From Persicaria tinctoria (lineage: Eukaryota; Streptophyta; Magnoliopsida; Caryophyllales; Polygonaceae): a stretch of 64,000 nt of DNA. The notes under the pieces were generated by a model. That model saw only the letters and a program-made list of their open reading frames with translations. It did no database searches and was not told where the DNA came from. Location: positions 32,665,115 through 32,729,114 of the forward strand of contig JBANSL010000012.1 of NCBI GenBank assembly GCA_037127255.1, written 5' to 3'. The position numbers were made by a program, and so were the translations under genes. Positions 1-64,000 of this stretch are shown here, one piece after another; positions within the stretch are counted from its first letter, which is position 1, and every line of letters begins with the position of its first letter.

Positions 1-1433
1 ATACAACCACAAAGAGTATGAAAAGGAAACAAATGAAGAAAGAGCTATATCGATATTGTAGTTTTAAGCTCCACTTTTCATAGTCCTAAGGCTTCAAAGA
101 TATTTTATTCCCCCTTTTTAAGCAAGAATGTATCAAGGATAGGATTAAGATGAAATTAATTCCTTTCGAAGTGTTACTGTTAGGAATGCAATATCTAGCC
201 TCTTCAAATATATTTTGAAATAATTATGAGAAGGGGATATACAATGCAAGGGGAAAAGGGTTATTAAAGTTGGGCAGTTAGAGAGACCTGAGAGGAATAG
301 TCACAGTCACATGGCTATGAGGTTTGTTAGATCACAGCCAGTGAGCCAGGTCTAGTATAAATAAGGGGATTACCCCCACCGTAGAAATTATCGAGAGAGA
401 TCATTGTAAAAGGCTTTTGCGCTAGTTGAGCAAGGCTTTTTAGCGGCCAGTTTGGGATTCATACCATCTGGTGGCTCAGTGGTAACCATTTCAGTTCCCT
501 GAGAAGTGTGTCTTTGCATGTGCTCATGTGTTGAATCCCGCAATATTAGTGCTTGTGTGTTCTTTGTGAGAATCCCGATCTTACACTCCATCATTTACCA
601 TGAAAAGACCTCAATTGCACAATTCCTCAATTAATTCAAAACATAGGAGTTCATCTAAGCAATACCATAACAATTAGCATCGTTCACAATAACAAAGTAG
701 AACTATGTGGGAAGAAAAGAGAAAAGGATGAAATGAGGAGAGAAAAATAAACGAGTACTTGAATTGGTTTTGGCAGAAGAATAATACATACAGCAAATTA
801 TTATTTTTTAAAAATTGACACCTAAAGGCTAAAGTATTGTCGCATGTTGAACTGAACAAGACAAGAAAACTTGGCCTAGACAAAGGTGTATGGGACAACG
901 TATAGGGCTAATGCTGAATCACATAGCAACAGTATCTTGAATATTTTATATTTGGGTTAATATCACTATCCAGGTATGAGTGGGATAAACCAGATTTGTT
1001 GTTGTTGTTGGGTTAATATCAAGGTATCTAAATTAAGTGATATCAGCTCATATCCACTTGGTTCTCTCTACAAATAGTCCCATATCAAAATTGAACAACT
1101 GTAAAATAATTTAAAAATTAGGGATTTATGCATGACCTTTCCAAATCTGCCATAGTTGCATGTTATCTTCAACGGCTCAATTCCAATTTCAGTAAATCCC
1201 ATACAAAAAGAACAACTTGTATTAATAGTGAAAATTTCTTGGAACTGACATTATTTTTGGGCAAAAGTTGGAATTCAGATTATTTCTTGTCAATGTCTAT
1301 TTTAAATCCGATAAAACCGCTTCATCATTAGATATAATTGTCGCCTATTACAGGATCACTCAATGTAGCTATCAATTTCTCAGATGAATGATATGAAACA
1401 AAACAACAATTGAGCACCACAAAAGCATACAAA
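1..1433. other. No supported gene; left-edge host DNA, probably includes PPR intron
   Basis: I see no convincing coding exon here. The PPR gene to the right runs leftward, so this stretch should include its second intron or later exons, but none could be recognised. A TATA-like TATAAATAAGG lies at 356-366 on the plus strand. A 68-codon open frame at 388-594 (minus) has no recognisable motif. The TATA-like run followed by an open tract could be an old LTR remnant, which is a guess. A short TTG run lies near 1000. Confidence 0.4.
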
Positions 1434-1472
1434 TCAATTACTCAACCACCAACTAGAGACTGAGCAAAGTAC

Positions 1473-1959
1473 CTTTAACAGAATACCGTAGGTGACATTG
1501 TCGACACCTGAGCTCCACGGTTGGGACATTTCATCAAACAGCTTGAGTGCAGATTCAATATCACCACAATGAACGCATGCCTCCAACGCCGCATTCATCA
1601 CGATTATATTCAGCTTCCCGTACCTCCTTTTAGCTCTCTCAATTTCTTCAAATATCTGCACGCAAAAAAACCCCAATTTACCTATAACTGAAAAGCCACC
1701 TACAAACTTCTGCAATTCGAACAAAATGAAATTTAAGCAAGGAAGGAAAGTGAGGGACCTGGGGGAGCTGTTTGCGACGCGTGAGTAGTAGGACACGAGA
1801 AGTGAGGCGTTTGAGATTGGGTACGTAGGAAGAACGGCGTTTGAGCAAACCGGCAGGGGAGGAGGAGGAGGTAGAGGAAGAAGAAGAAGCGTGAGAGGAG
1901 AGAGAAATGATGAAATTTGGGGCGAAATTGAGGGTTTTGTGGAGACAGAGAACAACCAT
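1473..1959 (-). CDS. PPR protein, first two exons (partial)
   Basis: Exon 1 is 1959-1759 (67 codons). It starts MVVLCLHKTLNFAPNF and is rich in Ser, Arg and Leu with few acidic residues, as expected for a plastid or mitochondrial targeting leader. A donor reading CAG|GT lies at 1759/1758. Exon 2 is 1655-1473 (61 codons), after the acceptor GCGTGCAG. It ends at AAAG|GTAC. Both introns are phase 0 and the frame runs through without a stop. Exon 2 has PPR-like helices: FEEIERAKRR, then VMNAALEACVHCGDIESALK, then LFDEM and VTYGILLK. PPR proteins bind organelle RNA. The leader plus this first repeat resembles the plant PPR proteins that also carry a CBS domain (At5g10690-like), but that is memory-based and tentative. 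Later exons were not found to the left. Longer open frames starting near 1990 are shadows in other frames. Confidence 0.7.
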
Positions 1960-2880
1960 CTTCTTCAGTTGAGAGTTCGTCACTACCCATAAGAACCCAT
2001 CAAAGCTTAGGACAGAGATGGGGCTGGAGGAGAAGATAACGCACGATGAAAATGGCGGGCAAGAGAGAGAAAAGACAAGATTCCCTTTTTTTTTTTTTTT
2101 TATCTTCATACAGTATATTTTTCGGAATTTTTTTGCGAGAGTTTTTCGAGGTCCTTGCCACCGCCTATGGCGTTTCTGCCCAGCAGCAACTTTGCCCAGC
2201 CAGCAACCTCCGCCATCAACCTTGGCCTTCGTCACCCATCTGCACAGGCACACACGCCTCTGCCTCCCGCCGGGCCCTGCCTCCGAAGCCAATCTACTTG
2301 TCCTCCGTCGCCGACCACGGCCTCCTCCTCTCGCTGCCCTTTGCTGACGGTCGTCAGCTCGTTCCGTCATCCATCAATTGCTCTCTCTCCGAGCTCGGGG
2401 CACCCATCGCCATCTTGGATTGCCGCGCCACTCCCTCCTCCGGCGGGCCGCCGCTCGCCAACCGCCGATTCGGTTCCACTGGCCACACGCTGACCTCCGT
2501 CACCACACTGGAGCGTCAGCCGGTTCCTTCTCCCTTGATCTACAGGGTCTACGCCACCCTCCGGCTCCACCGCCGCTCGCCGACCGCCAAATCGACTCCA
2601 ATGGCCACACACCGACCTTATCCCTTCCTTTTGATCCTCCTGCACCACCTGTAGTCTGCTCTTTCGGTCGCTTTCTGGTTCATCTCTGCCGGTTTTTCTT
2701 CCTTGTCTTGTTTTGTATCGCCTCTTTTAAGCTTATCCTTGTGGTAGCCTGCCCACGATTATCGTCCTTGAGGGTTAGACAAGATCTTAGGGTTTGATTG
2801 TGCTTTGGTGTGGTTTGTGGTTGCTTTGCGGATTAGTGTACTGTGCTATCCTTGTTGTGTTGCAGGCTTTTTCTGAGCGT
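1960..2880. promoter_or_regulatory. Upstream region of the PPR gene: T tract, then CpG/CT-rich DNA
   Basis: This is the 5' flank of the leftward PPR gene. It holds a T tract near 2080-2101, then about 550 bases that are CpG-rich and pyrimidine-rich on the plus strand. Several overlapping frames stay open here (2018-2797) because of composition. None shows a domain, and their amino-acid make-up (Pro, Arg, Ser, His) fits chance. The region may be a two-way promoter with a leader transcribed rightward: at 2760-2870 there is a GT-rich stretch and a TTGTGTTGCAG acceptor-like site ending near 2866. That is inference only. Confidence 0.3.
2450..2616. repeat. Two-copy direct repeat, 121-bp period
   Basis: A block beginning GCCGCTCGCC occurs at 2450-2502 and again at 2571-2616. 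Both continue through an ACCGCC word and a TGGCCACAC word in the same order, with several mismatches. It looks like an old local duplication inside the CpG-rich stretch. Confidence 0.55.
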
Positions 2881-4429
2881 TGATTGATGTGTCATGTTCG
2901 ATGACATCATGGACGTGCGATTGACATCTGGAGGCTCTTCGAGTCCATAATCTGAGGTGTCCGCTGGTCCCCAGAGTTCGCTGTGTGCGTTGTCTCTTTG
3001 GCCGATCGTTTCGTTCTTCTTTATCTTGTGTTGCACAGTGTAGGATGACTTGTACGTTCCTTATTTTTATTTTATGTCATTTGCTTCTGTTATTTATTTC
3101 CGTCATTTGCTTCTGTTGTACATGATGGTTAGTCCATCCAACGGCTTGTTCGGTCTCTCGGTTTCTCTAGGTTTGTCTAGAGAACTGAATTTCTAATCTT
3201 GCTTAAAAAAATTGTAGTTTTTCGAGGAGAACAAGAGTTTAAAGTTTTTCGTCGGATAATCTTGGAGTTTCAAAATATTATACACTGCGTCTAAAACTTG
3301 TATTTTGGTTAAACCGTGTAAGTTTTTTGCATGGATAAATTTTACAATATTGACAACTATGTGGGTGTTTTAACAATTAACCCAAATTCTTCTAAGTTGG
3401 AAAGTCATCGATACTTTTCCTTTTAAGATAGATTCAAAAAGGTGATAGAGAGCGAGCGAAGAAACCGAGAGAAGATGAATTTGTTCGGTGGTGGAGAGGG
3501 ACGACAACGGTGGCAGACGACGGCGGCGACTTTAGTGGAGGTGACAACGGATGGATAGGCAAATTCGGTAGAGTCCAATTTCATGAGTTTTAGAAATCGA
3601 GCTTGTATTTTTTTTTTTTTTTGTGAAATAAGACAGATTTTTCTTGAATGTTTTGAATTTGGGGCCAAATATGAATCTCAATATCACATAGGGTTCGAAA
3701 TTGAGGCTAAATAGTGGTTGAATGTTTTGAACTTGGAAATTTAGGGTTTAGTGTTTCGAAATTTGGGGGTTCTGTTTTTATGTGAAAATTGAGATTAATA
3801 ACCGGCGGCATATATTTTTCCATTCTTAATTTTGGTAAATAGAGAGCGGCCATCCGAGAGTCAAACTGAGGATGTTCGGATACTACCCTGAGATCCTTTC
3901 CTGATCGACCACCCCGACATGGTTATGCATTTTTCACTTCCTGAATTTTCTTGAATTTGGTAAATAAAGAGCGGACATATGCATTTTTCACTTCATTTGC
4001 ACCAAAATAGCAGAAAATTATATAGCCCTGGCTGAAATCCATAATCAACTAATTTTAAAACATAATTTCAACTTATACTTAATAATGCAAAATACCAATC
4101 ACATCATCATGAAAATATATTTAGCTTAATGATTATCAATGTCATTTAGAGTCTCATGATCTAGAGTTTGAATCTCAATACCCTTACTTTTGTGATTTAT
4201 TTGTTGGGAGCCTCGTGATCTAAATTAAGGTTATGTTATCCATGACCAGCTATAACCGTTAATAGCATACTAAACTTAAGGTTCAATAAAAGTAATTTTT
4301 TTATCAAAAATATACTGATAAATTTTAATTTTATCAAATAAAAGTAATTTACTTCTTAATTTCAATAAGAGAGAAAATTGCAAGTCAAGAGACTAATAAT
4401 GCACTATTTGGTTTAGGAATTAAAAATAA
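2881..4429. other. Intergenic, AT-rich to the right; no gene seen
   Basis: No supported gene. A short imperfect hairpin, TGATGTGTCAT with ATGACATCA, lies at about 2884-2908. A partial direct repeat sharing GGTAAATA.AGAGCGG.CAT and TATGCATTTTTCACTTC lies within about 3832-3996. An open frame at 3423-3668 (minus) has no domain. From about 4000 the sequence is AT-rich. Confidence 0.4.
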
Positions 4430-4671
4430 TACTACCTCCGTGCAGACATAAGTGACGTTTGACTTTTTTGACACGTTTTTTAAGGAGTTAAAAACTACTA
4501 TAAAATATAAAGTTTTTAATTGATTTTTTTAATAATTTTATAGTACATATTAGTTATAAGTTTAAAATTATTTAAAAAAATTTAAAAAAAGTTAATATTT
4601 CATATAGTTTTTAGCTCTTTAAAAAACATGTCGAAAAGTCAAATGACACCTATTAATGAACGGAGAAAGTA
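4430..4671. mobile_element. Stowaway-like MITE
   Basis: About 242 bp, AT-rich, with no coding capacity. The left end reads TACTACCTCCGTGCAGAC. The right end, read on the minus strand, is TACTTTCTCCGTTCAT. Both fit the Stowaway pattern of a TA target duplication followed by a CTCCCTCCGT-type inverted terminus (Tc1/mariner superfamily). Subterminal stretches also pair: TGACTTTTTTGACACG near the left end with CATGTCGAAAAGTCAAATG near the right. The whole could fold into one hairpin. Confidence 0.75.
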
Positions 4672-5986
4672 TGTTTTATATTTCAGGAGTAGAAATGTAC
4701 ACTGTGAAGGTTCGATAATGTAAAACAATGTAATATAGAAATACTCTAGAAGGGGGGGTTGAATAGAGTATGCCCGTTTTTCGCAGAAAGTCTCAAGACT
4801 TTTGGAGCTCGTGTAAAACCCTTTGAGATTAAACCTGAATCACAAAGTTAGACAATCGAATCAAGTGCGGAAATAAGGTAAAACAATGAATAAAGGACAC
4901 GAGTAATTGTTTACGAGGTTCGACACGAACTTGGCTTACGTCCCCGACTAGGGTTCTTCCACAACCCTAGGATTCAAAAGGCTTTATTGATTCGCTTAGC
5001 TTAGGATCCTAATAGCTCACCGAGAAGCCTCTCTCCTATACAATTGCAATCTAGTCAACTCACGTTCCCTTGGAGTCCTAGACCAATCTAGAAGAGCCCC
5101 ACCTCTCTCAGCTATCTAGTACAATCCTCTTACTCTCACAAATCAATAGCCTAGTGCAACTTCCCGAGTTACAAACTCTCGAGTAACACTACAAATGAAT
5201 ATATCCTATAAGCTCACAGTGACTCTCAAAGACTTTGAAATAAACAATAAACTCTTGAGCGTTAGCTGAGAGTACACTTGGAAGACAGATCTCGCTTAAA
5301 TGAATGAAAGCTCGTGTAGCACTTGTGTATTTCTGTCTTCATCTTCCTTCTCTATATATTGAGACAAATCGGCGCCAAGAATCTTCTCCAACGGATATTC
5401 CAGATCATGGCCATCTTTAAGATCTTCTAAACTTGGAAACAAATGAAGCCATAATCTTTCCGATTTGAACCTTCTCAACACTTGTTGCAAGGAAGGAAAT
5501 AATTCGAAAAACTTCCTGAACGATTAGTCAAGCACATATATATAATATAAAGGAAGTATATAATAATAATATTAAATAATATTCGGACATATAGAGCAGG
5601 TTTTGGATTTCATCAACTGTTAAAGCTCCGAGGCCTTTGACACAAACATCCTGTCAAGGCCTTTGAAACATTTATTCCGATTTTCATCAAGGGAGGGAGT
5701 TATCACACTGTCTTCCAAAATCTCCAAATATTTAGAAAGGGGAAAAACGTTTGGATATACTGTGCTAATTAAATATCTATTTAAATTAAATGTTTTACTT
5801 TGTTGTCTTTTCAATTTTTATTAAGTTTTTTTTCCTATCATCTATTTTTTTTATAGACTCAGTTCAATCCGATTTGATATAAATAATGTCCCGTGCTCTG
5901 CACTCTAGTATTCCTATCTAATTATAAGCATGTTAATTACAATATTAACTTTTGAAATTCAATACCTTCTATACACTAACATGTAT
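4672..5986. other. Unclassified repeat-like DNA
   Basis: No supported gene. At about 4740 a run ACTCTAGAAGGGGGGGTTG opens a stretch of moderate GC content that looks like an old repeat (inference). Two open frames on the minus strand (5296-5490 and 5620-5814) have no recognisable domain. A small inverted motif, AGGCCTTTGACAC and TGTCAAGGCCTTTG, lies near 5630-5670. The rest is AT-rich. Confidence 0.35.
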
Positions 5987-6421
5987 TCATGTTTCTTTCG
6001 AGGGCTTACTATTTGGTTCTCTATCACTGAGTGATGAAGCCTCTGAATTCTCAGCACTTGTTCTACCCCTTGGTTTATCTAATGAGGTGGGGTACTTCCA
6101 AGCTCTCCATCTACGTACATCAACCTATCTTCATACAAATTCAACTCATTTTATTCCTTGAGAATGCTATAATTCTTATATCAACGTTAATGCAAAAACT
6201 AATTATCACCATCTTATCCCTGCCATAAAAATATTTTTACAGGGAGCTTACACTTCTCAGAAGTCATCACTCACTATTCGTTTAGCATGCGACTCAAGCT
6301 TACCTGAAGACCCGCAGATTCAATCGATCTACCTTCCCCCATGACCCTCAACAACAAGCCATCTGCAAGTAAATTAACTGAGATGATCCTACTGGCATCG
6401 AGCCACTCACCACAACATGGC
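5987..6421 (-). CDS. Last two exons of an unidentified host gene
   Basis: On the minus strand, an exon at 6421-6304 follows the acceptor TATTTGCAG and ends at the donor CTTCAG|GTAAGC. Its frame contains GEWLDASRIISVNLLADG and then RVMGEGRSIESAGLQ. A 179-bp intron follows. The final exon, 6124-5987, after the acceptor GAAGATAG, begins VDVRRWRAWKYPTSLDKPRG, runs into a Ser/Glu-rich tail ending PSKET, and stops at TGA 5989-5987. Intron phase (0), GT-AG borders and residue composition agree, which favours a real gene over chance. I cannot name the product. Upstream exons should lie to the right, but a Copia-type LTR begins only 19 bp beyond the acceptor and the nested transposon block follows. 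The gene may therefore be broken, or have a very long intron. Confidence 0.45.
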
Positions 6422-6439
6422 CTGCAAATACTCCTACAG

Positions 6440-6747
6440 TGTTGGAATGTGGTTGTCCCACGGTGTTGGAATGTGGTTGTCCCACATCGGTTATATAAAG
6501 AATACTTGAACAACATATATAAGGTTGAAGGGCTACTCCTCTCATTGCCAATTGGGTTTGAGATGAAACTCCGTTCGGGTTTGTGTTGTTCGAGTCTCCC
6601 GTATATAGGCCCGCACACATGACTTCAGAGACACCTGCTTGATGCTCTCTACTCCCTGTATTCATTTCTTCTCTACCTATCACGCTTTGGATGGTGTTTA
6701 TACGTGTTGGTATTCTTGCTCGATTTGGTTATTAGTTTGTAATCTCA
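6440..6747 (+). mobile_element. Copia-type LTR fragment
   Basis: It starts TGTTGGAATGTGGTTGTCCC and soon reads CCCACATCGG, then TATATAAAG at 6493-6501. That TG start, CCCACAT word and nearby TATA box are typical of many plant Ty1/Copia LTRs. The first 24 bp occur twice in tandem (6440-6463 and 6464-6487). The right end is not defined. The hAT element inserted at 6756 may have split it, in which case it would continue after 43949. No coding part was seen. Confidence 0.5.
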
Positions 6748-7321
6748 CTTTTCCTTAGGGGTGTGCATAACCGGGTACCCGACACGAACCGGTTAACCGT
6801 GGCGGGTACCCGGAACCATTAACCCTCAAATCCCCGATCCGAACACGATCCGATAAGTTGCGGGTACCCGACACGGATACACGAAACGGATCCGTGTTAT
6901 CCGACCGGATACCCGCCACGACACGCTTATCATTTCCTTGTCGACAGTTGTCGCCCGACACACATTCTCAGTAAAATCAAATGAGAAGTTAGATTCAATT
7001 TTCTTGACCGATGAGCAGAAATTACAAGCCCTAATCAGAGTATCAAGTAATCAAGCAAAATAAGAACATATTAACCAAATTTATTTCGAATAAACCCAAA
7101 ATAGGTCATCAATTTCACAAAACTTAACTAAAAATTAAGAGATCTTGAGGACAGGAGCGAGAGAGTAGAACTAAAAGTTAGAAAATAAACTAAATAACAA
7201 CACATATGACTCTTTAAGAGGGTAGGAGATGGGTAGAAGACTCGTTAGAGATGGAGAAACATCAAAAGTTATCAGCCGTATTTGGATCTAAAGGACACTT
7301 GCCGGATCTGCAGAATACTCG

Positions 7322-7404
7322 TTCGTTGGAGAAGACAAACTTGAGGCCGAATCTGGAGCAAATTCGTCGGAGAAGACAAACTTGAGACCGGATCTGGAGA
7401 TAAA
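7322..7404. repeat. 41-bp tandem duplication inside the hAT element
   Basis: TTCGT.GGAGAAGACAAAC begins at 7322 and again at 7363. The two 41-bp units differ at a few bases. The Tekay-like element inserted at the right edge of the second unit. Confidence 0.7.
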
Positions 7405-7848
7405 TGTAACGACCCGAAATTTAAGTACCCGAATTAACCTTCATAAACCTACTTAGAAGGTAAATAAGGTTCGGAATACTAGATTATCGGGGAACGTTAT
7501 AGAAGAAGTTTGATCTTCTTCCGTGAGCTTTGGATCTTACGACCGAGTACGAGTTATTATTAGGTTCATTTAAGCGGAAGATTTAGTTGTCAAAAGATGG
7601 GGATTGCGAACCCCGAAAAGATCGTAAGCCCGTTGGAGGCTTCACTTGTCCTAGACTATCGCGAAAACATTTCGAATAGAAATAAAAGCGGAAATCATAA
7701 ATACAACAAAACGCCTCGGCCACGCCGGGTCAAAACGATAAAAGTATGAGCAAAAGAGTACGATTGTCAGGCGCCTCCCTCACTCTAATCGTCCAAAAGG
7801 TCTGTCCCGAAAACCATCCACAAAGCAAGTCATATCGGGTAAGGGGTA
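7405..7848 (-). repeat. Tekay-like 3' LTR, outer part
   Basis: These 444 bp match the start of the right LTR (39216 onward) almost base for base. The match breaks at GGGTA (7844-7848), the target duplication of element A. It resumes at 28614. Confidence 0.92.
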
Positions 7849-9080
7849 TGATATGCGATATATTCCATAGCGCATTTAGTAGTTTTTGTCATCATTTACA
7901 TGACATTATGAGAGATATTAGTGTGAACTTGGTGATTCGGAGCATGTTGAAGAAGTTGAAGAAATCACGCAAATTACAGAAGCTAAGAAGATCGGAAGCA
8001 GCTGGAGGGCTGAAGACATCCGACGCGGCCGCGCTGCACATGGCGTGCCCGCGCTGCTACCCCCGACGCGACCACTCTGCTAGGAGGAAGTGGCCGCGCT
8101 GCTGACAAGACAGAAGACGCAAGCTGAACCCAGTGCGCCCGCGTCGGTCCTGGAGTCGGATTCTTATCCGATTCTGTCTATCTTATTAGTTTTATTATTT
8201 TATTATTATATTTCCACGGGATGTTAAACCCGATTCTATTAGGTTAAATAGGCCGAAAAGGCAGTAGAGATTTCGTTAATGTTATTTTCGAGAGACGTAT
8301 TTTCCCTTCTTGTTCATCTCACAAACCCTATGGAGAACTAACTCTCCTTTGTTGCACTTGGTTCTTTGAAGCCTTCAATTGATTTGGTTGTGAGTATTCT
8401 ACTCTTGTTAGTCCTTTGTTAATTGTTTCGATCTCCTGAGCTTATTGCTTGATTGCTTATTATTGGTTAATCTGGATTGATCACCTAGGTTTATCGATAC
8501 TAGTCATATTGCTAGGATTTCCAATTCCAGGTTTGGGTTGTAGATTCATTGTAGCAAACACAATCTCCATACGCGGTTGCTTGTGGTATATTGTGAGGGA
8601 GATTCGATTGCAAGCTATTCTAACGGGTTGTTGGAATCGCTTGTATCTCATTATAATTCATGTTTGAATGCTATTGCTTTATTATTTGGTGAAGGTTTTC
8701 CCTTGTAATTCAGTAGTAAGTGCTTTTAGGACTGGTAGGACTAAAAGCTATTACACGATCTGAATTGAGAACAATTATTGGACATTAGAACTTGAGATTC
8801 ATAGAATGCGATGATGAACCATCTCAATTGTTGTGCGGATAATTACCTGGTGTGATATTTTCCATCATATATTCACAACACTTTATTGCAACTTGTTCTG
8901 TCATTACTATTTCTCACATACAAAACTCCCCTTGAATCGGTTACTTTTTGGGTAATAATACTTGCTATTACAATTGATTCTGTTTCCCTGTGGGTTCGAC
9001 CCTAACTTACCTACTATACTTGTTATAGTTTGCATCTTAGGAATTTACTTTGATTAGGCATAACGACCTTAGGCCTGTCA
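7849..9080 (+). repeat. Element A 5' LTR
   Basis: 1232 bp, TG...CA. It holds a GC-rich array of 20-mers (8022-8155), a degenerate TATA position (GGTTAAATAGG, near 8242), and the shared downstream word CCCTGTGGGTTCGACCC (from 8986). It is 20 bp shorter than the 3' LTR because it lacks one 20-mer. The last ~1 kb is shared, inverted, with the A-prime LTRs. The first ~170 bp are not. Confidence 0.92.
8022..8155 (+). repeat. Family-A GC-rich 20-mer array in LTR
   Basis: The word GACGCGGCCGCGCTGC and variants occur about five times here, with a basic 20-bp spacing and some drift. The same word recurs at 10537, 13261, 15286 and 15354, which are regions otherwise unrelated to this one. Confidence 0.8.
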
Positions 9081-9084
9081 AATT

Positions 9085-9102
9085 TGGCGCCGTTGTCGGG
9101 GA
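9085..9102 (+). other. Primer binding site, tRNA-Asp type (element A)
   Basis: TGGCGCCGTTGTCGGGGA lies four bases (AATT) inside the 5' LTR. It is complementary to the 3' end of plant tRNA-Asp with one mismatch, as is usual for Athila-type elements. The A-prime copies have the perfect version, with GCC in place of GTC. Confidence 0.88.
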
Positions 9103-9144
9103 AACGGTTAATCTTTGTTCTTGTTTGTTTTATTACCCACTTGG

Positions 9145-9170
9145 GTGCGAACCTCTTGCATGGTTCGCAC
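9145..9170 (+). promoter_or_regulatory. Leader hairpin spanning the gag start codon
   Basis: GTGCGAACC and GGTTCGCAC form a perfect 9-bp stem around an 8-base loop. The gag ATG (9160-9162) lies where loop meets stem. A-prime has a hairpin at the matching place with a paired T-A to C-G difference. Confidence 0.65.
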
Positions 9171-10248
9171 TCGTGCTACTGATCCCCATCTTGTTGATTT
9201 TGATTGGGAAATTGACAGGATATACCACCGCCGTCTTAGAGAACAACACCACCAACCCGATCCAATGGCTGCTAACCAGACACTGCGAGAGCTGACAGCA
9301 TCAAACATCACACAGCAGGCACCTGCTGTGACAATCCCTGCTATAGGGGATGACAACCATTTTGAGCTTAAGTCTGGGCTGATACATCAACTGCCGAAAT
9401 TCCATGGATCGGGTGGAGAGGACCCCATCAAGCACATGGGGAAGTTTCATAATGTGTGCATGAGCATCAAACCAGCCAATATAACTGAAGCACAGATAAA
9501 GATGAGAGCTTTTGGGTTCACGCTGGTCGATGCTGCGGATGACTGGTACTACAGCCTTCCTACTAGGAGCATCGATACTTGGCCTAAGCTCCACAAGGCC
9601 TTCCCGGAGAAATTCTTCCCTGCTAAGAAGGAGAACACCTTGAAGAAGGCAATCAGCAATATAGAGCAGGAAGAGGATGAGACCCTCTATGATTACAATG
9701 AAAGGTTCAAGAAGCTGTGTGCTAATTGCCCTTTCCATGGCTACAGCACGAAGGACCTAGTCTTATACATCTATGGGGGTTTGCTGGAATCTGATAGAAG
9801 GATGATTGATGCCGCCTGCGGAGGAAATATTCTGAATGCCACGCCAGAGGGAGCTATGGAGAAGATTCAGGAAATGGCTGAGGGGACTAGGAATTTTGGG
9901 AAGTCCACCAGGAAGAAAGGAGTCAACTCGGTAGACTCTAACAAAGCCAATGATATTGCTGAATTGAAGGATATGGTTAGGAGACTCACTCTGAAGGGGA
10001 CTCCTCAACAACTCAAGGCTTGTGAATTTTGCGGTGATGACTTCCACCCAACTGATGCGTGTCCTACACTCCATGGAGACACCGCTGAGGTGAGTGCTAT
10101 AGGTGGAAATGGACCTCAGAGACCCAGACATGACCCCTACTCAAACTCCTACAACCCAGGTTGGCGGGATCACCCCAATTTCAGATGGAGGGATCCACCA
10201 AACCAACCACATCAGCAGCAGCCACCTCCCTACAATCAGAGGCAGTAG
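9160..10248 (+). pseudogene. gag: gag of element A (Athila type), closed by an in-frame stop
   Basis: Gag forms the virus-like particle and packages the element RNA. The start ATG at 9160 follows the PBS and leader directly (upstream TTG frames are extension only). The first ~35 residues are basic. Residues ~75-250 form the retrotransposon gag domain, with words such as FHGSGGEDPI, DDWYYSLP and EEDETLYDYNERFKKL. A zinc knuckle CEFCGDDFHPTDAC (CX2CX4HX4C) lies at about residues 288-301. A Gln/Pro-rich tail follows. TAG at 10246-10248 ends this frame, but the same frame reopens at once and carries the rest of gag and pol. I therefore read this stop as an inactivating change. Readthrough is possible but less likely, because four more stops occur downstream. 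Confidence 0.85.
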
Positions 10249-11937
10249 AGTAACGCTCCATCCACTGAGTCCATGCTCAATACCCTGACACAACACTTTA
10301 CTGCGCATGTTCAGACAACTGAATCAAGCATAAAGGATATACAGAAGCAAATGGGGCAAATGGCTGAAGCAATCACTAGAATGGAGGCAAAGACGTCAGG
10401 GGGTCTACCATCTCAAACAGTGGTCAATCCAAAGGAAAACCTCAGTGCTATAACTCTTCGGAATGGAAAGGAGCTGAGAAGTCAGGAATCCGAGGAGAAA
10501 AGCACGACGGAGTCCAACGTGGCCACGCCCACCACTGGCGCGCCCGCGCCGGCCAGTGACGCGCCCGCGCCGGAAAGTGACGCGCCCGCGCCTGATGCTA
10601 GCGCGCCCACGCCATTGTCTGACTCGCCCATGTCGATTCCGATCCCGCCTGAATCTGAGCCCTATGTCGATACTTATGTACGACCGAATTTTCCCCCTCT
10701 CGGATCAGAGAAACCAAAGCCTCTGTTCCCTGAGGCACTCAAGGAGAGGAGGATAATCGATGATTCAGAGCTGTTTGAGACATTCAGCAAGTGTCAGGTG
10801 AACATTCCTCTGCTGAGAATGATAAAAACTGTGCCCAAGTACGCTAAGTTCTTGAAGGAGCTTTGCACAGTAAAGAGGAATCAGAAGCTGAAAGGGAAAA
10901 AGAAGGTGAAAGTAAGTGAGCAGGTCTCCGCTATGATTCAGAGGAGAATGCCGAAAAAGTGCGCTGATCCAGGTATGGTTACTATCCCTTGTGTCATTGG
11001 AGATGTAAAATTTGATAGAGCTATGCTTGATTTGGGTGCTTCCATAAATGTCCTTCCCTACTCACTCTACAAATCACTAGATTTAGGACCTTTGCATGAA
11101 ACTGGAGTAGTTGTGCAACTAGCTGATAGGTCTAATAAGTACCCTAAAGGAGTAGTTGAAGACGTTCTAGTTATGGTCGATAAACTGATTTTTCCTGCAG
11201 ATTTCTTTGTCCTGGATATGGAACACGATAAGCATGATGCCCCTATTCTGTTAGGTAGACCTTTTATTAAAACTACTAGGACAAAAATTGATTGTGTCTC
11301 TGAGACACTAACAATGGAATTTGATGGAGAAAAGGTTGAATTCGATCTCTATAAGGCTATGAAACATCCTGTTGATGACCATTCTCTGTGCTCTATTGAT
11401 GTGATTGAACCATTAGCTCAAGATTTATTTGATATTTCTAGGGAAGATGAGTTGCAGTCAATTATTGAGAATGATATTGATGAGTCCTATACAGATTTTT
11501 CAATTTTATCTAACATGCAGGAATTAGTAGCCCATATGGACATGGAAGGTGAGTCCCCTACTCTTTTGGGCATTGGCCCCAATCTACTAACTCCAAGCGA
11601 AGTGCTTGTTCCATCTGTTGTGCAGGCCCCTAAAATTGAACTAAAGCAACTCCCTAGTCATCTCAAGTATGCTTTCCTAGGAGTTGATGACACTCTACCA
11701 GTTATTGTGTCAAGTAAGCTCTCAGCGGAGCAGGAGGAAAAGTTAGTAGAGGTTCTAAAGGAGTACAAAACTGCATTGGGGTGGACCATCGCTGACATCA
11801 AGGGAATCAGTCCATCTACATGCATGCATAGGATCCTGCTGGAGGAAGGAGCTAAGCCATCACGCCAACCACAGAGAAGGCTCAATCCTCCCATGATGGA
11901 TGTGGTGAAGAAGGAAGTGCTGAAATTGCTATAAGCT
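10249..11937 (+). pseudogene. pol: Element A gag C-terminus, protease and start of reverse transcriptase
   Basis: This continues in the gag frame after the TAG at 10246. The first ~60 codons (MLNTLTQHFTAHVQTTESS region) are shared with the A-prime protein. The linker at 10537-10635 is made of exact 21-bp units encoding seven-residue repeats of the DAPAPxS type. The aspartic protease motif is DLGASINVLPYSLY (codons from 11029), with a later ILLGRPF word. The start of the reverse transcriptase follows, closed by a single TAA at 11935-11937. The protease cuts the polyprotein in the particle. The rest of RT continues in the same frame, so no indel separates the parts. Confidence 0.85.
10537..10635 (+). 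repeat. Family-A GC-rich array in gag-protease linker, 21-bp period
   Basis: Units start at 10537, 10558, 10579, 10600 and 10621, exactly 21 bp apart. Each begins (G/A)(G/A)CGCGCCC.CGCC except the last, which has decayed. The extra base compared with the 20-bp non-coding arrays keeps the reading frame. Confidence 0.85.
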
Positions 11938-14730
11938 AACATGATTTTCCCAATTTCTGACAGTCAGTGGGTGAGCCCTACCCAGGTTGTCCCTAAGAAA
12001 GGAGGGATTACAGTTGTGGAGAATCAACAAGGCGAGTTGGTCCCTACCAGGACACAAACAGGTTGGAGGGTGTGCATAGACTATCGCAAGTTGAACACAG
12101 TAACCAGGAAGGATCACTTCCCCCTCCCCTTTATTGATCAGATGCTAGAACGCCTTGCTGGGCGCCCCTATTACTGTTTTCTTGATGGATATTCTGGTTA
12201 TTTTCAGGTGGCCATAACGCCAGAGGACCAGGAGAAGACTACTTTTACATGCCCTTTCGTTACTTTTGCATATCGCAGGATGCCATTTGGACTATGTAAC
12301 GCACCCGGGACATTTCAACGATGTATGGTTAGTATCTTCTCTGAATACATTGAAAATTTCATAGAAGTATTCATGGATGATTTCACAGTACATGGGGATA
12401 GCTTTGATACTTGTTTGAGCCATTTGGCACTAGTATTAAAAAGATGTGTTGAAACTAATTTGGTTTTGAACTCTGAAAAGTGTCATTTTATGGTAGAACA
12501 AGGAATTGTTTTAGGTCATATAGTCTCTGCAAAGGGTATTGAGGTCGATAAGGCAAAGATTGATGTAATTCAGTCTCTGCCTTATCCTACTAATGTGCGC
12601 GAAGTTCGTTCTTTCCTAGGCCATGCAGGTTTCTATCGCAGGTTTATCAAAGACTTTTCAAAGATATCCTCACCCTTGTGCGAGCTTCTGAAGAAAGATG
12701 TGACCTTTGCACTCACACAAGAGTGCAAAGAGGCGTTCGACCAGCTGAAAGGACGCCTCACTAGTGCACCAATCATTCAGGCACCAGACTGGTCTCGCCC
12801 ATTTGAGATCATGTGCGATGCGAGCGACTATGCAGTGGGAGCAGTGCTAGGCCAAAAAGAGGGAAGAGCCTCTCATGTGATCCATTATGCTTCCATGACT
12901 CTGAATGGAGCACAGCGCAACTACTCTACCACTGAGAAAGAAATGCTAGCTGTGGTGTTTGCACTAGAAAAGTTTCGACAGTATCTGCTTGGGGTTAAAG
13001 TGATTATCTACACAGATCACGCAGCCCTCCGCTACTTGATGACAAAGAAGGAGACAAAGCCACGATTGATTCGATGGGTCCTGTTGCTCAGCGAATTTGA
13101 CGTGGAGATTAAGGACAAGAAAGGAGCGGAGAATCTGGTGGCTGACCACTTAAGCAGATTGGTGAATGAGGAGGACAAGCCGGAGTCACAAAAACCCATC
13201 TTAGGAACGTTTCCGGACGACACATTATGCAGACTCGAGCACAACAACACACTGGAGTCCGACGCGCCCGCGCTACCCTTTGACGCGGCCGCGCTGCTAT
13301 CTGGCGCGCCCGCGCTGCTACCTGGCGCGCCCGCGCTGCTCATCGACGCAGCTGCGTCAACCCCTGACGCGCCCACGCCTATGCTTCACCGATCACCTCA
13401 GCCTGTTCTAGGACTTCACTCTGTCAGTCCTTGGTACCGGGACATTGTGAACTACTTAGTGTGTGGAGAATTTCCTCCGGGTCATACCAAGGCCCAGACA
13501 GAGAAGGTTCGAAGAGAAGCCAACCACTATATTTGGGATGACCCATACCTTTGGAAACATTGTGCAGATCAGGTCATTCGTCGTTGTCTTCCAGATAATG
13601 AGGTACGATCTGTTCTTGAATTTTGTCATTCTGAAGCATGTGGGGGACATTTTGGTGCTAATAAAACTGCTAGAAAGGTACTTGAATCTGGATTTTATTG
13701 GCCACATATTTTTAAAGATGCTTATTCTTTCTGCAAGGCATGTGATAGGTGTCAAAGAATGGGGAATATCTCCCAAAGGAATGAAATGCAACAATCACCA
13801 ATGATCTTTTGCGAAATCTTTGATGTTTGGGGCATCGACTTTATGGGACCTTTTCCTAGTTCTTGTGGGAATTTATATATTTTACTTGCGGTGGACTACG
13901 TTTCCAAGTGGGTGGAAGCGAAGGCCACCAGGACTGATGATTCTAAAGTTGTGGCAGGGTTCTTGAAAAGCAATATTTTTGCCAGGCATGGTATTCCTAG
14001 GGCGCTGATTAGTGACAGGGGTACTCATTTCTGCAACAAAACTGTGACTGCCTTGCTTAAGAAATATCATGTCACACATAGAGTTTCCACCGCATATCAT
14101 CCACAGACGAATGGCCAAACAGAGGTGTCCAATAGAGAGATCAAAGCCATTCTTGAGAAGACCGTGAATCCTAACAAGAAGGATTGGAGTTTGAGACTTG
14201 ATGATGCTTTATGGGCTTATCGCACTGCTTACAAAACTCCAATTGGGATGTCTCCTTTCAGACTTGTCTATGGGAAGGCATGTCATCTTCCTGTTGAGCT
14301 GGAACACAAGGCTTGGTGGGCTGTGAAACAATGCAATATGCAGAGTGACGAGGTTGGAGAACACAGGAAGCTACAGTTGAGTGAGCTCGAGGAGCTACGG
14401 TTGGACGCCTATGATAATGCGGCTATCTACAAGGCGAAGACCAAGGCATGGCATGACAAGCACATCAACAGGAAGGACTTTAAAGCTGGTGACAAAGTCC
14501 TACTTTTTCAGTCTCGCCTGAAACTCTTCGCTGGGAAGCTCAGGTCAAAGTGGGGGGGACCATACATTGTTACTGAAGTTTTCCCACATGGAGCTGTAGA
14601 GCTATATGACCCGGATAGCCAAAAGAAGTTCAAAGTAAATGGTCATAGGCTTAAGACATACTATGAAGGGTTCCCAAAGGAGGCTATGGATGAGTTAGTT
14701 TTGGAGGAGCCACATGCGGAGTTAGAATAG
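11938..14730 (+). pseudogene. pol: Element A reverse transcriptase, RNase H and integrase
   Basis: The frame is the same as upstream after the TAA at 11935. Reverse transcriptase: VCIDYRKLN, then [17 protein letters not shown], then the catalytic FMDDF (near 12373). RNase [16 protein letters not shown], then a TDHAALRYL word. Next comes a linker of 21-bp GC-rich units (13261-13380). Integrase: an HHCC zinc finger (HFGANK to CKACDRCQ), then a DDE core with [19 protein letters not shown] and [16 protein letters not shown]. The C-terminus has a [18 protein letters not shown] GPF/GPY-like region and no chromodomain, as is usual in Athila. These enzymes copy the RNA to DNA and insert it. Apart from the upstream stop, this 929-codon stretch is open. 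Confidence 0.9.
13261..13380 (+). repeat. Family-A GC-rich array in RNase H-integrase linker, 21-bp period
   Basis: Units start at 13261, 13282, 13303, 13324, 13345 and 13366. They encode Ala/Pro/Leu-rich heptapeptides ([21 protein letters not shown]). This is the same word as in the LTR and env leader, at a codon-preserving period. Confidence 0.87.
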
Positions 14731-14775
14731 TCAAACAAGGCTTGGTCGAGCCAGCGACATGAAACAAAGGCGCTG

Positions 14776-14793
14776 CTTGGGAGGCAACCCAAG
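14776..14793 (+). promoter_or_regulatory. Post-pol hairpin (element A)
   Basis: CTTGGGAGGCAACCCAAG folds as a short stem (CTTGGG with CCCAAG) around AGGCAA. It lies 45 bases after the pol stop, in a longer conserved context (ACATGAAACAAAGGCGCT before it). Element B has the same sequence at 52877. A-prime has a version with both sides changed to CTCGGG/CCCGAG. Confidence 0.65.
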
Positions 14794-15285
14794 GAACTGC
14801 ATTATCTCCTTTAACTCAATTTTATTTTATTTTGTAGGTACTAAAGACGGAGTTCTGGTGACGAATTGCACCCGCATTTCGGAACCACTGCACCCGCAGT
14901 GTTAATTTTCGTCAAAAAAAATAAAAAAATAAAAAATAAAATAAAATTTAATTAAATTCGGCCACGGGCTGGAAAACCCACTTCGGGCCAGCCCGCCAGT
15001 TTCAAACCCATCAGGCCCATCAGCCCCCACCAAAACCCTACACCCCACATCACCCTCACCACACATCCCTCTCAATCCTCTCACCACTAAAACACTCCAA
15101 TCTCTCTCCTCTCCTCACCAAAACAGCCGCCCCCACCTGGACATCCACAACTCCCCCCTCCCTGAAGCAAACATTCCGCCGGCGAAGCTCCACCAGCACC
15201 ACCTACAACCGGCACCGGAGGAATCTCGGCGAGCCTCACATCGACGAAGCCGTCTTCGTCAAATTCCAGATCTGCAGAAAGCTCC

Positions 15286-15473
15286 GACGCGGCCGCGCCA
15301 GCCCTAACGCGGCCACGCCATCTGCAGAAAACCCCCCCAGAAATCTGACAAGCGACGCGGCCACGCTGCTTTCGACGCGCCCACGTTGCAACCGACGCGG
15401 CCGCGCTGCACCCAACGCGCCCACGCTGCTTTCGACGCGCCCACGCCAGCAACAGCGTGCCCGCGTCTGCCCC
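15286..15473 (+). repeat. Family-A GC-rich array in env leader, 20-bp period
   Basis: One or two units lie at 15286-15330. Then six units start at 15354, 15374, 15394, 15414, 15434 and 15454, exactly 20 bp apart, each a variant of GACGCGSCC.CGCTGC. This is non-coding DNA, and the period is 20 rather than 21. Confidence 0.85.
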
Positions 15474-15547
15474 TGCGCCGAGCCTCCAGTGTCTTCGTGA
15501 GTTCTTTTCGTTGTTTTCTTTCGATTTCATCATCTTATATATCGAGA

Positions 15548-16942
15548 ATGAGTTCATCGGATGAGGAGGCGAGTAGATCCGATAATAGGTTAGATATGTC
15601 TGATGAGGAATGGACGATTTACAATAAAGTTAGCTGCATTAGTCCCACTAAATACTTGCATAGACCGACACTGTAGAAGCTTCAGATGCTATAATGTATG
15701 GAGCAATGTCTAGAGCATGCCGGTATTAGTGGTTTTCTGGATTTGAGGGCTGTAGGATACCCGGATCTGAGCAAACAGTTCCTCGCAACTTATCAGGTTT
15801 ACCTTGGAGAGAATCGAATTAGGGGGGTTGAGTTCAGATTCAATGGCACCTCGTACAGGGCATCTGCAGCTAGGTTGCGAAGAGCTTTGGGGGTTACTAA
15901 AGCCCCAACTGATGGATGGGTCACAGCTGCGTCCGACCCAGACCTTGTTGCATTCTTCAGAGCAGTGTCTGGAGAGGAATTTTTGACCAGCAACGAGTAC
16001 AACAGCAGGATCACTCATCCTGTCTTCCGGATGTTGTGCAAAATCGTTTCTGGGACGTACTATGGGCTGACTACGGATACAAAGCTCTCCTTGACGCATC
16101 TGAGATTTGCCTACAGCGCTGTGCCGACTGCAGATTATACGCCTGACTGGGTTAGGCTCTTTTTCGATGGCCTCGACAGGATCAGGAAGGACCGCAGTGC
16201 CGCTGGGCCAGAAATGGTCCAAGGCGGCCTTATTACTCGAGTCGCCATTGCTGCAGGCGTTGCGCAGAATGATTTGGAGGAGCTGGAGGAGCCACAGATG
16301 ATACCAAAGACCTATACAGAGGAGTATCTACGGAGATGTCTGATGCTGGATACTGCACCGGATGGGGGAGCCATTTGGTGCACGAGCAAGAAGAAGGAGC
16401 ATCAGTTCAGGCTCCCTAAGCCCCTGCCTTGGTCAGAGTCTTGGTCTGATTGGTACATCGAGGCGGATTACTTTCCGACGTCAGTCCTGGGGAGAAGGCG
16501 TCGCATGGAGGTGGGCAGCAGCAGTGGCACAGCTGGAGCTGCCACGATGGAGGATGCACCTATGGCTCAGCAGGCTTTTGTTGAGGCAGATACACAGGGG
16601 TTCACACAGAACCCATATCAGGAGATGCCTGCTTATCAGACCACATTTCAGAGCGGTTGGGATTCTCAACCGACATTTCAGCGCCAGCAGGATACGCATC
16701 AGTGGACCCCTTGGCCTGCGCAAGCTTCTCAAGATGCCCATCAGCAGCCCTAGCAGTGGGGCTACCTGACTGATCAGATTGGCCTTCTACGGCAGGACGT
16801 GGGGAGTCTGACGACAGTGACAACCCAGATTCTCCACCAGCAGGCCGACATCTTACAGGGCTTTGGCGAGTTCAGAGAGATGAGGGAGGAGCTGTGCCGT
16901 ATGCGAGAGGACTACTCTCGCCACTTTCCACCACCTCCGTGA
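15548..16942 (+). pseudogene. Athila-type env-position ORF of element A, three in-frame stops
   Basis: ATG at 15548 (MSSSDEEASRSDNRLDMS) opens an acidic N-terminus. Stops occur at 15674 (TAG), 15692 (TAA) and 16751 (TAG), with the frame intact throughout to TGA 16940. The middle (15698-16500) has the pattern of the ATHILA ORF family: FLDLRAVGYPDLSKQFLATY, RASAARLRRALGVTKAPTDG, ITHPVFRMLCKIVSGTYYGL, then a basic GRRRRMEV word. A Gln-rich stretch and a short heptad-like tail (QIGLLRQDVGSLTTVTTQIL) follow. No signal peptide or membrane segment is evident. The function of this family is not settled. The position after pol is that of env in retroviruses, but homology to env is not shown. Confidence 0.78.
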
Positions 16943-16986
16943 GTCCTACTGTTTTTCCTCTCCCTACTTATTTCTGTCTTCTTTCC

Positions 16987-17023
16987 CATTGAGGACAATG
17001 CATCATTCAAGTATGGGGGAGGG
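16987..17023 (+). other. Internal hairpin + purine-tract module (element A)
   Basis: CATTGAGGACAATG (16987-17000) pairs CATTG with CAATG around AGGA. It is followed by CAAGTATGGGGGAGGG, a polypurine-like run. It lies 45 bases after the env-like ORF. The terminal module beside the 3' LTR has the same design. Confidence 0.7.
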
Positions 17024-17562
17024 AAAGGATTCACATATCATGTACATAGTTTATTTCAGCATCATTTTTGTACAGATTCTGCAATTGTGATTTAAAAAAA
17101 AAACAGAAAAAATAGAAAGCAATCAAAATCCTGGGATGAGTTGAAAACCTGAAAGGGCGACTCAGGCAAAAAGCAGGTAGTCTGGCAAGCCTTAGGCTTG
17201 GCAATATGAGACTTGAGGGAAGTGAGATTGTTATGTGAGTACCATCTTTGGAAAAAAAATGAGTGGCTTGGTGAAAACCCGAAAGGGCGCCTTGGCAAGA
17301 TGAGCGTTTACTTTGAATTATTAGGATTGATCTCTTGGCGAAGGCGACATAAGAAGTGGAGTTATAAGGAGGTTTTCGGGTAGGCCACTGGGAGCTATAA
17401 GGTGTAGATGGTTGAGATACAATTGTGAGTCTCATTTCCTATTTTGGTTGTCTTTTGTGCTGATTGTTGAGATGGTGAAAATTACTAGTACTTATTATTC
17501 ATTCTCCTTGTACTGTCTGTAAACCTTTGAGATTTATAGTGAGAGTAGGCTAGTTTCTATGC
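17024..17562. other. 3' untranslated region of element A
   Basis: No gene. It contains two similar stretches with GAAAACCTGAAAGGGCG-like and GAAAACCCGAAAGGGCG-like words (near 17141 and 17272), each followed by CTTGGCAAGA- or CTCAGGCAAA-type sequence. These look like an old internal duplication. Confidence 0.5.
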
Positions 17563-17600
17563 TTACTCGGGACGAGTAAAGGTTTAAGTATGGGGGAATT
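17563..17600 (+). other. Terminal hairpin + polypurine tract (element A)
   Basis: TTACTCG-GGA-CGAGTAA (17563-17579) is a perfect 7-bp stem. It is followed by AGGTTTAAGTATGGGGGAATT, directly against the 3' LTR start at 17601. The G-rich run is the expected plus-strand primer. Confidence 0.8.
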
Positions 17601-17795
17601 TGATATGCGATATATTCCATAGCGCATTTAGTAGTTTTTTTCATCATTTACATGACATTATGAGAGATATTAGCGTGAACTTGGTGATTCGGAGCATGTT
17701 GAAGAAGTTGAAGAAATCATGCAAGTTACAGAAGCTAAGAAGATCGGAAACAGCTGGAGGACTGAAGACATCCGACGCGGCCGCGCTGCACATGG
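17601..17795 (+). repeat. Element A 3' LTR, first part
   Basis: It matches 7849 onward. The match breaks after CATGG (17791-17795), the target duplication of the A-prime array. It resumes at 27552. Confidence 0.92.
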
Positions 17796-19312
17796 TGACA
17801 GGCCTAAGGTCGTTATGCCTAATCAAAGTAAATTCCTAAGATGCAAACTATAACAAGTATAGTAGGTAAGTTAGGGTCGAACCCACAGGGAAACAGAATC
17901 AATTGTAATAGCAAGTAGTATCACCCAAAAGTAACCGATTAAAGGGGGAGTTTTGTGTGTAAGTGATGGTGACAGAACAAATTGCAATAAAGTGTTGTGA
18001 ATATATGATGGAAAATATCACACCAGGTAATTATCCGCACAACAATTGAGATGGTTCATCATCGCATTCTATGAATCTCAAGTTCTAATGTCCAGTAATT
18101 GTTCTCAATTCAGATCGTGTAATAGCTTTTAGTCCTACCAGTCCTAAAAGCACTTATTACTAAATTACAAGGGAAAACCTTCACCAAATAATAAAGCAAT
18201 AGCATTCAAGCATGAATTATAATGAGATACAAGCGATTCCAACAACCCGTTAGAATAGCTTGCAATCGACTCTCCCTCACAATACACCACAGGCAACCGC
18301 GTATGGTAATTGTGTTTGCTACAATGAATCTACAACCCAAACCTGGAATTGGAAATCCTAGCAATATGATTAGTATCGATAAACCTAGGTGATCAGTCCA
18401 GATAAACCAATAATAAGCAATCAAGAAATAAGCTCAGGAGATCGAAACAATTAACAAAGGACTAACAAGAGTAGAATACTCACAACCAAATCAATTGAAG
18501 GCTTCAAAGAACCAAGTGTAACAAAGGAGAGTTAGTTCTCCATAGGGTTTGTGAGATGAACAAAAGGAAAATACGTCTCTGGAAAATAACCTCATCCTCT
18601 TTTTTCTACTGCCTTCTCGGCCTATATAACCTAATAAAGTCGGGTTTAACATCCCGTACGATTATAATAATAAAATATTAAAACTAATAAGATAAACAGA
18701 ATCGGATAAGAATCCGTCTTCAGGACCGACGCGGGCGCGCCAAGTGCAGCGCGGGCGCGCCAGCTTCGTCTTGCTTCTTCTGTCTGGTTCAGCAGCGCGG
18801 CCACTTCCTCCTAGCAGCGTGGTCGCGTCGGGTAGCAGCGCGGCCGCGTCAAGTGCAGCGCGGGCGCGCCAGATAGCATTTCCCGAAAATTCCGTCTCGA
18901 ATTAGCTCTCGACGTCAACATGAAAGTTGTAGCTCTCTGAAAGAGCTTTCCAACGCATGGTCATAATAGTCGATCGGACAACCGAGGCCTCCAGAAAGTG
19001 CAAAACAAGTTCAGCATGTCTGGCGACAATTTCTGCAGACTTGTTCTTCGTTTAGGTTCGCTTCTTCTTCTCAAGACCTCTTGAGATCTTCATGTAAGCT
19101 TCTTCGATCAACTAGACATTCTCATCAAATGCGTTATCAACTCATGTCTTCTCCTCGGATCTACCATTACCTGAAATAATCAATAAAAGCGTGTAGATTC
19201 CGACTCCGACAACATAGAGAACTAATATGCAAATCATGCTTAATCCATCCATGAAATGCATCTTAACTAAGCTAAATGCAACCTATTATGCCTACCTAAA
19301 TGCATGCTATCA
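17796..19312 (-). repeat. A-prime LTR 1
   Basis: 1517 bp. On the minus strand it has a TATATAG box (plus 18622-18628), the GC-rich 20-mer array (plus 18722-18868), and a 3' ~1 kb shared with the element A LTR. It is the 3' LTR of the left unit. Confidence 0.92.
18722..18868 (-). repeat. Family-A GC-rich array in A-prime LTR
   Basis: Read on the plus strand, GCGCGGGCGCGCC and GCGCGGCC words recur. The unit GCGCGCCAAGTGCAGCGCGG is present in LTR 1 and LTR 3 and missing once in LTR 2. That is the same 20-bp step that separates the two LTRs of element A. Confidence 0.82.
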
Positions 19313-19350
19313 AACTCCCCCACACTTAACCTTTGCTTGTCCTCAAGCAA
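19313..19350 (-). other. A-prime terminal polypurine tract + hairpin, unit 1
   Basis: On the minus strand, TTGCTTGAGGACAAGCAA (plus 19333-19350) is a 7-bp stem with an AGGA loop. It is followed by AGGTTAAGTGTGGGGGAGTT against the LTR. This matches the design in elements A and B. Confidence 0.82.
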
Positions 19351-20494
19351 TGATAGAATGAACATGAATCAACGCATCCCACAGGAAATCTCTTCAAGTT
19401 TCAACCTCATCAAAAAGCAACATCATAGCAGGTGAAAACATAAACCAAGCAAACAAACGTCATAGCATGTATTCCAGTGATCAAAGCTTAGAAGTAAACA
19501 TTATCCAACCTCACTAGAATTGTGTTTTCCACTCATGTGTTTTGGCTTTAAGATACAACTCTTAACTCAAACCAATTATGCACTAAGCTCATAGACATTG
19601 ACCACCATATCACCAATTCTCTACCGAAATGTCATTACTTGCGGGACACAATAAAGAAAATAAAATGCAACAATTGTTTTTTTTTCTTTTCTTTTCTCTT
19701 TTTTTTTTCTTTTTCTTGTCTTGGTACTTTTCTTACGCGAAGCGCAAACATGGGTGTCATGAATGGCCCCGGTCTATCAACACCTCAACTATTAATATGA
19801 AGTCCACTTGAACACCTTTTGACGCAAGTTGCAAACATGGGTGTCATGAATGAACCTGGTTACTCAATGGTCAAGCTTCTTTCCTAGTGGATAGTTTTCA
19901 ACACCTTTTTGCGCGAATCATACCCATGGGTGTCATGCGTAGACCCGGTTACTCAGTGCATTAACCATTGCCACTTTATTCACTAAATATTCACAAATTC
20001 AGCAAACGACTCAAAATATAACATAAACTCCGCAAGCAACAAACATGTGAGTCGGTCTTTAAAAATAGATACTGCAGTCAATGTCAAGAGGTAGCAACAC
20101 TAGGCGAGTAATTCACACAACTGAGCAAAAAAATTCAAATAAGGCCAAACATTCTCACATAGTCATGTTTTTAGGACTTCAATCATACTTTAGCTCAATC
20201 ATACATGCTCAATTATATTTGCTAGCACATGTTCCACAAAAATCAAATAAAGACAATAATCAAAACATCCAGAACTCCATGAGATTTTTATGAATCATGC
20301 TTGAAATTTAAAATAGAGGACAAACTAAGCCAGATGGGTATTTGAATAACACAAATGTATGAAATGCATGCTCTATTTTTGGATTTTTGATTTTTTTTAT
20401 ACGAAAATAAACAAAAATTAATAAAAATGATTACAGAAATTAAACATGATGCATAAATTTAAATATGATATCCTATATGCATCTATATATAGAA
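19351..20494. other. A-prime 3' untranslated region, unit 1
   Basis: No gene. A pyrimidine tract lies at about 19675-19725. Three related blocks at about 19735-19960 share the words GCAAACATGGGTGTCATGAA or CCCATGGGTGTCATGCG and CCCGGTTACTCA. They form an imperfect direct repeat with a period of about 95-110 bp. AT-rich DNA follows. Confidence 0.6.
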
Positions 20495-20497
20495 TTC

Positions 20498-20534
20498 CTC
20501 TCCCCCACACTTAAAGTTTTCATTGTCCTCAATG
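20498..20534 (-). other. A-prime internal hairpin + purine module, unit 1
   Basis: On the minus strand, CATTGAGGACAATG (plus 20521-20534) is followed by AAAACTTTAAGTGTGGGGGA. It is the second copy of the terminal design, about 1.2 kb from the LTR. Confidence 0.72.
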
Positions 20535-20613
20535 AAACAATAAAGACAACAAAAGTAAATCAAATATAATCAGGGTGAAGGGAAAGAAAAAGGAAAAAGA
20601 AAGAAAAACTTAC

Positions 20614-20631
20614 CTCGGGTTGCCTCCCGAG
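20614..20631 (-). promoter_or_regulatory. A-prime hairpin beside a splice donor, unit 1
   Basis: On the minus strand, CTCGGGAGGCAACCCGAG is followed at once by GTAAGT, a consensus splice donor. Compared with elements A and B, both strands of the stem have changed together (T-A to C-G). Confidence 0.65.
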
Positions 20632-20682
20632 AAGCGCTTGGTTATGGTCGGTAGCTTGACATTTTAGTTGTCCATTTAAGAC

Positions 20683-21774
20683 TCACTCGGACATCGTCAG
20701 TGCCCTTAGCAGCAAATCAAACTCTTGTGCACACCCTCTAGGTAGACTAGCACTACATATGAATAAGTTGAAGTCAAAGTACGTCATCAACTCCTCATAA
20801 GCCCGAGCATGACTCCCCGCCGCGGGTATGTAGAACCACCAATTCGGTTCCATTGGCGGTATGTCAAAATAATGAGCCCAAGGATCAACATAATCCCCGA
20901 ACGTCTCACCGTTGCAAAAGATATCAATTCTTTGCTCAGGAGCCACAGAAATTAGCTCCGGACTTGGTTCCTTGATAGGCGAGCTCGAGACAATCTCATC
21001 GAACGAAGGGGACAACAAATCATATGGAATCTCATGTGTCGACTCATGACACTCCATGTCAGGAAGTAGTGTACTCTCCTCTTCATCGCCGAAGAAACTG
21101 TCATCATCTGCGAACATGTCCTCCTCCCCCAAAACATTATCGACATAGGGCTCAGATTCAGGCGGGATCGGACCCGCCGTGGGCGAGTCAGACAATGGCG
21201 TGGGCGCGTTAGTGTCCGGCGCGGGCGCGTCATTGGCCGGCGCGGGCGCGTCATTGTTGGGCGTGGCTACGTCGGACTCCGGCGTGCTTTTCTCCCCATA
21301 TTCCTGACTTCTCAGCTCCTTTCCATTCCGAAGAGTTATAGCACTGACGTTTTCCTTTGGATTGACCACCGTTTGAGATGGTAGACCCCCTGACGTCTTT
21401 GCCTCCATTCTCGTGATTGCTTCAACCATTTGCCCCATTTGTTTCTGTATATCCTTTATGCTCGATTCAGTTGTCTGAACATGCGCAGTGAAGTGCTGTG
21501 TCAAGGTATTGAGCATGGACTCTTCCTGCAAGGCCTGGTGACCCATGTAGCAGATAAGATCCCAAATTCCCGCCAAACCTAACCGTGCTAGACTTCCACC
21601 GCTCATGTATATAGCACACGCCTTTGTCTCAGCAGTCATCCCCTCTACAACGCAGACAACCATATCTCGCAAACTATCGTGGAAACCCCGCTCATTGCGG
21701 ATGTCCACACACCTCTGCAACCTATCGAGATATAGGTGAAAATCTTCACCTTCGAACTGCGATAATCTCAACAT
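20683..21774 (-). CDS. A-prime gag-derived protein, unit 1 (363 codons, intact)
   Basis: This is an uninterrupted ORF, the only one in the element. Residues ~1-86 look like the end of a gag domain, with GEDFHLYLDRLQRC, VVCVVEGMTAETKA and YMSGG words. Residues ~87-165 match the element A polyprotein around MLNTLTQHFTAHVQTTESS to NPKEN. Residues ~165-205 carry the DAPAP heptads. The rest is acidic (DDDSFFGDEEESTLLP) and ends in an unrecognised domain with WAHYFDIPPMEPNWWFYIP. There is no zinc knuckle. It may join particles made by a helper such as element A (inference). The ATG at 21774 is about 125 bases from the PBS, just past the leader hairpin. An intact frame in a non-autonomous element suggests selection or recent origin. 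Confidence 0.75.
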   Translation of the reverse strand: MLRLSQFEGEDFHLYLDRLQRCVDIRNERGFHDSLRDMVVCVVEGMTAETKACAIYMSGGSLARLGLAGIWDLICYMGHQALQEESMLNTLTQHFTAHVQTTESSIKDIQKQMGQMVEAITRMEAKTSGGLPSQTVVNPKENVSAITLRNGKELRSQEYGEKSTPESDVATPNNDAPAPANDAPAPDTNAPTPLSDSPTAGPIPPESEPYVDNVLGEEDMFADDDSFFGDEEESTLLPDMECHESTHEIPYDLLSPSFDEIVSSSPIKEPSPELISVAPEQRIDIFCNGETFGDYVDPWAHYFDIPPMEPNWWFYIPAAGSHARAYEELMTYFDFNLFICSASLPRGCAQEFDLLLRALTMSE

Positions 21775-21797
21775 GTTAAACTGTTAGTAGCATATGT

Positions 21798-21825
21798 GTT
21801 GTGAACCGTAAGATAGGTTCACAAC
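21798..21825 (-). promoter_or_regulatory. A-prime leader hairpin, unit 1
   Basis: GTTGTGAACC and GGTTCACAAC form a perfect 10-bp stem around an 8-base loop, between PBS and ORF start. The loop size and the GAACC/GGTTC core match the element A leader hairpin at 9145-9170. Confidence 0.7.
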
Positions 21826-21900
21826 AAAAGTTAGTAGCTAAATTAACACACAAGACAAACACACAGGTAATAAGACAAACAAGAACAAAGATAAACCGTT

Positions 21901-21918
21901 TCCCCGGCAACGGCGCCA
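21901..21918 (-). other. A-prime PBS, unit 1
   Basis: On the minus strand it reads TGGCGCCGTTGCCGGGGA, exactly complementary to the 3' end of plant tRNA-Asp, four bases inside LTR 2. Confidence 0.9.
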
Positions 21919-21922
21919 AATT

Positions 21923-23419
21923 TGACAGGCCTAAGGTCGTTATGCCTAATCAAAGTAAATTCCTAAGATGCAAACTATAACAAGTATAGTAGGTAAGTTA
22001 GGGTCGAACCCACAGGGAAACAGAATCAATTGTAATAGCAAGTAGTATCACCCAAAAGTAACCGATTAAAGGGGGAGTTTTGTGTGTAAGTGATGGTGAC
22101 AGAACAAATTGCAATAAAGTGTTGTGAATATATGATGGAAAATATCACACCAGGTAATTATCCGCACAACAATTGAGATGGTTCATCATCGCATTCTATG
22201 AATCTCAAGTTCTAATGTCCAGTAATTGTTCTCAATTCAGATCGTGTAATAGCTTTTAGTCCTACCAGTCCTAAAAGCACTTATTACTAAATTACAAGGG
22301 AAAACCTTCACCAAATAATAAAGCAATAGCATTCAAGCATGAATTATAATGAGATACAAGCGATTCCAACAACCCGTTAGAATAGCTTGCAATCGACTCT
22401 CCCTCACAATACACCACAGGCAACCGCGTATGGTAATTGTGTTTGCTACAATGAATCTACAACCCAAACCTGGAATTGGAAATCCTAGCAATATGATTAG
22501 TATCGATAAACCTAGGTGATCAGTCCAGATAAACCAATAATAAGCAATCAAGAAATAAGCTCAGGAGATCGAAACAATTAACAAAGGACTAACAAGAGTA
22601 GAATACTCACAACCAAATCAATTGAAGGCTTCAAAGAACCAAGTGTAACAAAGGAGAGTTAGTTCTCCATAGGGTTTGTGAGATGAACAAAAGGAAAATA
22701 CGTCTCTGGAAAATAACCTCATCCTCTTTTTTCTACTGCCTTCTCGGCCTATATAACCTAATAAAGTCGGGTTTAACATCCCGTACGATTATAATAATAA
22801 AATATTAAAACTAATAAGATAAACAGAATCGGATAAGAATCCGTCTTCAGGACCGACGCGGGCGCGCCAGCTTCGTCTTGCTTCTTCTGTCTGGTTCAGC
22901 AGCGCGGCCACTTCCTCCTAGCAGCGTGGTCGCGTCGGGTAGCAGCGCGGCCGCGTCAAGTGCAGCGCGGGCGCGCCAGATAGCATTTCCCGAAAATTCC
23001 GTCTCGAATTAGCTCTCGACGTCAACATGAAAGTTGTAGCTCTCTGAAAGAGCTTTCCAACGCATGGTCATAATAGTCGATCGGACAACCGAGGCCTCCA
23101 GAAAGTGCAAAACAAGTTCAGCATGTCTGGCGACAATTTCTGCAGACTTGTTCTTCGTTTAGGTTCGCTTCTTCTTCTCAAGACCTCTTGAGATCTTCAT
23201 GTAAGCTTCTTCGATCAACTAGACATTCTCATCAAATGCGTTATCAACTCATGTCTTCTCCTCGGATCTACCATTACCTGAAATAATCAATAAAAGCGTG
23301 TAGATTCCGACTCCGACAACATAGAGAACTAATATGCAAATCATGCTTAATCCATCCATGAAATGCATCTTAACTAAGCTAAATGCAACCTATTATGCCT
23401 ACCTAAATGCATGCTATCA
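21923..23419 (-). repeat. A-prime LTR 2 (shared middle LTR)
   Basis: 1497 bp. It is the same as LTR 1 except that one 20-bp GC-rich unit is missing. It serves as the 5' LTR of unit 1 and the 3' LTR of unit 2. A TATATAG box lies at plus 22749-22755. Confidence 0.92.
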
Positions 23420-23457
23420 AACTCCCCCACACTTAACCTTTGCTTGTCCTCAAGCAA
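23420..23457 (-). other. A-prime terminal polypurine tract + hairpin, unit 2
   Basis: The hairpin is at plus 23440-23457, with sequence as in unit 1. The polypurine tract abuts LTR 2. Confidence 0.82.
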
Positions 23458-24627
23458 TGATAGAATGAACATGAATCAACGCATCCCACAGGAAATCTCT
23501 TCAAGTTTCAACCTCATCAAAAAGCAACATCATAGCAGGTGAAAACATAAACCAAGCAAACAAACGTCATAGCATGTATTCCAGTGATCAAAGCTTAGAA
23601 GTAAACATTATCCAACCTCACTAGAATTGTGTTTTCCACTCATGTGTTTTGGCTTTAAGATACAACTCTTAACTCAAACCAATTATGCACTAAGCTCATA
23701 GACATTGACCACCATATCACCAATTCTCTACCGAAATGTCATTACTTGCGGGACACAATAAAGAAAATAAAATGCAACAATTGTTTTTTTTTCTTTTCTT
23801 TTCTCTTTTTTTTTCTTTTTCTTGTCTTGGTACTTTTCTTACGCGAAGCGCAAACATGGGTGTCATGAATGGCCCCGGTCTATCAACACCTCAACTATTA
23901 ATATGAAGTCCACTTGAACACCTTTTGACGCAAGTTGCAAACATGGGTGTCATGAATGAACCTGGTTACTCAATGGTCAAGCTTCTTTCCTAGTGGATAG
24001 TTTTCAACACCTTTTTGCGCGAATCATACCCATGGGTGTCATGCGTAGACCCGGTTACTCAGTGCATTAACCATTGCCACTTTATTCACTAAATATTCAC
24101 AAATTCAGCAAACGACTCAAAATATAACATAAACTCCGCAAGCAACAAACATGTGAGTCGGTCTTTAAAAATAGATACTGCAGTCAATGTCAAGAGGTAG
24201 CAACACTAGGCGAGTAATTCACACAACTGAGCAAAAAAATTCAAATAAGGCCAAACATTCTCACATAGTCATGTTTTTAGGACTTCAATCATACTTTAGC
24301 TCAATCATACATGCTCAATTATATTTGCTAGCACATGTTCCACAAAAATCAAATAAAGACAATAATCAAAACATCCAGAACTCCATGGGATTTTTATGAA
24401 TCATGCTTGAAATTTAAAATAGAGGACAAACTAAGCCAGATGGGTATTTGAATAACACAAATGTATGAAATGCATGCTCTATTTTTGGATTTTTGATTTT
24501 TTTTTATACGAAAATAAACAAAAATTAATAAAAATGATTACAGAAATTAAACATGATGCATAAATTTAAATATGATATCCTATATGCATCTATATATAGA
24601 ATTCCTCTCCCCCACACTTAAAGTTTT

Positions 24628-24641
24628 CATTGTCCTCAATG
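24628..24641 (-). other. A-prime internal AGGA hairpin, unit 2
   Basis: CATTGAGGACAATG on the minus strand, followed by the purine run CTTTAAGTGTGGGGGAGAGG, as in unit 1. Confidence 0.72.
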
Positions 24642-24720
24642 AAACAATAAAGACAACAAAAGTAAATCAAATATAATCAGGGTGAAGGGAAAGAAAAAGG
24701 AAAAAGAAAGAAAAACTTAC

Positions 24721-24738
24721 CTCGGGTTGCCTCCCGAG
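24721..24738 (-). promoter_or_regulatory. A-prime hairpin beside a splice donor, unit 2
   Basis: Identical to unit 1: stem CTCGGG/CCCGAG with GTAAGT directly after it on the minus strand. Confidence 0.65.
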
Positions 24739-24789
24739 AAGCGCTTGGTTATGGTCGGTAGCTTGACATTTTAGTTGTCCATTTAAGAC

Positions 24790-25881
24790 TCACTCGGACA
24801 TCGTCAGTGCCCTTAGCAGCAAATCAAACTCTTGTGCACACCCTCTAGGTAGACTAGCACTACATATGAATAAGTTGAAGTCAAAGTACGTCATCAACTC
24901 CTCATAAGCCCGAGCATGACTCCCCGCCGCGGGTATGTAGAACCACCAATTCAGTTCCATTGGCGGTATGTCAAAATAATGAGCCCAAGGATCAACATAA
25001 TCACCGAACGTCTCACCGTTGCAAAAGATATCAATTCTTTGCTCAGGAGCCACAGAAATTAGCTCCGGACTTGGTTCCTTGATAGGCGAGCTCGAGACAA
25101 TCTCATCGAACGAAGGGGACAACAAATCATATGGAATCTCATGTGTCGACTCATGACACTCCATGTCAGGAAGTAGTGTACTCTCCTCTTCATCGCCGAA
25201 GAAACTGTCATCATCTGCGAACATGTCCTCCTCCCCCAAAACATTATCGACATAGGGCTCAGATTCAGGCGGGATCGGACCCGCCGTGGGCGAGTCAGAC
25301 AATGGCGTGGGCGCGTTAGTGTCCGGCGCGGGCGCGTCATTGGCCGGCGCGGGCGCGTCATTGTTGGGCGTGGCTACGTCGGACTCCGGCGTGCTTTTCT
25401 CCCCATATTCCTGACTTCTCAGCTCCTTTCCATTCCGAAGAGTTATAGCACTGACGTTTTCCTTTGGATTGACCACCGTTTGAGATGGTAGACCCCCTGA
25501 CGTCTTTGCCTCCATTCTCGTGATTGCTTCAACCATTTGCCCCATTTGTTTCTGTATATCCTTTATGCTCGATTCAGTTGTCTGAACATGCGCAGTGAAG
25601 TGCTGTGTCAAGGTATTGAGCATGGACTCTTCCTGCAAGGCCTGGTGACCCATGTAGCAGATAAGATCCCAAATTCCCGCCAAACCTAACCGTGCTAGAC
25701 TTCCACCGCTCATGTATATAGCACACGCCTTTGTCTCAGCAGTCATCCCCTCTACAACGCAGACAACCATATCTCGCAAACTATCGTGGAAACCCCGTTC
25801 ATTGCGGATGTCCACACACCTCTGCAACCTATCGAGATATAGGTGAAAATCTTCACCTTCGAACTGCGATAATCTCAACAT
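24790..25881 (-). CDS. A-prime gag-derived protein, unit 2 (363 codons, intact)
   Basis: Same length and domains as the unit 1 protein (20683-21774). One residue difference was seen: Pro to Leu in the PPMEPNWWF word, here PPMELNWWF. Both copies being open argues that the duplication is recent. Confidence 0.75.
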   Translation of the reverse strand: MLRLSQFEGEDFHLYLDRLQRCVDIRNERGFHDSLRDMVVCVVEGMTAETKACAIYMSGGSLARLGLAGIWDLICYMGHQALQEESMLNTLTQHFTAHVQTTESSIKDIQKQMGQMVEAITRMEAKTSGGLPSQTVVNPKENVSAITLRNGKELRSQEYGEKSTPESDVATPNNDAPAPANDAPAPDTNAPTPLSDSPTAGPIPPESEPYVDNVLGEEDMFADDDSFFGDEEESTLLPDMECHESTHEIPYDLLSPSFDEIVSSSPIKEPSPELISVAPEQRIDIFCNGETFGDYVDPWAHYFDIPPMELNWWFYIPAAGSHARAYEELMTYFDFNLFICSASLPRGCAQEFDLLLRALTMSE

Positions 25882-25904
25882 GTTAAACTGTTAGTAGCAT
25901 ATGT

Positions 25905-25932
25905 GTTGTGAACCGTAAGATAGGTTCACAAC
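25905..25932 (-). promoter_or_regulatory. A-prime leader hairpin, unit 2
   Basis: The same 10-bp stem and 8-base loop as unit 1, between the PBS (plus 26008-26025) and the ORF start. Confidence 0.7.
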
Positions 25933-26029
25933 AAAAGTTAGTAGCTAAATTAACACACAAGACAAACACACAGGTAATAAGACAAACAAGAACAAAGATA
26001 AACCGTTTCCCCGGCAACGGCGCCAAATT

Positions 26030-27546
26030 TGACAGGCCTAAGGTCGTTATGCCTAATCAAAGTAAATTCCTAAGATGCAAACTATAACAAGTATAGTAGG
26101 TAAGTTAGGGTCGAACCCACAGGGAAACAGAATCAATTGTAATAGCAAGTAGTATCACCCAAAAGTAACCGATTAAAGGGGGAGTTTTGTGTGTAAGTGA
26201 TGGTGACAGAACAAATTGCAATAAAGTGTTGTGAATATATGATGGAAAATATCACACCAGGTAATTATCCGCACAACAATTGAGATGGTTCATCATCGCA
26301 TTCTATGAATCTCAAGTTCTAATGTCCAGTAATTGTTCTCAATTCAGATCGTGTAATAGCTTTTAGTCCTACCAGTCCTAAAAGCACTTATTACTAAATT
26401 ACAAGGGAAAACCTTCACCAAATAATAAAGCAATAGCATTCAAGCATGAATTATAATGAGATACAAGCGATTCCAACAACCCGTTAGAATAGCTTGCAAT
26501 CGACTCTCCCTCACAATACACCACAGGCAACCGCGTATGGTAATTGTGTTTGCTACAATGAATCTACAACCCAAACCTGGAATTGGAAATCCTAGCAATA
26601 TGATTAGTATCGATAAACCTAGGTGATCAGTCCAGATAAACCAATAATAAGCAATCAAGAAATAAGCTCAGGAGATCGAAACAATTAACAAAGGACTAAC
26701 AAGAGTAGAATACTCACAACCAAATCAATTGAAGGCTTCAAAGAACCAAGTGTAACAAAGGAGAGTTAGTTCTCCATAGGGTTTGTGAGATGAACAAAAG
26801 GAAAATACGTCTCTGGAAAATAACCTCATCCTCTTTTTTCTACTGCCTTCTCGGCCTATATAACCTAATAAAGTCGGGTTTAACATCCCGTACGATTATA
26901 ATAATAAAATATTAAAACTAATAAGATAAACAGAATCGGATAAGAATCCGTCTTCAGGACCGACGCGGGCGCGCCAAGTGCAGCGCGGGCGCGCCAGCTT
27001 CGTCTTGCTTCTTCTGTCTGGTTCAGCAGCGCGGCCACTTCCTCCTAGCAGCGTGGTCGCGTCGGGTAGCAGCGCGGCCGCGTCAAGTGCAGTGCGGGCG
27101 CGCCAGATAGCATTTCCCGAAAATTCCGTCTCGAATTAGCTCTCGACGTCAACATGAAAGTTGTAGCTCTCTGAAAGAGCTTTCCAACGCATGGTCATAA
27201 TAGTCGATCGGACAACCGAGGCCTCCAGAAAGTGCAAAACAAGTTCAGCATGTCTGGCGACAATTTCTGCAGACTTGTTCTTCGTTTAGGTTCGCTTCTT
27301 CTTCTCAAGACCTCTTGAGATCTTCATGTAAGCTTCTTCGATCAACTAGACATTCTCATCAAATGCGTTATCAACTCATGTCTTCTCCTCGGATCTACCA
27401 TTACCTGAAATAATCAATAAAAGCGTGTAGATTCCGACTCCGACAACATAGAGAACTAATATGCAAATCATGCTTAATCCATCCATGAAATGCATCTTAA
27501 CTAAGCTAAATGCAACCTATTATGCCTACCTAAATGCATGCTATCA
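26030..27546 (-). repeat. A-prime LTR 3
   Basis: 1517 bp, the 5' LTR of unit 2. It differs from LTR 1 by at least one base (GTGCAGTGCGGG here, GTGCAGCGCGGG there), so the array is young. A TATATAG box lies at plus 26856-26862. Confidence 0.92.
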
Positions 27547-27551
27547 CATGG

Positions 27552-28608
27552 CGTGCCCGCGCTGCTACCCCCGACGCGACCACTCTGCTAGGAGGAAGTG
27601 GCCGCGCTGCTGACAAGACAGAAGACGCAAGCTGAACCCAGCGCGCCCGCGCTGCACTTGGCGCGCCCGCGTCGGTCCTGGAGTCGGATTCTTATCCGAT
27701 TCTGTCTATCTTATTAGTTTTATTATTTTATTATTATATTTCCACGGGATGTTAAACCCGATTCTATTAGGTTAAATAGGCCGAAAAGGCAGTAGAGATT
27801 TCGTTAATGTTATTTTCGAGAGACGTATTTTCCCTTCTTGTTCATCTCACAAACCCTATGGAGAACTAACTCTCCTTTGTTGCACTTGGTTTTTTGAAGC
27901 CTTCAATTGATTTGGTTGTGAGTATTCTACTCTTGTTAGTCCTTTGTTAATTGTTTCGATCTCCTGAGCTTATTGCTTGATTGCTTATTATTAGTTAATC
28001 TGGATTGATCACCTAGGTTTATCGATACTAGTCATATTGCTAGGATTTCCAATTCCAGGTTTGGGTTGTAGATTCATTGTAGCAAACACAATCTCCATAC
28101 GCGGTTGCTTGTGGTATATTGTGAGGGAGATTCGATTGCAAGCTATTCTAACGGGTTGTTGGAATCGCTTGTATCTCATTATAATTCATGTTTGAATGCT
28201 ATTGCTTTATTATTTGGTGAAGGTTTTCCCTTGTAATTCAGTAGTAAGTGCTTTTAGGACTGGTAGGACTAAAAGCTATTACACGATCTGAATTGAGAAC
28301 AATTACTGGACATTAGAACTTGAGATTCATAGAATGCGATGATGAACCATCTCAATTGTTGTGCGGATAATTACCTGGTGTGATATTTTCCATCATATAT
28401 TCACAACACTTTATTGCAACTTGTTCTGTCATTACTATTTCTCACATACAAAACTCCCCTTGAATCGGTTACTTTTTGGGTAATAATACTTGCTATTACA
28501 ATTGATTCTGTTTCCCTGTGGGTTCGACCCTAACTTACCTACTATACTTGTTATAGTTTGCATCTTAGGAATTTACTTTGATTAGGCATAACGACCTTAG
28601 GCCTGTCA
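27552..28608 (+). repeat. Element A 3' LTR, second part
   Basis: This continues the LTR broken at 17795. It contains one more 20-bp GC-rich unit than the 5' LTR, near 27640-27680. It ends GGCCTGTCA followed by TSD GGGTA. Confidence 0.92.
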
Positions 28609-28613
28609 GGGTA

Positions 28614-28775
28614 CCTGAATCTAAAAAACAAGAAATATATCGGGGTCAATCATCGGAAATATGCACACTCCGTGCCATATAAAGAGGCATACTTAAACTA
28701 CATGAATGTTAAAATGCAACACATAAGCAAGTGTATAGATATATATAAATGCGAAATAAACACACAAGGGCCCGT

Positions 28776-28828
<53 letters not shown>

Positions 28829-30744
28829 TCTCAAACGTACTCATCCTTCTCAAACATACTCATTCTTTCTCATCATAAGCCTTTCATTATTTCATTCGTG
28901 TTCCATCGAATATAAGTCATTCATTTAGATTTTGACGGCCGTCCTACCATAGACACATAGCATACATATGAATTATTGGATTTACTAAGTTCATCCTACG
29001 TCATATTACCAGTTTATATTCCTAAACATGTTACTAGGTCGCGTGATGCATGAAGACTCTCGATAAGACAAAGAGTATCACATAAATCCATCATGAGTAA
29101 GTCCAGGGGACTTACCTGGAGTCCGGAGAATAAGCAAGCAATAAAGCGCACAACCAAGGATCCAATCAACAAGAGCCTATTAATTTCATTAAGCTTTCAT
29201 TAGGTGGTATTCTAATGCAATGTACCCAACCTAATAATCAACATACATCCACATAAGGTTCGATTCTATAGATTACGCACTTTGGTTAAGTGATCCGGAC
29301 TTAACCAGTTATAATCTATATCGTATTATCACATAATCGATTTTCTTCTTATCGGATCATAAGCCAAGTTATGGGTATACTTCATTTCTGTATTTTATAT
29401 GCTCTAAGTTTCGGTTATGCCATCACATATTTAACCATATTCTTAGCATTCCCTTAACCAAGTTTTCTAACCGAGTCATTATAAACACTGGTTACTAAAA
29501 TTATAATAACTCTTGATCCAACCGTTGGATCGCCCTAAATTTTTAAGGACAGTTAGATAACATTCCCATTAACATCATATTAAGATTTAAGCCGAATCAG
29601 ACCGTTGGATTGGAAATAAAGTTCAACTTACAGAGGCATATATATCCATTTTGTTGTTGTGACATTTGCTACAAAACGCAACCAAAAACACATAGAGGCT
29701 CCACTTCCTAAGCCCTAATTTACACATAAGGATCCTAACCTATAGAGGGGAAGGTGGATGAGAGATTAACCTCGAAGCCTCTCTCGAAAAAGACCAAATT
29801 ACCCCTCCAAGCTTCCCGGGACCTTGCGCCAAACACCTAGCATTTTTGACAAATCCAAACCAAAACATAAAAGGAATTCTTAGACAAAAACCTTCAAAAT
29901 TAGTTGTAAAACAAGTATAAAATCAGATTTGAAGGGGAGGAAACCAAGACTCACCCAAACACACTTGAAAACCTCAAGAACACAAAGGGCTCAGCACAGC
30001 TGGCTCGGAAACGGGGCTCAACGGGTGGCTTAATGGGACTGGATTTTTGTGAACTCACTATGGTTGGAAAGGCCTCTCTTTTGTGGATATTTGGGTTCAA
30101 GAATCAGCCAAAAAGCTTGAGTGAGGAGGGAGGTATGGTGGTTTGAATTTGGCAAGGTTGCTAGGGCAACTTGCTCTCTCTTTCTTTCTCTCTTTCTTTT
30201 TCTTTCTTTCCTTCTTCTTTTCTCTGATTTTTGGCGTGTGTAATGGCTAAATGAGGCCATAAATGTGTCCTTAAGAGATCCAAAAGGGTGGGCAAGGGTG
30301 GTCAAGGAGTTGGTGTGTATTAGGTAGCATAGTGAATGGAATAGGACTTGGTCATTCAAAGGTGTCAATCCATGGGGGGGGGGGGGGTTATTCTGGTAAT
30401 CAACAAAATGATGGCTCATATTTGATCATATAAAGGGCTGAAATGGGGTGGTTTGGGCAGCAATTTAATGTTAAAACAACGTCCCGAAATGTCGCGACAA
30501 GTTACGAAAATTACCGAAATAAACGGATGACAAGGCTTTTGCCTCACTAATATTTCTCGGAATTTTATCATACGAATTCCAATAGATTGGAATTGTAATC
30601 CTCTTTCCATATAAAATATGTCATCCAAAAATTTTAAATTTTTCCGGGTTTTCAAAATCATCAAAAGAAGGATAATTGATCGAATTATCCCTCGGAAATT
30701 AATTAAATCTTAATTAATCATAATTAAAATTTTCGGTATTTACA
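28614..30744 (-). repeat. Tekay-like 3' LTR, inner part
   Basis: It matches 39657-41781 closely. It holds an (ATC)n run (about 28777-28826) and a run of 14 G (30374-30387), both different in length from the other LTR. Open frames at 30030-30419 and 30416-30664 (minus) occur in both LTRs and show no domain. I do not call them genes. Confidence 0.92.
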
Positions 30745-31617
30745 ATCATCCACCTCTAAAACAAGTCTCGTCCCCGAGACCAAAAAGATTCAAACCGGTG
30801 GAGAAGGTGTTAAACCTTGAGTCCTTGGATCGGAACAAAAGGCACGCGGTCATCTCGGATGCGTCGTCCAAGAATCTCATGATGCTTTTGTCACGACCGT
30901 AATAGTCTCGAACGGCGTCGTCGAGCATGTGAATGGGCGCCCCCATCACATCTCGCCTCAACCCCCAAGAGTATCACAACTCGAGAGAAATCATCATCCT
31001 ACCGCTAGGTCTTAGCGGAAATTCCACGATGGCCGTCGCGGAAAGTCCGTATCCACTTTGCGAAGCACAATGAGCTTACCCGGATCGTGGAAGCTTTAAC
31101 TCAAATCATTTTTGAATCAATTCCAATTAAAAGGTGTTGGCGTCCGGACACGACTTGGCCTAGACTCCTCTAGACTCCGCTCGACCTTCTCTCTCGGGAG
31201 GTGGTCATCCACCTCTAAAGTTCAAACCCAATTCCCGACATTCTATTCTCCCAACAGGAGTGTGGATCAAAAATCCACCTCTAAGGATCAAACATATGAT
31301 CTCATTACGACTCAATCAAAACAGAGGGTGGATTAACATCCACCTCTAAGGCTAAGCCTTATTCCTTTTCCTAGGTTCAATATTCCGACATACCATCCTT
31401 TATCAACCATACTCACAACAATCACATAATTATAACGATATCATATCAGTCATATATCAAAAAGTATCACACATCAATGATAATCACATCATATAGGACC
31501 GCTCATGGGCCCCACCACGCATATCAATCACAGAAAATGCGCACTCAATCACAGAGGTAAACACCCAATCACACATAGTACGGCTAAGGGTCCCCTTCCC
31601 AGGTACTCACCGGCCAC
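30745..31617 (-). other. Tekay-like 3' untranslated region with repeated purine tracts
   Basis: Against the LTR, the minus strand reads TTTTAGAGGTGGATGAT, the likely polypurine tract (plus 30745-30761). Very similar words lie at plus 31206-31220, 31272-31285 and 31337-31351. The last three have a period of about 65 bp. The frame at 30746-30961 has no domain. Confidence 0.6.
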
Positions 31618-31730
31618 TCACGTAGTCAAAGCTATATCTGCACGTGGTTGTACATACGACGCTAGCAACTCATCTAATACATCTCCATAGCTCGCCCGTA
31701 TACTCTCCTCTGTCTCCCAAGTGGCCTCCT
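31618..31730 (-). pseudogene. pol: Tekay-like pol, chromodomain tail
   Basis: After the solo LTR C1, the pol frame resumes with ATWETEESIRASYGDVLDE, the end of a chromodomain, and stops at TGA (31620-31618). Chromodomains of this kind help steer integration to certain chromatin. The split falls inside the EEATWE word, and CTCCT is duplicated on both sides. Confidence 0.75.
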
Positions 31731-33976
31731 TGTTGTAAGGATGGAATCGAGTATGAAATATAAAATATAAATCAAACCAGACTTAGGCCCTCAGCAAATA
31801 ATACAAGACTCCTCCAATGCAGTAAGAGAAAGTCAGGATCGATCCACGAGGAAGCGTGTCAGCGTTTCTCAGATAGCTGTAAATCTCACAGACAGCAGCA
31901 GAAAAACACAGAAGCAGAAAGTAGTAACAGATATCCCAGCAAGGGCAACTAACCCGGCAAGGGTAACAGCAATAGAACAAATAAATAAAGACAGAAACTA
32001 AAGACAGAAATAAACAAGCAAAGAAAGACAGAAAAAACACAGAAACGAAAACAGAAACTAAAAGCAAGAAACAAAGCAACTCGAAAAAGACAGCAGCAAG
32101 TAACTCGACCAACTAACTCGACCGAGTTCTTGTCGATCTCGACTAAAGCTACTCGACTTCGACGAAGGAAAGACAAGGAAGAAACTGAAAACAGGGAAGA
32201 CAACTCGATACAGACTTGGGCCAACTCGATCTCGACCTAGGTGTAACTCGAGATCGACCACGCTTTAGTCTATGTCGACAAGAAACAGGAAAAATAAAAG
32301 ACAGAAATAAAACTGTAAATTTAAAGACAATTGCAGATTCTTAACAGAACTCAGAAATTCGACTGTAAACTTTTATGAAAAAAGGCTTCCAAGATTGGGG
32401 TTTGCAACAACAATAACCAAGCATGCATAAGGCGGAATCAAACAGATAATCATATAAATCGCATTAAAGGATTAGCTTTCGCCTTTTCCAACAATTAGAC
32501 AACTCTCTCAAGAAACCCTAATTGTCTCTACCGATTTTATGTTTATAATCCAAGTTGTTAGCATGGATCTCCATTAGATGGGCAATAAACACATCACAAG
32601 TAGGTAAATGCTCAAAACATGATAAAGGTTCGACCTTTACCTCAATTCTGCATGGCTATCGTCGGGCTCGCCCCAACCCTAGAAGTGGGTTGACTACTCG
32701 CGCCTCATCGCAAACATCATTAATTGAAAGAAATAAACTTGCATAAACTAAATCCAACGATTTTACAATCCCGGCAATCTACTCTCGCAAATTGCCAAAA
32801 CCCTAAAACCTCTGAATCCCCTAAACTGTCTCTGTGGAACTAACTAACTTGCTCTGAAATCGAATGAATGAAACTGAGCCCCCATGGGCTTTATTTATAG
32901 CTAATCTAACCCTTGCTAACCAAGGAAAAGATATTCTATCTTTATCTAAATCTATATCTAATGACTAAAAGGATAAAGAAATTGTTCATGGAAATAAATT
33001 AAATAAGGAAAAGATAAAACTAATTTAGGTAGGTCTTCAAGTTGATAGATCTGGCTCCTTCCATAGATAGATGATGATAGATCTTGATCAATTTGGATAG
33101 ATCTCAGCGACTTTGGATAGAACTCCGCCTTCGCGACCAAGGAATCGTCAAGTCTACTCGGATTAGGTAAGTCGAGCAGTTTCTGGAAGCGGGTTCTTGT
33201 CGACCTCGAGTAGGACTACTCGATGTCGAGTAGACTGGCTCGGCTTTGGCTGACTCTGCTCGGATCTGGCTCGATGTGGCTCACTGGGTCTTGTCGATCT
33301 CGACCAACCCCTTGTCGAGATCGAGTTGGGTTGGTTCCGACAAGTCTTCCTCGGGTGGATCTCCTCGGGCTGCTCGGGTGTGCTCGGACAAGATCTTGTC
33401 GATCTCGACCACCTCTTGTCGAGATCGAGTTGGGCTGGCCTTGTCGACTGGGCTTGCTCGGCCAGCTCTTCTCGACTGGCTCCACTCGCTGGTAGCGAGT
33501 TTTGGTCCGCGGCAGCGAGTCTCGTCTTGTCGTCCTCGGCCTGATCTCCTCGAGAACTTCCGGACATGGGCTGTGGGGCTTTGTCGACCTCGACCTAGGG
33601 TAGTCGATGTCGAGTTGGGTCCGGGGTCTCGATGGCTCTGGCTCCTCGGACAGGTGTTGTCGACCAAGACTGGTCAGGCATGTCTTGTCGAGCTCGACCT
33701 GGCTTACTCGAGATCGAGTAGCCTAGGTCCTCAGGCTTGCTCCGCTGCTTTGAACTTGGCCTTCTGTAGTGATTTCCGAGCTTTTCCGACCTTCTGTAGA
33801 ATTGCTGTAAATGCCTCGATTTCTGCGATTTAAACAGAAACTGGTGTAGATTCCATAATTTGGCAAATAAACATAAACTACACAGATTCTGTACTATTCT
33901 AGCCCATATGAATGCAGATGTATACAGAAATCGATATAAAAGTTGCTGTAAAACATGGCAGATTTCGCTCACAACA
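31731..33976 (-). mobile_element. Solo LTR 'C1'
   Basis: 2246 bp, TGTTGT...ACAACA, flanked by CTCCT (31726-31730 and 33977-33981). On the minus strand it starts TGTTGTGAGCGAAATCTGCC, like solo LTR C2 at 48610. It has a TATAAATA box (plus 32892-32899) and the Athila-type downstream word (plus 31831-31854). It carries many paired palindromes of the TCGATCTCGA/TCGAGATCGA kind, at about 32105-32265 and 33190-33720. No PBS or internal region was seen, so it is a solo LTR left by recombination. Many frames are open through it; none is a gene. Confidence 0.85.
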
Positions 33977-33981
33977 CTCCT

Positions 33982-34651
33982 CGGGGCTTCTCCTAGCCCA
34001 CTGTATAAGTACCAATGGTACCTCTCTGCGCCTCAGCTTCTTGACCCGGCGGTCAAGAATAGCAATGGGATGCTCCATGAAGGTATGGTCAGGTGCTATC
34101 TCTAATCCGGAGTAGTCCAATCTGTGACTCGGATCTGGCTCGTACTTCCTCAGCTGTGACACGTGGAAGACATCGTGTATACCAGCCAAACGGGGCGGTA
34201 AAGCAACTCTGTAAGCTACCTCTCCTACTCGCTCGAGGATCTCAAAGGGCCCCACATATCTAGGGCTCAGCTTGCCCTTCATCCCGAATCGCCGGATCCC
34301 TCTCGTCGGTGACACTCGCAACCAGACATGATCTCCAACCTCAAAGGCCAACTCAGTCCTGCGCCTATCAGCATACTTCTTCTGTCGGTCGTGCGCAACC
34401 CTCAGATGCTCTCGGATCCGTCTGACCTGATCTGCCGCCTCCTGCACGTACTGTGGTAGTGTCCCCACTCGGTCTGCAGGTTCATCCCAGCAGATAGGCG
34501 ACTTGCATCGCCTCCCGTACAACGCCTCAAAAGGAGCCATCCTGATCGATGAATGATAGCTGTTGTTGTACGAGAACTCTACTAGGGGAAGATGCCGAAC
34601 CCAAAGGTTCCCCCACTCCAAAACACAAGCCCTCAGCATATCCTCCAGCGT
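33982..34651 (-). pseudogene. pol: Tekay-like integrase C-terminus and start of chromodomain
   Basis: This continues the pol frame after the TAG at 34652. It has the integrase tail (FSYNNSYHSSIRMAPFEALYG, then VGDHVWLRVSPTRGIRRFG, then KLSPRYVGPFEILERVG, the GPF/GPY motif), then HDVFHVSQLRKY, then a chromodomain start HPIAILDRRVKKLRRR. The frame then runs into C1 sequence at 33976, adding about 20 foreign residues before a stop. Confidence 0.85.
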
Positions 34652-37600
34652 CTAAATCGTCCTCTCGCTCTGCCCGTCCGTCTGCGGGTGATAGGCCGTG
34701 CTGAAATGCAACTTGCTCCCCAGAGCCTCGTGCACCTGCCTCCAGAATCTCGAAGTGAAGCGGCCATCTCTATCAGATACTATCCTCTCGGGAACCCCAT
34801 GCAACCTCACTATATGCTGGATAAAAGCTCGGACTAAATTAGACACAGGCCATGTCTCCTGAATCGGAATGAAATGGGCGGTCTTGGTCAACCTGTCGAC
34901 CACCACCCAAATCGCATCAAAGCCTCGTACATCTCTCCTCAATCCTGTCACGAAGTCCATCGTGATATCCGTCCACTTCCACATAGGGTCAGGAAGTGAT
35001 CGTGTCATCCCTCCGGGCTTCTGGTGCTCTATCCGCACCTGCTGGCAGACCTCACATCGCGCTACAAACAAAGCGACGTCAGTCTTCATCCTACGCCACC
35101 AGAACGTCCTCCTCAAGTCCTGGTACATCTTATTCGATCCCGGATGGACCGAATAAGGAGTGGAATGGGCCTCTATCATGATCTTCTGCTTCAGGTTGTG
35201 CACATCAGGCACAACAACTCGTCCCTGCAACATCAACATCCCATCATCTCGGACGGTAAAAGACCTACAGTGGCCTTGGGCCATGCGCTGTCGGATATCG
35301 GCAATCCGCGGACACTCTGTCTGCGCTCGTCGGATCTCATCCATCAACTCTGACTGAACCTCTAAGAAACTTAGCTGTCCACTCTCTCGCTGTGACCAGA
35401 CCTCTATCCCACAACTGATCAGATCCCGCTGCAACTCAGGTCGAGCCGTCAATCTGGACAAAACAATCTCCTGACGAGTCTTCCGACTCAAGGCATCGGC
35501 CACCACATTGGCCTTCCCCGGGTGATACTCAATCTTCAACTCATAGTCCTTGATCAACTCCAGCCACCTCCTCTGACGCATGTTCAGCTCTTTCTGCGTG
35601 AAAATGTACTTCAGATTTTTGTGATCGGTCATGATCCTCACTGACGTGCCATATAGATAGTGCCTCCAGATCTTGAGCGCATGTACAACTGCGGCTAGCT
35701 CAAGATCGTGTGTGGGGTATGACTCCTCCCCTGGCTTCAGCTGGCGTGAAGCGTAAGCGATGACCCGATCCCTCTGCTGTAGCACACAACCTAAACCTGA
35801 ACTCGAAGCATCCGTGTAGACTACGAAGTCCTCCGTCCCTTCTGGTAGTGCTAACACTGGCGCGGATGTCAACTTCTGCTTCAGCAGATCAAAACTGGCC
35901 TGGCACGCCGGGCTCCACTCGAAGGGTACTCCCTTCTTCGTCAGCTGCGTCATCGGCCTAGCTATGCTGGAGAAGCCCTCGACGAACCGTCGGTAATAGC
36001 TAGCCAAACCTAGAAAATACCTGATATCTCTGACGTTCTTGGGGACCTCCCAAGCAATGATAGCATCAACCTTCGATGCGTCTACTGATATCCCTGCTGC
36101 GGATATAACATGACCAAGAAACATCACCTCGAAGAGCCAGAACTCACACTTGCTAAACTTCCCGAACAGTTTATGCTTCTGCAGAATCCTCAACACAATC
36201 CTCAGGTGCTCAGCATGCTCCTCTCTGCTCCTCGAGTAGATCAAGATGTCGTCGATAAATACCACCATGAATCTTTCAAGAAAATCGATGAAGACCCTGT
36301 TCATCAACTCCATGAAGGCGGCTGACGCGTTAGTTAGCCCGAACGGCATAACCACAAACTCGTAATGTCCGTATCTAGTCCTGAAGGCCGTCTTCGGGAT
36401 GTCATCTGCCTTCACCCTCAGTTGGTGATAACCCGAACGCAAATCTATCTTCGAGAAGACGACAGCTCCCTGTTGCTGATCCATCAAATCGTCTATTCTC
36501 GGCAACGGGTAACGGTTCTTCACCGTAGCCCGGTTCAACTCTCTGTAATCTATGCATAGCCTCAACGAACCATCCTTCTTCTTCACGAACAACACTGGTG
36601 CTCCCCATGGCGAAGCACTCGGCCTAATGTAGCCCTTCCCAGCTAGCTCCTCCAACTGTGCCTTCAGCTCGGCCATCTCTGTCGGCGCCATCCTGTACGG
36701 GACCCTCGAAATCAGCCTGGTGCCCGGCTCCAACTGTATAGCGAAATCAACATCCCGCTGTGGCGGAAGTCCTGGTAGCTCGTTTGGGAAAACGTCAGCA
36801 AACTCACTAACAACAGGGACATCTGTCAGGCTGGGTCGCTCGCGACCCACCTCTAAAGCATAACACCAGTAGCTCGTGCATCCCTGGTCTAGAAGTCTCG
36901 CCGCTCGAACGGCACTGATCTGGGCTCCGTTCCGTTTGGGGTCGTCCCCCCACACCTCGTGCTCAGTCCCATCCTCCGCGAGGATGGAAACTGTACGGGT
37001 CCTCAGGTTGAGGATCGCCCCGTAGAAGTTCATAAAATCCATCCCCAGGATCATCTCGTCTGTCCTCAGTGGCATGACTATCAAGTCAGTGGGCCACTCT
37101 CGCTCTCCTATCCGAATTGGGCATCCTAGGATCTCACGCCCCGTCCTAACCCTAGCCCCATCCGCCATACGTACTACTAACGCGGGACATATCGAACATA
37201 TAAGTTTAAATCTAGCTACGCATGAATCTGCTATAAAGCAGTGGGTTGCCCCAGTATCGAATGGAATGCGAAGAGTAGAGCCACAAAACGATATCGTACC
37301 TATGGAAGTCGGAGCAGTCGAATCACCGTTCCGCATCGGGAACACGCGGGGAGGCGGGGGTGGTAAGAAATCAGTGTCTACAGCTATCGCTGCCAGCTGT
37401 GCAGAACCTCTGCCCTGGCCGGGTCCTGCTGACCCTGCCGACGACTGTGTCTGCTGATGCTGGTAAGATCCTCGGCCACCTCGACCTCCTCCTCTACCTC
37501 TACCTCGACCTCCACCTCGGCCTCGTCCTCCTCTAAAGCTGCTGTCTCCTCGACCACCTCCGTAGCTACTATCTCCTCGGCCAGCTCCCAAGGGAGTCCC

Positions 37601-38710
37601 CCTCCCCTGACCCTGTGCATAAGAAATCTGAGCGGGTCTCGGTGCCTCTGGAAGGCGTAAAGCTGAAGCTGCAGGAGTGACTGAAGATCTCTCGCCCTGC
37701 GGGCACATGATAGCACGATGTCCTACCCCTCCACACGTGTAGCAGGAAATGAACTTCCTAGGGCAGTCTGTCTGGTAGTGGCCCTCCTCGCGGCAGCTGT
37801 GGCAGATAATAGCTCTCACTCTAGCCTCGCGGTAGGATGATACAGGTACAGCTGGAATGGCCCAAGTGGTCCCGCTAGTCGATCCTCCTCTTGCTAACCC
37901 CTTCCCTGGGCCCCTATCAAATCTGTGCTCCGCGGGTCGTGGCCTCTTTCTGCCAGATGGAGTGCGGAAAGCTGAAGACGGGGCAGCTGTCAGACGTAGC
38001 TGCTGGTCATAGCGAAGGATCATCTCTAGAAATCTGTCATATGTCATTCCCTCCATGCTGGTAGAGATCAGAAGAACGTCTGGCGGAAGCCTCATAGAAA
38101 GCATGCGGATGCGCATCTCGTCAGTGTTACAAACCTTTCCACAATAGACGAGCTCCTTCTTGAACTGGCAGACGATCTCGGAGATAGATAGTCGTGGGTC
38201 ATAGCGGGTGCTGAAGAACGCAACCTCTCGTGCTGCTTGTGTCCCAGATGGACAGTACTCTCTCAGTATCAACTTCCTGAACTCCTCGTAGGTCCATGCA
38301 GTACGATCATCACAGTAGACAAGCCATCTGTCATAAGCATCTCCTCGAAGCTGCCCAGCCGCAAGCCTCTGTCTCTCCGCATCGGGTACTCCAATCAAGC
38401 TGAAAACTCCCTCGAGTCCTCTGAAGAACTGCTCGATATCCTCTCCGGGTCCGGCCTCGAAGATAGGCGGGCTACTCTGTGATAGTCTCTTCACCCAGTC
38501 GGTGACACCAGCCGATCTCTCTCGCTCTAGCAACGCGAGTAATGCCCTCTCTATCGCTGATCCCTGCTGCTGCCTATCAGCCTCTCCCTCGTGATGTCCG
38601 GGGATCTCGACCTCAACATCGGTCTTAGTCTCAGTCTCTGTCTCGGGAATGCGGCCACGACCTCGGCCACGTGGTCTCCCACGTCCTCTACTAATCTGGG
38701 TGTCGACCAT
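34652..38710 (-). pseudogene. gag-pol: Tekay-like gag-pol (gag, protease, RT, RNase H, integrase)
   Basis: I place the start at ATG 38710 ([20 protein letters not shown]), the first Met after the PBS leader with a basic start. An upstream in-frame Met at 38791 is less likely. Gag spans residues ~70-260. Two zinc knuckles, [14 protein letters not shown] (~303-316) and [14 protein letters not shown] (~323-336), come before a Gly/Arg-rich stretch. Protease [43 protein letters not shown] and the catalytic FIDDIL. RNase [15 protein letters not shown]. Integrase: HPGSNKMY with CEVCQQ, then DDE words including [17 protein letters not shown] and [11 protein letters not shown]. One TAG at 34654-34652 closes it. 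The rest of pol follows in frame. It is a near-intact, inactive copy. Confidence 0.9.
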
Positions 38711-39194
38711 GCTGACAACTGGACATTTAACTGTACTCAATATACAATTAAATAAAACGTCTTCTTCAAGGAAGACGGCCCTCAGGCACATTCATCTCAC
38801 ATAATTACATCCCTTCAAGGGGGTGGCCCGCAGGCATAGTTTTATATCGCACGGAAGCTAACTAGATAGCTATCCTTCGAGGGATAGCTTGGCGAGCCCG
38901 CCTCTAAATCCTATCCTACTCCAATCACCATGGTTGCTCCCTTGGAGTCTTCCAGGCCCGTCTGTAAGGAAAAGCTAGGCAGTCTACCCGAACCCTTCTA
39001 CATCTCTAAGGATGCCTATCGCCTTGTCTCTACCCGTCGATCCTATCTCTCATCTATAAATATCCTAACCATTTTCATTTTCCAAAGGGTTTTCATCTTT
39101 GCCCTTTAAACACTTCGAAACCCTTGAAAATTTCCAAAATGGTGGGCGGGTTTTGAAAATTAAATTTTAACTCGTGCGTACTCAGGTCGAACAA
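38711..39194 (-). other. Tekay-like untranslated leader
   Basis: Between PBS and gag. No gene. A short duplicated motif occurs: a CTTCAAG...GGC.GCCC.CAGGCA pattern near 38765-38780 and 38812-38838, then a further GAGGGATAGCTTGGCGAG near 38878. Confidence 0.5.
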
Positions 39195-39212
39195 CCTTGG
39201 CTCTGATACCAA
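39195..39212 (-). other. Tekay-like PBS, initiator-Met type
   Basis: On the minus strand it reads TTGGTATCAGAGCCAAGG, beginning four bases inside the 5' LTR. TGGTATCAGAGC matches the 3' end of plant initiator tRNA-Met, as usual in chromoviruses. Confidence 0.85.
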
Positions 39213-39215
39213 CTT

Positions 39216-41781
39216 TGTAACGACCCGAAATTTAAGTACCCGAATTAACCTCCATAAACCTACTTAGAAGGTAAATAAGGTTCGGAATACTAGATTATCG
39301 GGGAACGTTATAGAAGAAGTTTGATCTTCTTCCGTGAGCTTTGGATCTTACGACCGAGTACGAGTTATTATTAGGTTCATTTAAGCTGAAGATTTAGTTG
39401 TCAAAAGATGGGGATTGCGAACCCCGAAAAGATCGTAAGCCCGTTGGAGGCTTCACCTTTCCTAGACTATCGTGAAAACATTTCGAATAGAAATAAAAGC
39501 GGAAATCATAAATACAACAAAACGCCACGGCCACGCCGGGTCAAAACGATAAAAGTATGAGCAAAAGAGTACGATTGTCAGGCGCCTCCCTCACTCTAAT
39601 CGTCCAAAAGGTCTGTCCCGAAAACCATCCACAAAGCAAGTCATATCGGGTAAGGGGTACCTGAATCTAAAAAACAAGAAATATATCGGGGTCAATCATC
39701 GGAAATATGCACACTCCGTGCCATATAAAGAGGCATACTTAAACTACATGAATGTTAAAATGCAACACATAAGCAAGTGTATAGATATATATAAATGCGA
39801 AATAATCACACAAGGGCCCGTATCATCATCATAATCATCATCATCATCATCATCATCCTTCTCAAACGTACTCATCCTTCTCAAACATACTCATTCTTTC
39901 TCATCATAAGCCTTTCATTATTTCATTCGTGTTCCATCGAATATAAGTCATTCATTTAGATTTTGACGGCCGTCCTACCATAGACACATAGCATACATAT
40001 GAATTATTGGATTTACTAAGTTCATCCTACGTCATATTACCAGTTTATATTCCTAAACATGTTACTAGGTCGCGTGATGCATGAAGACTCTCGATAAGAC
40101 AAAGAGTATCACATAAATCCATCATGAGTAAGTCTAGGGGACTTACCTGGAGTCCGGAGAATAAGCAAGCAATAAAGCGCACAACCAAGGATCCAATCAA
40201 CAAGAGCCTATTAATTTCATTAAGCTTTCATTAGGTGGTATTCTAATGCAATGTACCCAACCTAATAATCAACATACATCCACATAAGGTTCGATTCTAT
40301 AGATTACGCACTTTGGTTAAGTGATCCGGACTTAACCAGTTATAATCTATATCGTATTATCACATAATCGATTTTCTTCTTATCGGATCATAAGCCAAGT
40401 TATGGGTATACTTCATTTCTGTATTTTATATGCTCTAAGTTTCGGTTATGCCATCACATATTTAACCATATTCTTAGCATTCCCTTAACCAAGTTTTCTA
40501 ACCGAGTCATTATAAACACTGGTTACTAAAATTATAATAACTCTTGATCCAACCGTTGGCTCGCCCTAATTTTTTAAGGACAGTTAGATAAAATTCCCAT
40601 TAACATCATATTAAGATTTAAGCTGAATCAGACCGTTGGATTGGAAATAAAGTTCAAATTACAGAGGCATATATATCCATTTTGTTGTTGTGACATTTGC
40701 TACAAAACGCAACCAAAAACACATAGAGGCTCCACTTCCTAAGCCCTAATTTACACATAAGGATCCTAACCTATAGAGGGGAAGGTGGATGAGATATTAC
40801 CCTCGAAGCCTCTCTCGAAAAAGACCAAATTACCCCTCCAAGCTTCCCGGGACCTTGCGCCAAACACCTAGCATTTTTGACAAATCCAAACCAAAACATA
40901 AAAGGAATTCTTAGACAAAAACCTTCAAAATTAGTTGTAAAACAAGTATAAAATCAGATTTGAAGGGGAGGAAACCAAGACTCACCCAATCACACTTGAA
41001 AACCTCAAGAACACAAAGGGCTCAGCACAGCTGGCTCGGAAACGGGGCTCAACGGGTGGCTTAATGGGACTGGATTTTTGTGAACTCACTATGGTTGGAA
41101 AGGCCTCTCTTTTGTGGATATTTGGGTTCAAGAATCAGCCAAAAAGCTTGAGTGAGAAGGGAGTTATGGTGGTTTGAAGTTGGCAAGGTTGCTAGGGCAA
41201 CTTGCTCTCTCTTTCTTTCTCTCTTTCTTTTTCTTTCTTTCCTTCTTCTTTTCTCTGATTTTTGGCGTGTGTAATGGCTAAATGAGGCCATAAATGTGTC
41301 CTTAAGAGATCCAAAAGGGTGGGCAAGGGTGGTCAAGGAGTTGGTGTGTATTAGGTAGCAAAGTGAATGGAATAGGACTTGGTCATTCAAAGGTGTCAAT
41401 CCATGGGGGGGGGGGGGGGGGGGGTTTATTATGTAATCAACAAAATGGTGGCTCATATTTGATCATATAAAGGGCTGAAATGGGGTGGTTTGGGCAGCAA
41501 TTTAATGTTAAAACAACGTCCCGAAATGTCGCGACAAGTTACGAAAATTACCGAAATAAACGGATGACAAGGCTTTTGCCTCACTAATATTTCTCGGAAT
41601 TTTATCATACGAATTCCAATAGATTGGAATTGTAATCCTCTTTCCATATAAAATATGTCATCCAAAAATTTTAAATTTTTCCGGGTTTTCAAAATCGTCA
41701 AAAGAAGGATAATTGATCGAATTATCCCTCGGAAATTAATTAAATCTTAATTAATCATAATTAAAATTTTCGGTCTTTACA
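39216..41781 (-). repeat. Tekay-like 5' LTR (uninterrupted copy)
   Basis: 2566 bp, TGTAACGACCCG...TTTACA. This is the reference copy that shows where element A broke its partner. It has a shorter interrupted (ATC)n run (39822-39856) and a longer G run (20 G, 41405-41424) than the other LTR. Confidence 0.93.
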
Positions 41782-41930
41782 ATAAATCATCTGGGAAGAC
41801 TTTAATCTTTAGGAGGTTAGGGTGGATTTGGATTTTGGACTATCCCCATTCGCCATCAGGGTCTCTCTTTGAGAGAGGGAGAGGAGAAATGAGAGAGGCG
41901 GTCGCATCTTCTGTATTAGATATTAGGGTT

Positions 41931-43512
41931 TTTTTTTTTAACCGGAAAAAATTTGGCAGAAGGACATAGCCCTAATAGCCAAGAGCATCCATGCGGATGA
42001 AGTTGCTAAGCATAGAGTCGTCAGGAACCTTTTGGCAATTTAAAGCAAGATCCAGATGCGATTGCCGGTCGGCTGCTCGGTTTGCTTCCCTAAAGACATG
42101 ACGAATCTCAATTGTCTGAAAGAAACCAATGGAGACTAGACTGTCAGAGACAATCATTTCAGAGTCCCCAGTGGGTTTCCCGATACCCTTAAGGCTGTTA
42201 ATGATGGTGAGGTTGTCGCCTTCAATTTCTAAATTTTGTATGTGTAATTCCTTGGCGGCTAAGATGCCTTTCCACAAACCCATGGCCTCTGCACCAGCCA
42301 TAGAGGGAAAAGGGCAGAGACCATCGCCTAGCCATATCGGAATCCCGAGGTTGTTTATGATTATGTAACCGTATGAGCTTTTCATAGAGGCGGAGAGCGC
42401 CCCATCAAAATTGAGTTTGAACGATCCATCTTTTGGTGGTTTCCATCTTGCTTTTTTCCTTTGCTTTGATGACATTTTTGTTTGTTGTTGATTCGCTGTT
42501 TGAGGGTGATGAGTATCATCATATTCGATTTTTGCTGATTTCCATATGAACATTTGTTCATTCGCAAATGCCAAAATACTTCTTGGGTCAGTTTTAGTGT
42601 CTTCGAAGAGTTTTTTTGTTGCGGAAGTACCAAATTGCCCACCAAACAAATATAAGTTTAGTGAAACGGGTGGTACCAATATCCTCTCTGAGTTCCTGAA
42701 TTATGCTGGTTACATCCAGATCCTGGGCGAAGTACATGTTCAATTTGACAACTAGAGAAGAGTCTAACATTGTAATGGCTTCACGTGAGATGGGGCAGTT
42801 CCAAAGAAGGTGATAGAGGTCCTCGTAATTTGAGTCACATTGTGTGCAGTTGGTGGGAATTCCAACACCACGGGAAGCTAATCTAACAGCAGTTGGAATT
42901 CCATTCTTAATAAGCTTCCATAAGAAGGTTTTGACCTTTGGGGGGGCGTCAAGGCTCCAGATCCAGTTTGTATATGTTTTTTGGTGGTGATTCAGGGTGT
43001 TGATCATGTCAATGGCAGATTTGGTGGAGAACCAGCCGTTTCTACTCCATTTCCAATAGAGTCTATCCATATGAATGTTTTTGGGTATGGGTGTAGTTAT
43101 GATTGAGTTTATTACTTCTGATGGAAGATTATTTTGTGTAATTTCTAGAAGCTTAGTAATGTCCCAAGTTTTATCCTCTTTTAAGAAAAGGTTAATTGTG
43201 TCCATGGTATTGGTATGTTGGGCATCGTAAGATAAGTTTATTAGTGGTGAATTGCCAAACCAGTGATCCGTCCAGAAATTAATGTGCTCACCGTTGCCAA
43301 TCGACCAACGTAAGCCTTCTTTGAATAGGGTGATTAGTTTAGTAAGCTGTGCCCATTGCCAGGATGTTCCACTTTTCCTTCTGTATTCTAAAAGCTTTTG
43401 GTTCTTTAGATATTTTTCCGTGATTATAGTTACCCATGGGCTGTGAGGTTCTGATAGGATCTTCCAGAGCAGTTTTAGTTGCAGAGCTTTGTTCATGTTT
43501 TAGTTGCAGAGC
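41931..43512 (-). mobile_element. 5'-truncated LINE (L1 type), 3' end only
   Basis: The 16-bp duplication TTAGATATTAGGGTTT flanks it (41916-41931 and 43513-43528). On the minus strand it ends in an A tract (plus T run 41929-41939), as in target-primed LINE insertion. Coding: the zinc-binding RT tail, with words KWSRNGWFSTKSAIDM, APPKVKTFLWKLIKNGIPT and CTQCDSNYEDLYHLLWNC (stop near 42594 by a shifted frame). An RNase H domain follows, with KLNFDGALSASMKSSYGYII, AEAMGLWKGI and EGDNLTIINSL, to TAG at about 41972. The shift sits in a 7-T run (plus 42611-42617). Related to the plus-strand LINE at 44205. Confidence 0.85.
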
Positions 43513-43604
43513 TTAGATATTAGGGTTTAATTTGGACTTTTGGGGAAAGGGGGAAATTAAGTGGAAAAAAAATTAAAGGGGGGAAATTAAGTGGAAAAAA
43601 CTTA

Positions 43605-43690
43605 AAATGGGGGAGACTCGGAGTCGAACTCCAAATCAAATGCTCCACATCCGAAATCACCGCCGCACCTTCACCACTTTAGCCAACTTT
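43605..43690 (-). repeat. tRNA-like (SINE-type) segment inside the hAT element
   Basis: On the minus strand, TGGCTAAAGTGG (plus 43674-43685) fits a Pol III A box. GGAGTTCGACTCC (plus 43620-43632) fits a B box. They are about 40 bases apart, as in tRNA genes and tRNA-derived SINE heads. A repeated TTTTTTCCACTTAATTTCCCCC-type tail follows on the minus strand. It is not a functional tRNA; no proper acceptor stem was seen. Confidence 0.35.
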
Positions 43691-43949
43691 CCTCACTACT
43701 ATAAAACCTCTCTTTTAATATGTATATTAATATCCTAACAGATTAAATTTAAAAAAATAAACGGTTCGTGTCGGGTATCCGACAAGGGGATATGCCCGAA
43801 CCGTATCCGAACCGTTTAATGTCGTGTATTAGCGGTTCGTGTCATTTTCGTGTCGTGTCTTTTCGGTTTCGTGTTTTTTCGTGGCGTGTCGTCGTGTTTT
43901 CGTGTCGTATCAATCGTGTCGGGTTTTTCTGCACACCCCTACTTTTCCT

Positions 43950-44204
43950 TTAATCCAACTTCATCTTTCTATACCCAAGCTACAACTACGTCCCAGGACA
44001 CTATCAAATTCCTAATAAGCATAAGTCCAAGATTAACATATATTCAACTGCCATGAAGCTTAACATATCTAATAAGCATAAGTGCAAGATTATTAACCAA
44101 ATTCCTAAGACGAAAGTCCCCGCCTTAGGTCACCAATTGGCTTTCCCTTTTCTCTTGTGCAATCACGACCCAACTACACCACAATTACAAATATACTATA
44201 GATC
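43950..44204. other. Short unassigned stretch right of the hAT element
   Basis: No gene. It includes two similar words, TAATAAGCATAAGT.CAAGATTA, about 55 bp apart. It may hold the continuation of the Copia-type LTR broken by the hAT insertion, or a LINE 5' untranslated part. Confidence 0.4.
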
Positions 44205-47200
44205 ATGAAAATCAGCTTCTCGAATGTTAGCGGGCTTGCCCGAAAGAATATTTGGACACAAATTGATGCAACCTATAAAACTAAACATATACAAATTTTA
44301 GCACTAGCGGAAAGAAAACTACATTCACCACCAAAAGAATCTTTTTGGCGTCATGCGGGGTTTGATAATCTTCGTTTATGCCCCTCTATAGGGCTCTCTA
44401 GAGGCCTTTGCCTCCTATGAAAATCATCTCATTTAAGCAAAGATACTTTTGAAGTCATTCGGTCGGAAGAACGATATATACTAACGAAATATCACAACGT
44501 CAATCTCAACTCAACATATTAATGGTCGTGTTTGTTTACGCTCCACCTCATCAACACCAAAAATTAGCATTTTGGAATGAGATATCCACCATATTACAAA
44601 ATAATCCTCATTCCGATATTATTGTCGGTGATCTAAAAGATATTCTGTGTAATTCAGACAAACTTGGAGGCTCCCAGCCACTTCCATCCAATTTCAACAG
44701 ACTTACAGATTATATATTAAAACATGACCTAATTGATCTCCCAAGTACTAGTAACCAATTTACGTGGCTGAAAAGCTCCCAAGCAGAACATAACACTTAC
44801 GAAAAATTAGACCGCTTTATGGTCCACAAAAACATATATGCAATATTACCAAACTTAACCACCAAAAACCATGCTTTCACGACTTCGGATCACAGTCAAA
44901 TAACTTTAGAACTTTTCCCAAATGAAAATGCAACCTTTTAAATTTGAATTAGCATGGACAAAACCACTGTTCTAAAAATTGCACCTAGGCGCCGTCTTAA
45001 TTGGCATCGCCTAGGCGCTAGGCGACCCCCCTCCGCCTAGAGTTAAATGGCCACCTAAGCACGTCTAGGCATCCACCTTTACCACTTGGGCGCCGCCTAG
45101 GCGCTAGGCGGCCCCTCACCTCCTAGGATCCGCCTAGCGTTTTTTAGAACATTGGACAGAACATAAAGACTATGAAAATCTGGTTAAACAAGCATGGCGT
45201 TTCAACCCCGCTGGCTGAAATCTTTTTAAACTAATCAAGCGGCTACAAGATCTCAAAAAGAAAGTAAGCTTTGGAGCAAACGAACGTTTGAGAATATTTT
45301 CACACAAATCGCGAATACTGAAATGGAACTACATCAAATACAATCTCAACTATTCCTAAATTACAAAAACAATACTGACATCAAGCATAAACGACTACTT
45401 AACAAATATAATCAACTTGTGAACTTCCAAAAAACTTATTGGGGTCAAAGAGCAAAGAGAATTCACATTAAAAATATGGACACGAACTTGAAGTATTTTC
45501 ATCGGGTGGCCACGGGAAGAAGAAATAGAAATATAATAAAAACTTTTGTAACCAAAGAAGGATTTACCCTTAACACAGCAACCCAGATCCACGACGAAAT
45601 TAAATTGGACTTTTCACGCCAAATTTTTGCTCCACCACAAACGCATGGGCACTATCGTCTACTACAACACATAACACCCGAGGTCACCACTTCGGATAAT
45701 GAATGGCTAACCAAAACAATCTCAAATTCTGAAGTTAAGACAATAGTCTTTTCTCTTGCTAGAGATAAATCTCTTGGCCCTGATGGCTTCCCAGCGGGCT
45801 TCTTTCGCACATACTGGCACATTGTTGGACCTTCCATCATCAAATCACTTCAGATCTATAAGCCACACAAATAAATCACACTTTCATAGCGCTAATATCT
45901 AAATGTGATAACCCATAAACGACAAATAACTTCAGACCTATAAGCCTCTACTCAACCATCTATAAAATAATTTCCAAGATTCTCGCTACCAGACTACGAC
46001 ATATTCTCCCCAAACTAATACACCCACTTCAGAGTGCATTCATAGCTAAACGATCTATCCAAGACAATATCCTAATAGCAAACGAAATATTCCATTCATT
46101 TCAGCATAAAAAAGGGTCATCTGGTTGGATGGCTGTCAAGCTGGATATGGAAAATGCTTTTGACATGGTCAAATGGGACTTTCTACTCGAAATTCTAGAT
46201 AGATTCGGGTTTAGCCATATGTTTTGTTCCCGGATGAAGGAATGCATAACAGCTGTCAAGTATTATGTTCTTGTAAACAATGAACCCACCGACATGTTCA
46301 CCCCATTCAAAAGCCTTCGACAAGGAGATCCAACATCGGTCCATCGCCATATCTCTTTATTCTAGCCTCAGAAGTTCTGGCCCGCGGACTTCATCATGAG
46401 GCTCTAACATCTGGCAGTTATCACGGCATCTCAATCACACAAGCCTGTTATAAGATCTCTTTTCTGGCCTTTGTAGATGATATCATCATCTTCGCATCAG
46501 CAACTAATAAGACATGTGATCAAATTAACACAATCACCAAGACTTTTGTCAAAACTCTGGGCAACAGATTAATTTTCATAAATCTGTCTTCCATACTACA
46601 ACAAATCTCGAAAACACCATAAAAACAACTATAAAACATGAACTTCAAATACTCCATACAACTAACATAGGAAAATATCTAGGATGTCCAATCATCTCTT
46701 GTAAAGTCACAAGCTACACTTTCAACGACATTACATCCTCTAGTAGAACACAACTTTCAAAATGGGCAGCGAACAACCTATCGCAAGCTGGTAGATGCAC
46801 ACTAATCAGATCCAACTTAGCCACTAAACTGCTTCACATCATGTAGTGTTTCCTACTTCCTTCACACATCCATAATGAACTAGACAAAATCAACAGGAAC
46901 TTTCTTTGGAATAAAGGACCCCAAAAATAGGCCCCTTATTGACTGGTTTGAGGTGTGAAAATCATGATAAAAAATTGGACTGGGCCTTTGCCTCTCCGAA
47001 GACATGAAGAAAGCACTTCAGCTAAAACTTCTCTAGAAACTTCAAGCGGAACCAAACAACCCTTAGGTAAAACTTGTCTCACATAAATACTTAAAAGACA
47101 AGACAATTCTCAAATATGCAAAAAAAGGGAATGTTTCTTGGCAATGGTCAAAACTGACCTCCCTCCTTCCCCTCTTCAAAACCGACTTACGTTGGGTTAT

Positions 47201-47308
47201 AGCAAACGAGGATTCTATAAATTTCTGGCATGATTCCTGGATTGGGGATTCCCCCCTTTGGACCTAAGCAACAAGTTTAAATCTCATTGAAGAAGATCTC
47301 ATGGTGGG
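44205..47308 (+). pseudogene. Decayed LINE (L1 type): endonuclease, RT, zinc-binding tail
   Basis: It begins MKISFSNVSGLARKN (endonuclease start) with an LAERKLHSPP word. Further endonuclease is at 44522-44941, with IIVGDLKDILCN and TSDHSQITLELF. RT starts at 45323 and includes KSLGPDGFPAGFF (to 45870) and LDMENAFDMVKWDFL (46129-46365). The catalytic FVDD is at 46470-46481. The zinc-binding tail begins near 47000. Several stops and shifts break it. A MITE interrupts it at 44969. Element B interrupts it at 47309, and no continuation was found further right. Confidence 0.8.
44969..45150. mobile_element. Small palindromic MITE in the LINE
   Basis: About 182 bp. Inverted ends are GTTCTAAAAA (44969-44978) and TTTTTAGAAC (45141-45150). 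Inside, the palindrome CGCCTAGGCG and its half-sites recur (44987-45140). The LINE reading frame can be followed on both sides. The target duplication is short and unclear (about 3 bp), so the superfamily is open. Confidence 0.65.
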
Positions 47309-48609
47309 TGATAATGCATATTTCATATAGGCATTATAGTTATTTCTTATTGCTATTAGGTAGTTATTTTGCTATGTTTTGAGTCTAGTTCCGTATATTG
47401 CTTGTGAAGTATTCGAGTTCGGAATCTATGCATTTTTAGTGTTTATTTTGCAGAATTACATTCCGACCTTGGTTGGACTTTGGGAAGAGCTTAAGAAGCA
47501 TGTTTTGGAGCATATGGAGGCTAAGAAGGAGCTAAAGAGCAGCAAGGAAGCACGACATTGGAAGCTATTGAAGACAATTGAGGAACGTCAGACACTAAAT
47601 AGACGACGCCCACCGCCTTTTGCACGGCACCCGCCGCCCTTTGCACGGCGCCCGTCATTGCCCAATTTCCGGATACTCGGTTTTGGATCCGAAGACATTA
47701 TTTTATATTATTCTATTCTATTTCCTACTAGGGTTTTGCCGACTCTTAGGATGCTTTATTAGTTATTTTTTAGTCTTTTCATAGAGCGGTGGTTGATTAT
47801 TGTGAGACTATGAACACAATTAGAGAGAGATAATTGGCCTATGAGTTGCTAAACTCATAGTTTCGCATGTGATTCGAAGACATGGTTGTTTGGATTGTGA
47901 GGATTCGATTCTATTTTATTATTCATGTTCTTAGTTATTATCTTGTGCTTAATTTATATGTGTTCCTTTCTATACCCGATCAACATGTTAGGAATTGCAT
48001 CTTAGCTATAAATTCGTTGTTTTCTTCTAGATAGCAAACAAAGGTATTGATGACAGTGATGTCTCTTTGTCTTTATTGTGGATGATTTCAATTGATCTAT
48101 GTTGTGTCGATTTGATTAGGGCTGAGGTCGGTATGCACCTATTAGTCTTAATTGAGTTGAGTCAATGTGTCAATTGGTCTTGATTACTTGAGTTCTTAAT
48201 GCTATTCTTTAGTGATATTGAATAAGATGAGTGAATCTCTGCGTATCTCTCAACTTTAGTCAAGTAGACCTAGAAATATGAATAATTAATAGATCAATCC
48301 GAGAACCATGAATTCCAACCATTTTCAGAGAATTGCAGATGAAATGTTCTTTCTACTTTGATATCAATTTACTTTGCGATCATAAATCTGGTTACATTTA
48401 CATCTTTGCTACTTGTTACAAATCATTGTTTTGCTATAAGAGTCTTTGCTTAGAGTTATTGAATAGGAAATCGCTTCTCCCTGTGGGTTTGACACTGGAC
48501 TTCATCGCTATACTAGTAGTTATTTGGTTTATCAAGTGATTGATTGCCTAATCTATTAATTTGTGATTAAGTTTGGATATTATTACTATTTGGTAAAGGG
48601 CGAAAGTGT
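47309..48609 (+). repeat. Element B first LTR, main part
   Basis: It matches 56571-57829. It contains GC-rich words at 47603-47660 (ACGGCRCCCGCCGCCC type, 21-bp spacing) and the shared downstream word CCCTGTGGGTTTGAC (from 48479). Solo LTR C2 interrupts it after AAGTGT. The last 22 bp are at 50620-50641. Confidence 0.87.
47603..47660 (+). repeat. Family-B GC-rich array in LTR
   Basis: Three units of the ACGGCGCCCGCCGCCCTTTGC type lie about 21 bp apart, with drift. The matching array in the second LTR is at 56865-56922. The same word recurs at 52136, 53046, 53691, 58429, 58802 and 59466. Confidence 0.75.
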
Positions 48610-50614
48610 TGTTGTGAGCCGAATCTGCCATGTTTTACCTTATCTTTTATATTGTTTTCTGCATACATTTCATGCATTTGGGCTAGAATAGTACAGAATC
48701 TATGTAGTTTATGCTTATTTGCCAAATTATGGAATCTACACTAGTTTCTGTTTAAATTCGCAGAATTTGAGGCGATTTACAGCAGTTCAGAGAAAGGAAG
48801 AAAATCTCGAAGTCAACTACAGAAGATCAAGGCCAAGCAGCAGCGGAACTAGGACAAATCAAGATGGACACAAGAAAATCTGCTCGACAACATGTTAGTC
48901 GATATCGACTAAAGCTTGTCGATATCGAGTACAGCAAGGCGGACCAGAATCGAGCAAGGCCAGAAGACAGGAGCACAGCTTACTCGATATCGAGGAAAGC
49001 CCAAATCGATTTCCACCTCTGTAGCCGAAATCGAGAAGCTGAGCGGACAAGACAACTCGAGTGCAGAACTTTACTCGATATCGAGTAAATTACTCGATAT
49101 CGAACAAGATCAGAAGCCGCATCTGTGCTCGAGGAAGCAACACCGGATCAAGAAGCCGAAGAGATGACACATCGAGCACAACTTTGCTCGATGTCGAGGA
49201 AATTACTCGATGTCGAGTAAACCAGAAGCACATGTCCGAGCCAGTTCTGGGAAGAAGTTACACGAGAAGACGAGACAGGCTGAGGTCGACGACATGGTTC
49301 CTCGATATCGAGTAAATTACTCGATATCGAGCAAAACTCTTCTGGGCCGCGTTGCTGTTGGGCTGTCCGAGTCGAGTTGGGCTTGCTTGGGAGCGAAGGA
49401 GTCCGAGTCTATCCGAGATCTATCATGTCCTATCAAAGATCTATCTATGGAGAGAGATTTATCCACACTTTTAGATATTTAATTCTTTCCCTTTAGAATT
49501 AATGTTTTATCTTTATTTAATTCTATCTTTAGGTAATAGATATAGATTTCTTTCCTTGATTAGCAAGGATTGGAAGCATATAAATAAGGCCTTAGGGGCT
49601 GATTTTTATTCATTCAATTCAAGTTACAATTAGTCACATAGAGAGAGTAGAGGAGAGAGCTTGTGGCGAGAGAAGTTGGAAAGGCGAAAGCGGATTTGGC
49701 TTCGATTGGTTGTAAGTTCTCTTTAGTTTATTTAAAGCAAGTTAGTTTCTTTTGTTATTTGATGAGTTTCTTGATGATGAAGTGCGAGTAGTCCACCCAC
49801 TTCTAGGGTCAGGGTGAGCCCGACGGTGTCTATGTGAGGTGATGCGGTAAAGGTTTGATCTTTTTATGCAATTCATCTTCTATCCCTATGAGCATGATTC
49901 TTTTTCGAAAGTTGAAGGTGATCATTATTTGTGTTATTGAAGTGAAAGTGATCTTAATACAACTTGGGTTAATTATGTGAAAAGGGTTAGTAACAATTAG
50001 AGTTTATGCGAAATCCTCTATCTTCCTATTTGTTAACAACGAAAGTTATTTGATGAAAAGCATGATCTTTTATGCCTTAACTTTATGTGTTATTTTGCAT
50101 GGTTATCGTTGTGGTGTTGATACCCTGGCCTTGGAAGTCTTCAGTTTATTGAATTAATTCATCGAAATCTGTGTTCTACGGCTGTGATTCTAAGTTTCTG
50201 TCTTTACTCGATTCCGAGGAGTTTTAGTCGATATCGAGGACTGCTTTGTAGATATCGAGGAAATCTTGCCGAGATCGAGTTACTGTGTCTGAGTTTGCTT
50301 CCTGTTGATCGATATTGAGTTTCTGGTGTCGATTAGTTTAGTCGATATCGAGTAACTGTTTGTCGATATCGAGTAAGTTATTTGCTTTGCTTTATTTTCC
50401 GCTTTTATTTGTTATTTTTGTCTTTTTGGTTGTCCTTCTGTCCGTGAGATTTACAGCTACCTGAGATCCGCTAACGTGTTTCCTTGTGGATCGATCCTGA
50501 CTTCACGCTACTACATCAAGAGGAAGTCTTGTAATTATTTACAAGGGACGGAATCTGCTTTGCTCTACTTATTTCTTATTTTGAATTGCAAGTCTCGATT
50601 TCCTCCTACTAACA
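48610..50614 (+). mobile_element. Solo LTR 'C2'
   Basis: 2005 bp, TGTTGTGAGCC...CTAACA. Flanks are AGTGT (48605-48609) and AGTGC (50615-50619), a 5-bp duplication with one later change. It has a TATAAATAAGG box (49579-49589), a downstream word TCCTTGTGGATCGATCCTGA (from 50481), and dense TCGATATCGA palindromes (48898-49330 and 50204-50375). It is clearly related to C1 at both ends, in the same order, with considerable divergence in the middle. Open frames through the palindromes are not genes. Confidence 0.85.
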
Positions 50615-50647
50615 AGTGCCAACAACGTTCGTCCCGCACCAAATTCT

Positions 50648-50665
50648 TGGCGCCGTTGCCGGGGA
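50648..50665 (+). other. Element B PBS, tRNA-Asp type, unit 1
   Basis: TGGCGCCGTTGCCGGGGA, six bases inside the LTR end, perfectly complementary to the 3' end of plant tRNA-Asp. Confidence 0.88.
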
Positions 50666-50733
50666 GAAGAAAGGAGTTTGCTTTTCTTTATCTCTTTCAA
50701 TTACTCTTTACTTTGAGTCTTTTGTGTCCTTGT

Positions 50734-52829
50734 ATGGTTCAAACTAGATCTTCTAATTCATTGCCTTTGTCTTTTGATCCTGAGGTTGAAAGATCTCTTA
50801 GGTTGAAGAGGAAGCTTGAGTTTGAGATAGACAAGGAGATGGCAAAAGACGCTATTGTTGATCCGCCAAGAAGGAACCTAAGAAACCTAAAGGAACCTAA
50901 TTTGAGTGCTCAACCACTTGCAATTAGTCTTCCTAATCTCCCTAAGAGTTCAAGATTTGAGTATAAGTTGAACTGGTCTTCCATTTTGCCTTACTTTCGT
51001 GGATTTCCTAGGGAGGAACCAAGCAAGCACCATGCTACCTTTGTGAGCGTGTGTGATAGACTGAGACCCCAAGGCCTGAACGATGACCAATTGATGTTGA
51101 GAGTGTTCCCTTTTACTTTGAAGAATTCTGCAAGCGATTGCCTTTACTACCTACCCCCAGAAAGCATTACTAGTTGGGTGCAATTGAAGAAAGCTTTCTT
51201 GCAAAAGTAGTTTCCTATGACTCGCCTCAACAAACTTAAGAAGAAGCTATCCAGTTTTGAATAATCACCTATGGAGAGTCTTTATGAGTATGTTGAGGGG
51301 TTCAAGAAGCTTAAGGGTAGTTGTTCGCAACATGGTATATCCGAGGATGATCTAGTGATGTATCTTTATGAAGGCTTGCTTGACACCGATAGGAGTTTCA
51401 TCAATGCTACTAGCGGAGGAGATATTTTGGATAAAACACCTCAGGAAGCAACGGAGATTTTTGAAGGGTCGGCTAATGCATTGCAACAATATAGGAAACA
51501 CCAAGGAGTTAGAGGAGTTCATAAGTTGGATAGGTCGAGAGATGGACTCAAGGAAGATATCGATAGGCTTATGGAAATCGTGAACAAGATGATTATGCAA
51601 ATGAATCAACCCCATCAGCCTAGACTTATGGTGTTTGTGGAGATCCAACTCATCCGAATGATAAGTGTCTCTTGATTCCGGAGGACACCGCTGAAGTGAA
51701 TGCTATGGATTATGGACCTCGCCGCAACTTTGGTAACAATTACAATCAGGGCTACAATTCAAACTACCAAAGTGGATTCAATGGTAGAGGCCAACAACAA
51801 CAAGTTCCTTTTCAGAGAGAACACTTCGAGAATCATCCTAGAAACACTCAACAAGAAGATCAAGATGAGACATTGAGGTTGCTACTGGACAAGATGAGTG
51901 TTCAAGCAAAGTTGCTTAGTCAGATGGCTAAGGAGATTGGTGAATTAAAAGCGAAAGATTTGGGGCAGTTACCAACGCAGGTGGTAATGAATCCGAAGGA
52001 GAATGTTAGCGCCATAATCCTTAGAGGAGGTAAATAAGTGAATGTGCCCACTAGGAATGTTGAAGAGAGGTCTAGGGAAGAAGTTGATTTGGGAAATAAG
52101 GAGGAAGAGACGGAAATGGCGACATACTGCATAGACGGCGCCTGCCGCCCCTCACCACGGTGCCCGCCGCTTTCTCCAGTGACGGATCCGACTTCTGACG
52201 TTGTTCAATCCCTGAAGAAATCTTCTAAGGAGTGGTCTTCTGAGGTTTCAAGACCTGCACCACCCTTTCCTCATGCCTTAAGATCTAATCAGAAGTGGGA
52301 AGATGAAAAAATTCCTTATGACACCTTTGCTCATAGTAAGGTAAATATTCCACTTTTCAATTTGATTAAAACTGTGCCTCGCTATGCGAAATTCTTGAAA
52401 GAGCTATGAACGATAAAGCGAACGAAAAGGATGCGGAAGAAAGAAAAGGTAAGTTTATGTGAGAATGTTTCTGCTTTGCTTTAGAAATGATTGCCTGAAA
52501 AGTGTGAAGATCGGGGTATGTTTACTATCCCATGTACAATAGGTAATTCTAGCTTCATCAAAGCTATGTTAGACCTAGGTGCTTCAATTAATGTTATGTC
52601 CTATAACTTGTACATGTTTTTGGGTCTCAATTCATTGTCTGAAACTGGTGTTACCATACAACCCGCTGATCGTTCTAGTATTAAGCCTAGAGAAGTTTTT
52701 GAGTTGTTGAAGATCGTTCTATCATTCAACTCAATCGATGCAGTTGAAGGATATGTTGGAGAAGTTCCTAAAGTTCCACCTTTTGTCTTGCAAAGGACAA
52801 GTGTGGGGGATCTTGGTGGAGTAACTTGA
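50734..52829 (+). pseudogene. gag: Element B gag and partial protease, unit 1
   Basis: ATG at 50734 (MVQTRSSNSLPLSFDPEVER). The gag domain has LPYFRGFPREEPSKHH, then EYVEGFKKLKGSCSQHGISE, then GGDILDKTPQEA. Stops at 51208 and about 51262, a frameshift near 51620-51680 (in the zinc knuckle), and stops at 52035, 52407 and about 52482 break it. A GC-rich linker is at 52136-52175. The protease start, LDLGASINVMSYNLY, is at about 52567. Soon after it, the frame runs into sequence that is not protease or RT, so nearly all of pol is deleted. Unit 1 could move only with enzymes supplied by another element. Confidence 0.8.
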
Positions 52830-53769
52830 TCAAGAAATGCATCACGTCGAGCCAAAGACGTGAAACAAAGGCGCTTCTTGGGAGGCAACCCAAGGTAGTT
52901 AGGTAGTATTTTTATTTTGTAATTAGTTTTCAATTCAATAAAGTAGGATCAATCCTGTCGCTGGATTTCGGAAGTTACGGTAAGTTGCAACTTGTGTCGG
53001 ATTGATTTTTGATTGGATTGGAAGAACGGAGTCCCATTCTGTGGAAACGGCGCCCGCCGCCCCAGCCACGACGCCCGCCGCCCCCTGTCCGCCTGACGAG
53101 TTCGATTTTCTATCTTTCTTATTTTTTGTTATTTTTCGTTTTAGGTTAGTTTTATTTATTTTATAGGATTAGATTGTTTTCTTTTATTTTGTTCTGGGAT
53201 TCGATTATCTTCTATCTATCTTAGGTTAGTATTTTATCTTTTATCTATTTTCTATCTATCTAAGGATTAGATTTTTCTTTTTAGGACTAGTTTCCTTATT
53301 TTCTAGGATTAGTGGTTCTATCTTTTCTATTTCTATTTTATCTAGTTCTAATATTTTCCTATTTTTCTTTTTGATAGATATTCCTTCCAACTCACCATAT
53401 ATTGCTACTCCTTATTGTGAATCATTCAAGCTTGCTCAAGGAATCTACAAAACCCAAAAGCCTACTGGAATCCATTCCAAATACCTATAGCCTTGCATTT
53501 CAATCGATTCTGTTAATCAAAACACTTTCCACCATTACCCTACATCCACAAAATTCAACTTTTCCATTCCATTCCCCTACTTATAACCAAAGAATCCTTC
53601 GAAACCAAGTTGTTCGTGAAAAGTTCGAGTTTGGAGGAGTGGACGTCGGTTTTCCAATGTTTTCACTCGGATTCGCGGTTTTGCGTACACGACGCCCGCC
53701 GTCCCTACAGCGAGTCCGTCTTTTGATCGTTTTTTGTGGTTTTTCTTCGGTTTTTCCTTGAGTTACATC
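52830..53769 (+). other. Element B env leader, unit 1
   Basis: No gene. Contents: post-pol hairpin, an AATAAA-type T/A-rich stretch, GC-rich words (53046-53095 and 53691-53712), and a T-rich region with repeated words TATCTATCTTAGG and TAGGATTAG (53160-53345). A pyrimidine-rich segment leads up to the ATG at 53770. Confidence 0.5.
52877..52894 (+). promoter_or_regulatory. Post-pol hairpin (element B, unit 1)
   Basis: CTTGGGAGGCAACCCAAG, identical to element A at 14776, preceded by the shared GACGTGAAACAAAGGCGCTT context. It survives although pol itself is deleted. Confidence 0.65.
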
Positions 53770-55025
53770 ATGTCTGATGCTCCTATTATGAAGATGCCCC
53801 ATTTGATGTCTCGGGTAGAAAAGGATCGTTGGCTCAAGCTTGAAAAGAGGCGGTATGAATCCACCATATTCTTTCATCCCCCGACGTTGAAGAAATTGGG
53901 AATATTTGAGGAGGTCCATCGACTCCTGAAAGATGGGGGATTGAGTGATTTCTTGAATGTATCTGATTTTACCTATCTGACATTAGTGAGAGAATTCTTG
54001 GCTACCCTGGATTATTGTTCTGATATGGAGATTCATTTTCAGCCGAGGAATCGGAAGTTCGTGGTAACTAAGGATCTCATTGCACAAGCTTTTGGTGTTA
54101 CCAAAATGCCTACTGATGCCAGATTTGGGGACAAGTTGGGTGCTCCAAATCCTATTGATACGTGGAAAGAGGCTACAGAAGAGTTCGTTGATTATGACCA
54201 ACCACGCTGTGCATCCATGATTGCTCATCCTACATTGAGGTTGTGTTATTTGGTACTCTGTGACTCTTTCCTAGGTGTGGAGAATTCTTCCATTGTTACT
54301 ATGAGAGCCTAGAGCTATATTTGTTGCTTGATTCCGGGAGGGGTGCACATCCCTGACTGGGTTCAACTATTTTTGGGAAACTGCATGGAGGTGATTAGAG
54401 CTACTCATGTGAGGCCGGAACACATTATTGTTTTCGGAGGTATGATATCGTTGACTGATCGCCGAGTGGGTGTCTGTCTTGATGATTTGCAACCTCTTAA
54501 TGGAAGAATGTTTACAATCTTGCCAGCCCGGAATGGTGGGGCATGATTAAGTGGGCCCAACGTCCGGATAGAACATGGTGTTTTAAATGGAAGTCGGGAC
54601 CAGGAGAGAAGCATCACAATTATCTACTTGCGGAACTACCATATATCCTGAGGATGTTAGATTTCAGTCTCTATCACAACAAGTTTCCATTAGAACCCGA
54701 TGAGCATAGTTTAGTGAGGCGATGGCCTGTTATTGACAGCGAGGCCACTGATGATGAGACCACTACTGCTGAGGCTATCGATGATGAGTCTGTTGAGATT
54801 ACAAAAGCTAAGGTCGTCGTGAGAGAAGAAGTTGCTGAAGATGACGTCGAGCCTATATATCTTACTTTGTTTGATATTGAGCGTCGATTTGCTGATTTTG
54901 AGACGAGTACTACTAACAAGCTCGCTAGTCTGTTGGAGAAGCTCTTGAGTCTTCAAAATGCTTTATTGATTGCCTTTCGGGACATCAATCAGCGGTCTGG
55001 ACCCCAGACTCCGCCTTCACAATAA
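53770..55025 (+). pseudogene. Athila-type env-position ORF, unit 1
   Basis: ATG at 53770 (MSDAPIMKMPHLMSRVEKDR). The frame has LGIFEEVHRLLKDGGLSDFL, YLTLVREFLATLDYCSD and IAQAFGVTKMPTDARFGDK, the same order of words as element A's ORF (FLATY, ALGVTKAPTDG). A TAG at 54310 and a frameshift near 54540 break it. The C-terminal part (54543-55025) has YLLAELPYILRMLDFSLYHN and a short coiled-coil-like end (FDIERRFADFETSTTNKLAS). Function is unknown for the family. Confidence 0.72.
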
Positions 55026-55094
55026 TAGGTTAGTCATTTGCATCTTTCAAACCCCTTGTTTTTACATTTTTCATTGTTCTTTTTTGTGTTTCTA

Positions 55095-55145
55095 TGCATT
55101 GAGGACAATGCAACATGTAAGTGTGTGTGGGGGGGGGGGGGGGGG
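55095..55145 (+). other. Internal AGGA hairpin + G-run module (element B, unit 1)
   Basis: TGCATTGAGGACAATGCA (55095-55112) is a 7-bp stem. It is followed by ACATGTAAGTGTGTGTG and a run of 17 G (55129-55145). The G run sits where A and A-prime have TGGGGGA. Confidence 0.72.
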
Positions 55146-56532
55146 AGGGGGAGAATGAAGTGAATTAGTTAGGTTAGTTCATGTTTGAATTTAGGTTTTT
55201 GATTTTGTTTTTCTTATTTCCTTTATGTTATTTCTTATATGTTATAGAAAATGTCAAAAATGAAAATAAAAAAATTGGAAAATATCGAAAAAAAAAGTGA
55301 GTCTTGTTTTGTTGTTTTGCATATTGTGTTATCAAAAATTTCCATCTTAATTTGAGTTTGTCCTATTTTCACTTCATACTGACATGATCTTATAAATCCC
55401 ATAGAATTCTAGAATGATTTGATCTTATAATGAAAATTGGTTTTTTATGTGAAATATTATTAAGCATATGTAATTGAGCATGTATGATCTAAGTTTGGGA
55501 GTATGCTTGGAATTTAACAAAAATTTGTCCCAGTGAGATATTTTTTGCCTTAATCTTTATTCCTTTTGTTTTTCTTGTGTGATTTGCTCTTCCTATGCAT
55601 TTATCATTGAGTATTGTCATGTTTATCTATTTTCAAGGCCGATTATATACATGTTCATTGCTTAATAAGTTCAAATGATGGCAACTTTTTAGCCACATAT
55701 TTATCCATGTCTACCTTATGTTATATCTTGCTTTGAAGCCAATTTGAGCCTTTAACCTTTTTATTGATAGCTCCACAAAATTATTATTCCTTGCCTATGA
55801 TGAGCCTTACCCTTATTCCGGGGTAATTGAGATTTTGAGTGGGTTATGGAATCTATTTTGGAGACTGAGGAGAATGAAGCTAAAATGTGATGTTATGGTT
55901 TGTGGTTTTGAGAAGATGTAATGTTATGTGATTATTTAGTCCCTCATTTTTATGCATTCAAATTTTATGTATGTTGGCTCACGAAAGAAAATCCAAATAC
56001 AATTCCTTACCCTTATATTATTAGTCCCTCATTTTTGTGCATTTGTGAGCTTGATGTTATTGAGTTGGTTTGTGTTATGTTGTGAGTTTTGGAATCTTAT
56101 TTTCCCGGAATTTATTGCACCACATGACCAAACACAATTCCTTGCCCTTATATTTCTACCAAGCCTCATTACAACCCCGCCAAATGGAATCTTCTACGAA
56201 GGTTTCCATTGAGCGAAAGTCCTCTTGATGTCCTTATTTTTTCATTGACGTATCCGGTGGAGATTTTATGATATAAATGTAAATATTTGAATTGATGCTT
56301 GTATATGGAATTTAGGTGAGTGTGTGCTTAAAGCCTAAACACATGAGAATGAGGATACACATTTTATCCTCGGTAAGGTTGATTTTTGAGCATGCAAGCA
56401 ACTTGATCCCATATATACATGTGACGACGTTTATATGTTTGATTATATTTGCACTATTTATGATGTTGCTTTTGATGAGTGAAGTTATGAAAGATTTCCT
56501 GTGGGATAGGTAGATGATGTTTTGCTTTATGG
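55146..56532. other. Element B 3' untranslated region, unit 1
   Basis: No gene. AT-rich, with internal similarity: the block around TAGTCCCTCATTTTTATGCATT recurs near 55938 and 56022. It corresponds to 60860-61998 in unit 2. It lacks the A/G-rich stretch found there (61605-61675). Confidence 0.5.
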
Positions 56533-56570
56533 TTGCTTGAGGACAAGCAATAGTTAAATGTGGGGGGATT
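56533..56570 (+). other. Terminal hairpin + polypurine tract (element B, unit 1)
   Basis: TTGCTTGAGGACAAGCAA (56533-56550), then TAGTTAAATGTGGGGGGATT against the LTR at 56571. Same layout as A and A-prime. Confidence 0.82.
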
Positions 56571-57844
56571 TGATAATGCATATTTAATATAGGCATTATA
56601 GATATTTCTTATTGCTATTGGGTAGTTGTTTTGATATGTTTTGAGTCTAGTTCCGTATATTGTTAGTGAAGTATTCGAGTTCGGCATATATGCGTAGTTA
56701 ATGTTTATTCTGCAAAATTACATTCCGACCTTGGATGGACTTTGAGAAGAGCTTAAGAAGCACGTTTTGGAGCATATGGAGGCTAAGGAGGAGCTAAAGA
56801 GGATCAAGGAAGCATGACATTGGAAGCTATTGAAGACAATTAAGAAACGTCGGACACTGCATAGACGGCGCCGACCGCCTTTTGCACGGTTTCCGCCGCC
56901 CTTTGCACGACGCCCTTCGTTGCCCAGTTTTTGGATACAAGGTTTTAGATCCGAAGATATTATTTTATATTATTCTATTCTATTTCCTACTAGGGTTTTG
57001 TCGACTCTTAGGAGGCTTTATTAGTTGTTTTTTAGTCTTTTTATAGAGTGGTGGTTGATTATTGTGAGACTATGAATACAACTAGATAGAGAGAACTGGC
57101 ATATGAGTTGCTAAACTCATAATTTCACATGTGATTCAAAAAAATGGTTGTTTGGATTGTGAGGATTTGATTCTATTTGATTATTCATGTTCTTAGTTAT
57201 TATCTTGTGCTTAATTTAAATTTGTGTTCCTTTCTATGCCTGATCAACATGTTAGGAATTGCCTCTTAGCTATGAATTCGTTGTTGTTTTCTCGAAAGCA
57301 AACAGAGGTACTAATGATAGTGATGTCTCTTTGTCTTTGTAGTGGATGATTTCAATTGATCTATGTTGTGTAGATTTGATTAAGGCTGATTTCGGTAAGC
57401 GCCTATTAGTCTTAATTGAGTTGAGTCAATGTGTGAATTGGTCTTGATTACTTGAGGCCTTACTGCTATTCTTTAGTGATATTAAATAAGATGAGTGAAT
57501 CTCTTGCAAGTGAAATGAATAATTAATAGATCAATCCGAGGACCATGAATTCCAACCATTGTCAGAGAATTGCAAGTGAAATGTTCTTTCTACTTTGATA
57601 TAAATTTACTTTGCGATCATAAATCTGGTTACTTTTACATCTTTGTTACTTGTTACAAATCATTTCTTTGCTATAAGAGTCTTTGGATCTCCCTGTGGGT
57701 TCGACACCGGACTTCATCGATATACTAGTAGCTATTTCGTTTATCAAGTGATTGATTGCATAATCTATTGGTTTTGTGTTTAAGTTTGGATATTATTACT
57801 ATTTGGTAAAGGGCGAAAGTGCCAACAACGTTCGTCCCGCACCA
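56571..57844 (+). repeat. Element B second (shared) LTR
   Basis: 1274 bp, TGATAATGCATATTT...CGCACCA, uninterrupted. It is the 3' LTR of unit 1 and the 5' LTR of unit 2. GC-rich words are at 56865-56922. The shared downstream word CCCTGTGGGTTCGACACC is at 57691. Confidence 0.87.
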
Positions 57845-57850
57845 AATTGT

Positions 57851-57868
57851 TGGCGCCGTTGTCGGGGA
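57851..57868 (+). other. Element B PBS, unit 2
   Basis: TGGCGCCGTTGTCGGGGA, with the same single mismatch to tRNA-Asp as element A. Confidence 0.85.
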
Positions 57869-58799
57869 GATCGTGAACAAGATGGCTATCCAAATGAATC
57901 AACCCCATTAACCTAGACCTTGTGGCATTTGTGGAGATCCAACTCATCCGAATAATAAGTATCCCTTGATTCAGGAGGACACCGCTAAAGTGAATGTTAT
58001 GGATTATGGACCTCGCCGCAACTTTGGTAACAATTATAATAAGGGCTACAATTGAAACTGCCAATGTGGATTCAACGAAAGAGGCCAATAGCAACAAGTT
58101 CCTTTTCGGATAGGACAATTCGAGAATTGTCCTAGGAACACTCAACAAGAAGATCGAGATGAGACATTGAAGTTGTTGTTGGACAAGATGAGTGTTCAAG
58201 AAAAGTTGTTGAGTCAGATGGCTAAGGAGATTGGTGAATTTAAAGAGAAAGATTCGGGGAACGTACCATCGCAGGTGGTAGTGAATCTGAAGGAGAATCT
58301 TAGTGCCATGATCCTTAGATGAGGCAAACAAGTGAATGTGCCCACTAGGAATGTTGAAGAGATGCATAGGGAAGAAGTCGATTTGGGAAATAATGAGGAA
58401 GAGACGGAATTGGAGACACACTGCATAGACGGCGCCCGCCACCCCTCACCACGGCGCCCGCCACCTCTTCCAGTGACGGATCCGACTTCTGACGTTGTTC
58501 AATCCGCGAAGAATTCTTCTAAGGAGTGGTCTTCTGAGGTTCCAAGACCTTCACCATCCTTTCCTCATGCCTTAAGATCTGATCAGAAGTGGGAAAATGA
58601 ACAAATTCTTTATGACACCTTTGCTCATTGTGAGGTAAATATTCCACTTTTCAATTTGATTAAAACCGTTCCTCGCTATGCGAAATTCTTGAAAGAGCTA
58701 TGCACGATAAAGCGAAAGCAAAGGATGCGGAAGAAAGAAAAGGTAAGTTTATGTGAGAATGTTTCTACTTTGCTTCTGAAACGATCGACTGAAAAGTGC
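57869..58799 (+). pseudogene. gag: Element B gag remnant, unit 2
   Basis: Right after the PBS, the sequence matches unit 1 from about 51580, so the leader and most of gag are deleted. What remains is the zinc-knuckle region (around 57925), the C-terminal gag with stops, a GC-rich linker (58429-58475), and the run-up to protease (KTVPRYAKFLKELCTIKR word). It jumps near 58799 into env-leader sequence, before the protease active site. Confidence 0.72.
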
Positions 58800-59546
58800 G
58801 GACACGGCGCCCACCGCCCCAGTCACGACGCCCGCCACCCCCTGTCCGCTTGATGAGTCCGAATTTTGGTAAACTTGGAAGGGAAGTTTCTATCTTTCTT
58901 ATTTTTGGTTATTTTTCGTGTTAGGATAGTTTTATTTATTTTGTAGGATTAGTTTTATTCCTCTTTTATTTTGTTCCAGGATTAGATTATTTGCTATCTA
59001 TCTTAGGTTAGCATTTTATCTTTTATCTATTTTCTATCTATCTTAGGATTAGATTTTTCTTTTTAGGATGAGTTTCCTTATTTTCTAGGATTAGTGGTTC
59101 TATCTTTTCTGTTTCTATTTTATCTAGTTCTAATATTTTCCTTTTTTTTTGATAGATATTTCTTCCAACTTACCATATATTGCTACTCCCTATTTTGAAC
59201 CATTTAAACTTGTTCGAGAAATCTACAAAACCCAAAAGCCTACTGGAATCCATTCCAAATACCTAAAGCCTTGTGTTCAATCGATTCTATCCACCAAAAC
59301 ACTTTCCACCATTACCCTACATCCACAAAATTCAATTTTTCCATTCCATTCCCCTACCTATCACCAAAGAACCCTTTGAAACCAAGTTGTTCGTGAAAGC
59401 TTCGAATTTGGAGGAGTGAACATCCGTTTTCCAACGTTTTCACTCGGATTCGTGGTTCTGCATACACGACGCCCGCCGCCACTACAACGAGCCCGTCTTG
59501 TGGTCGTATTGGTGGTTTTTCTTCGGGTTTTCCTCAAGATTACACT
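58800..59546 (+). other. Element B env leader, unit 2
   Basis: No gene. It matches 53044-53769 of unit 1 closely, with the same GC-rich words at 58802-58850 and 59466-59487. It lacks the post-pol hairpin because the deletion removed it. Confidence 0.6.
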
Positions 59547-60696
59547 ATGTCGTCTGCTCCTATCAAGAAAGATGCGTCAGCTTATTTTGATAATACTGAT
59601 GTGCTATGCTGGAACGCACTTGGAAAGTGCACCTACACGTCCACAATGTTCTTTGACGAAATCACATTGAGACGGTTGGGCTTGTTTGATTCGGTGATCG
59701 CTTTGATGGCACATGGAGGGCTCCGTGATTTTATTGGCAGAAGGGCTCCCACTTACCCTTGCTTGGTTAAGGAATTCCTTACTACTTTGGATGTAATATC
59801 GCCCAAGGTTGTTCGATTTCAATTGCGAAAAAGAGCCTGTAATTCCTCACATGCGGCGATGGGAGTTGCTTTCGGTGTTACGAAGAGATGCTCTAGGAAG
59901 TGGAATAATGACATGTGTGTTCTTGATTCAGAAGAGATTTGGAGGAGTCTGATAGGGGTGCTTGAGAACTTAAGGACTTCAGACTAGATGATATGATTAC
60001 TAATCCCGCTTTTCGTCTCTGTCTGCGAATTTTGGGCTCTAATCTCTATGATTCTGAGAGAACTACTATTGTTGACCCTGGTGTGATTGATTTCATATAT
60101 TTCTTGACTCCTGACTCTACTATAGTACCACCTGGGTACTCTCATTTTTGAGTATGTGAGAGAGGGTTCGTGGCCAGCGCAACGAGAATTATCCTCTTGT
60201 CACCCCTTTCGGAGGAATGATCACACTTTTGGCTATGTTTTATGGTGTTGATGTTAGTTCACTACAACATGTGAGTCATTTGTATACGTGGGACATAGAT
60301 GCTCTTGTGTCTGCACGGATATTAGAAAAGTTACAGTTGCCATATTCTGTTGAGAGATTTCGATGGTTATCTGGACCCCATCAGTCTTACCATTAGTATC
60401 TGCCTACTATTTTACCTATAGGGCTGAAATTGGTTGACTTCAGCCGAAGCCATATTCCTGTTGACACTCATTTGCGGAAGCCTCATGATCCCATGACCCC
60501 TGCGAGTGATGTTGAAGATATGCAGATCGAGATGACACCGCCTACAGTCCGAGATGACATACGTGTTGCCTACTTGGAGAAGAAATTAACTGAATGTGAG
60601 AAGAAGCAGGCAGTCAAGTTGATGGCACCGCCTATAAAGTCCTATGCGATTCTGGTTGGGAAGATCGATAAACTACACGAGACTTGTCTCTTGTAG
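59547..60696 (+). pseudogene. Athila-type env-position ORF, unit 2 (divergent version)
   Basis: ATG at 59547 (MSSAPIKKDASAYFDNTDVL). Words in family order: MFFDEITLRRLGLFDSVIAL, LRDFIGRRAPTYPCLVKEFL, TTLDV and GVAFGVTKR. A stop at about 59985 and frameshifts break it. Later pieces include ITNPAFRLCLRILGSNLYDS (after 59990) and a C-terminal part at 60430-60696 with YLEKKLTECEKKQAVKL. The protein is far from the unit 1 version, although flanking DNA is very alike. Confidence 0.68.
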
Positions 60697-60816
60697 ATGG
60701 GTTCGATCAATCAGCGGTCTAGACCCCAGACCCCGCCTTCACAGTATTAGGTTAGTCATTTGCTTCTTTCAAACCCTTTATTTTTATATTTTTCATTGTT
60801 CCTTTTTGGATTTCTA

Positions 60817-60858
60817 TGCATTGAGGACAATGCAACATGTAAGTGGGGGGGGGGGGGG
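60817..60858 (+). other. Internal AGGA hairpin + G-run module (element B, unit 2)
   Basis: TGCATTGAGGACAATGCA (60817-60834), then ACATGTAAGT and a run of 14 G (60845-60858). Confidence 0.72.
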
Positions 60859-60869
60859 AGATTTCTTTT

Positions 60870-61997
60870 ATGTTATTAAAAATGTCGAAAAAAAAGGAAA
60901 AAAAAGTGAGTCTTGTTTTGTTGTTTTGCATATTATGTTATCAAAGATTTCCATCTTAATTTGAGTTTGTCCTATTTTGACTTTATACTGGCATGATCTT
61001 ATAAATCTCATGGAATTCTGGAATGATTTGATCTTATCCTGAAAATTGGTTTTTTTAGTGAAATATGATTAAGCATAGGTAATTGATCATGTATGATCTA
61101 AGTTTGAGAGTATACTTGGAATTTAACAAAAATATGTCTTAGTGAGATATTTTTGGCCTTATAAGGGATACATCGTTATTCCTTTTGCTTTTCTTGTGTG
61201 ATTTACTCTTCCTATGCATTTATCATTGAGTATTGCCATATTTATCTATTTTCAAGGCAGATTATATACATGTTCATTGCTTAATAAGTTCAAATGATAT
61301 AGGCAACTTTTTAGCCACATATTTATCCATGTCTACCTTATGTTATATCTTGCTTTGAAGCCAATTTGAGCCTTTTGCCTTTTTATTGATAGCTTCACAA
61401 AATTATTATTCCTAGCCTATGATGAGCCTTACCCTTATTCCGGGGGAATTGAGATTTTGAGTGGGTTATGGAATCTATTTTGGAGATTGAGAGAATGAAG
61501 CTAAAGTGTGATGTTATGGTTTATTGTTTTGAGAAGATGTAATATTATGTGCTTATTTAGTCCCTCATTTTCATGCATTCGAATTTCATGTATTTTGGCT
61601 CATGAAAAAAGAAAAAAAAAGAAAGAAAAAGAAATCCGAAAAAAAAAGGAAGAAAATAAAGAGAATAAAAGAGCCATTTATCTTATTTTGTATAATGAGG
61701 AAGAATTGGATTTATGTTGGTTATGAGTCTTATTGGTTGGGTGTTAAGATTGCATGATATGTGAGATGATGAGATTTGATGAGTTAAGAGATGTTTTTGG
61801 AGTTATTTTGATAATATTGAGAGATGTTGTGCATTTGTGAGCTTGATGTTATTGAGTTGGTTTGTGTTATGTTGGGAGTTTTGGAATATTATTTTCCCGA
61901 AATTTATTGCACCACATGACCAAATACAATTCATTGCCCTTATGTTTCTACCAAGCCCCATTACAACCCCGCCGAATGGAATCTTCTATCATGCAAT
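60870..61997 (+). repeat. Inverted repeat, left arm (element B 3' UTR)
   Basis: It matches the 3' UTR of unit 1 and, inverted, 61998-63035. It contains an A/G-rich stretch (61605-61675) that the right arm also has in part and unit 1 lacks. No terminal module or LTR follows. Confidence 0.8.
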
Positions 61998-63035
61998 GGA
62001 AACCTTCATAGAAGATTCTATTCGGCGGGGTTGTAATGGGGCTTTGTAGAAACATAAGGGAAAAGAATTGTATGTGGTCATGTGGTGCAATAAATTCCGG
62101 GAAAATAATAGTCCAAAACTCCTAACATAGCACAAATCAACTCAATAACATCAAGCTTACAAATGCACAACATCTCTCAACATCATCAAAATAACTCCAA
62201 AAACATCTCTTAACTCATCAAATCTCATCTCATCTCATCATCTCACATATCATGTAATCTAAACGCCTAACCAATAAGACTCATAACCAACATATATCCA
62301 ATCCTTCCTCATTTTGCAAAAATAAAATAAATGGCTCTTATTCTCTCTTTTTTCGATTTTTTTTCCTTGAGCCAATATACATGAAATTCGAATGCATAAA
62401 AATGAGGGACTAAATAAGCACATAACATTACATCTTCTCAAAATCATAAACCATAACATCACACTTTAGCTTCATTCTCTTCAGTCTCCAAAATAGATTC
62501 CATAACACACTCAAAATATCAATTCCCCCGGAATAAGGGTAAGGCTCATCATATGCTAGGAATAATAATTTGTTGGAGTTATCAATAAAAAGGCTAAAGG
62601 CTCAAATTGGCTTCAAAGCAAGATATAACACAAGGTAGACATGGATAACCATGGCAATACTCAATGATAAATGCATAGGAAGAGTACATCGCACAAGAAA
62701 AGCAGTATGAATAAAGATGTATTCCTTATAAGGCCAAAAATATCTCACTAGGACAAATTTTTGTTGAATTCCAAGCATACTCTCGAACTTAGATCATACA
62801 TGCCCAATTACATATGCTTAATCATATTTCACATAAAACCTATTTTTAGGATAAAATTAAATCATTCTAGAATTCCATGGGATTTATAAGATCATGCCAG
62901 TATAAAGTCAAAATAGGACAAACTCAAATTAAGATGGAAATCTTTGATAACACAATATGCAAAAAACCAAAACAAGACTAACTTTTTTTTTTAACATTTT
63001 TCAATTTTTTTCATTTTTGACATTTTTTTATTAGG
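61998..63035 (-). repeat. Inverted repeat, right arm (element B 3' UTR)
   Basis: A reverse copy of about 1 kb of B 3' UTR. The arms meet at about 61986-62020, where CTTCTATCATGCAATGGAAA passes into CTTCATAGAAGATTC. Arms are clearly similar but not identical. The outer end (near 63000-63035) resembles unit 1 more than unit 2. The frame at 62259-62462 is a shadow. Confidence 0.8.
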
Positions 63036-63643
63036 AAATAATTCGAGATCAGATATACCTGAATCTCAATGGCCGACAAGTCGGCAGACGGAAACCCGTC
63101 AATACATACAAATGAAAATGAAAGCAAAAACAAAAAGCGGAGCAATTTAATAGGCGGAAACGCACTCTACAAGAAGACGAGCCAAGGAAAACTAAATCTA
63201 ACACGAAGGGGACGCAGACTACGGACGAAAGCCAAGCACCATCCTCAAACAGCACCGCTGGCCGGCGATACATCAGGAATCCCTGTGGGTAGTGAAGACG
63301 AACCTCGAGGAAGCTTCTTCCTATACATGGAGTCACCCTGTACACACTACCTCGATCCCAGCCAGACCCGACTCCTACTGCCAGAACCCCAACATTGAAG
63401 AAGAATCCCCAACCGCACCAAAACAGAGACGCACGTCACCCGAGCACAACAAACCGCAAAGGACCGGTCACAACGGACCGGTCAAATCCAAACGGGATTT
63501 AATGAAAGCTCTTACGAACGATGTTTCGAGCCCTTGTGGGATTTTAAATAATATGTAGTTTCATTAAGATATATACTTATTTATTTCTTAGGTTTAATTA
63601 TACTAGTGGACAAATATGATTATATATATAACAACAAAAACAT

Positions 63644-63647
<4 letters not shown>
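63036..63647. other. Unassigned DNA with an unrecognised ORF
   Basis: A 109-codon frame at 63069-63398 (plus) starts MADKSADGNPSIHTNENESK. It is basic and Ser/Asn/Lys-rich, with no domain I recognise. An overlapping frame at 63292-63558 ends near a repeated ACCGGTCACAACGGACCGGTCA word (63462-63485). It could be part of another transposon ORF. I would not call it a gene without a homology search. Confidence 0.3.

Positions 63648-63714
<67 letters not shown>
63648..63714. repeat. (AT)n microsatellite
   Basis: About 33 AT units without interruption. Frames reading YIYIYI through it are artefacts. Confidence 0.95.
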
Positions 63715-63723
<9 letters not shown>

Positions 63724-63880
63724 ATCCGGTTGAACAGTAGGTTTTTTTTTAATGGGTGCCTTAGGCCCAAGGAAATGCCTTGGTCCCAAAGGAGAAGAAT
63801 CGGGCCAAGATGTGGGGCACACAGGCACAATCCACAAATTAGGGAAAAAGATGCAGGCTGTGACGGGAGGGCACGAGGAC

Positions 63881-64000
63881 AGCGGCACCGCCGCCAAACC
63901 ACAGCACCCCCGGACAAACACAAGGAAAGCGGCACCGCCGCCAAACCACAGCACCCCCGGACAAACACAAGGAAAGCGGCACCGCCTACAGCAATCGACC
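63881..64000. repeat. 47-bp minisatellite, at least 2.5 copies
   Basis: Units begin AGCGGCACCGCC at 63881, 63928 and 63975. The first two are nearly identical; the third is cut by divergence and the window end. Confidence 0.85.

Follow-up and report, generated by a model that had tools for sequence, protein, structure and literature searches.

Introduction

The system that most closely resembles the sequences described here is that of the RM boxes of Ty1/copia Sireviruses, suspected regulatory sites in a different group of plant elements (PMC2829016). In the available text of that paper, RM boxes are palindromic and element-specific, lie in the LTRs and upstream of env, and contain CGG-CCG in all cases but one. 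Their LTR clusters start 200-400 bp from the LTR start and form CpG islands, and in the same text they are reported as Sirevirus-specific, being absent from the other copia elements compared. The accessible part of a maize study describes palindromic structured regions in Copia LTRs and generally no such peak in Ty3 elements (PMC10760457). For maize Sirevirus LTRs, structured transcripts have been proposed to give rise to small RNAs. In DNA transposons, VANC is a demonstrated anti-silencing protein encoded by VANDAL elements, with target motifs in these elements (PMC5735166, PMC10398659, excerpts). Short interrupted direct repeats have been described in Arabidopsis (PMC10342631, excerpt). Boxes of this kind in Athila were not found among the matches listed, which were covered as titles and starts of abstracts, the subscription literature lying mostly outside that coverage.

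Here we analysed a 64-kb stretch of Persicaria tinctoria DNA (the window), in which each family has a short box of its own. The box is rich in CpG and partly mirror-symmetric, and it recurs at intervals of about 20 bases in several parts of the element.

Results

Elements and their relatives

In element A, RT and RNase H lie ahead of integrase, which is the Ty3 order; this domain order was shown for A only. The Athila-type extra ORF was recognised by a PF03078 match in B1 only, and in A by similarity to B1. By this domain order and extra ORF, A and B are placed in the Athila lineage. The ATHILA ORF-1 product was only 24% alike between A and B, and the ORF of A had no Pfam match of its own; the predicted structure of its protein (pLDDT 33) was discarded as uninformative. 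A PBS-like sequence, which we take to be that of tRNA-Asp, follows the A 5' LTR at 9086 and is common to A, A', B1 and B2. The B copies are RT-less. Element D is a probable solo LTR (about 48609-50613) with a 5-bp duplication, AAGTG. Three Rfam matches were obtained on 14600-15700, all far under the gathering scores. A strict TATA search gave no match in the A LTR, and in the B LTRs the strict matches lay more than 300 bp past the arrays.

The search for relatives gave 16 loci in genome contigs. Two of these, L001 and L002, were close (77% in RT) and are probably plant contamination of bacterial assemblies; neither had such a word in the sequence examined. No relatives were found in viral contigs or in phages, and plasmids gave three distant matches of at most 39.6% identity. 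Loose matches to the B word occurred in 5 of the 16 fetched loci, as raw counts without simulated expectation. Similar words may occur in soybean and nightshade repeats.

Each family carries its own word

The window was scanned on both strands for 16-base words with up to 4 mismatches, and the expectation was taken from 100 first-order Markov simulations. Variants of the A word gave 54 matches (simulated mean 1.53, maximum 6), near-palindromic units sometimes being scored on both strands, and 53 of the 54 fell in A or A'. Variants of the B word gave 16 matches (mean 0.74, maximum 3), 14 of them in B1/B2. Hence the original prediction of a family-specific GC-rich word at several places was confirmed, with every site it had listed present and at most 2 bp off. 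The arrays and related features are as follows.

8022-8147, + strand: A 5' LTR array, 5 word units; the LTR (7849-9080) ends TG..CA
10516-10636, + strand: array of 6 units in the A gag-protease linker, three close to the consensus, with a period of 21 bp; flanks homologous in B
13261-13381, + strand: array of 6 units with a period of 21 bp in the A RNase H-integrase linker, where A has about 59 residues inserted compared with L001
15286-15469, + strand: array of 8 units, most at a 20-bp period, in the leader of the ORF that follows pol in A
15695-16753, + strand: A ORF downstream of pol, like B1 ATHILA ORF-1 (24% identity, 135 columns, E 2e-8)
17774-17789, + strand: first unit of the A 3' LTR, with A' inserted directly after it (5-bp duplication CATGG)
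18726-18870, - strand: A' LTR1 array, 6 units
21174-21273, - strand: A' array in the gag-protease linker, shorter than that of A by one 21-bp unit
22853-22977, - strand: array of 5 units in A' LTR2, against 6 each in LTR1 and LTR3
25281-25380, - strand: second copy of the A' gag-protease-linker array
26960-27104, - strand: A' LTR3 array, 6 units
27550-27675, + strand: the other 5 units in the 3' LTR of A (total 6, one above the 5 of the 5' LTR)
32133-32257, - strand: probable 3' LTR of C, two more TCGA-NN-TCGA box pairs, downstream of the TATA-like sequence
33200-33717, - strand: probable 3' LTR of C (Ty3-type), five TCGA-NN-TCGA box pairs upstream of the TATA-like sequence
47603-47660, + strand: B1 LTR array, 3 units, 21-bp period
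48899-49330, + strand: D, nine TCGA-NN-TCGA boxes, eight of them paired, upstream of a TATA-like sequence near 49579
50228-50372, + strand: D, three more boxes, downstream
52135-52172, + strand: two units in the B1 gag-protease linker, spaced at 22 bp
53047-53083, + strand: B1 leader, 2 units
53620-54312, + strand: B1 frame with the ATHILA ORF-1 match (PF03078, 21.3 bits, cut-off 20.2)
53689-53704, + strand: B1 single unit, 5' part of the stop-to-stop frame holding that match
56865-56922, + strand: B2 LTR array, 3 decayed units
58429-58466, + strand: two units in the B2 gag-protease linker, spaced at 22 bp
58804-58840, + strand: B2 leader, 2 units
59466-59481, + strand: B2 single unit, counterpart of the B1 unit at 53689

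Three sets of sites lie beyond those predicted: a degenerate A unit at 10516, the copies in the A 3' LTR, which the nested A' interrupts (17774 and 27550-27675), and the dyad boxes of the C and D LTRs. The A word had been placed outside the conserved domains, and none of the 12 array units of A gag-pol fell in a Pfam domain. A' carries the A word in its LTRs and its gag-protease linker, in agreement with the LTR and ORF copies foreseen for it.

Unit sets were taken from a looser scan with a 12-base word and up to 4 mismatches, from which isolated matches with 3-4 mismatches were omitted (16 of 41 for A, from the 5' LTR to the second ORF, and 2 of 18 for B). Three of the 16 omitted weak A matches lay in domains (9526 in gag, 12298 in RT and 13053 in RNase H) and were treated as noise; degenerate A units were retained partly for being in phase. 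The dyad and identity tests left out the A' units and most of the units in the A 3' LTR; the dyad permutation test used 27 A units (25 plus two from the 3' LTR).

The claim that the words occupy equivalent positions in A and B held for the gag-protease linker, where homologous blocks lie on both sides with the arrays masked. For the LTR it was weak, all matches lying downstream of the array (best E 0.002 and 0.04). For the env leader it was approximate, with one 50-bp anchor, 92% identical, upstream and in B1 only. The comparison is limited to these three sites: for the RNase H-integrase site, a tblastn search of 47309-64000 with the A pol piece, at E up to 1, gave no match.

Spacing, symmetry and CpG content

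Spacing is similar across the four families. Among the A, B, C and D units, 39 of 41 neighbour intervals under 60 bp measured 19-23 bp (A 19/21, B 8/8, C 7/7, D 5/5), as did 12 of 13 with strict A matches only. The A word is a 4+2+4 dyad, and this symmetry was reached by 21 of 5000 column permutations. The dyad of the B word was reached by 676 of 5000, which is not significant alone; by eye, the B consensus is a 5+2+5 dyad, with at least 4 of 5 pairs kept in 11 of 16 B units. A de novo dyad scan found 10 copies of one dyad in A, 9 in A', 14 in the C LTR and 12 in D, against simulated maxima of 3, 3, 4 and 5 (20 simulations each), and B1 and B2 were not above simulations. Since the C and D sites were picked for symmetry, symmetry tests on them are circular.

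The arrays are dense in CpG. The A and B arrays contained 12.9-20.0 CpG per 100 bp and the C and D box regions 7.7-8.5, compared to 1.9-2.6 in five samples of the remaining sequence. Between B1 and B2, CpG persisted at 22 of 31 positions in words and at 40 of 88 outside (Fisher p 0.02). The A 5'/3' LTR pair showed no CpG advantage in words (18/19, vs 25/27 outside).

Comparison with known systems

The layout is like that of the RM boxes as given in the available text (PMC2829016), with clusters in LTRs and copies upstream of the ORF in env position (A 15286-15469; B1 53047-53083, plus 53689; B2 58804-58840, plus 59466). The B consensus (unit 53047) shows the CGG-CCG core of that text, as do those A units whose centre is GG, whereas the TCGA-NN-TCGA boxes of C and D lack it. 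Array starts at LTR position 174 in A, 295 in B1/B2 and 443 in A' place only B within the 200-400 bp range described there. With respect to the palindromic character reported for RM boxes, the dyad stands at 21/5000 permutations for A and 676/5000 for B, and the C and D boxes were picked by symmetry. As to the islands described, the arrays here are CpG-dense, and most of them are shorter than 200 bp. Unlike the Ty1/copia Sireviruses of that text (PMC2829016), the hosts here are Ty3/Athila and another Ty3 type, and arrays also lie within the gag-protease and RNase H-integrase linkers.

Like the VANC/VANDAL targets in the excerpts available (PMC5735166, PMC10398659), the words are tandem, family-specific motifs that diverge between families, here two; in contrast to those targets of a demonstrated element-encoded protein, a protein partner is putative here and some arrays are coding. 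Palindromic LTR repeats, and C and D box pairs that fold as stems, recall the maize Copia LTRs as described in the accessible text (PMC10760457), from which the A and B arrays differ in folding no better than shuffles.

Likeness within families and unit turnover

Units at different sites of one family are nearly as alike as units at the same site (0.697 and 0.712 in A, 0.766 and 0.776 in B), whereas identity at the same site between A and B is 0.449, and for all 41 units the best other-site match lay only in their own family. This likeness supports the prediction that the word is copied among sites within a family. A 24-nt stretch of the A RNase H-integrase array, spacer included, recurs in the A' LTR and points the same way. 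Three one-unit length differences (A 5' vs 3' LTR; A' LTR2 vs LTR1/LTR3; A vs A' gag-protease linker) show gain and loss of units, and therefore the predicted minisatellite behaviour was supported as to turnover. Replacement "wholesale" between families was overstated, as it concerns two Athila families only and their consensus words have GCGCCCGC in common, in the same 4+2+4 frame. Since 879 of 20000 shuffled consensus pairs also had a common 8-mer, the common GCGCCCGC is weak evidence either way.

Discussion

We propose, with about even confidence, that the word is a family-specific cis-acting DNA box, putatively protein-binding, that evolves as a minisatellite. The box would act as a CpG-dense dyad, with two 4-base half-sites flanking 2 bases; it recurs at roughly every second helical turn, with clusters in the LTR and the second ORF's leader. 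A dimeric nuclear protein, either a transcription factor or a chromatin regulator, would most likely bind these clusters and drive or protect transcription of the element. The arrays would gain and lose single units as minisatellites do, and template switching in reverse transcription, or gene conversion, may keep the sites of one family alike while families drift apart. This reading is favoured by the likeness across sites within a family, the one-unit length differences, the A dyad, the regular spacing, the CpG density, the persistence of CpG in B words and the RM-like layout. Counting against it are the B dyad, not significant alone, the A LTR pair with its equal CpG persistence, the result of the strict TATA search, and L001/L002 without the word. 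Arrays in coding linkers were unexpected for promoter boxes; those in the gag-protease and RNase H-integrase linkers may be spill-over that the element tolerates, or additional sites, where the polyprotein is flexible. Among the functions originally suggested, factor binding is the best remaining option, and it stays putative.

The same arrays could be a neutral or selfish minisatellite, a functionless GC-rich unit of about 20 bp that grows by slippage, spreads by template switching and is tolerated where harmless. This is a real if somewhat unlikely alternative. Unit gain and loss fit it, as do the confinement of array units to the outside of domains, the 24-nt stretch, spacer included, that the A linker has in common with the A' LTR, the existence of L001/L002 without the word, and a word that adjoins the internal deletion junction of B2. 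Occupation of the gag-protease site at the same place in two diverged families speaks against it, together with the recurrence of the 4+2+4 geometry and ~20-bp spacing with different letters, and the better persistence of CpG in B words; none of these is decisive.

A more speculative view, which we consider improbable, is that each Ty3 family has a private cis code read by its own ATHILA ORF-1 product or Gag, box and protein co-evolving. By analogy with VANC and VANDAL, an element would then carry marks at several places in its DNA or RNA that single it out for anti-silencing or for selective mobilisation. The box might also serve partners that are not autonomous, A' and the RT-less B copies among them.

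Folding bears on whether the words are hairpins or palindrome clusters in RNA, whose structured transcripts would feed small RNAs or serve packaging or dimerisation. Box pairs of C and D formed stems better than most shuffles (z -1.90 to -3.37 for 7 C pairs and -4.78 to -7.55 for 5 D pairs), and the centres were reverse-complementary in 3 of the 7 C pairs. The A and B arrays, however, did not fold better than their dinucleotide shuffles (z -1.72 to +0.95 in 8 stretches); the packaging or dimerisation role once suggested thus found no support, and neither did a hairpin role for A and B. Taken for all families, we regard this explanation as quite improbable.

The constraint lies on the DNA rather than on the peptide. 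The two coding arrays of A share one reading frame and a 21-bp period and encode DAPAP/DAPAL, as would be expected if an Ala-Pro-rich flexible linker were selected as protein and the similar DNA elsewhere were chance. Within these arrays, GCG is used for 17 of 23 Ala codons, compared to 13 of 109 elsewhere in gag-pol. The B gag-protease units stand in two different reading frames, because they are 22 bp apart in both copies, and the linker insertion is absent from L001. These three observations argue against peptide selection, and the word is also found in LTRs and leader; the peptide reading, disfavoured by codon use, the B frame shift and the non-coding copies, is very unlikely.

A general bias towards GC, or biased gene conversion, without any specific word is scarcely credible in the window: although the words are very GC-rich and loose A-word matches occur in 7 of the 16 fetched loci (up to 10 in the GC-rich L012, raw counts without simulated expectation), word counts are far above simulations, letters and spacing are specific, and the A gag-pol sample at 11000-13200 has a GC content of 0.43 and a CpG observed/expected ratio of 0.40.

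Boxes of the RM type, described in the available text as a peculiarity of the copia Sireviruses (PMC2829016), now have a counterpart of the same layout in two Athila families. Dyad boxes stand in two further LTRs of Ty3 type in the same genome; the letters differ while the ~20-bp spacing is similar, which suggests that plant LTR elements follow a general rule. The polyprotein arrays indicate that a DNA unit can invade coding sequence, and it becomes testable whether elements bear private address codes that a protein of the host or of the element reads.

Family-specific words in two Athila-like families

Each of the two Athila-like families in the window, one comprising element A and its relative A' and the other the copies B1 and B2, carries its own GC-rich word of about 20 bp (one copy is a unit, a cluster an array). 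With up to 4 mismatches allowed, 54 A-word variants were found against 1.53 expected (simulation maximum 6, n = 100), 53 of them within A or A'. The B word was found 16 times against 0.74 expected (simulation maximum 3), and 14 of these variants lay within B. These counts bear out the words originally predicted in A and B, and the observation of family-specific words is real in this one window and its two Athila families. A has its units in four places: the LTR, the linkers between gag and protease and between RNase H and integrase, and the second-ORF leader. As predicted, array units kept out of the conserved domains, with none of the 12 gag-pol units of A inside a Pfam domain. A looser 12-base scan added 16 isolated and weak A matches (3 in domains), which were treated as noise.

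LTRs carrying words or boxes
7849-9080, plus strand: 5' LTR of element A, ends TG..CA, PBS-like sequence at 9086
About 31800-33976, minus strand: putative LTR of element C, TCGA-NN-TCGA boxes, far end uncertain

Element A is of Ty3 type and has Pfam domains for gag, protease, RT, RNase H and integrase. Its gag-pol frame (9112-14730) is broken in this copy by two in-frame stops. The second ORF of A had no Pfam match of its own and resembled the ATHILA ORF-1 protein of B1 (24% over 135 columns, E 2e-8), which itself matched PF03078 barely over threshold (21.3 bits, cut-off 20.2); 16% of Athila elements have this ORF, according to PMC6317226. A', a relative on the minus strand, splits the 3' LTR of A at 17795/27545; the layout of A', LTR-internal-LTR-internal-LTR (17796-27546), is consistent with recombination of two copies. 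The 5-bp duplication CATGG flanks A' inside the word array of that LTR (17774-17800, 27540-27566). According to PMC6911290, elements insert with a weak preference for palindromes, which reached significance in Athila and three other families and not for nested insertions as a class; A' is a single case and proves nothing in this regard.

The second family is represented by B1 and B2, copies that have diverged from each other, and tblastn gave no match between the RT-to-integrase piece of A and the B region (47309-64000) at E up to 1. The internal deletion of B2 has its junction (58790-58810) no more than about ten bases from a word, and a large imperfect inverted repeat (61323-62648, about 86% self-complementary) adjoins B2.

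Equivalence of sites and probable copying within families

The words had been predicted to occupy equivalent positions in the two families. With the arrays masked, sequence to either side of the gag-protease array aligned between A and B (A 10345-10470 and 10711-10773; B1 51909-52034 and 52251-52313), and this site is therefore truly equivalent. The claim stands less well elsewhere: the LTRs aligned weakly and only downstream of the arrays (best A-B2 near the LTR end, E 0.002; A-B1 mid-LTR, E 0.04), and the leader offered a single strong A anchor in B1 (A 14745-14794, B1 52846-52895).

Identities were calculated for 25 A and 16 B units, excluding A' and the A 3' LTR. Units at different sites of one family had mean identities of 0.697 (A) and 0.766 (B), those at the same site 0.712 and 0.776, and those at the same site across families 0.449. 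The best other-site match lay only in the unit's own family for 41 of 41 units, and own-family units at other sites exceeded the other family's same-site units for all 35 units having a counterpart. A stretch of 24 nt, spacer included, is common to the RNase H-integrase array of A and the LTR of A', and one of 20 nt to the LTR and leader of A. Units are also gained or missing: a 20-bp unit is extra in the A 3' LTR relative to the 5' LTR, A' LTR2 is without one unit present in LTR1 and LTR3, and the gag-protease array of A' is one 21-bp unit shorter than that of A. Copying of the word between sites within a family, as predicted, is well supported.

Constraint on DNA, peptide and RNA

A peptide-level repeat is disfavoured on three counts. 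GCG was the alanine codon in 17 of 23 cases in the gag-pol arrays of A versus 13 of 109 in the rest of gag-pol. The B gag-protease units are spaced 22 bp apart in B1 and B2 and so fall in different reading frames. Finally, L001, one of two close relatives (with L002) among 16 loci retrieved from contigs outside the host, is without the roughly 59-residue stretch holding the A RNase H-integrase array, its aligned pol being 66% identical. The two relatives sit on contigs of Solirubrobacter and Geminicoccus assemblies; the gag-pol that they encode is 77% identical to that of A across the RT, and they are presumably plant contamination. Neither contig yielded an LTR pair on self-comparison, so the word search, in which both A and B words numbered 0, applies to their internal part alone; neither matched the second ORF of A or B1 (E up to 1). 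Loose matches among the 16 loci (A word 7/16, with up to 10 in the GC-rich L012; B word 5/16) are raw counts, mostly from GC-rich contigs.

The best dyad was 4+2+4 in A and B alike, in the same register; column permutation reached it in 21 of 5000 trials for A, where it stands out, and in 676 of 5000 for B, where it does not. A de novo perfect-dyad scan found 10 copies in A, 9 in A', 14 in the C LTR and 12 in D, all with spacer 2; the simulated maxima were 3, 3, 4 and 5 (second-order, 20 runs each). Neither B1 nor B2 rose above its simulations, perhaps owing to the decay of many B units, and the same held for the other five window segments and all 16 loci. C is a minus-strand gag-pol element in which no chromodomain was found; its box-bearing LTR-like sequence was found in a single copy, and homology to D suggests that it is the 3' LTR, starting near 33976. 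D, which sits inside B1 (48609-50613, 5-bp duplication AAGTG), is probably a solo LTR. The LTRs of C and D are of Ty3 type, and each carries TCGA-NN-TCGA boxes. In both, a TATA-like sequence lies between two box clusters, one on its upstream and one on its downstream side, and the boxes are mostly paired, 19-22 bp apart, and hairpin-folding. Pooled over four families, spacing was 19-23 bp in 39 of 41 neighbour intervals below 60 bp, some degenerate A units having been retained for being in phase; strict A matches alone give 12/13. A 47-bp tandem repeat (63872-63986) holds a further GC-rich dyad, GCGGC-ACC-GCCGC.

Box pairs folded better than most dinucleotide shuffles in C (z -1.90 to -3.37, n = 7) and D (z -4.78 to -7.55, n = 5); A/B arrays folded no better than shuffles (z -1.72 to +0.95, 8 stretches). 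An RNA-hairpin role is thus possible for C and D and unsupported for A and B. A separate stem-loop lies right behind the pol region, CTTGGG-AGGCAA-CCCAAG in A (14776-14793) and B1 (52877-52894), both plus strand, and CTCGGG-AGGCAA-CCCGAG in both A' copies (24721-24738 and 20614-20631, minus strand); the stem change is paired and the loop constant. Its neighbourhood folded better than shuffles in B1 (z -3.21) and not in A (-0.18) or A' (-1.45).

CpG per 100 bp was 12.9-20.0 in A/B arrays and 7.7-8.5 in C/D box regions; five samples from outside these regions gave 1.9-2.6. Between B1 and B2, CpG persisted more in words (22/31) than outside (40/88, p 0.02); in the A LTR pair persistence did not differ (18/19 versus 25/27). 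Strict TATA motifs lay about 100 bp past the A' LTR array, about 70 bp past the A leader array and over 300 bp from the B LTR arrays, and none was found in the A LTR.

Relation to known systems and interpretation

Nearest in layout are the repeated motifs of Sirevirus elements, described in PMC2829016 as element-specific, palindromic, located in LTRs and upstream of env and bordering CpG islands, with a proposed regulatory role. The elements here fall outside that group, being Ty3, and the gag-pol linker arrays are an additional feature. According to PMC10760457, small RNAs are drawn to palindromic clusters of maize Sirevirus elements, and a peak of palindromic structures is generally absent from maize Ty3 elements. 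In evolutionary behaviour the words are like the target motifs of VANC, a VANDAL transposon protein (PMC5735166, PMC10398659).

The evidence is sequence from one 64-kb window and two Athila families. The main rival to a dyad-box reading, a minisatellite without function, seems rather unlikely. The most likely mechanism, to which we give about even chances, is that the word is a family-specific candidate protein-binding dyad box that would evolve as a minisatellite.
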